The notes below the pieces were generated by a model. It saw only the letters and a program-made list of their open reading frames with translations, was not told the DNA's origin and made no database searches. This document shows, piece after piece, positions 1 through 40,200 of a stretch of DNA of 40,200 bases. Each line of letters starts with the position of its first letter. Positions within the stretch are counted from its first letter, which is position 1. Source of the DNA: Perkinsus chesapeaki (Eukaryota > Perkinsozoa > Perkinsida > Perkinsidae). The stretch lies in the NCBI GenBank assembly GCA_013115145.1, contig JAAPAO010000316.1:1-40200 (forward strand). The letters run 5' to 3'. Position numbers and translations under genes: made by a program.

Positions 1-121
1 ATAATGATCCTTCAGCGCATTTACTTGCTGAACTGCATTCACTACCAATTGGGCAGTAACCGCCGTAAGACATTCCTATAATGCCGATAATAACGTCGAG
101 AGGAGGAGAATAAACAAACTC
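1..121 (-). CDS. ABCG transporter paralogue, 5' fragment cut by window edge
   Basis: Read on the minus strand, an open frame runs off the left edge with MSYGGYCPIGSECS followed by a KCAEGSL stretch. It lines up with MSGVCPIGSNC and VCQEGSL near the N-terminus of the complete ABCG gene at 464-3334, with the cysteines in the same places. I read it as the cysteine-rich extracellular N-terminal region of a tandem paralogue. The exon seems to begin at a splice acceptor (ATTTTAG) whose AG is at 122-123. An upstream signal-peptide exon, if any, was not found in 122-463. Only about 40 codons are visible, so transport function is inferred from the neighbour. Unlike the neighbour, this copy appears to carry an intron. 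Confidence 0.6.
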
Positions 122-463
122 CTAAAATCCACACCTGTTCCGCCGGTTGTTCACAAATCGGCAGTCTATCTCATCGCAGCCAGAGTCACTCAAACACAAG
201 TCCCTTAGTAATAATCAAACTGTGTCTCTTTCCTCGAGTCCAACTTTATAGTGCAGCAGGATGATAATAATTATAGCATAAAAAGGATATCATTACCAGG
301 GAACTCAAATGCTGCCACTATACGATGAAGCAACAGCGGGGGAAGGGGGCGAGCCACCAAACTAGTCTACATAAATCTACAGAATGCCTCACATCGACAT
401 CAATATCATACTTCTCAAGGCCCTCCTATTGGCGGCAGACACCCACCGACAAATAAAGGAGAT
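122..463. other. Spacer between the two ABCG paralogues
   Basis: Downstream flank of the complete ABCG gene and upstream or intronic sequence of the edge paralogue. A short plus-strand open frame at 384-566 overlaps the ABCG tail and is a shadow. No other gene seen. Confidence 0.4.
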
Positions 464-3334
464 TTACCGTGAAGTCTCGGTTCTATTGGTGCCATTCTCG
501 CCTGGACTCGATACAGTAGCAGAAACTTCTTTGCCAACCGGAGCTGCGTCCACAGCAATTCCCTGAGGAATTTCCTCGGAGGAGCTTCGCTTCGCCTTCT
601 TGCACTTAAATCTATCCGTCAGCCATCTCAGGTCAGCTTGGCCCCACCACAGCATGAACTCCAACCATGCAAGTGTGAGAAGCCTCCAGGCTAACCCCAC
701 GAATACGAGGACGCAGAAATCTCGAGGAATGTGACTTGTGTTATAATCCAGTTCATCGAACAAATCGACAACTTCATCAATTTGAAGCACGTTACTCGGC
801 AGTGCCATGAATTCCGCCAGACTTAGCAGCTCCACAGAATAGATACCACAACCGAAGTAAGTGGCCCACAACTGGAACGTCTTCAATGACGTTACCGGCG
901 GCGACACACCACCGAACATTGTGACGAATTGAGTAGGAACTATGACCGACAGCAATAGGGCGATCTCAGTAGGGAACACCACCGTTACAAGATGAGCAAA
1001 ACCGGTGACCCACCAAGTGAAACACAGAAAGATACCAAAGCCATGGGCTATGTTATAAGAGGGAGTCGTGACCAGATACCACGTACAAGTGAATATCAAT
1101 GTGACGAGGACATTATCAAACAAATTGACGAAACTCTTCGATAACCAATAAGCGAAGATCGATATGCCAGTCGAAGACTCTCGACCGAATACCAATTTTT
1201 CCTTACCGTACACTTGTAAAGCTCCAGCGCCCACCATAATACCAAAGAACATCAAACCAACCATCTGGTTGTTGGGCACCAAAGTATACTCGGCGTTACC
1301 ACTCACAGTTGCGCCTATGATGACTGCGGCCATGAACGTCAGGGAAAGATCAAGGAAAAGTTGCGGTATAGAGATAAGCTCGATATTTCTATTGGTGAAA
1401 ATTAGGAATTGCTTCCATACAGAGGCAATCTCTCTATCCTTCAATCTGCTACAATCGGGCAACACCATATGGCTCAGAATAGATACCTCCTCCGACGCTT
1501 CCCCGTACATCGCCGCAGCGAAGCTAGCACAAGTTAACGTACTGTGCTCTGCCGCTAGGACCCTATGAAGCTCCTGTGCCTCATCCACCGAACATTCGAT
1601 CTCCAAGATTCTACATAATCTCAGGATATCGTGCCCGGTAAGAAGATGGTCGCAATCGACCCTCAAAGTCTCTGATAGCCTATCACCCAGCTCCTCAGCA
1701 GATTGAACTCGATCACTGTCTGATGAATCCAGCATAGACCCCACTGTCACCGTCATCGTTCCGTGAACTCTCTTATGGGTAAGCTTCGGAGCCCGTCCAC
1801 CCTCCTTCGTTGGATCAGACATCCTATCCACATAGTCATTCCAAGCTTCGAACAACGACTGTGTATCGAAATGACGATCCACCGTACCATCGGGATTGCT
1901 ACGCGGCAGCGCGCCGGTGACAATATCGATGAACCAATCAGCGACATTCTCCCCAGCTGGCAGTTCGAAGCCGAGGTCGGTGAAGTAGTCCTGAATGGCA
2001 TTAGTTCGGCCAAGGTAGACAGTCTTGCCACCTTTGCCTAATAATAGACAATGAGTGAATTGTTTAAATATTGCATATCGTGGTTGATGTATAACACAAA
2101 CAACGGTAATACCCAAAGTTCTCATTCTAGCCAAACATTTAGTAACAGCCATACTAGCAGCTGAATCTAAACCAGATGTTGGCTCATCTAAGAATAATAC
2201 ACGAGGATATGCCACCAATTCAATACCAATATTAACACGTTTCTTCTGTCCACCAGAAATACCTCTTTTCTCGGGCGATCCCACCACAGTATGCCTTATC
2301 TGCTCCAAATCCAAGACCTGGATAACATCCTCCACAATCTTTATTTTAAGCTTCCTAGGCATCTCTCTCGGTAATCGTACCATCGCCGAATACAGAAGAT
2401 TTTGATATACAGTAAGACGATCAAACATAATATCATCTTGCGGTACAAATCCAACTTGTTTAGGATATTCCCCGAAGGTTCCTTCAAACCCGTTGATCCA
2501 TATTCTACCGGTAACATCTCCATATGGTGCCCTATTCGACAACGCATTCATAAATGTTGTCTTGCCTCCACCAGATGGTCCCATAACTGCTACTAGGGAC
2601 CCCGGCGGAAATGTCCCGCTCACATAGTCCAGAATTTTCCGCCCTCCTTTTTTCAAAGTCATTGTTAAATTTTCAAATCGTATGTCCACAGGAGAATACC
2701 TTATATCATTAGTAAATCCTTGCATCTTTTGAGCTTGCAAATACACCCCCGTTAAAGACTGCACCACGCTATTATAAACTTCCGTGGTCCTCTGATGAGC
2801 CACTCCATACCTATTAGACCTGGCAACTCGCCACTTTCTATAGTAATGCAGCCCCAAGGTCAATATCGTTATAACTAGGCCAATAACAACAACAATTAGA
2901 ATACCAAACCACGTAGGAATAACTTTAGAAGATCCATCCGGGCAGAACGCTGACCAGCCGCACTTTCGTGGCTCAGCAAATCCCGCTTGGCACACGTAAT
3001 CTTCCGGACAAAGTATAGGAGTAGCGCCATCTGTCCAAGGACAGTAATACGACTTCGGACACAAAGTCTCTTCCCCTTCATGACAGTAATATCCCTCTCT
3101 TATATTACTCTGATTACATAACGTACAGCTCCCCGTGATGATGTACTTATCAAATAGTGATCCTTCCTGGCAGACATCTGGGACGGTACAATTGCTGCCT
3201 ATGGGGCACACGCCAGACATAATACAAGGTGATAAATGAGGTGTACTGAATCCACCAAGATACATCCCGCTTAAACACAACAAAGCAAAGACTCGATACG
3301 TTAAACCGAAAGGAACACACAGGGTAAAAAGCAA
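464..3334 (-). CDS. ABCG-family (White/WBC-type) ABC half-transporter
   Basis: Single open frame of 956 residues without introns. Residues 1-30 are hydrophobic and look like a signal peptide. Residues about 37-131 are cysteine-rich (about 14 Cys) and probably extracellular, as in plant ABCG24/28-type proteins. A transmembrane helix follows at about 142-165. The nucleotide-binding domain has Walker A GPSGGGKTT (252-260), Q-loop VPQDD (297-301), signature ISGGQKKR (359-366), Walker B VLFLDEP (379-385) and switch His416. The C-terminal membrane domain (about 640-900) has several hydrophobic helices. The order NBD then TMD is the reverse-orientation layout typical of ABCG, and these proteins work as dimers exporting lipids or other hydrophobic compounds; the substrate cannot be read from sequence. 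A hydrophilic linker of about 130 residues separates NBD and TMD. A paralogue starts just downstream at the left edge. Confidence 0.93.
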   Translation of the reverse strand: MLFTLCVPFGLTYRVFALLCLSGMYLGGFSTPHLSPCIMSGVCPIGSNCTVPDVCQEGSLFDKYIITGSCTLCNQSNIREGYYCHEGEETLCPKSYYCPWTDGATPILCPEDYVCQAGFAEPRKCGWSAFCPDGSSKVIPTWFGILIVVVIGLVITILTLGLHYYRKWRVARSNRYGVAHQRTTEVYNSVVQSLTGVYLQAQKMQGFTNDIRYSPVDIRFENLTMTLKKGGRKILDYVSGTFPPGSLVAVMGPSGGGKTTFMNALSNRAPYGDVTGRIWINGFEGTFGEYPKQVGFVPQDDIMFDRLTVYQNLLYSAMVRLPREMPRKLKIKIVEDVIQVLDLEQIRHTVVGSPEKRGISGGQKKRVNIGIELVAYPRVLFLDEPTSGLDSAASMAVTKCLARMRTLGITVVCVIHQPRYAIFKQFTHCLLLGKGGKTVYLGRTNAIQDYFTDLGFELPAGENVADWFIDIVTGALPRSNPDGTVDRHFDTQSLFEAWNDYVDRMSDPTKEGGRAPKLTHKRVHGTMTVTVGSMLDSSDSDRVQSAEELGDRLSETLRVDCDHLLTGHDILRLCRILEIECSVDEAQELHRVLAAEHSTLTCASFAAAMYGEASEEVSILSHMVLPDCSRLKDREIASVWKQFLIFTNRNIELISIPQLFLDLSLTFMAAVIIGATVSGNAEYTLVPNNQMVGLMFFGIMVGAGALQVYGKEKLVFGRESSTGISIFAYWLSKSFVNLFDNVLVTLIFTCTWYLVTTPSYNIAHGFGIFLCFTWWVTGFAHLVTVVFPTEIALLLSVIVPTQFVTMFGGVSPPVTSLKTFQLWATYFGCGIYSVELLSLAEFMALPSNVLQIDEVVDLFDELDYNTSHIPRDFCVLVFVGLAWRLLTLAWLEFMLWWGQADLRWLTDRFKCKKAKRSSSEEIPQGIAVDAAPVGKEVSATVSSPGENGTNRTETSR

Positions 3335-3631
3335 GCCTAATAATTCTAGAGGTTCACTGGCCTATTCAGTCGATTCCTTCTCAGGTGGATCAACCCACAT
3401 ACCCTCCGATTTAATCAAATCAACCAATACCTGACACCAACACCTACACTTAACCAGAACAACGCCAATTCGAGCGTGACTTGGAATTGTGAAAGGCTAA
3501 AGGTCGAATACTTATTATCAGCGAAAGAGTAACAAACGGAACAGTCAACTAAGAATCATTGCTTATCAGATTATCTTGTCCAAACAACACTCTTGACATA
3601 ACATCATTATAAGAATATATCAGCCAATTCA
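3335..3631. other. Spacer between IspG 3' end and ABCG 5' end
   Basis: About 300 bp between two genes of the same strand; it should hold the IspG 3' UTR and the ABCG promoter. I see no further coding signal and no clear TATA box or polyadenylation signal that I would defend. Confidence 0.5.
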
Positions 3632-6600
3632 TCAGCCATGCCGCCGCCGCCCTCCCAAACCGCAACCCTTTAATATTACATCCTCCGCAATATCGAAATC
3701 CACTGCTCTCCTCACACACTCTTTACCTATTAAACACAATACTGTCAGCACCCACATGAGAGTGGTTCCTACCAACATACAAGTCCACCTTTCCCGGTAA
3801 ACTACCAACATATCCAAAGTCAGCATCTGCCATCTCACCAGGACCATTCACTACACATCCCATAACAGCAATACGCAATCCAGAGAGATGTCCAGTTCTA
3901 AACAGGGATAGAGCTTCCAACTCAGCGCCTATATACTCTATCCTCAACCACACATAACAATGCCAGCCCCATTAAAGCTTATGAATCACGTTAAACGTGT
4001 TTTCTGCTATCAGCCAAATATATAATAACAGCAGCAATCAATCATTAGCCTTCTCCACCAAGCCTCTATTACTTCTTCCTTATCCTCTCTGTTGTATCCT
4101 GTATGTCAAATAATGTCCTACCACAGCTTGGACATGAGATAAATTCCGTCTTGCTTAAACGCATCCGAGAACCCTAAAACATCAACAACACCAATAATAA
4201 TAACAACAACGGGGAAGGCCTTTATATTGAATCATTATTGATGATACGACTATTATACAGTTACGTTAAAGCCAATCTCCGTCAAGCATACAAACTAACA
4301 AGTAAGTTCCACGCAAACGCATGTCGGACGTTTTACCCAACTGGAACGGAAAGGGACGTAGCGAATTCGACACGGAATGATCCAAAGTTGTGCAGCATCT
4401 CTCATCTATATTCGCACGATAGACTATAAAACTATATACCATCGAATTCGGCGGCGCTGAAGAGTCGTCGATCCTTCCTACTACCTGCATCAGGTTAAGA
4501 CTGAGCTCTCGAGACTCCTCGGTACTCAGACCATGGTCATCCCAAAACACACCATCTCCGAGGCCATCAACAAATAAGCCACCGAATTCCGAGGCACCAA
4601 GAATGACAGCTGCATCCGATCCTGGCTCTAAAACAAATAACACTTCCTACCAACCCTCAGCGACACCACTATAAGATGACACTTCTACCCATATTGCTCA
4701 GAACCGAGGGATCGAGTAAATCTAGCACACTCAAAACAGGATGAGCTACACCAATAAAAGCCTTGTTTCGATCTTTACGTGCTCTATTAAGCACATCCCT
4801 CCTCGATATTACAAGGATACGAAATCGATTAAACTACATACTATAATATCCAACTAGGCAGAGCGATAGTTCTAGTCCACTGTAACAGTTGTAGGATCCC
4901 ATCGATGATGATCAAACTCACCCGCATGAGATGATCCTTCTGGATAAGTAAACCACAAAAGGAGCGGCAATCTCGACTTCCGAACAGCCTTGGCGACTTG
5001 CCTTCCAGCGTGAACACGGCAAGATGACTCTGGCTTGAATATTAAAAATCGAACTGATGCCTGACAGAAACCTTCGAAGGACTGAGGATGCCTGTCATCA
5101 GAAGTGACAGTCTCAGCGTTGTGTAATAACCAACAACAACGTTCATGACCGAATACAACGTCTAACCCACTGATTGAAGAATTCACACTGGTGAGGTTTC
5201 CTCAACGAACTACCAAAGAGACTATCAGAGGTATAAATTATTATAACACGCCATACATTTGAGTGATATTCTACAACATGAACGGCGACGACACAAAAAC
5301 TGTCTACCAATTCGGCCGGCTACCAACGGTCCCTCCTACCTTATTAGAATGTTTAAGTATCTTCTCAACATCCTCCGCACTTCTAACAACACACGCGCAG
5401 CCACCAGCACGAGCCGGATTAACAGAATCCAATCCAGATGGATCCATCACCAACAACTGCCATACATACCGTCACTGCGCCACGAAATTCTCCACCCCTT
5501 ACCGTATTGCCAGGCATAATTTCCTTATCGCTCAGAATGACAGCGCCACTCGCTTGTATCGCTTCCAGTACTGGGATATCCCTTTCGCTGGCTTTGTCTA
5601 CCAGAACCACATCAACAGACGCAACGTCTTTCTGATAGCGACCGTCCTTCCGAAGCTTCAATCCTAGTCCAGTGGCTAAAACCCAACATCGTCATCAAAC
5701 AAATGATTGACCCTGGTTCGATCCCGGCACTACTCATATATTCCTTCATATTTTTCTTGGCTGCCTTTGGATCATATCGCAATAGCAAAGTGCCATCTTT
5801 GTGCAAAGGGGCCTGACAATGGAAACATCAGCAATCCACTGGATACCAACAATACCTCCATCAATGCAGGGAACAAGTAGTACAATTGAATATAAAGCGT
5901 ATTATTAATATTACTATGAAATACCAAGGATACTGCAGCACACTCCCCACTGATTTTGATACTCTAGCCTCGACTCTATCGACTTCAAAATTAAGAAGCA
6001 TAAAAGTAATTCTGCGCGCTCATCGATTTCACAAATCTCACAGCCAACTAGACAACACCACTTAGGTGTAGACTACTTTACCATTCATCATCATACTTGC
6101 AGATATCTGTGATTAATATCGATCCAGAAAGTATAGCATCGACATAGACCAGCCACATATCTTATAATGCTGCTGTTAGCGTACGCCTCAAAGACCATTG
6201 CGAGTGTCGATTCTACACACACCCGACTCCGCCGACCGCCCCACTGTATTACATCGATGGCACTAGTGTCAATCTCACGCCTCTCAAAATGATAGGGATT
6301 CACAATAGCAGCGGCAGCACCAGCTGGTGACAAACCCATACCGCTCTTTCCTACAATCTTAGCTGGTCTAGCTTCAAGAGAACTCTCATAGACATCACGT
6401 AACGCTGAGCACGGTCCAGCCTGACGCGAAGAAAAATGCCCAAACCGAGGATCGAACCCGGGACCTATGACTTACCTCATACCACGGATCTTCAGTAAGG
6501 CTAACTCGTACAGTGTCGCCTAAACCATCTTGCAGCAGTGCGCCAATACCAATACCAGACTTAATCTGATATTGAGATACAAAGTGGAACTCTGCTGAGA

Positions 6601-9529
6601 TGTTGGCGGACAAAACACAGTTGATGAACACCAACCGATACATTTATAAACTATACGATAATGATGAAAGCAAGAATTATAGAAAGCATTAAGATAAGGT
6701 ATACGCAGTAGAAATGCCAGCGAGTATGTAAACAAGAAATCAATGATATATCTATTCAGAATCACCATGATTGGGCAATTGAGGAGGACACATTAATCAA
6801 AAGGGATAATGAAAAGATAAGCCAAAGATATATTATTTGATATGAACAAATATTCATACACTACCCCTCCCCTCCACCACCAGCAGCAGCAGCAGTATTA
6901 CCCTTCCATCCGATCCTCCACCTGCCTCAGTAACCCCCAAATGAAGTGGATAATCCCAACCACGCTTCTAGAATAACAACATAAGAATGAATCTAATAAG
7001 TTGGGACTCACCTTCATCTCAGCAGCAAGTAGCCTATAAGCTGCCACCATGACACGCGTATTGGAGGACTGAGATAACAATACTACCTCAGACTACTTCA
7101 GCAATATTAAACTTGACAAGACGTCTGGATACTTCCTTACGGCCAACGACGGAATATGCAATAGGGATGAAAAAGCGACAAATTAGCACTAGTGATCTCG
7201 ATACCGACAACAGTCTTTTTGTCGAGGTAAAAAGCAGAGGAATTATTCCAATTCGACGCATGATCCAACCTCGAAAGCCAAACCACTGGTTGGCTACCAA
7301 AGCAGGTGTCTCGTAGTCACTATAACATACAAGATACAGATGTATGAACAATATAATAAATAATTCTGTGAAATAATACAGTAATTAAGTTTGTTTCAAT
7401 TGCTATGTAAAATATAGTATATATGATAAGATAATATCCAAACCTTATAAATTAACATAACCCTCACGCTTTACTACCTTCATACTAAATATGATATCAT
7501 GGAAGTCCAAAGCACGGCACATGTTACCAACCTCTAAAGCACTAGCCACCATACCCTACATGCACAATACCACCAATACACACTATCAATGCTACTACTA
7601 CCTCTGGCGTATCACCGTACTGGGTAAGGATACGCTCAGATAGACTGCCATGATTTACCCCAATCCTCATGCACTTTCCTTGGCGCTTTAAAGACTAATA
7701 TCAAGAGACAATGATAATATTATCATCCAAGAGAATGGCAAGTTTACATTAACTAGAGGCTCCAACTTCTCAAACATCTCTTCTTGCCACTGAGCGGCTA
7801 TCTCGGGAGTAACCTGACGAGGTAAATAATAGACCATATACGTAGGTGCATTCGACTTGAAATATTCGGGGAAATAGAGTAATTTTATAGCTACCAAACA
7901 ATCACAAACTTCTAAGTCCCTTTCTAGTGGAAATCCACATTCACCATGCGACCTTAGTACCGACCTAAGGCCAGCTAAAGCTATATAAGACAGCAACCAT
8001 AACCCTAATTGTTCCACCAATAACAATGGTCAAAAGTACACAATATTGCTACTCCAGTTGACCTACCTCAGTAACCTTCCCAAAAGTCTTCATTCCATCA
8101 ATAAAATTGCCTGGGTTAATACGTATCTTATCACACCCTTCAGCCGCTAACATAGCAACCTATTAATAACAACAACACTCATAGATACCATCCACGACCT
8201 TTGGCATTACCTTTGGCTTGAAATGTATATCAGCTACAATAGGTGTGGTATAACCATCCTTAAGCAGCTTATCTTTTATCAATTCTGAAAGACCAATATA
8301 ATCCACTAGACGTCACAACTCATATACTTGTGGCTCGGGCCTCCTTAATTCCTTGGACAGTTACACGAACTATATCAATACCAGCATCGGCACATCTGAC
8401 GGAAAGATGAGGAGTTGAAATGATATCACCTTCACTCACTTTTCTATCTGCTCTACGGTGGCATCAACGTCATCAGTACCTAGTTCGAAATATCCGAGCT
8501 TGAAGCGTGCATGATACGAACTAGCTTACTGCTATTCGTCATAGTCTGTAGAGCTAATCTGTGTTCACTTCCTACTGGGACATTTCCAACCTAATTCACT
8601 CCAGTTCGTACAATCTTTCCACCCTCTCCACCCACCATAACAGTTCGAGTCTTTCTGCGAACTGGATGATCGATCCCATCACAATAGGGAAGATCTTCGA
8701 CTGCCATAATCGGACCTGGACGACACACGTCTCTACCATACGTTAATCAAAATATCGAAGCCACGCCTGATTGAGCATTCCTTTTAACGCTATGCTCCTG
8801 CGTATCGAGCATGGGTCAACCTAAGATATTTCGCCACAGATCCAGAGAATCCACGAATTACAGTTTTTCATATAATCCTATTAAATCGTCGAAATATACC
8901 AACGCCTATTTTACCTGGATCAAATCGGCCCACTGCGCTCCTTGCTATTCCAGCAGCCCTCCGAGGCATCCTATCTTTGCTCTTCCTCCTGTGAACTCCA
9001 GCAGCCAATAATGACGCCAAAGCAATACCGACCGCCAGGATGCCCAGGGGCTGGTAGTCGGTCAGGGAGGTGGGGGATGATGAAGAGTGAGAGGCCCTGG
9101 CAGTTACACTAGAACGGAGGAGAGTTGATGATCTGAAAAGGAGGTGAACTTGATGCAAAGAGGAGAGAACGGACGCAGTGAAATACGGTACAGCAATTAT
9201 GATAGACAAAATACTATATAACAACAAGTCAAAATATAAACGATAGAATTGGTAAGATTTATACCCAATCTAATACTAATAATAATCACCTAAACAGCCT
9301 ACTAATGAAGAAATAGAATAGGAAATATATTACGTGCAACATTGACAGTTCTATCAGCAGATGCTGAGAGCAATAAAGGTAAAGATCGATCTCAGCCTTA
9401 CTTGATGGCTCCTTGATTATTAGTTGATGGCAAAAGAAAGGCTATTGTATAGTTAACCATAACCATTACAGCGATTGCCGCTGCTAACAGTATTGTTAAA
9501 CCACCAAGAGTGTTATGACGCTTAACCAT
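3632..9529 (-). CDS. ispG: IspG/GcpE, 4-hydroxy-3-methylbut-2-enyl diphosphate synthase, long form, multi-exon
   Basis: Penultimate [4Fe-4S] enzyme of the MEP isoprenoid pathway. Conserved stretches in order on the minus strand are [128 protein letters not shown], and [20 protein letters not shown]. The last two carry the cluster-binding cysteines (CPSC and GC). The insertion between the TIM barrel and the Fe-S domain marks the plant/apicomplexan long form. Exons I could fix: 9402-9529, 8915-9132, 4689-? , 4485-4627, 4073-4173, 3773-3897, 3632-3726. Exon 1 begins [10 protein letters not shown]. The N-terminus gives a signal-like hydrophobic stretch, a Ser/Thr/Arg-rich segment, a second hydrophobic segment ([17 protein letters not shown]) and then HRRKSK, which suggests plastid import. 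Two of its introns (5676-5733 and 6421-6475) carry tRNA-like modules. Confidence 0.92.
5676..5733 (-). repeat. IspG intron with tRNA 3'-end module, antisense
   Basis: 58 bp GT-AG intron. Splicing joins EYM to [14 protein letters not shown] in frame (phase 1). The plus strand reads CCTGGTTCGATCCCGGCA, a T-arm and B-box, so the module lies antisense to the gene, close to the splice donor. The expected acceptor-strand end would reach into the preceding exon. Confidence 0.8.
6421..6475 (-). repeat. IspG intron with tRNA 3'-end module, sense
   Basis: 55 bp intron. Splicing joins DPWYE to [10 protein letters not shown] (phase 0). In the gene direction it holds a variable loop AGGTC, a T-arm CCGGGTTCGATCCTCGG, the seven-base acceptor strand TTTGGGC, discriminator A and TTTTT: a textbook tRNA 3' end. 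The T-run serves as the pyrimidine tract before the final CAG. Confidence 0.88.
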
Positions 9530-10055
9530 TGGGGACTAAATGGTAAAGCCCTGAGATGATATAAAACATTAAGTGGAGGTATGATAGGAGACAACAGCAC
9601 GGTCGGGCAAAGCACGCAAGCCACCATGTTGAAGGACAGAGCTTTGAAGAAGAGGATAGGGTTATAACGACATACCGGCAATGTTGCGTCATGATGAAAA
9701 TAAACACGGTTAATATTAATCACTCGGAACACAACGGTAACAACACAAAAAAACGTACTCGCGCAAGGTACGCAATTAATGTTGTAAAAGTGGATATGCC
9801 GGGGATCGAACCTGAGCGAGGATTCCAGCCCATTATACATCTCGCTCGCCAGATATTGAGGTTTCGTACCGTCACTGTCGAAGCAACGCATAAGTATCTT
9901 GTGTTGTATTTATCAGAAATAGTATAATTGCTAGGGTCCATTAAGAGAAGGAGCTACTGGAGTAGCAAGCCTTTAGTGCTTCAACTCAAAGAGACGAGAC
10001 GGCACTTTCGAGCTGATACAGATTCCCACAATAGGCTTAACATTCACTCTGTTTA
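9530..10055. other. Divergent spacer between IspG and the plus-strand gene
   Basis: Between oppositely directed genes, so it should contain both promoters. Short minus-strand open frames (to 9941) are not recognisable. The tRNA-like module at 9788-9815 is the only distinctive element. Confidence 0.4.
9788..9815 (-). repeat. tRNA 3'-end module upstream of IspG
   Basis: Minus strand: AGGTTCGATCCCCGG, then seven bases CATATCC, discriminator A and CTTTT. It lies about 260 bp upstream of the IspG start. A short minus-strand open frame runs through it (to 9941), so it may be an intron of a small unrecognised gene or of the IspG 5' UTR. No matching tRNA 5' half was found. Confidence 0.55.
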
Positions 10056-11036
10056 ATGTTAATGGTCTGCCGACGTATTATTACAACTTGGCATTTGTTA
10101 GCCAATTTCGGTGTTGTTCAAGCCAGAATCAAATCGCCCAAAGATCATCTACCGCTGGGCACTTACTCACCGGCATCTATGGAGCAAGGGTTATCACAAT
10201 GCATAAGCTCAGCAAGCCTGGAGATATACCGCGGAAAGCTACCTGACGATCGCTTCGTATCACTCATTATAGACGGCAATCGCATAGTCGATGGCGTATC
10301 ACCAACACTGTACGATTCCAAAGACCTCCCCATTAACGCGCGCGGCAACAAGGCATGCTACTCGGTGACCGATCAAGCTAAGCATGCCAGAAGGTTGCAC
10401 AAGTTACTACTTAAGAAATGTGGTGTTCATTACGGCTTGACTATGCCCCCTGAGATTGTCCTATGTATCCCCAGGGAACCACTGGGCACAATGACCATTT
10501 ACCTCAACGGCAAGAAACTTTGGAAAGATGAAATTAAATCACTGGACCTTGGTATAACGTTCCCATTGCCTTCCGAAGCGCCAACGGTGCCTCGCGAGGT
10601 TGATAAGAGACCACCGTCATCGTTGATGGCCAGGAAAAGAAGTATTGAGAATCCCGCAGAGGGTCATACACAGGACGCCAGTCGGCAGTATCATCCCCCT
10701 TATAAGAAGACAAAGAAGGATGAACACAACACTATACGAGATGGGCGTTACCATGGTGTTGTTGAAGACGATAATGACATAACAGTAAACGCGCAAATAA
10801 GATCGAATGGCACTCACCAGTTTATGGATGCGATGTCGAGCATTAAGGGAGCCGCAGTAGCCATGATTTTAGATGCTAGGATCGTCAAAGCCGCCGACTA
10901 CAACACAACGGGCTACTTCAAATTAGGCGCAGAATCGTCTCCGCTACGCATAAAAAAAGACCCGGGCAACCCGCAATCACTGCTAGTGTACAATGGAGAA
11001 GTTTTAATGTATCACCTTCATCCTGAGGTACCGTAG
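10056..11036 (+). CDS. Unrecognised intronless protein, possibly secreted
   Basis: 326-residue open frame and the only convincing plus-strand gene in the window. The first Met is used because the next ones lie inside the frame. Residues about 6-22 (RIITTWHLLANFGVVQA) are mildly hydrophobic and could be a signal peptide or anchor. The middle (about 200-240) is hydrophilic and basic, with a PYKKTKKDE patch that could act as a nuclear signal. I recognise no domain. Lack of introns among intron-rich neighbours, opposite strand and a following minisatellite (11095-11236) suggest a fast-evolving or lineage-specific gene; this is inference. Confidence 0.7.
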   Translation: MLMVCRRIITTWHLLANFGVVQARIKSPKDHLPLGTYSPASMEQGLSQCISSASLEIYRGKLPDDRFVSLIIDGNRIVDGVSPTLYDSKDLPINARGNKACYSVTDQAKHARRLHKLLLKKCGVHYGLTMPPEIVLCIPREPLGTMTIYLNGKKLWKDEIKSLDLGITFPLPSEAPTVPREVDKRPPSSLMARKRSIENPAEGHTQDASRQYHPPYKKTKKDEHNTIRDGRYHGVVEDDNDITVNAQIRSNGTHQFMDAMSSIKGAAVAMILDARIVKAADYNTTGYFKLGAESSPLRIKKDPGNPQSLLVYNGEVLMYHLHPEVP

Positions 11037-11094
11037 GAATACAAGTATGTTCTACCGATACTATCGGGTTAATAACCTTATTCGTTAGTATTGG

Positions 11095-11236
11095 TATATC
11101 GTATTCTTATTAATACATATTGTTATTATTAATATATCGTATCCTTATTAATACATATTGTTATTATTAATATATCGTATTCTTATTAATACATATTGTT
11201 ATTATTAATATATCGTACTCTTATTAATACATATTG
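11095..11236. repeat. 38-bp AT-rich tandem repeat, about 3.7 copies
   Basis: Units begin with TATATCGTA at 11095, 11133, 11171 and 11209, exactly 38 bp apart, each followed by a CTTATTAATACATATTGTTA-like stretch. Copies differ by one or two bases. It starts 60 bp after the stop of the plus-strand gene. Confidence 0.95.
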
Positions 11237-11315
11237 TAATTGTTGTTCATTGTGGCACTAAATTTATCAGTTGACTACATCAGAAAGCGAGCTTTTGTTA
11301 AGTCATGTCAAGCGA

Positions 11316-11341
11316 CTCTGGTTCGATCCCTGGTGAGAACA
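11316..11341 (+). repeat. tRNA 3'-end module in spacer
   Basis: CTCTGGTTCGATCCCTGG, then TGAGAAC and A. A weak pairing exists between GTTGTTC (11242-11248) and GAACAAC (11337-11343), but the 102-base span and absent D-arm argue against a working tRNA. It resembles the modules at 13807-13861 and 28757-28790 (all share the CCTGGTGA end). Confidence 0.5.
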
Positions 11342-11724
11342 ACGTACAGACTACGACAGGGCTGACAGCAGTACCGGTCGTTCCACTAGCCCAGCCCCGG
11401 TACTAATCGACCGACTACCACTCTTGCCGAAGGATTCATCAACAATTTGAGTTACTATATAATCGGTGTAGCTTGACCTTTGAAATGTGTCTTAGTAACG
11501 GCTGAACACGAGTATTATGTATCCCAGAAACATCCTATTGGGTGGTATGTTCCACTTTTGGTATTTTGGAAAAACTACGACAGCATTAAATTTGATTGGC
11601 ATCTCAGAACTCCTCCTCGTCTCCTTCAGAATGAGGGGTGTATCTTCGTAGAATAGATCGAGCTCGCCTCGCCGCAGCACGTCGAAGCATAGTTATTGAA
11701 TGCTCTGAAAATGACAAGACGCTA

Positions 11725-14700
11725 TCACATTGACTTCCTCATCTTCTTACGGTCATTGGCTTTCTCTACACGACCATGGTAATGGCGACCACCGAGCTTA
11801 CGGCTGCGCTTGGCAATCTTGGCTACAGCCTTACCAGCTGGATTGGTGTGCAACCACTCCTGAGAATGAAAGGTTCTATTGCTAGAAATGACAGGCGTCT
11901 ACCTCCACGAGAGGGTTCGCATAGTCATAACCGACATCGGCAATCGTTTGGTATCTAATTAATGACACTGCGATTAATTGCTGCAACTGAGCAACATACT
12001 TGTGGAAATCAAGCAGAGTAAACTGGTCAATCGGTGGACGAAGTGCAAGGTCTATTTGCCGAGACCGGGCATCGTTCTTGGCGCTATCCGAGATGTACAT
12101 CAAACCTGCAAAGATAATCTTAATAATGCAGCCCGACGCAATAGAATAGGGTAATGCGTGTTTTCGCTCGCGGCTAAAAATTTGCGCGCCAAGATATCAA
12201 TAGATAGGCATGAAACGGTTGATCGATTTAATATCATTGTACTACCCATGTTTAATATTTCAAGTTAATATCAATATTGAGTGACAAATAGAAAGTATAC
12301 AAATTATTTTATTTCACCGTTTCGGGCTGCAGTCGGATTAGCTCGGACTCACGTTCTTGAATATCTCCTAGAGATGGTGGGCTCAACTGATTGCCTCTGC
12401 GAAGGCAACGGTCAACGCCCATAAATGAGGATGCCGCTCGAACCTGCCAAGGAGTAACCATTACAGGAAATGCGTCGTGACTTGTTAATGAAATAGGTAA
12501 AGCGATCTCACAGAGCTACACCTTTTCCCGTGCAAGTTTGACAAATGTCCAGACAATGTCAATGTCTTCCCCAAAAATGACAATAAGTATTCATGTTTGA
12601 CACAAGTGGAAATTATCGGGTCCAAGCTTGACAATACGCAATCATCTTTGACACACCCTTGATTTATCGGGTCCAAGTTTGACAGCATTTTCACCAAGAA
12701 TGACAATAAACAGCCAAGTTTGACAATACGCGCCCAAGTTTAGCACAAGTAAACCCGAAACTGCAGCCTACCAAAGCTGGAACGCCAGACAGTGAATCGC
12801 CATAATCTGAACGAATCGGGTTGAACTCTGACGCCACATCAACACTTATAACCACGCCTGAAAATGATGAGCTTAAAAGGTGAGGTGAAAGATACTTACG
12901 AGCTCCCATGGCACGAAGGTGCTCCACAGGGAAGTTATTAACATAGGCACCGTCAACTAAGAGGCTGCCTGGCTGATTCTCATCTGGCATAGGGGGAATC
13001 TGAAAAACAAATCTCCGGGTAGGAGATTGCAAGGAGCTTACAAATCCCGCCAGACTCATAGATGCTCTCACAGCTTTCCAGAGTGCACCAGAATCGTGGA
13101 CTCTCTCACGGAAGCTGACTATATCAGTGGAGATGCAAATAAATGGCAACCATAAATCCTCAATTCGAACCTAACCATAATGTGCCACGATAGAAGCATG
13201 CTGCTGCGGACCTGAGCGAAGGCTCTCTGAAGTGCATTGTTGAGCAAATGCCCTTTAAGGTAGGCAGTGGAAGGGAATGTGAGATCGGTTAGGACGCTCA
13301 TCAATGTGAAGGACTCTTTGAAAACCTGACGATGAAATGCGTAACATACCTTTATTGTGATGTACTGAAGGGCATTGCAAAACGTCGCAAGTGACCTTGA
13401 CAGCTCAGAAATCACAAAGTGTTCATAAATAAGGTATAGGGATAATCATAAAGCTTTTCGGTAAAGCTCAGTGTGAGCCAGGACGATATGAATACCAAGT
13501 GCTACCAGGAGCGGGTTCTAGTTTTGTGTGACAGTAGGAACGCTTCGAGATATGACTCATGTAGCCGTAGTAAATGGTATATTTCCAATCGAATACACTT
13601 AACAAGGTTTATGCGTTAGTTTCGCCATTCCAGGCCGCATCTTGACCATATCACACAGTGAGAGACGTTCCTCTCACCCGTCCAACTAGATTCATCATGG
13701 TCTTATAGCTCCCTGTCATCGCAAATACAGCAGCAACAAAACTGCCCATACTAACACCGGCTATCATATCAACGGGAACGCCATGCTCTGTCAGCGAACG
13801 AACAACCTGAGAAGGGGCACGGGTTCAATTCCTGGTGAAGGCGTTATAAAAACTCGCTTACCCCAAAGTGAGCACATCCTCTAGCTCCACCTCCACCAAG
13901 CATCAAAGCTACAGCTCGTCCACTGAGGGTCCTAGCCACATCGAAAATGATGAATCCAATGCCTGTAATTCCCACCTTGCTATTCTTTCCCAATCTCTAT
14001 GCTCCATGGGCCCAGAGCGGATGTGATGACAAGCGCTCAACCACGGGCGAACCTGCATTAGAATAAAACGACGAGGGTACCAGAAGGCTGCCGCTGCACC
14101 TCCATGAACTTCCTCGTTGCCGGTTGCTCATCCAGCCCTGCTTCTTTAATTGCATGCTTGATGTAGTTGCGCAAACCAGGCTTAAGGAGATCACGATAAG
14201 GCGCTGCGGTATTGGCAAACTCCCGCCTGATGAGAACTGATCGGTGGTAGTGCGAGACGCTTACCTGCTTTCCCTGTGGAGCAGCAAAAGCTCAGTCCTG
14301 GAATTTGGCGACACGCACACTCTCTCCGCAAATGTCAAACTAGTGTCACCATCGAACCATGATAACAACAAAACCTGAGACGAAAATATTCTCGCGCGCC
14401 ACATAATTGTCCTCACAGTATCAGCTTGCTTAGCACACAGTTTGGTCCACTCGCTTATAGTAGCGCCATCACCGCAGGGGTCAGCCTCGTACACAACAAC
14501 ATCTGTGCGCTCCTCCAGTTCACCGAGGGCCACTGCTCGTTGGGCATATCTTCTACCCTGCCAACGGCATGCAGTGGTGTAACGAGCATCCTCCTACTAG
14601 GAGATCCACCAGCGCCTTGCGACCGCTGATGTCCGCGGAAACCTCATCTTCATGTGTAGCCAAATAACGATCGTTGCCACTGTACATGTAGGTACGGTCG

Positions 14701-17700
14701 ATATGTGTTGCTGAGATACCAACCATACGAAGGGAGTCCACAAGTGACATGCAGGCTGCATGAAGGGGCACCTGAGAGATGGATCGTATGCTGCAAAGGA
14801 TAAGCAACTTTTGCTTCATTACAAATACAGTGTAAACCGAACGGTAATGACATTATAAGAGTTATTTTCGGTCGTGATGATTCTAAACTTAGTCTTTATA
14901 TTCGTCTAAAGGGACACGTTACGACAAAAAACAGATTTGCGTAACAGTTTGGGTCACACCGTACATCTCACTAATAGGTACATGAAGATAGTAGTCCTGT
15001 GCTCAACCAGATATGCAAGAGAATGCCATCACGATAACTAGACATTTTTTGAACTCCCCGGATGGCGTACGCCGACCGCTCGGCGAAATTGTTGGCGGTT
15101 GTTCAACTAACAGGCATATCAATACTAGTTGATCATTGCTAATTGATCAGCATCAGCTGCGAGCAGAAATGTTGACAAATGTTGTAGCCGACAAGTGGAA
15201 GTATTCAACAGTTGCAGTATTTGCCTGCTATTGATCTCCAAGATGCCTACATCAGTTGACAGTCCCATCACACAAATGGTTGTAGGTGTTCTATTAGATG
15301 ATGTCAGAGAGTCGGGAATCCTTGTGGATGTCTGAAGCAGCAGCAGCATCCATGACTCATACGATGCAATAAAGCTGAGCTCACAATCTCAGCAGTTCCG
15401 CTTCCATAGTTTAGGGTTCCTAAATGCTGTCTCTGCACTTCGTCATTTGAAGAGGAGGAAGATAATATTGACGACTGCCTACTAGCGATCCATGCCGCGA
15501 AGTTGAGTAGAGCTCGGGGGCATTCGGCAACTGAGTAGCCATACCAAGCAGCAACAAGACGGAGATTCTCAGACCCTACCCATCAAGTTAAGCATCATAT
15601 CGGTAACACAGCAGAGCTCCGAGTCCCTTACAGCGACCACGTTTTCGGTGTAGCTAAGCGAATGGGTAGTAGTGGCATCACATCTCAAAACATGCTTACT
15701 CTTCCCTTGCCAAGCATTCTCTCTCGCCGATCACGTCACCTCGCACATAGGTCCGTAGAATCGGTCTTACCCTCTTCTTACGGCCATAGCGCTCTGATGT
15801 CTTTGGATCGCCGACCGAAACTAGTCGACCGGATAAGACCTGAGCAGCGAACCGAGTAACCCGGGTTCGAACCTCGGGCCAGGCACTTTCTGCGCACTTA
15901 CAATATAGAAGCCGTGAGGAGTATCTCCCGCGTTGAACAGATGCCTATAAAGAAGCAATGATCCACAACGGAGTCACGAATGCTGAGAGTCTTACTTAGA
16001 CGCCTCCAAAGGCCTCCACTCGATACTGGCATCAATCCTATGCAAAAGGTCGTTGGTTCGACCCGCGGTGGTGGCAAACATCGACAGCATGCTAACAGGG
16101 GCAATCGATTGGACATAAGCAATCTGAAGTGAGAAAATTAGGGAAATGCTGTTGGCTCTTGCTCGGCCGATCGAGCGCAGAAATACGTTCACCAAACGCC
16201 CCCAGTAAATACGCTCATCAATACTGAGGTTCGCGAAGACCGTCCGAAATTCTCTCGAGAATTCTCCTCAACACTTTCTATCGCTGTCGGATACTGTTGG
16301 AATATATACGTTTGCGTGGGAAAATTTGAGCGAATCCCGAAATTTCTGAAAAATTTTCCATATCACTGTACTGTGAGTTTCGTAAAGCGCTATATATTTT
16401 CGTGGCTATCAGATATGATAGGAACATTCATACAAACACGCGGTAAAGAATTATGAGAAGGTTCTGTACTTTCCATCTTTCTGCAACGAGGAGTTACTTT
16501 TCTGTGGCGATTCGGTGATGAAGTCGCGTAGGAGAGCCAAGGTAGAACGACCGAAACCCCAACGCTCTTTACGGATTTGAGCGACTGCTTGCGTATATTT
16601 CAAGAGTCCATAGTAAGATGATTACGAATCAAATTGAACGCTAAACATTAACGTGATGATATTAGATTGTAATACCAATTTATCTTCAAGAATACTACTC
16701 ATTAAAATGTTCTATAACAATACTGTGGAATGCATAGTATAATAAACAAATAAGTGAGAATATTTGCCACTCACAGCTTCCGGTGGTATCGACACCGCAG
16801 TAACCTCCGACATAGTTGTGCTCCTCCAGTCATTAGCTGTTGATGCGCCCATAGTGGACGACAATACACCACTGATGATCAACAGTAATGCTACCACTAA
16901 CTGCTTAACCTACAACATCTCTCCAGGCTGAGGCCTGTATACTTCCCGAGGAGTCCCGTCTGATAGGGACATAGTTACCGAGACATCACCGGAGACCAGA
17001 ACATATAATGGCGAGTGAGAACCTGCCATACCGAGAATGCCCGGAATGCACTGAGCCCAAAAGATCGGCTCGGAGTTCTTTCCGATAAAAGTGCTTATCA
17101 ACTACTGTGCTGAAACGTCGCGCCACTCAGCACGAAGAGTGGCCGAAAATGTCATTGTCGAGTTAGAGCGGGGCAAGCTCGATTTATGAGTAATCGAATA
17201 TGGAGAATTCGATAGAAAAGGAATTAGCTCGAAATTCGACGTACTTATCGATATTTTTGCCCGCCCAGTCCCGCGCATCTCTAGATGTCGCGTACTGTAG
17301 ACAATGGGAAATACTGTACTATCAAGTGTTTCACGTGGTAAACCTTACTCTTAGCTCGAGCCTCCGCCTCCCTTCTGCCCAACTCTGCAGCCTCATCATC
17401 ATCATCGATGTCGTCTACTGATGATGCTGATGTCGTGCTGCTGTCAGAGGTTTGGACTTCAGGAGTCATTTGTCGACCGCTATGGTAGGTGCCGAATCTA
17501 ATAAAACAGCTGATGCAGTAGATAGAACGCAATGTATCGTTTATCCCGCTACATTGCAGATTTCAACGCTACTATTTCCAACGAAGAATTGGTAACTCCG
17601 ATATCGACTTACCTGATTCCACCGTGAGCTTCTCGAGTCGACTGGAGATACTCCCGAACTTCTTGCCGCAACTCATCCCGATCTGGTCCGCCGGGTATCT

Positions 17701-19729
17701 GAAAGCCAGCGTTATTGGGTTATTTCAGATGCATCACTGACCATAGCGTAAGCGGCAATCTCTATAGGGTCCTTAGTGTCGAGAATCTCCTTGGGTACCT
17801 GTGAACGGTTGGGCGTGGGTTCGATCCCCGGGACCGGCAATTCTTACAAATAAATTCTGGGCTCCACTGGAGTTCTTTCTATAAAGCTCATCGGTAAGGC
17901 CAAATAAGCGTGTCAAAGTCGGCAAGATAATCCTTTGGAGACGAAGATTGAGAATTTGGAACAAGTGGAGCATGCTGCGAGCATGGCCACTATCAGTCAA
18001 TAGAAAACGGATGTCCCGGACAGAAAGGGACATACACGTAACGGTATCTAAGGTTGAAGCAAGAAAGATACAAAATAGGTCGAGGTCAGATACTCACCAG
18101 TCATTGCAACAGCTGTGGATACATGAGGGACAGTCGTTGTGTCATCCAATGATAGTAGCATGAACATCAAACCAACTGCAGCGCAACCTGCCGGGACCTG
18201 AGACAAAACGCGTATATGAAATTGCCCTCGAAACAGTGGGGGAAGTTCAAAATATTCAGTTTCGAAACAGAGAATAGATTTTTCTTAAAAAGACGACTTT
18301 GTAGACTTCAAAAAACAGAAAGATGATTTTCTCTCCGATCCACTTTCCAGTAAGTACAGTGTTGAACTATCGGCCGCTCTTCTCTAACTGAGGTCCTCAC
18401 CGATTCGCCATCGAGTTAAACTCCTTATTGCGCACTGCGCAATGCGCAGGGACGAAAAAACTACCAGATTTCCCACAAATCTTATCAGAATTTCCTTGCC
18501 TCGCCAACATGTGATGGATATACATTCTCCAAATTATTTCAGTTATATATCACGTTTTTGCGACCAGCTCAGGCAGACTGGTGACCCTGTACCCCAAATT
18601 CAAATAGCTGTATAGTATTCCGACACTCAACAAGGTCGCCCTTACCGTATATGAGGAATGCTTCCCGCGTGTTGTCACCGAAACCTCACCACTGCGAACA
18701 ATAAGAATCTTATCACGAGGAGCACCTTGACGGAAAAATGCCTCACCCGAGATTTGAACCTGCGTGCATCTACCCTCTTGAAAGAGCTTCTCTCCCTTTT
18801 TGAATGTAACCAAATGCACATGTTTCAGCACTGCCATCAACGTGTTTGACGGCAGCATTGAAAACGCCGAGCATTTCCGGAGGAATTCAGCACGCAGCTG
18901 ATAAATAAGACAGGTTAAATTCGGACGCCTCCCTCGGGCTACTTTGGTTGGCTCATCAGGTTCATCATCACTATAAAAACCGGCACCGTCAGTATCACTG
19001 ACGAACATGTCAACGCCGTGGTCTGAGTGGGAGGGCATGCCTTTCGAATTGACTTGCCTTTTGCCACCTACCAGTACTTTGCCTTCTCAATTTTGGCTGC
19101 TCAACATTCTCATCCTCCTCAACTGATTCTCCTTCAGGATCAACGTATCTTATATCATTGGGAACTAGGGAATGTTAGTCTATATTAGGGCTATCTTATC
19201 CGTAATGTAGATAATAATAATGATATATAATAGTATTAGGGAACTGTCTTGTGTTAATCATATTACAATGCTTAACTGGGCAATAAGGAAGTCAATGAAG
19301 ACTTTCTCAGTAGAACAACTCACTTTTACTGACTGACCTCATTATCACTCAGTAGAAGCGTGTGGTTTGTCAAGAATATATGGCGACCGACAGCAAGAAG
19401 ATACGTATCGGAACGGACACGAGTGGCACACGTTGGGCTCATCTTTCGTGAATAATGAACATAAACAGCGATTTGAATTTCCTCACTGAGCTCTAACTCC
19501 TACCGCTCCTTACTCTTGATTGGCATGCAGGGATCTCCGTTCAACCGTTTCGCCCTGTTCCCCTCTGTTCCTTCTCTCTCTATCAACCCAATAATTAAGA
19601 CCAAAATACGTAGCCACAACAATAGCTACAGCCTAATGGAGACTTCAAACGGCAGCAGGTGCAGTGCTTCCTTACCAACATCACTTTAACACTAAACAGG
19701 AATCTAAGTGCTCCAGCGATGGCGCTCAT
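11725..19729 (-). CDS. NTE/PNPLA6-7-like lysophospholipase: membrane anchor, three cNMP-binding-like domains, patatin domain
   Basis: Exon 1 (19676-19729) begins MSAIAGALRFLFSVKVML and exon 2 (19514-19632) continues AVAIVVATYFGLNYWVDRER, giving an N-terminal transmembrane anchor. cNMP-like domain 1 reads KKGEKLFQEGAPRDK then ILIVRSGEVSVT (about 18.6-18.9 kb), domain 2 LYVLVSGDVSVT (about 17.0 kb), and domain 3 LFNAGDTPHGFYIVLSGRLV (about 15.8-15.95 kb). The patatin domain has the oxyanion loop GGGGARGCAHFG, nucleophile elbow GVSMG (about 13.75 kb) and dyad motif DGAYVNNFPVEHLRAMGA (about 12.9 kb), then YGDSLSG, LMYISDSAKNDARSR and RPPIDQF, all NTE hallmarks. The last exon ends in a Lys/Arg-rich tail (KRSRKLGGRHYHGRV) and a TGA at 11725. 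Known members hydrolyse lysophosphatidylcholine at the ER. Many introns are 48-62 bp and at least five carry tRNA-like modules. Confidence 0.9.
12485..12771 (-). repeat. NTE intron with interspersed AAGTTTGACA repeats
   Basis: Donor follows SLSGVPAL; downstream coding resumes at FPVMVTPWQV (left border approximate). The plus strand holds about eight copies or near copies of AAGYTTGACA-type decamers, near 12533, 12594, 12623, 12646, 12674, 12695, 12715 and 12735. Two copies share the longer TTATCGGGTCCAAG prefix. It is a degenerate internal repeat, not coding in the right frame. Confidence 0.7.
13119..13211 (-). repeat. NTE intron with weak B-box-like element
   Basis: 93 bp intron between ALQRAFAQ and a frame containing SFRERVHDSG. 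In the gene direction it contains TTAGGTTCGAATTG, matching the B-box but lacking a paired T-stem. Perhaps a decayed member of the tRNA-module family. Confidence 0.35.
13807..13861 (-). repeat. NTE intron with tRNA 3'-end module, antisense
   Basis: 55 bp intron just after the oxyanion motif GGGGARGCAHFG; splicing continues with VVRSLTEHGVPVDM. Plus strand: CACGGGTTCAATTCCTGG, acceptor strand TGAAGGC, discriminator G, then TTATAAAAA. Confidence 0.85.
15840..15901 (-). repeat. NTE intron with tRNA 3'-end module, antisense
   Basis: 62 bp intron inside cNMP-like domain 3; splicing joins GDTPHGFYI to VLSGRLVSV. Plus strand: CCGGGTTCGAACCTCGG (five-pair T-stem, one G-T), acceptor strand GCCAGGC, discriminator A, then CTTTCTG. 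Confidence 0.88.
16038..16096 (-). repeat. NTE intron with tRNA 3'-end module, antisense; borders approximate
   Basis: Likely intron between YVQSIAP and IDASIEWRPLEAS. Plus strand: AAGGTCGTTGGTTCGACC, then CGCGG, acceptor strand TGGTGGC and A. Just upstream, CCT-ATGCAAA-AGG could be a reduced anticodon arm with anticodon GCA. The reading frame does not close perfectly with the simplest donor, so the splice sites may be off by a base. Confidence 0.65.
16295..16370. repeat. AT-rich element, copy 1 of an inverted dispersed pair
   Basis: Begins TGTTGGAATATATA and holds an internal inverted pair GGAAAATTT / AAATTTTCC. The complement of 19835-19948 has the same 14-mer followed by a similar GGAAAAT ... 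AATTTTTCC arrangement. It lies between coding parts of the NTE gene. Confidence 0.5.
17799..17847 (-). repeat. NTE intron with tRNA 3'-end module, antisense
   Basis: 49 bp intron; splicing joins NLF to VPKEILDTKDPIEIAAYA (phase 0). Plus strand: GTGGGTTCGATCCCCGG, acceptor strand GACCGGC, discriminator A, ATTCTTAC. The complement of that end forms the splice donor GTAAGAAT. Confidence 0.9.
18427..18443. repeat. Perfect 17-nt odd palindrome in NTE intron
   Basis: ATTGCGCA-C-TGCGCAAT, followed at once by another TGCGCA. Lies in non-coding sequence of the NTE gene. Confidence 0.85.
18726..18773 (-). repeat. NTE in-frame intron with tRNA 3'-end module, sense
   Basis: 48 bp (a multiple of three, no stop), so the frame stays open and an unspliced product would carry 16 extra residues containing TQVQISGEAFF. 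Removing it restores the cNMP-domain motif KLFQEGAPRDKI. Gene direction: AGGTTCAAATCTCGG, acceptor strand GTGAGGC, discriminator A, TTTTTC. Confidence 0.88.
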
Positions 19730-19834
19730 TAGTGATGACCAATCCATCGCGGGAAAGGAACTCATTGTGATAAAAACAACTGTTCATTATGGAATATCCT
19801 GGTGGCCTTCCTCAGCTGTGAAATTTTTTAGTCG

Positions 19835-19948
19835 AATGCAAAAAATGCGATCTTTTATGCCATGGAACGGAAAAATTGACCGAAATTCCCTATATTTTTT
19901 TCAAAATTTGCCGGAGATTTTCCTTTTGGTCGAATATATATTCCAACA
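19835..19948. repeat. AT-rich element, copy 2 (inverted)
   Basis: Sits about 100 bp upstream of the NTE start codon. On the minus strand it reads TGTTGGAATATATA (19935-19948) and then GGAAAAT ... AATTTTTCC, mirroring the element at 16295-16370. Similarity is loose outside these blocks. Confidence 0.45.
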
Positions 19949-19999
19949 CCGGCTCACTGCTTATGAGGGGATCCTAAAACTTGTTAGCTCGTTAGGGTG

Positions 20000-21248
20000 A
20001 AAGTAAAAAGCCAATATATTTCATATTATAGTAAGATTGTATACAAAGGGGAGAACATAGTCCACTGAGCGATCCAATACCGGCCATCCAATACAATGCC
20101 TTACCTTACTCACAGCATACTCTCTGTATGCATTGAGATCAGATATTTATATAAGTCTCAGGCTTTTATAAGAATACACATAATGAGTAAATATAATCAT
20201 AAATGAATAATACATAAGTATATTCGCATTATTCGCAGTTCGCGATATCATATATCAATGATACATTATATAAACGCTATCCACAGTTAGGGCTCCTCCG
20301 AGTTGAAGAAGCCCTACTACCATGAAATGTTGGATGATCCTTCACCCATCAGGGCTAGCATACAGCTCAACACCCAAGAATGCAGCATTGAAACGTTTTT
20401 ATCATCGTTATTATATTTACCATCCAACAGCTGCCGGGCCACCATAATCACCACCATTGCGCACTACGTGCTGGCTGTGCATCAGAGCTGTTGCTCTCTC
20501 AGCCAATACCTATGCAAGTTGCTATCATTATTGCGCATTGAAGACAAACTGCAGAAGGCGCCAAGGCACTGACCATGGCCAGCGGCACAGACAGTGTATT
20601 TACTATGAGCTTGATATTATTTATATAAATCGTCAATACGAACTATTATTCCATTATTCCCAAGCCAAACATATACCACCCGCAAAAGAAGCATTCCCCC
20701 CACGGGCCATCGTCACCCCCAAAGAACCGTGACTTCCCGCTACTTAAACCCGCCCTATTAAACTGGAGAACCCTCTAATGCGAGTAACCTCCGCTCAATC
20801 GAGGCCTGCCTAACTTACAGCTTTCCGGGCACACAGTATTCTGAAAGTGTTGTACTGATTCCTTGTTGTAGCCTCCACATCAGTTGCCATATCATTGCCA
20901 ACGGTATTATTCCCCACACGATCTTCGAGGAACCTGACATACAGCTGTACCGTCACGCGCCACGTTATTCCTCAGATCTCAATACCTGAATTTAATAGGG
21001 AATCTCAGCCCAGAGAGGAATCCTTCATAACCACCCATTCTGAACATCCCCTCAAGCCAGAAATTTACAGCAAAATCGACGTAATAAAATATAAGTAACG
21101 AGCGTTAGGTGATGCGAAGACAACAGGGATCCTCCCTGGAGTTTTGTGGCGCGTGAAAGTCTTGAGCCACCAAAGGTCGAACATCGGATTCTGTCCCAAC
21201 TGCTGTTCTAACTTTGCTGTTCTAACTGCTCACGAGAATGTCACTGTC
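20000..21248. other. Region without a supported gene
   Basis: Upstream of NTE and downstream of the coiled-coil gene. Open frames on both strands are under 92 codons and unrecognisable. A minus-strand frame near 20520-20575 (MVSALAPSAVCLQCAIMIA) looks like a signal peptide and could open a tiny secreted product, but I cannot build a convincing gene. The sequence is AT-rich around 20130-20280. Confidence 0.35.
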
Positions 21249-22519
21249 TTACCCTTCCTTATCAGCTCCTTCCTTTATATAAGCCTCCAAGGCTCCTAAA
21301 GCTCGCTCTAGTTGTGAAGACAAGTCCTGCAGCCTTCTATTAAGTTCTGGCGGAAGCTCTCGTGAGAGGTATGCTGATGGTAGGGGCAATGCTGGAGCAC
21401 TGGGGGTAGCGTTGTATGATCCGAACTGAACATGAAGATGCTCAGAAATATGACAAAACCAACGAGAGAGAATGATACTATTGGATCCTAGGGGTGAAAA
21501 CAAGTAGTTACGAATGCTATTCAATTAGGCTGGCGAGCTCCGAAAATATCTTGGATTTTATCGGCAGTAAAGAATGAGTATCTGGGGTATCCTATGATCC
21601 GAAGGAAATATGGTATTATTAATAACCCTGTTGGCCTCACCGTTCCCACTGATCCTCTATTAGCCTGCGACCTTTCCAATTGAGACCATCGCTGGCTAGC
21701 ATAGCTCGCCACCCGTCTGTGTAAATCATTCACTGCCGACTCCAAATCAGACAATGCAGCTTGCGCTGTGGATAGCAATCTAATGACACAGCTTTGCAGA
21801 GGCGCAGGTTCGATCCCGGGCACGAGCATTTCTTACGCTTGTATATGCCCGGCATCCTGCTCCCTCTGTGCTACTGCTGAACGGATAGAGTCTACTTTTG
21901 GAGCGATCTGCCCTCTTAACTGAGAACGAGCAAAATTGTCCACGTGGAATAGATGAACTAGGAAACCCAAAGCTTTGGGTTCAGCAGCTCTACTATGGCG
22001 ATATTGATCCCGAAGCACTTCAGTGTGTTCGACCTCGCTAGTGATTTCCATCACTTTAATTTCTGCATTTCTAGCACCTCGTAATTGATTGCATGACAAT
22101 CGATATAATATAAGAAAGCAAATTCAACGCTCATTTTTCTCACGCGCATCATAAATAGTACGAGTAGCCGGGATTCATCCAGCCTCGCAGGGCTATAGCC
22201 TCAGCGCAGGAGTTGGTATATGCTCCTATGAATCGGATGTGATATTGTAATATAAATAATACGTATAATGCTGATGAATGTAATGATATCGACACATAAT
22301 CGTAGCAGCCACCGATGCTCCTCCACTCCTTCAGCTTTCTTTTACAAAGACCGGCCAAGTTAGAAATATATCGCATGCTATCGGTATCCTCACCATATCC
22401 TTAATTTGGTCCAATTTCTTTTGGTTATTATCAATCTCATTATGGACTTGTTCCACCTGCTGCTTGAACTGACCATTCACAGCTCCAGCTTGACGTAAGG
22501 TAACAGCAGATGTTGACAT
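21249..22519 (-). CDS. Coiled-coil protein, possibly a Nup58/Nup54-type nucleoporin
   Basis: Exon 1 (22394-22519) begins MSTSAVTLRQ and ends with a charged helix QVHNEIDNNQKKLDQIKDM. The next clear exon (from 21837 up to about 22080) reads NAEIKVMEITSEVEHTEVL and ends QREQDAGHIQ. Across the 21780-21836 intron it continues LLSTAQAALSDLESAVNDL. The last exon contains SRELPPELNRRLQDLSSQLE and ends GADKEG with a stop at 21249. Heptad-like spacing suggests coiled coil throughout. Short helices with a central FLVHLFHVDNFARSQLR segment loosely recall the Nup58/Nup54 coiled-coil core, but no FG repeats are seen, so this is a guess. The 22150-22390 stretch may hide a further small exon. Confidence 0.55.
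21780..21836 (-). repeat. Coiled-coil gene intron with tRNA 3'-end module, antisense
   Basis: 57 bp intron; splicing joins GHIQ-A to LLSTAQAALSD (phase 2). Plus strand: GCAGGTTCGATCCCGGG, acceptor strand CACGAGC, discriminator A, TTTCTTAC. The complement gives the donor GTAAGAAATGC. Confidence 0.9.
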
Positions 22520-23239
22520 GGATAAACCTACTACCCCTAGAATTGAGAGAGAGTTCCGAAAAAAAGGAGGATTTTATGAGGAAATATTTCTACAAGAAAA
22601 GTTGGTGCAGAAAATTCGAACAAAAGCATCACAAAATTCTCTATGGAATTCAGAAAAAAAATTTTTCCCAAATTATTGATCATTAATGGCTAATCGTTAT
22701 TTACGCGGCCCGCAGCCCTGAGCATTTTCGCGATTCTAGGGACTTTCGTTGTATAACTGAGCCAGCCTAACAGAGCAACACAAGGTGGTCGATTCCCGAC
22801 AAACACAAAGCACTTGGGCTCCGGAAACTCCTCGGCAAACCCAACATGTTTCACACGCGACGACGCTTTCTCGGTCGATTGACCTTACCCTTTGGCAACC
22901 TCGGCTCATGCGTTACACTAGTTATCTGATAAAGATTGCTAAGGGAACAATGGATGGGGTACCTTTAAACCGTTGGTAGTGAGACCTCGGACAAACGGGC
23001 CAATCTAAAAAGCAACGAAACTATTTTGGCAACGAGTGACAAATGAACGTCTTCGAATGACGTTATATTACAACATTAAATAGGAGTTATAGTTTTAGCA
23101 TGGTCTGAATATTAGTATTATCATAGCACATGAAAGACTATTATGGTCTAACGTATTCCTTGTGAGCCGCCTGCTGCTCCATAGGGCGCTTATGAGCAAC
23201 CATTATTTCCCCTGGGGAATATACTTATAGGTCGCAATG
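22520..23239. other. Spacer without supported gene
   Basis: Promoter side of the coiled-coil gene. AT-rich at 22555-22685. A B-box-like GGTCGATTCCCGAC at about 22787 lacks the TT of a real T-loop. Confidence 0.35.
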
Positions 23240-24185
23240 CTATAATAAGTATAGGGAATGCGGGCTAGGGGCGGGAACTGAATCCAATTCATTAAGTTCT
23301 GCTGAAGAGAACGAATTTAACTCCCATAAATTCAAATCCAGCAGATGATCTGCTGCAGATCCGAATGGCGGTAGTGCGTGCGGACACTTCCACGTTGTTG
23401 CCAGGCTGGCAATGCCAGCTTGGCTCGTCACCCCCCACTGAGGGCCCCCAGTTCAACTCAACCCTACAGATGAATGAAGCACCCTCCATGTAGTTACCTA
23501 CAACTATAAAGGATCTACTAACGACATATGGCTGAGAAATTGAAATCCTGGAATCTTTCTTCTCGTACATACCGTCGATTCTTCAGCAGATGTAAAGGAG
23601 TTCCGCTTGTTTCGTCCTTTTCCGGACAGACCTATCCGATAGAGTTCAGCGTAAGAACGGCAGCCTAATGATGCTCTGCAGCACACGCTTTGATGAACAA
23701 TGCTTCCATGATCTCAGTTACCGACGTCTAACACCTAGGCCTGTTACTCGACGAGCCCATTGGGATTAGCTGGTTCGGTACCGGCCTAGACGAACAAGGT
23801 CCGTCCGAGTTGAAGTTCGCGAGCTCACGGCGGAGGAGACTGTTTTCTGTCGTTGCTGTTTTCAGGTAAGGGGCCGTGTCGGAGGAGCAGGTTCTTTTAG
23901 ATTTGGCTTTGGCTTTAGCCTCACTTTTAGACTTGGGTCTCCTTGGACCTTGGTGACATTGAAAAGGGCTCTCCAAGAGCCGCTCTTCTGCGGGTGGCGC
24001 CGAGTTGCTGGAAGACGAACGGGACTCGGCGTCAGAATGATCTTCCTCGCCGTCTCTCTTGCTTGTCGGTAGCGGCTCGAACTATTTGCACTTCGTGCGT
24101 ACAATGCGCTTAATCTAGTGCGCGCATTGTGAAGATACCGAACTTCGGCTGACCGATTTGGATTCATGAGTAACGTAGAATCCAC
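23240..24185 (-). CDS. Low-complexity protein with alternating acidic and Lys-rich segments (model uncertain)
   Basis: One exon starts after a TGCAAATAG acceptor near 24083 and reads FEPLPTSKRDGEEDHSDAES, then a Ser run, PKSKSEAKAKAKSKRT and ATTENSLLRRELANFNSDG. The last stretch has bZIP-like spacing after a basic patch, but no full basic-leucine-zipper is visible. A likely C-terminal exon ends LWELNSFSSAELNELDSVPA with a stop at 23240. The upstream frame from 24185 (MDSTLLMNPNRSAEVRYLH) could be the first exon. Junctions are not resolved; a nuclear or regulatory role is only suggested by composition. Confidence 0.4.
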
Positions 24186-24399
24186 CCGGAAAGTAACGGG
24201 GGAAGAAATTCGGTCTAGTCAGCAAAAATTACCCCTTCCTATCGCACACTTCTAGTTCACACGTACTGTGGGCAACAGTCTGTGATAAGGAGCCTCCGAT
24301 AAGTCCATCCTGACTTAGCGTTCATTATCAAGCAGTCCTTAATAAGCAGAAAGGAACAATGCAGGAACTTACAGCAACCATATAAGCAGGAATTGTGAT

Positions 24400-25912
24400 C
24401 AAACCTTACCCTTTTACAGGGTTCTCAATTTCAGCACACTCTCAACACAGCCATGATGAAGATAGAACTTTGCTACAAGCGTGGAAGAAACACATTTTGA
24501 AACTTTTTGTACTCACCCTCATCAAATAGCGAAAGCGGAGATCAGCACACGTAACTCCTAGCCGCCGCATCTTCTTCGCCACACTTTGGCCAATCCTGTA
24601 ACAAAACTAGGTGATCAATAAGCTCTGTTCTTGAACATTATTTCATGAAGTGAAACATGGCGGACCTCTCAGCTGTCTTGTTCCCCTTTCTTTTGCATTT
24701 TCTTATACCAACTCTTCCAGCATTTGTCAAAGATACTGTTCGTCTATTCCATGACTTGTTTATAACCGTAGCCTGCCAAAATGCCAATAATTAATATATT
24801 AGTTCAGAAAAGTTTCTTATTCATTTATCTATAGTTCTATTCTGATATTCAATAAGCTATTTCATTTTCAACAGCTCATTCTATTTCCACATTCACTGAT
24901 ACATATTATATTCTATATTATATAGCGAGTGTAATGTTGGGATAAAAATCCACATGTTATCCAATTCGTGTGGTCGTGATTCAGAGATGAATCTTTGCCA
25001 CGTTTCACTGTCACAAGAAACTTCAACAGATTTTAATCACGTATGTTTAATATATAAATACCGTCAATACAAGTCAATATGATGGCCAATAAATGAAGTT
25101 CAAGTGAGCAGGCCTAGCTGAGATCGTTGAGCTAAGGCTAAAACCACCAACGTGTACTTATGGACACAACGAAACTAAGGTACTAAGCGTAATCATAGCA
25201 AAGGGGTCACATGGTGGATGGCTCACCTGACAATTATTCTTGGTACCATAAACCACGATTTCAAATACATGGTCTGGTTCGAATATGCGACCATTCTGAT
25301 TCCTGATAAATAAGACTGGGAATAGCAATGCCTTCTGTAGGTTAATCAGCCAAGCTATTTTTCACGATGTTCGAAGGAGAGACGAGATGTAGGACTCTTG
25401 AGTGATAAACAAATACTCATAAAATTAGATTGCTTTTCGCTAAATAAGGAATTTTCCAAAATTGCGAGTTGTCATGTGCGTACGCCTGTGTGTATGGAAG
25501 TAATAAAGCAGATGGTCCCAGGAAGAACACATTTGATATTCTTTTCTGATTTAAGAACAAATTTCTTGAAGTTATATTCTCTGTATCACCGCGAGGCAGA
25601 ATCCAAGTGCCCCAATCAGGCACGCGTTCGATTCCCGAGTAACACATTTCTTCAACGCTATAAGGCTCAACCAGGTTAACCACGATTGCCTCACCTCTCA
25701 ATATGGTAAAACTCAGGTCGTCCTCCACCAAGCTTGAAGTTCATAAAATTACCCTAAAAAGGGCCACCAATTGAAGCCTTGTCGAGAGGGAAGATCAGCC
25801 TCACGGGGAACTTTCTCCTCTCTTTTTTTGACATCGCATTCAACTTCAATTTATGTGCCTTCTCCCGAGCCTCCTTAATGGATTGCAACGCCTCCTCGGC
25901 GCTCTTGCTCAT
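24400..25912 (-). CDS. Unrecognised multi-exon gene
   Basis: Probable start at 25912: MSKSAEEALQSIKEAREKA, a charged helix, then KERRKFP. Splicing adds GNFMNFKLGGGRPEFYHIER and, across the 25581-25694 intron, EYNFKKFVLKSEKNIKCVLP. Further exons read LFIRNQNGRIFEPDHVFEIV (about 25.24-25.33 kb, ending at a GTGAG donor) and GQSVAKKMRRLGVTCADLRF (about 24.51-24.6 kb, again ending at GTGAG). The 3' end is unresolved. I recognise no family. The 24.6-25.2 kb part is AT-rich and probably intronic. Confidence 0.5.
25581..25694 (-). repeat. Intron with tRNA 3'-end module, antisense
   Basis: 114 bp intron; splicing restores HIER-EYNFKKF. Plus strand: ACGCGTTCGATTCCCGA, acceptor strand GTAACAC, discriminator A, TTTCTT. 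Immediately before it, GTGCC-CCAATCA-GGCAC forms a stem of five pairs with a seven-base loop, the geometry of an anticodon arm. Confidence 0.75.
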
Positions 25913-26419
25913 AGCACGGCTGTCGGCGAAATGCCTCACACCAATCACAGGCCTGGAAATCCATGTGACAGAGTTGCACTGCGAGAAGCATACCTTATAC
26001 TGGCCCTAAATAGGGCCGATATTCGACCAAAGGCCGAGAGAGCCATAGAGAAATAAATACAAAAATTGGAAACTAAGCCATGGATTTCGCATAGTATTCG
26101 ACAAAAGAAAGTCTCATTAAGAAACTCGATCAATATTGACATGTTACTTTACCGACCATGGGCATTCCCTATAAAAATAAACGGTCACCAAAGAGCAACT
26201 CGCTGGGCGTCAAAGCAGCCGTCACACCAGCCATCATTTCGTACACCGAAACTCTTGTACTCTCAGTGTGCAACAGTGCAACAGGTGGTCGCTGCCCCCG
26301 TCAAAGCAAAAGCATGCCTCGCCTTCGTGACAGATATCGAGTGCCAACGACCGCGTCGGTCCACCAAGCAGATCTTCAACGTAGAGGCACGCTAGGGTTG
26401 TGTAGCACTTGCAAAAGCA

Positions 26420-26436
26420 CCCCAGCACTGCTGGGG
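26420..26436. repeat. Perfect 17-nt odd palindrome
   Basis: CCCCAGCA-C-TGCTGGGG. Single-base centre, like the palindromes in the 31-38 kb cluster. Confidence 0.9.
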
Positions 26437-26681
26437 CAGCAGTTCACAATGGAGCTGCCACAAATTCTCAAGGCAGTTCATCTCCAGCGCTAGAGGATGG
26501 CCGGAGTTCTCATGTCCTCGACACAACAAAGGAACCCTGAAGCCGTCCCACGCACCGTAACGCCAAGACGGTCGGATGAGATGGAAACTTCACGAAGAGT
26601 GCCACCATGGTAGGCATAAAAATGAGAGCACTAGTCCAGCTTGGGGAGGCCGAGACTGAGGCGAGCCAGATTGTACCTGGA

Positions 26682-26717
26682 GCCAGCTAACATCTTCAGC
26701 TGCTTCGGCTAGCTGGC
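26682..26717. repeat. Inverted repeat, 8-bp arms
   Basis: GCCAGCTA and TAGCTGGC separated by 20 bases. Confidence 0.7.
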
Positions 26718-27035
26718 ACTAGATTAGGTATCGCCGGTGACGTTGCATTCTGCGACTACTAAGCTGCGGCGCTGAGTTACTATTCACACTTTACGTTCTA
26801 TTTCAAGTCTTATAATGGGAGATAAGAAATGGATTATTTTAAAATTTCAAGACATTAGGAATGATAAAGGCCCCATCGCATGAGAAGCGACAGCTGCCAC
26901 TATATGAAAACGGCCTTCGTACGTTATAAGGTGACAATAGAGGGTCATAGAGGAAGCTGGGTTTCATCATCAAAAGAATATTAGACTTTTCCAACATAGT
27001 AACAAATTTGATATCCAACTTTTTTCTATCATACT

Positions 27036-28729
27036 CTACAATAGGATATACTTCTGTGTGACACAATACACTATAATACAAACTCACGTATTCTTCAGTA
27101 GCATGGCGATGGTCATCGGCCCGACTCCACCAGGGACCTATCAAAATGCCACACTCAGAACAAATCAGGTATCTTTCCTACCGGTGTTATATAAGAACAA
27201 TGCTCCTTCACCTCATCATAGTCCACATCACCAACTAAGCGATAACTGACAAAAAATAATGAATCACAGCGGAGCGAAGCATGAAAACTCACCCCGATTT
27301 CTTCGTAGAATCTTCGACGCTGTTAATGCCAACATCAATCACAACAGCCCCTTCCTTCACCCAGTCGCCTTTGATAAACTTAGCCCGACCTGATAGAAAA
27401 ACGACATGTGCCGGGATCGAACCCTCGATCTACCACCCTACCGATCGCCGCCACCACAATATCAGCTCTCCTCACCACTTCTGGAAGGTCCTTAGTCTTC
27501 GAGTGGCACACAGTAACCGTAGCGTTCTCATGGATCAACAGGAGTGCCACAGGCATGCCCTAAACCACAGCTTCGCTCCGCTAAAATCCTGACCAGCATA
27601 CCACAATATTGCTCCTTCCGACCACCACAGCATTCTTGCCAGCCATCTCTATCTTATATCGCCTCAGCAGCTCTATCACTCCATACCTAACAGAGCCGTG
27701 TGGCGATGAGGTCGGCGTGGTAAGGGTACGGCGTGCAGGAGATGGCCTTCGGTTCCACTCCCTTCAAAGCCAATGCACCAATGTTGGCAGGGTCAAAACC
27801 GTCAACGTCTTTTTCAACTGAGGAATAACAGAAATTTTTAAAGCACCGAACAGCCGGTCTACTCATTATTCTGCCAAGGACCTTCTGTTCGCTGATATGT
27901 GGCGGGAGTGGCAATTGTACCAGTATACCGTGGACCTCAGGATCAGCGTTGAACCGGGACACGGCGGCCAAAACTTCCTCCTGAGCATACAGAAGCACTA
28001 CAGTGAGTTCGCGTTTGTTAGGCGGCAAGTTGATTGAAATTGAACAAACCACGTTGAAATGATTAACATAAGAACCTATCACTATTACACTGTCTAATTA
28101 AAACAGAGAAATCATATATTATAGTATGTCTCAGAGCTCATATTGAATGACCGAGTAGAGGGAATCCAGCAAAGAAGAAAGGACACATCCATCAGCCACA
28201 CCTCAGAGCAAGTGTCCGGCAAAAGCTTTTCTCGGCTGATGAAGCCAACCTCTGCAGCTGCCTTCTTCTTCATTCTCACATAGGTGGCGGAATCAGGCCT
28301 TTCACCGACCAAGATGACGGCGATGCCGGGAGTGACACCATGGCTGGCCTGAAATAGATTACAAAGTGCTCGAAACAAACATCGTGAATGATATAGATAT
28401 ATATTGTATGTCACATACGGACCTTTGATAACCAAAGATCGCCACGATATCATTTTTGAAGTTGAGGCAGAATACGTTCAAGAATGAACCCTTCTGCCAT
28501 TAGCAAAACAAAGAAGGATGAAGCTGTTGTATGCCCACGTGTGACGAGACGAAGATTATGGGATTGGGGAACCTATTATAAACTTCCCAGTGACGACTCC
28601 AGAGGCACGTATTTCGAGATGCCACATGTAGCGACGGACCGAACTCACCTGCATCTCCTCTCCAAGCTGCTTCAACTCCGCTCTCACCTCCTCGGCAACT
28701 TTCTTGCCATCGATGATTTGATAAGTCAT
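27036..28729 (-). CDS. folD: FolD-type methylenetetrahydrofolate dehydrogenase/cyclohydrolase
   Basis: Bifunctional one-carbon enzyme converting 5,10-methylene-THF to 10-formyl-THF. Exons: 28649-28729 ([20 protein letters not shown]), 28202-28348 ([20 protein letters not shown] then KKKAA, with the catalytic Tyr and Lys), 27863-27980 ([18 protein letters not shown]), 27730-27817 ([17 protein letters not shown]), 27602-27686 ([20 protein letters not shown] then VVGRSNIV, the NAD(P) site), 27442-27559 ([20 protein letters not shown]), 27293-27389 ([19 protein letters not shown]), 27182-27245 ([21 protein letters not shown]), 27088-27137 ([17 protein letters not shown]), and a short last exon ending at a TAG at 27036 (less certain). 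All main junctions restore FolD motifs. Introns are mostly 42-52 bp, and three carry repeat modules. Confidence 0.93.
27246..27292 (-). repeat. FolD intron with 12-mer module GCGGAGCGAAGC, antisense
   Basis: 47 bp intron joining DSTKKSG to YRLVGDVD. The plus strand carries GCGGAGCGAAGC at 27269-27280, opposite to the copies at 27570 and 29955. Confidence 0.85.
27390..27441 (-). repeat. FolD intron with tRNA 3'-end module, sense
   Basis: 52 bp intron joining VVAAIG to RAKFIKGDW. Gene direction: GAGGGTTCGATCCCGGC, acceptor strand ACATGTC, discriminator G, TTTTTC, then the final CAG. Before it, GATC-GGTAGGGTGGTA-GATC resembles a tRNA D-arm with an A-box-like loop. Confidence 0.9.
27560..27601 (-). 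repeat. FolD intron with 12-mer module, sense
   Basis: 42 bp intron joining GRSNIV to [13 protein letters not shown]. Minus strand carries GCGGAGCGAAGC (27570-27581). Confidence 0.85.
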
Positions 28730-28756
28730 AAAAATTGCCGGTGGAAAAAAAACCTT

Positions 28757-28790
28757 CACCAGGGATCGAACCCGCGTGATCAGCACAACA
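28757..28790 (-). repeat. tRNA 3'-end module between two genes, with T8 run
   Basis: Minus strand: CGCGGGTTCGATCCCTGG, then TGAAGG and eight T. It lies in the 79 bp between the stop of the membrane-protein gene (28809) and the FolD start codon (28729), so it is in the FolD 5' flank or leader rather than in an obvious intron. Confidence 0.7.
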
Positions 28791-28808
28791 GATTCTGGCT
28801 ACGTAATT

Positions 28809-30802
28809 CTAAGAAGCTATTTGGGAGGAGATGCCGAGCTGTCTCATACGCTTCAGCAACCGCAGGGCATCGACGTCACTGAAATCGAAAACGGAATAAG
28901 AGAGATCACGAGCGGGACAGTGAACACAAACAAGAATTGTGAATCCAAACGAACGACTGGAGATTGTCTATACTGCCTTCCCAAGGATGGAAAAATAAGA
29001 AAGACGAAGTCGGGTGGGGCACTGCGGCGATGACGCAGTTCAATGTGATGGTGTGGGCGCTACTCACTTAGCTAGATCACTACGGCTCTCAATAATAGGA
29101 CAGTACAAACCGACTGATCGACGGATCTCATCGGTCACAATCGGTGCCAACCTGAAATTCGGCATTTCATTCGCCAGCTGTGTCCATCCACCTACCCGCG
29201 TCGTTTAGCCTCTCCCAAGGATACTTTCATCGACTTCGCCGACGCTTCGCTTTCCAGTATTCCCATCAGGGCCGCTGAGATCGCCAGAGACTCGCTGGTG
29301 AATATGGCATCCTTGCGAAGTAGGAGATGCTTCGCACCTGACAATTACAACTACCATTCGAGTTCCATGATCGAGCTCATTGTGGAACCTCAAACGTTCC
29401 TAGAAGGAACGCTTTCGGTTCAGAACCTTCTCTGCCGAAATTTTCATTGCATCTCCGAATAATGAGCATTATTCGATCCCCGGGCAATACATTCCCGACA
29501 AGTGTCTGCATCTCGCCCAACTACTTGCTATAACGAATAATTCGCAAGTCTCAATGCACATTTTCTTGCACGCGTGTGATACCGTTAACGCTAACCCTAT
29601 CGACAAGTTGGCCCGTGGTCTCACCTCCAACCGCCAACAACTGCAACCGAACCGATGCCTCGTTAACGATCAGCTTCAACTGCTCAACATACTCATCAAC
29701 TCCAGGTACCATAGACAGGTCACCGCGGCACAGACCGTAATGGGCCATCCAAACCTAACAGGGACAGGTGTGCTACCAGCTTGCTGGGCCCAGCGGGATG
29801 CCTACCTCCAGAGAGTTTACTCTTCGAGATTCCAACCACACTTTTGGAACCGATATCATCTCGGTTGAGGTGCACACAGTATCGCATAGCTTTCGAGGGA
29901 TCTGCTGCAGTAGTATCGCATGAACCTGTCACGACAAAAACATATTCATGAAAAGCTTCGCTCCGCCGTCGATAAGTTGCTCACCTCAATTGCACTTTGA
30001 ATGAGAGCCGTACGAATGGCCAGCTGTGGGCCCCACAACATGCCGAGTAGGCCTGTGAGGAGGGAGGTGCCCAATATCAACTAAATGAAGTAATATTCGG
30101 TAGAATTGAAAATCTGGCAGGCCTCACCAATGCGTGCGGTCTCACGGCCCTCCACGGCGAGTACAAAGGATATGCACAGAGCGACCAAGACAGCTCCAAC
30201 TCCTCTGGTCGAAGCCATAGTGTTTTCAACTACCGTAAAGGGTAGATGCTCATTATACTGTACAAGCTTACCTGTGACGCTAGAGCTACTAACCAGCACC
30301 CCCAGGTGACCTGGTCAAAGTCACCAGAAGCCACCAGATAGGCATAGAGAGGGACACAAAGGGCGTAGAAGGTAGTGGGAATACCACGAGTAGTTGATGA
30401 GGACGATGCTGTCGTGCCTGAGATATACCACAACGTGGACATACTGAAGATGTGTTTCAACCAGGAACAAATATGTGGCGAAATAGAGATGTGACGAGAA
30501 AACTTGTATTCCATCTCCAGCTACCCGTAAAATCTTGAAAGTACTAGCGATGCCTATTGCCGACAGAGAGAGAGGATTCGTCCCCTCCGCTGCTTACCAT
30601 AGTAAACTCCGACTTGAGTAGACCTCAACAGAAGAAGCAACCAAACTCCAAAGGCGAGCGCGATACTTGCCCACAAAGTCTCCCCTCGTATAATGATAAC
30701 ACGGATGATGAAGTAGAAAGCAGCAGCCTTGAGACAGGTTGATAGCAGGGCTGCGTAAAAGACGTGCCGGATGGAATCAGCCGAAGTAGTCATCTCAAAC
30801 AA
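28809..30802 (-). CDS. Unrecognised multi-pass membrane protein
   Basis: The first exon (30598-30802) begins MFEMTTSADSIRHVFYAALL and has two hydrophobic segments, including ASIALAFGVWLLLLLRS. Later exons add hydrophobic TRGVGAVLVALCISFVLAV, then LILGTSLLTGLLGMLWGP, and soluble parts VHAILLQQIPRKLCDTVCTS, GVDEYVEQLKLIVNEASVRL and LAPIVTDEIRRSVGLYC. The C-terminus reads DVDALRLLKRMRQLGISSQI with a TAG at 28809. The exon chain between 29.2 and 29.6 kb and at about 30.3-30.5 kb is not settled. The layout suggests an N-terminal membrane domain and a cytosolic C-terminal domain. I do not recognise the family. Confidence 0.55.
29926..29984 (-). repeat. Membrane-protein intron with 12-mer module, sense
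   Basis: 59 bp intron between ALIQSAIE and VHAILLQQIP. Minus strand carries GCGGAGCGAAGC (complement of 29955-29966), as in FolD intron 27560-27601. Confidence 0.8.
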
Positions 30803-31287
30803 AACAGTTCCACTAAAAACAAAAGGCTATTATACTTTTCAAAGCGCGACTGCCGGGCAGACAATAGCTCCAACGCAGATTCCACGTTCCAGTGAACTGA
30901 GTGGCATGAACCTAGCTTAAGCCTCAACGAATGTTGGCCATAAGTCGTCCACCGGAGCTGAACCAGCACCACGGCCCCCCTGGCTGGGAGACCACCTAAT
31001 GGACGCTCGGAATAAAGTACCTGCGTAGTGAACTAAATTCTTGTGGGAGCTGTAAATGCATCAGCCACCCGCTAGCTCGGATGGGTGCACGAACGATCAA
31101 CCACCTTTCTTTCGCCACGATGGTCTAGCGAGAATCCGTACTGTAAGAACAAAAGTCTTTTGAACCAGAAAGATTTGTATAGTGAGGGAGGCGAGTTGCG
31201 CGGAATCCATCTGTCTCCATCTTTACGGTAGTACCATCCTAGATAGATTAGATAGAATCTAGGTACCATCCAGGTTCTCTACGTTCA

Positions 31288-31302
31288 GCTGTAGATTACA
31301 GC
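31288..31302. repeat. Hairpin GCTGTA-GAT-TACAGC
   Basis: Six perfect pairs around a three-base loop. Confidence 0.75.
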
Positions 31303-31501
31303 CTGTAATAGCTCGCAGCTGCATATTGAAGCCCTCGGTGCATGATGAGCTGCACGTAACCGTCACAATAAATTTGATTCATTGTCGGTCAATGTAACCA
31401 TTAAACGAGATTATTCAGAAACAGGCTAAGTAAATTACTTGAATTACAACCGTTTACTTGAAAGTCATCGGTTGTGAAGATGCCCCGGCATCTGAATGTT
31501 T

Positions 31502-31534
31502 AAGAAGCCTCCTACGACTCGTAGAAGGCTTCTT
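31502..31534. repeat. Inverted repeat, 14 of 15 pairs
   Basis: Left arm AAGAAGCCTCCTACG, loop ACT, right arm CGTAGAAGGCTTCTT; one mismatched pair. Confidence 0.9.
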
Positions 31535-31617
31535 GTAGGAGTCTGCAATTCCATCTTGTGGTACTCAATGATCTCAATTCACGGGCTCTCTCGCCCGGGT
31601 GGAACTCGGATTGGAAG

Positions 31618-31642
31618 GGTCACTCGTAGACTACGAGTGACC
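31618..31642. repeat. Perfect 25-nt odd palindrome
   Basis: Arms GGTCACTCGTAG and CTACGAGTGACC around one A. Confidence 0.95.
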
Positions 31643-31668
31643 ACCGCAGTAGTAACTCGACTGTGGTG
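31642..31668. repeat. Inverted repeat, 9 pairs with one G-T
   Basis: CACCGCAGT and ACTGTGGTG around a nine-base loop; abuts the preceding palindrome. Confidence 0.65.
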
Positions 31669-31794
31669 ATAGCAAACTCCTTGCCTGAGGCGAGTCACCT
31701 TCAACATGAAAACTTTACACCGTCAACAGTTCTCTACACCGAAGTCTAGTGGCTGAACTATCCTCAAAGGCGAATATTTATTAACGATCTCATA

Positions 31795-31809
31795 ACTGAC
31801 AGTGTCAGT
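31795..31809. repeat. Perfect 15-nt odd palindrome
   Basis: ACTGACA-G-TGTCAGT. Confidence 0.8.
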
Positions 31810-32013
31810 CTGACACCATTCTGGGCTGACCAAGTTGGTTAAAGTTCAACCGTTAACCGCTCAAAGATCTCATCAATAAAACACGGACGGCCATTTAAAC
31901 ATGGTTCTCGCATAACAGCGTACCTATTAATGATGCAAGTGAGTGGAGTAAACCTGACGGCGTGTCCCCGTCATGCACTGTTCGAGCAAGACCCACGCTT
32001 GAGCCCAGCTCAG

Positions 32014-32044
32014 AATGTACAGTGATACATGTACAGTGTACATT
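32014..32044. repeat. Inverted repeat, 8-bp arms
   Basis: AATGTACA and TGTACATT with nested TGTACA motifs between them. Confidence 0.75.
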
Positions 32045-32175
32045 GACCACGGTTCTACTGGAAAAATTGGGGTTGACTCGGCAACAGCGGATTTGATTAT
32101 ATGTTTAATTTTCAGATCGTCGGATAGTTTTAATGCGGGCCGCAACTTGGTCCGGTAGTGCTGGACCGGTACGCC

Positions 32176-32190
32176 ATAAGTTAAACTTAT
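32176..32190. repeat. Perfect 15-nt odd palindrome
   Basis: ATAAGTT-A-AACTTAT. Its last base is directly followed by the next palindrome at 32191. Confidence 0.9.
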
Positions 32191-32219
32191 TAAGTTTCCA
32201 ATGGACCATTGGAAACTTA
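32191..32219. repeat. Perfect 29-nt odd palindrome
   Basis: Arms TAAGTTTCCAATGG and CCATTGGAAACTTA around one A: 14 uninterrupted pairs. Confidence 0.95.
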
Positions 32220-32420
32220 CCAATTTACCAGGTAACTCTTATTTTATTAAAATAATTTTAACCTTTTCCATAGAAAGACTGGAAATCTGATCTCCTGGAA
32301 ACTTTCGAGGGGATTAGATTTTTAACTTTTCCATGTTTATTGTAGTTTACTGTTTAAACTGTTTACACTTCTTCGTTTCTTACCTAGCATCTCAAAACAG
32401 ATTACAATTTGAGCTTTGCC

Positions 32421-32433
32421 GACATTAAATGTC
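32421..32433. repeat. Perfect 13-nt odd palindrome
   Basis: GACATT-A-AATGTC. Confidence 0.7.
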
Positions 32434-32662
32434 GGACATCTGAAGCAGCCATGGAAATGCGATTGGCAAACAAATCAGCGCGTATCAATTGCCAACTAAT
32501 GATTGCCATGTATCGCAGAGCTGCCAGGCTGGGCAACTTGTGCCCCGAAGACAAACTCAAGAGCTAGTCGAAAAGAAGCGAATTCAGCCTTACAGAACAG
32601 GTAATAAGTACTCCTTGAAAAAACATTTACACAAATTTTGTCACAAAGTCCAGTGCTCAATC

Positions 32663-34089
32663 TCAATCTTGACGTGCGCATTCCCAATAGTCCACCAGAT
32701 TTCGGAGACCTTTCACGGCGCCAGCATCACCAATAGTGCCTGATAGTGAATGACATTACCTTACTAAGATCTTTTCAAGCTCTAGTATCCTGAGCTTACC
32801 AGAGTAATCAACATGAGCAAAGTCAATGAGTTTCCCTCTCATTTCGGGTTTCTCTTCTGCAGCGTCGAAGGCCAGTAGGATCGAAGAACACACAACCTCA
32901 AAGGAACCATTCGACACTTCGAACCACTCTAGTATCTTCTTAGTTATCGCCGATGCCTGAGCGAAGGACATTGCAACAATTGCAACGCTCTCCTACCTCC
33001 CCGCCGAGGCTCTCGCGATCCATCCAGATATAACGGCGAAGTACCTGAAGAAACCACCTGGTAACACAGCGCTCACAAGAGCATATTTACTGTTATTATC
33101 TCCGAGGGTGTTCCAAGTTCTGCACACTCCTTCTTGCTAAGGCTCCATGCCCCACCAGACGGTCCTGTTGCAGCCCCGTTGGTACCTACCCAAACAGATC
33201 ACTAGGTACGATGTGAAATGAATTACATAACGCCGTGAGCCGTACTGCCAGTTCTCCCGCGCTGCTGTCTCTAACCTTGTCCAGTTTTTCTTGAAGCTGA
33301 ATTACCAGAATGACAAAGTCACCACTAACTTGATGCCTACTTTAGCGCCAGTGTAGCCGTTTTCCCAATATTTATCACCGAGCTTCACATCCATCACACA
33401 TGGCTCTTTCATGCCACGCGTGAGATCCTCAAGCCAAATTCTATACCTACCAACGAACAAAATGAATTTCTGTAGAGAACAAGACGAGGTCATTACGCTC
33501 CCTCCTTTTCGCCCATCGCTCGCTCCACTTTAGTGCAAACTGGAATAAGCGGTTTCAACTTCTCCAAAAGATTCTTCTGGTTCTCAGTGAGTGATGGTAG
33601 CTCCAGCGGAGGGTCAGTGTTCAGCGAGAATAGCAGGGAATAGAACTGAGAGTAGAAGTGCACGTACCTCAACCAAGCGATTGCTGACATTCCTCCTATC
33701 GAATGACATTCCTCCTATCGAATGACATTCCTCCTATCGAATCGTCTATGGATAGTATCTATCTGGCACGGTTAGACCGTGCCGGTTCTCAAAATCCTAT
33801 TGCGACACCGGAATGGAACCCAAAGGATAGTCAATAAAATGCATTCTTAAACTTTGAAAAAAACTGCCTTGTACTTCTACGTGAGCCTACCTGAGCTTCC
33901 TTCAGTTTCGTTTTTTTTATTATAAATGCATCATTCTCAGGATCCCTCATTACCCCTCCAGTATGGCCTCCACCGCTCACCACAACTTCTTCGAACGAGC
34001 CTAATCAAACTGACTATCCCATCAAAGCCATACTGAGTCTCACTTTGAGGGTCAGAGTCGCTGCCCTGCTCGGGTGTAGTAGCTGCCAT
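32663..34089 (-). CDS. Inositol polyphosphate kinase (IPK family)
   Basis: Exon 1 (34044-34089) begins MAATTPEQGSDSDPQ. Exon 2 (33891-34000) reads VVVSGGGHTGGVMRDPEND then IIKKTKLKEAQ, the family's N-terminal ATP-binding strand region with its lysine. Exon 3 starts at 33645 with FYSLLFSLNTD and reads LEKLKPLIPVCTK. The next exon holds the signature PCVMDVKLGDKYW (PxxxDxKxG). The 32.8-33.0 kb exon gives FEVVCSSILLAFDA (the SSLL motif) and KLIDFAHVDYSG (the metal-binding DFAH). After a 60 bp intron (32740-32799) the last exon ends TIGDAGAVKGLRNLVDYWEC with a TGA at 32663. These kinases phosphorylate soluble inositol phosphates; whether this is an IP3/IP6/multikinase type cannot be told. An intron of 245 bp holds a triplicated 19-mer and a hairpin. 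Confidence 0.9.
33686..33742. repeat. 19-bp tandem repeat, three identical copies
   Basis: Unit GACATTCCTCCTATCGAAT at 33686, 33705 and 33724 with no mismatch, so the duplication is probably recent. Confidence 0.97.
33765..33783. repeat. Hairpin GGCACGGT-TAG-ACCGTGCC
   Basis: Eight perfect pairs, three-base loop, in the IPK intron 22 bp from the tandem repeat. Confidence 0.9.
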
Positions 34090-34260
34090 ATCTACAGCAC
34101 AAAAACAACTCAACCAGTGCACTAGTTTTAACCAACACAATATCGCTCGCCACTAACACAACGTATATACCAGCTGTCACATAGCATGACCAGAGACTTT
34201 ACATAATACCGAAGCTCTAGGCTCCTATCATCCTCTTACCAGGCGTTGACTGTGAGCCAC

Positions 34261-34275
34261 CGTCCTTGAAGGACG
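34261..34275. repeat. Perfect 15-nt odd palindrome
   Basis: CGTCCTT-G-AAGGACG. Confidence 0.8.
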
Positions 34276-34431
34276 AGCTTCGCCTGGGCTTATTCGGCAT
34301 GTTGCGCCTACTGGGACTTTGCCGCTGTGCGCCCTGAAGTTGAGGGTTGGGTGAAGTTACCTCATTGGAATAGTGGAGGTTTAGTCGATACGACCAAAGA
34401 TCGGGAAAACTTTAAAAAATGTTACGGTTTG

Positions 34432-34446
34432 ATGACCCGGGGTCAT
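34432..34446. repeat. Perfect 15-nt odd palindrome
   Basis: ATGACCC-G-GGGTCAT. Confidence 0.8.
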
Positions 34447-34746
34447 ATTGAAGAGAAAGACAATATAACGAAATTATCTAGCGACTATGCTATATGTCTA
34501 CACGCCTTGAAAAGGATTCGATGCTATTGGGAACATTCCTGGCTTCTTACCCTTCTAGGCAACGATACAACTGGTATACTCATGTTAGTTGGCAATGCAG
34601 TCAAACAGGATGTCAAATTATGTAAAGTACGTATTAAGGAAGTCTTTGGTTCCCCAAGAGGGACACTCCTTTGACGGGTCGGGCTACCCGTAACGAGCGT
34701 CCTGACGAACCAGCAGTGCAACCGAATACTAGTAGTATTATCAAAC

Positions 34747-37700
34747 TCACTCAACACTGCTTGGCTCCTCTTCGCCACCCATCAGACCACTATCGGCGAG
34801 TAACGCTCGTCTGAGAAAGGACCTCAACACCACTACCGTGCCCCCGCCTGCAAGGGAATTGACGAAGCACAGGCATCCGCCAAATGCGTCGCCCCTGAAA
34901 ACTATCAAAATGATTTTCTTTTTGGGGAAAATTATCAAACATAGGTTCACTGAGTCGACATCCATGAGAAAATCATGAACATACGTTTCGCTCGGCAAGT
35001 GAAGAAAAGAATGAAGTTGAGCGTAGTAACCATTGGAACCGTGCCCGCTCCGAAGGAAGGCGTAAAAAACCCACGCATGCTACTAGCTATAAGAACTCAA
35101 ATGATGCTCAAGAGACGCTTCTGATTACACGCATTCTTGAGCCGATGCAGCGATGCTATCTAGATTATATCCTCCTTCCAACACCAGAGCCACTCTTGCA
35201 GGGACTCCTTCACCAAAACTTCCGAGCAGCTGCCTGGTCAGGCTTCCGTAACACTCAGGAGTGACGTAACACTCTCCTGAATTAAGGACTATCTAGTAGC
35301 GTGATCGACTGTGCTTACCCAAGGGGTCATTGACACATGCATCAAACCCACAAGATACCAGTATAAAATCTGGCCGAAACGATGCTAGCGCCGGTATAAC
35401 CTGACGACCCAGAATGAACTATGTATCCAGGCGGGTCTAAGGCGACACTTCCATGACGCATTACCAATTTCGAGAAGGCGAACTGCAGCTCGTCGTCCCC
35501 ATATGTCCCATCGATGGGAACGTTGAGGGTGTAGCCTCTGTAACAGGTGGATGTTCCACGACAAGCCACGGGCCTACAGTCCGTCATCAGATCCCATCTC
35601 AGTCCAGTTTCCCGTTCCAGGGTAGAAGGCACCGCCATCGAATCGATGTATCTGAGAGCGATTCGAATGGTACAATACGGAAACAAGTGAAGGAAAATCG
35701 GCTGAGGGCCGACTGAAACCGTTTTTGCGGCTCAAACTAAATGGTGAGCGCGGACTCCACTGAGCGGAGTCCTGAACCCTGCTGGTCCAGCACTGCTGAG
35801 GAACGCGCAACCGACACCAAAGCAGTGAGCATCAGGTCAACATAAGCATTATTTTATAATGTTGTCAGCATCGCACCAATGATATAGGGTATACAGTTTA
35901 GTGGATCCATCACAACAACCGCATCTTCTTATCTTAATGGCATGATGGCATTATTAAGCCAGTATTCCGTTATTAACGGAATACTGGAACAGTTAGCGCA
36001 TCAAGTCGTCAAGTAGCTCAGCTCATGTTGATAATACGCTGTTCCGCCGTAAAGCTTTTGCAGTGCTTCGAAGATTGGACACGCGTCGATGTGTCTCGCA
36101 TGGTTGCAAGTGTGGGTGTAGAAGAATTCTGGGTGCTTTGAGTAAATGAAAGCTGCTACCTCGTTGACTCGACAGCGAGAGTCGCCATGTCGAGAAATCA
36201 TCTTTCAATTTGATCCGGAATCCTCGCAATGATCGCGTCGCCGCATTAAATCCAGTATCCAGCTTGGCGTGGGTATACCGCGGCCGGATCTAGGCTCACC
36301 GGAGTTAGGTACATTCGGGCTACTCGGGGTACTTGACCTTAGTTGCACCGGTATACCAGTAGAAGCTTTCAACAGTGTTGAAGGTGCGGCAGCCGCAACT
36401 TCAGCGGCTGAAGGTTCAGCCTCAGGCTGAACCGGGTTCCACCTTGGCTGACAGCCTGGAGGCTTCAGGTCCTAATCACCCGGAATGACAGGCTCTTTAA
36501 GGCCCTTCTTCGCAATTGAACCGAATCGGTCCGATAGTCATATAGAGAGACCTGGGCAACCTCGGTGGACCGAGGCGAATATTACGCGGCGGAAAAACGC
36601 ATAGGGTAACTCCAACAGTTGAAGCCTACAGGATAACGTGATTTAAATGATCGTATCACGTAGTGGGTGGCACCCACTGCATTCGATGAGACTGCGCTTC
36701 CAACGGAGTTGGTTCCAAGCTAGACTGGCCTGCCAGTGGTATTGCCAATAGCAGGGCAGTAGTCACGCGACATGCAACAAGCCTACGTTATGCTGCTGAG
36801 CAATACACTCGGCTTCGAGCCCGGCGAGTTGCCCCCCCCTCCAGCCCTTACCGAGACAACCAGCACATTGGGATCCTGCGCAAATATATCGCAGGTTCCA
36901 TTTCCATGATGGACATCCCAGTCAACGATTGCAATCCTATTGAGGCCATATCGTTGCCGGAGAAATTGTGCTCCAACAGCAACATTATTGAACAGGCAAA
37001 ATCTGACAAGTGGGAGGATGACATGAGGACGCATTACTAATGCTGTAATGCGGCACTACAGCCCGAAGCAAGATTTACAGGTTCACATGCCCAACACACG
37101 TAGCGAAATAACCTTTATGCAACATGAAAACTGTTGCTCTGTGCTTCATTGGTGCTACCTGCGCGAATATGAGAAGTTCACATTAATAGCTTTCCCCTAG
37201 AACGCTTATGGCCGTCGGAGATTCCCACGAATCGTAGAAATGACGGATCCCCTAGCATGCGGGGAACTAGAATGATATCGATTTACCGCCAGACTGTATG
37301 GAGATTATCGGAGGCCAACTTAGGAAATATACTGATCTGACTCACCCCATAGCCTCAGAGGTAGTAGCGTGATGACCTGGAGGTCTAACACAGGCGAATC
37401 CACGATCAACGGCGGAAGAGGGATCCATTATCTCCTCTAACAACGCCAGCACGCAACCTGCAACACTCAAGATACAAAAGCCAAAGAAATGTGGTCGCAT
37501 GAAGAACCGAGGGATTGCATAGGATCGACCGTTAAATCAGGCCGCGTACAGTTCGCGAAGGCGCACTTCAAGATTCAACGTTCTACGCGATATAGAGGAG
37601 AACCGCTTACCAGTTGAAAGTGTCGCAGCCTTAGGGGTGTCCTCGCACACATATGTGTCAGCTCCAAAAGGGAATATGTAATCCTTAGTACGGTGAGCAA

Positions 37701-38590
37701 CCACGACATAGTTTTCCTCACTCTCATCTTCGGATGATGGATTATAAGGGCCTAACAATGGAGGACCCACTTTGGCGTATTCGACAGATCTTTCTCAGCT
37801 ACGCATCGGGAGCGTCATAACAAAATGCACTGAATCAGTGGCGCTGATGGGACGCGCGGAAACTCATTCCAGGTTTCGCGAAGTTCCCTCACGGCTTTCC
37901 TTCCTCACCATCCCATTCCAATGCTAAATCTACTTGAGCAAGCAATAAAGGTAAAGCATATACATTCATAAAAGGGCGAAATGACACAAACTTATGGGGA
38001 AGTGAGTTAGTGTAGATTTTTAAAAGCATAAATAACATGAATTTACCTTCAGAATCCTCCCCCCTCTCCATAGCACTTTTTAATGCACCCTCATCACCAA
38101 ACTGCATCACTCGATCAACATGTACTTCTGGATGAACCAGCTGTAGCTCTTCTCCTGTTGCTGACCTGCACGCAATTGAAATTAAATTTCAATTATGATA
38201 TTCAATCAGTGAATATCCAGGTCATGATCAATGTAGCTCCGACAACAATGTGAATCTATTCCCTATGTGAAGTCGACTTTCAATGGTTTGCTAAATTTGC
38301 AGGTAAGTAATATGGGTAGGCCCGAAATTCGGTCCCCGAATTGGACGCGACGTTCATCGAATCCGCTAGCCGAAAGTTGCAGCAGTTCACTAGCCTACTT
38401 TTCCAGACTCTGCAGCAGATGCGGACTACCTTCCTTCAACGATCTTCATCCTCTCCAAAAGCCCGTCATCAGCGAGTCGCTCATGAATAGACCTAACCCT
38501 GCTAGGGTGCTCTGGGTGGCCCAAACCTCCACGATGCATCTCCATTGCAGAATCGAAGACATATCCTACTCTGAAGTCTTGAGATACCAT
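34747..38590 (-). CDS. Histone deacetylase, class II-like, multi-exon
   Basis: Zinc-dependent arginase-fold deacetylase of histones or other acetyl-lysine proteins. Exon 1 (38430-38590) begins MVSQDFRVGYVFDSAMEMHR and has GLGHPEHPSRVRSIHERL. Exon 2 (38047-38165) has EELQLVHPEVHVDRVM. The next (ends 37611) has DTYVCEDTPKAATLSTG. Exon 37346-37457 has the catalytic RPPGHHATTSEAMG. Exon 36852-37002 has FCLFNNVAVGAQ, the zinc-site IVDWDVHHGNGT and NVLVVS. After a 1200 bp intron (35652-36851) come IHRFDGGAFYPGTGNW, then GYTLNVPIDGTYGDDELQF, PDFILVSCGFDACVNDPLG (second zinc Asp), and VALVLEGGYNLDSIA (catalytic-loop Tyr region). The C-terminal end is uncertain; a frame ending at 34747 (GGEEEPSSVE) may or may not belong. 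Confidence 0.9.
35752..35772. repeat. Inverted repeat GGACTCC / GGAGTCC
   Basis: Seven pairs, loop ACTGAGC. Confidence 0.75.
35781..35791. repeat. 11-nt odd palindrome
   Basis: GCTGG-T-CCAGC. Confidence 0.55.
35847..35861. repeat. Hairpin CATTAT-TTT-ATAATG
   Basis: Six perfect pairs, three-base loop. Confidence 0.6.
35959..35987. repeat. Perfect 29-nt odd palindrome
   Basis: Arms CCAGTATTCCGTTA and TAACGGAATACTGG around one T: 14 uninterrupted pairs. Confidence 0.97.
36368..36433. repeat. Run of four palindromes
   Basis: TTCAACA-G-TGTTGAA (36368-36382), TGCGGC-A-GCCGCA (36385-36397), CAGCCGC / GCGGCTG with a seven-base loop (36390-36410, overlapping the previous one), and GGTTCAGCCT-C-AGGCTGAACC (36413-36433). 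Almost every base of this 66-nt stretch belongs to an inverted repeat. Confidence 0.93.
36560..36575. repeat. Hairpin CCTCGG-TGGA-CCGAGG
   Basis: Six pairs, four-base loop. Confidence 0.75.
36636..36678. repeat. Two adjacent palindromes
   Basis: ACGTGAT / ATCACGT with a 12-base loop (36636-36661), then AGTGGGTG-G-CACCCACT (36662-36678), a perfect odd palindrome starting at the very next base. Confidence 0.88.
36724..36737. repeat. Inverted repeat ACTGGC-CT-GCCAGT
   Basis: Six pairs around two bases. Confidence 0.7.
38174..38217. repeat. Two neighbouring palindromes in HDAC intron 1
   Basis: AATTGAAATT-A-AATTTCAATT (38174-38194, perfect odd) and GATATTCA-ATCAG-TGAATATC (38197-38217). They lie just upstream (in gene direction) of the exon 2 acceptor at 38166-38167. 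Confidence 0.9.
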
Positions 38591-38607
38591 TAGACTCATA
38601 AGCTGGC

Positions 38608-38634
38608 GAAGAAGAAGAAGAAGAAGAAGAAGAA
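38608..38634. repeat. (GAA)9 microsatellite in the HDAC 5' flank
   Basis: Nine uninterrupted GAA units ending about 18 bp upstream of the HDAC start codon (on the coding strand, TTC repeats). Confidence 0.97.
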
Positions 38635-38811
38635 GGGGATAGAGGAATAGGAATTAGGACAAGGACGAAGAGACGATAAAATATACCTGGTGAAGCCGAG
38701 CTCCATCCTTGGGCCCCTAGGAGATACCAAACCACACACATCGCTCACGAGCCCAACAGCAACACAACTGAGTAAGCACGTCAGTAAAAATAACATGTAA
38801 GGTTGAAAACG

Positions 38812-40200
38812 TCACGAAGCGAACAACTCTTTCGTAAACGCCGGATGAGCTTGCGCATCTCCTGTATCCACGACCATAACTGTTGCTGAACCGGTGATGC
38901 CTCCCAGTATTTCCCGCACCACTGATTCTATTTCCTGCGCGCCACTAAATGCTTCCTTCACCAATGTCTGTATGCTCGCTCCATCAATTGACTCAGACAA
39001 TGGATCGAAGGTACCTTCAAACAAGAAGAATTTGACATGTCGTAAAGTTGTTGGGAGAAAATAAGGAGCAGCCAAAAAGACCCCGTAAACGAGGGGCTCT
39101 ATACGAGGCAGCAAGCCTTCTATGATGATTGGATCACATTACTGACAATAAATGTAAATTACATCTACTACAAATCCCATACGAATTACATCTTATTAAT
39201 AAGAACAACCCATACTCGATGGTAAGGTGCCAGTGTTCAACATCTGCGATACCAACAAGTACATATATTACTGGCTGGCACCCGATTGATTCAGAAAGGT
39301 AGTGAGATGTTGTCAATGGAAGACTCTTACAAATCAATACAATCCAATTCCGTCCCTTTATTCGAGGTATTATTCCAATATCTGGCATGCAGCTCATCCT
39401 TGGTATCTCCCCCTCCTTTACAATACCAAAGCATGGATCCTAACCAACAACATGTACTACCTGGGAATCGAACCTGTGCCTACTTTAAGATGAAAGCACC
39501 CCATTCCCTTCTCCACCATTACACGTCGTCCACTGTACAGCCCTCTGTCCGATGCCAAATCGGTGACGTCCAACTCTCCTTCCTCATCACAAACGTACCT
39601 TCGTTACAAAAACTGAAAGCGGTGAGTCCGCTCCAAAAGCGTGACGAGGTCATTCAACCAGAGGTTCCCGATGGTCACGATTTCATTTTTGTTCATACTT
39701 TAAACCGGTTTCTTTGAGTAGGTTTAGATACGACTAAGAACTACTCTTAAGAAATGAAAATGTGGCGGATTCCGTTTGCTAAAATGAACACACATATGCC
39801 TTCATTAGGCAGACTAGGATGTTCACATATAAACGTCAAACTGGATGTGTTTCACCCACAGTCAATACCCTCTCGTCATTCTACTGGGGCGATTCTCAGA
39901 CTTCTCATACGCATAACGTTCTAATTACATCCTACCCGTCCCTACTATTACATAGCATAACTTCCCTTTCCCATTATCCCCGTTATAATCCCTTCCCTCC
40001 CCTCTGCTGCCCTAACCATCATCATCATACTACATCCAGCACCATCAGTAGCCTTCTTAGAGCTCTTCCTCCCCGGTGTTAACACATCCATCCAAGCCAA
40101 CCTCTCTGTATCATAGAATGCAGCCAATAAAGGGTTACTCCACCATTCCGCTGCTTTCACTACAGCATCATAGCTCATATCCTCATCTCTATGAGGGACC
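38812..40200 (-). CDS. Unrecognised gene, 5' end beyond the window
   Basis: The minus-strand frame is open at the right edge: MSYDAVVKAAEWWSNPLLAA, then FYDTERLAWMDVLTPG. A later exon reads GELDVTDLASDRGLYSGRR and MVEKGMGCFHLK. Across the 44 bp intron 39440-39483 it continues DPCFGIVKEGEIPRM. The last exon contains LVYGVFLAAPYFLPTTLRHV and TVMVVDTGDAQAHPAFTKEL, with a stop at 38812. The GVFLAAPYFLP stretch could be a membrane segment. No family recognised; exons between 39.1 and 39.4 kb and between 39.6 and 39.95 kb are unresolved. Confidence 0.5.
39440..39483 (-). repeat. Intron with tRNA 3'-end module, sense
   Basis: 44 bp intron joining GMGCFHLK to DPCFGIVKEGE. Gene direction: CACAGGTTCGATTCCCAG, G, acceptor strand GTAGTAC, discriminator A, TGTTG, then TTAG. 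T-stem pairing is poor but the spacing is the same as in the other copies. Confidence 0.78.

What the first reader, a model, noticed from the sequence alone, without database searches (positions are those of the whole stretch)
5676..39483. A family of short introns built from tRNA 3' ends (candidate tRNA-derived introners)
At least eleven introns in six or more unrelated genes (IspG 5676-5733, 6421-6475; NTE 13807-13861, 15840-15901, 16038-16096, 17799-17847, 18726-18773; coiled-coil gene 21780-21836; unknown gene 25581-25694; FolD 27390-27441; right-edge gene 39440-39483) contain GGTTCRANNCC, the T-loop/B-box. The layout after it is constant: five bases of T-stem, seven bases of acceptor strand, one discriminator (mostly A), then usually a T-rich run. 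Acceptor strands differ (TTTGGGC, GCCAGGC, GACCGGC, CACGAGC, GTGAGGC, ACATGTC and others), as if each copy derived from a different tRNA or drifted while keeping tRNA spacing. Most of these introns are only 44-62 bp, so the module is about half of the intron. Introners are known in several protists and fungi; one made from tRNA 3' halves is not something I know to be described.
Basis: partly seen in the sequence, partly recalled or inferred. Interest (0 to 1): 0.93.

Follow-up and report, generated by a model that had tools for sequence, protein, structure and literature searches.

The report
Introns carrying a tRNA B-box module
In a shellfish parasite related to dinoflagellates, many very short gene interruptions, in either orientation, are largely made of a piece that looks like the tail end of a transfer-RNA gene, and one part of that piece has been kept nearly unchanged while the rest has drifted, which suggests an old wave of intron gain and a hidden job for the piece.

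Summary
The window is Perkinsus chesapeaki. The motif is real: GGTTCRANNCC occurs 2,432 times in the 35.4-Mb genome against 566 for the reversed pattern; with GCATTTT within 30 bases there are 180, of which 159 have one fixed spacing. The module sits in introns in both orientations, so a copied tRNA-3'-end-like element is the natural source. But 'each copy from a different tRNA' fails: the two T-stem strands match no better than shuffled strands. Copies have drifted almost to saturation except for the B-box and, more weakly, GGCA-TTTT. C56, a CpG base, is never T in the full layout (0 against 159), while neighbouring CpGs have decayed. I find no target-site duplication, no A-box and no empty site. 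Best explanation: old tRNA-3'-end-derived introner-like insertions whose B-box is still held by selection on the DNA, most simply as TFIIIC (ETC-like) sites. Mobility and TFIIIC binding are inferred, not shown. The held papers searched listed no description of it.

The parts
5676..5733 (-). IspG intron; module antisense to the gene; the donor lies inside the acceptor part of the module
   Evidence: own annotated protein P0122 identical over 49 aa across the junction
6421..6475 (-). IspG intron, module in sense
   Evidence: P0122 identical over 50 aa across the junction
13807..13861 (-). NTE intron, module antisense
   Evidence: P. olseni NTE P0121 continuous, 90% over 50 aa
15840..15901 (-). 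NTE intron, module antisense; core palindromic, so it matches on both strands
   Evidence: P0121 80% over 40 aa across the junction
17799..17847 (-). NTE intron, module antisense
   Evidence: P0121 50% over 50 aa across the junction, no gap; the alignment that allows long introns chose another path here
18726..18773 (-). NTE intron, module in sense; 48 nt and stop-free, absent from the P. olseni protein
   Evidence: P0121 86% over 49 aa when removed, 16-residue gap when kept; also found
27390..27441 (-). FolD intron, module in sense
   Evidence: gene model; solved relative 4a26 aligns gap-free over the junction
   Evidence: open frame only when removed; no homologue tested
39440..39483 (-). 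probable intron of the right-edge gene, module in sense
   Evidence: open frame only when removed; no homologue tested
   Evidence: score 19; no open frame after removal
   Evidence: score 31; candidate intron, not confirmed by the later scoring
   Evidence: score 36.5; intron not established
   Evidence: P0121 contains its translation; module score only 16

Best explanation
About a thousand or more sites of the P. chesapeaki genome, at least a large share of them short spliceosomal introns, descend from a small dispersed element made of the 3' end of a tRNA gene: end of variable loop, T-arm, acceptor strand, discriminator A, Pol III T-run. The element landed in genes in either orientation and became most of a new 45-60 nt intron, with splice sites recruited at or near its ends. 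The family is old: most neutral positions have drifted. The B-box (tRNA positions 52-62), and more weakly GGCA-TTTT, is still held by selection on the DNA itself, because copies in both orientations keep it. The simplest holder is TFIIIC: these would be intronic extra-TFIIIC (ETC)-like sites. Shown: the motif, its layout, residence in seven protein-verified introns, both orientations, and constraint focused on the B-box. Inferred: common origin by insertion, intron creation by that insertion, TFIIIC as the binder.
For: Genome counts and spacing. Protein-verified introns. Rule-chosen ordinary introns of IspG and NTE fall in two classes, 18 of 38-53 nt and 13 of 175-448 nt, none between; the seven verified module introns are 48-62 nt (median 55), just above the short class and too short for a short intron plus a 32-nt insert. 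Both orientations share the core columns: 40 sense, 27 antisense, 33 undecided of 100, two palindromic cores being counted on both strands. Constraint: in 212 kb, of 31 copies found without using positions 52-58, 27 have an exact GGTTCRA, 4 have one mismatch, 0 have more; shuffles gave none. C56T occurs 0 times against 159 with C, whereas at 50-51 CG is kept in 20 of 71 and TG or CA stands in 39. Published: C56G and G57C cut yeast TFIIIC binding 370- and 56-fold (passage of PMC11811891); ETC sites carry conserved, extended B-boxes without Pol III (passage of PMC12409998). Weak residual kinship between copies: mean nearest neighbour 5.6 of 32 mismatches against 6.3 for independent columns.
Against: No target-site duplication (69 copies) and no empty-site paralogue (26 introns), so insertion itself is unseen. 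TAG/TAC are not enriched over TAA/TAT just after the T-run (55 against 63), so splice sites are not a fixed part of the unit. GGCA-TTTT is not explained by B-box binding alone. 35 of 89 copies lack a near canonical donor plus acceptor; some may be outside introns. No A-box upstream (7 of 88, random 8.8%), so no ordinary Pol III promoter. No protein binding was tested, nor whether this genome has TFIIIC. The constraint could act on source copies instead, if insertions are young and sources diverse.
Confidence: 0.42

Rival explanations
1. Active or recently active introner family: a tRNA-derived, SINE-like non-autonomous element keeps inserting. The B-box and terminator are conserved because only transcribable sources spread, and there is no function in the intron.
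For: Tight core; both orientations; some near-copies (18 of 71 within 4 mismatches of another, about 6 expected); a roughly 390-bp dispersed repeat with the same module and aligned parts that start at different 5' points exists.
Against: 93 of the 100 listed copies are different (96 of them counted); no duplications; no A-box; neutral positions close to random, which would need about as many sources as copies.
Confidence: 0.25
2. Each intron was made from the 3' end of a different real tRNA.
For: Free positions have tRNA-like composition (65 is C or G in 94 of 96, 60 is C or T in 95 of 96).
Against: T-stem strands do not pair beyond shuffling; acceptors are far more diverse than a tRNA set; the GGCA ending is absent from the tRNA genes seen (an incomplete set); Rfam gives no tRNA match in the window.
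Confidence: 0.05
3. A DNA-binding motif that arose in pre-existing introns, by convergence or by short gene conversion, without intron gain.
For: Splice sites lie at variable distances; constraint acts irrespective of orientation.
Against: About 20 conserved positions over 32 bp with exact spacing is too much for convergence in about a thousand copies; the verified module introns are not short introns plus a 32-nt insert.
Confidence: 0.15
4. Ordinary tRNA genes, pseudogenes or chance B-boxes.
For: Real tRNA genes are among the B-box hits (62 found); 16038-16096 is a chance hit in coding sequence.
Against: No 5' half and no fold in the window copies; counts far above control.
Confidence: 0.02

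Closest known systems
Introners (Gozashti et al. 2022, PMC9860276)
   Same: A repeated sequence forming most of many introns of unrelated genes, in both orientations, in an aquatic protist
   Different: Copies share about 20 positions, not whole-intron similarity; no TSD or TIR seen; tRNA-like core under constraint. The main text has no occurrence of Perkins-, tRNA or SINE; its screen needs BLAST similarity reaching near both intron ends, which this family would probably fail. Its supplements were not seen.
Extra-TFIIIC (ETC) sites
   Same: B-box without a Pol III gene; over 1,800 with extended B-box in human (passage of PMC12409998); 44.6% of C. elegans extra-TFIIIC sites overlap repeats, nearly all the tRNA-pseudogene-like CeRep3, and the sites are over-represented in introns (passages of PMC6950938)
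   Different: Here the site is most of the intron, with a T-run at tRNA spacing; no binding data. C. elegans sites have both boxes.
Amoebophrya introner elements (PMC7789003)
   Same: Repeated introns in a relative of dinoflagellates
   Different: Those have inverted and direct repeats and are a subset of non-canonical introns (passages); these are GT-AG and no flanking direct repeats were found
tRNA-derived SINEs
   Same: B-box, T-run, dispersed
   Different: No A-box or conserved body at the intron modules; the 390-bp repeat of this genome may be one

Membership tests
Introner | similar sequence in many introns of unrelated genes | tested here: met
   seven introns of three genes verified; genome-wide copies with splice signals near (54 of 89 against 20% of random places)
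Introner | similarity extends over the whole intron | tested here: not met
   conservation fades beyond positions 44 and 78; splice sites at variable distance
Introner | recent insertion: presence or absence between strains or paralogues | tested here: inconclusive
   joined flanks of 26 introns find only themselves at E 0.001; no other Perkinsus DNA at hand
Introner | TSD or TIR (DNA-type families) | tested here: not met
   direct repeats at the shuffled level in 69 copies; inverted ends only looked for by eye; not all known introners have either
ETC site | conserved, extended B-box without A-box | tested here: met
ETC site | TFIIIC occupancy without TFIIIB or Pol III | not testable with these tools
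   needs binding data
tRNA gene | folds as tRNA, both boxes | tested here: not met
   no ARAGORN or Rfam tRNA match in the window; T-stem unpaired
tRNA-derived SINE | A and B boxes plus body and 3' tail | tested here: not met
   no A-box enrichment upstream and no conserved body in 88 copies

The most novel reading that the evidence does not exclude
A burst of intron gain from tRNA-gene 3' ends seeded a compact protist genome with about a thousand or more intronic TFIIIC sites that are now kept by selection: introns recruited as carriers of a Pol III-type chromosome-organising signal.
Probability: 0.28. Interest if true: 0.9.

Novelty: new variant of a known kind. Interest (0 to 1): 0.72.

Why it matters
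It would give a source of new introns that whole-intron similarity screens are likely to miss, and a case where intron sequence is conserved for a DNA-level function instead of for splicing. Presence or absence of these introns among Perkinsus species is directly testable with genomes that, as the protein records of P. olseni and P. marinus imply, exist.

Tried and rejected
Rejected: folded tRNA remnants (no covariation); a different tRNA per copy; an intact Pol III promoter (no A-box); reverse splicing of intron RNA as the spread route (both orientations); chimeric tRNA halves joined at the T-loop. The last idea came from zero linkage between the left and right halves. I dropped it because that set held copies chosen by pattern; in the redone set linkage within the right half is weaker (7 of 28 pairs above z 3, left-right 2 of 40), and much of it comes from two right-hand classes.

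Led nowhere: own-genome 18S search (not completed); empty-site search; TSD search; first gene models (over-joined; one search timed out); Rfam on ten loci, only sub-threshold matches.

Weak points: one search had no control. One search gave one: 55 of 110 copies pass score 10 against 18.6% of random places; 32 of 110 pass 15 against 6.6%. The score matrix was trained on copies with GTTCRA; removes that circularity for positions 52-58 only. Two of its 31 copies (in L051 and L052) are neighbours of each other that had been chosen by pattern. R57, C61 and C62 are fixed by the search pattern, so they are no evidence there. The sets include copies chosen by pattern. The intron-length comparison used 14 ordinary introns that I picked from an aligner capped at 130 nt; redid it by rule with a 450-nt cap and shows a second, long class.
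Full report
WHAT GENOME. The intron-less ABC-transporter frame at 464-3358 (-) matches FOL47_005725 of Perkinsus chesapeaki at 97%, and that record's longest contig is 40,200 bases, the window's own length. IspG of the window is FOL47_005726. The genome held (G000) has 35,393,606 bases in 884 contigs. Perkinsus is intron-rich: 72 of 104 genes with introns, most introns under 100 bp (passage of PMC3101222).

IS THE MOTIF REAL. Yes. In the window there are 10 exact GGTTCRANNCC against 0.46 in shuffles. In the genome there are 2,432 against 566 for the reversed pattern; at least 62 real tRNA genes are among the possible contributors. With GCA after exactly 8 bases there are 419 against 6; with GCATTTT 159 against 0. 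When 0 to 30 bases are allowed before GCATTTT the total is 180, so 159 of 180 sit at the tRNA spacing. From 419 less 6, and the share of such exact copies in the list (9 of 31), I estimate roughly 1,400 copies, with a wide error (about 900 to 2,900). In 100.2 kb (window plus six 10-kb stretches) 17 non-tRNA places score 24 or more, 11 of them in the 40.2-kb window, so the window is richer than the rest.

ARE THEY INTRONS. Junction tests against annotated proteins confirm 5676-5733 and 6421-6475 (own IspG P0122) and 13807-13861, 15840-15901, 17799-17847 and 18726-18773 (P. olseni NTE P0121) (spliced alignments agree in part: each finds some of these introns, and chose a long-intron path at 5676-5733 and 17799-17847). 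FolD 27390-27441 is confirmed by a solved relative. 16038-16096 is coding: P0121 contains its translation. 21780-21836 and 39440-39483 are probable; 25581-25694 is unsupported. The annotated proteins are predictions, not RNA evidence; P. olseni proteins show that the segment is absent from the protein there, not whether its gene has an intron. Elsewhere in the genome, 54 of 89 copies have a near canonical donor plus acceptor against 20% of random places, and frame-aware scoring gives 32 of 110 above 15 against 6.6% of random places. Some copies may therefore lie outside introns. Of 100 copies, 40 score as sense, 27 as antisense, 33 undecided, with two palindromic cores counted on both strands.

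IS THE MODULE THE INTRON. The seven verified module introns are 48-62 nt (median 55). By rule, 31 ordinary introns of IspG and NTE fall in two classes: 18 of 38-53 nt and 13 of 175-448 nt. My first comparison had seen only the short class, because the aligner was capped at 130 nt. The module introns lie just above the short class; a short intron plus a 32-nt insert would be about 70-85 nt. So the module is most of the intron. Splice sites are not at a fixed place: right after the T-run, TAG or TAC is no commoner than TAA or TAT (55 against 63). In 5676-5733 the donor lies inside the acceptor part of the module.

IS IT FROM A tRNA. The layout fits positions 44-77 of a tRNA gene: AGGTC-like end of the variable loop, C48, T-stem, TTCRA loop, Y60, C61, seven acceptor bases, discriminator A73, then T's. 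The window copies are not tRNAs: no ARAGORN or Rfam tRNA match. The T-stem does not covary: in 89 copies 49-65 pairs in 27 (35 expected from shuffling), 50-64 in 67 (68.5), 51-63 in 42 (44.5); 71 less selected copies agree. Positions 66-69 have 1.8-2.0 bits of entropy, and 92 of 96 copies are distinct (93 of the 100 rows listed, four of which I left out).

AGE AND CONSTRAINT. Copies are close to saturated: mean nearest-neighbour distance 5.6 of 32 against 6.3 with independent columns, so only a weak trace of kinship is left (5.2 against 6.1, overstated it because it included copies chosen by pattern). Yet the B-box has not drifted. In 212 kb, scoring every position except 52-58, 31 places pass 16; 27 have an exact GGTTCRA, 4 have one mismatch, none has two or more; four shuffles give no such place. 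Two of the 31 were neighbours that had been pattern-chosen; without them it is 25 and 4 of 29. Below that score (9 to 16) eight places have an exact core, two one mismatch and two two mismatches. The sharpest test is C56, the C of a CpG. Other places that I infer to have been CpG in the ancestor have decayed: at 50-51, CG 20, CA 28, TG 11 of 71; at 63-64, CG 23, TG 13, CA 10, GG 18 of 71. G57A occurs in 8 of 96. C56T with the full layout occurs 0 times in the genome against 159 with C. Copies of both orientations keep the same columns, so the constraint acts on DNA, or on source DNA before insertion.

WHAT HOLDS IT. C56 and G57 are bases whose change costs yeast TFIIIC 370- and 56-fold in binding (passage of PMC11811891). 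TFIIIC binds B-boxes without Pol III genes at ETC sites, over 1,800 in human, with barrier or insulator roles (passages of PMC12409998); in C. elegans 44.6% of such sites overlap repeats, nearly all tRNA-pseudogene-like, and the sites are over-represented in introns (passages of PMC6950938). The modules have no A-box (7 of 88 against 8.8% of random places), as expected of ETC-like sites. That TFIIIC binds here is inference; I did not look for its subunits in this genome. The conserved GGCA-TTTT is not explained by B-box binding alone; it may be the older trace of the tRNA end.

HOW IT SPREAD. Both orientations argue against reverse splicing of intron RNA. No flanking duplications are seen (69 copies at the shuffled level), no inverted ends by eye, and the joined flanks of 26 introns match only themselves in the genome. 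If the insertions are old, lost duplications are expected. A possible relative is a dispersed repeat of about 390 bp in eight loci, 76-95% identical between pairs, with the module and, in seven of eight, a perfect T-stem (GTGGG/CCCAC) inside it; the aligned parts start at different 5' points. The intron at 18726-18773 ends with CATTTTTCCGTCAAG, as in copy L083 of that repeat. Whether the introns come from it is open.

KNOWN OR NEW. Closest kinds are introners and ETC sites. The largest introner survey that I know has no occurrence of Perkins-, tRNA or SINE in its main text (I saw its abstract and opening, sections 7, 8 and 15, and search passages; not its supplements). Its screen needs BLAST similarity near both intron ends. 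Searches for introner with tRNA, tRNA-derived with intron gain, Perkinsus with introner, P. chesapeaki with intron, introners, SINE with new introns, Perkinsus transposable elements, P. marinus introns, TFIIIC with ETC sites and introns, and Perkinsus with intron gain listed no title or abstract opening that describes this; apart from the papers named here I saw only the listings, some of them cut at the number asked for. Most subscription papers, among them the P. chesapeaki genome paper that I recall, are not held.

VERDICT. The introner reading is likely but unproven, the 'different tRNA each' reading is wrong, and the new point is the strict, orientation-free preservation of the B-box in old, otherwise drifted introns.

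Noticed in passing
L075, L076, L077, L078, L079, L082, L083, L084, around the middle of each: A dispersed repeat of about 390 bp, 76-95% identical between pairs, with a tRNA-3'-end-like stretch inside and copies of different 5' extent; possibly a SINE.
   Followed up: partly
G000 contigs C440 and C328 (L012, L016, L017, L025, L027): Clusters of nearly identical tRNA-Arg(TCT) genes within a few kb, on both strands in C440.
   Followed up: no
L097 and L098 (contigs C34 and C267): A nearly identical stretch on two contigs, with the module in both: recent duplicate or second haplotype.
   Followed up: no
window 16038-16096: A GTTCGACC stretch that looks like a module but codes for protein in NTE; a useful negative example for motif-only searches.
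   Followed up: yes
window 18726-18773: This intron is 48 nt and has no stop in frame, so its retention would add 16 residues to NTE.
   Followed up: no
window 3600-8900 and 11500-19600: Introns of IspG and NTE fall in two length classes, 38-53 nt and 175-448 nt, with none between among the 31 that pass the rule.
   Followed up: no
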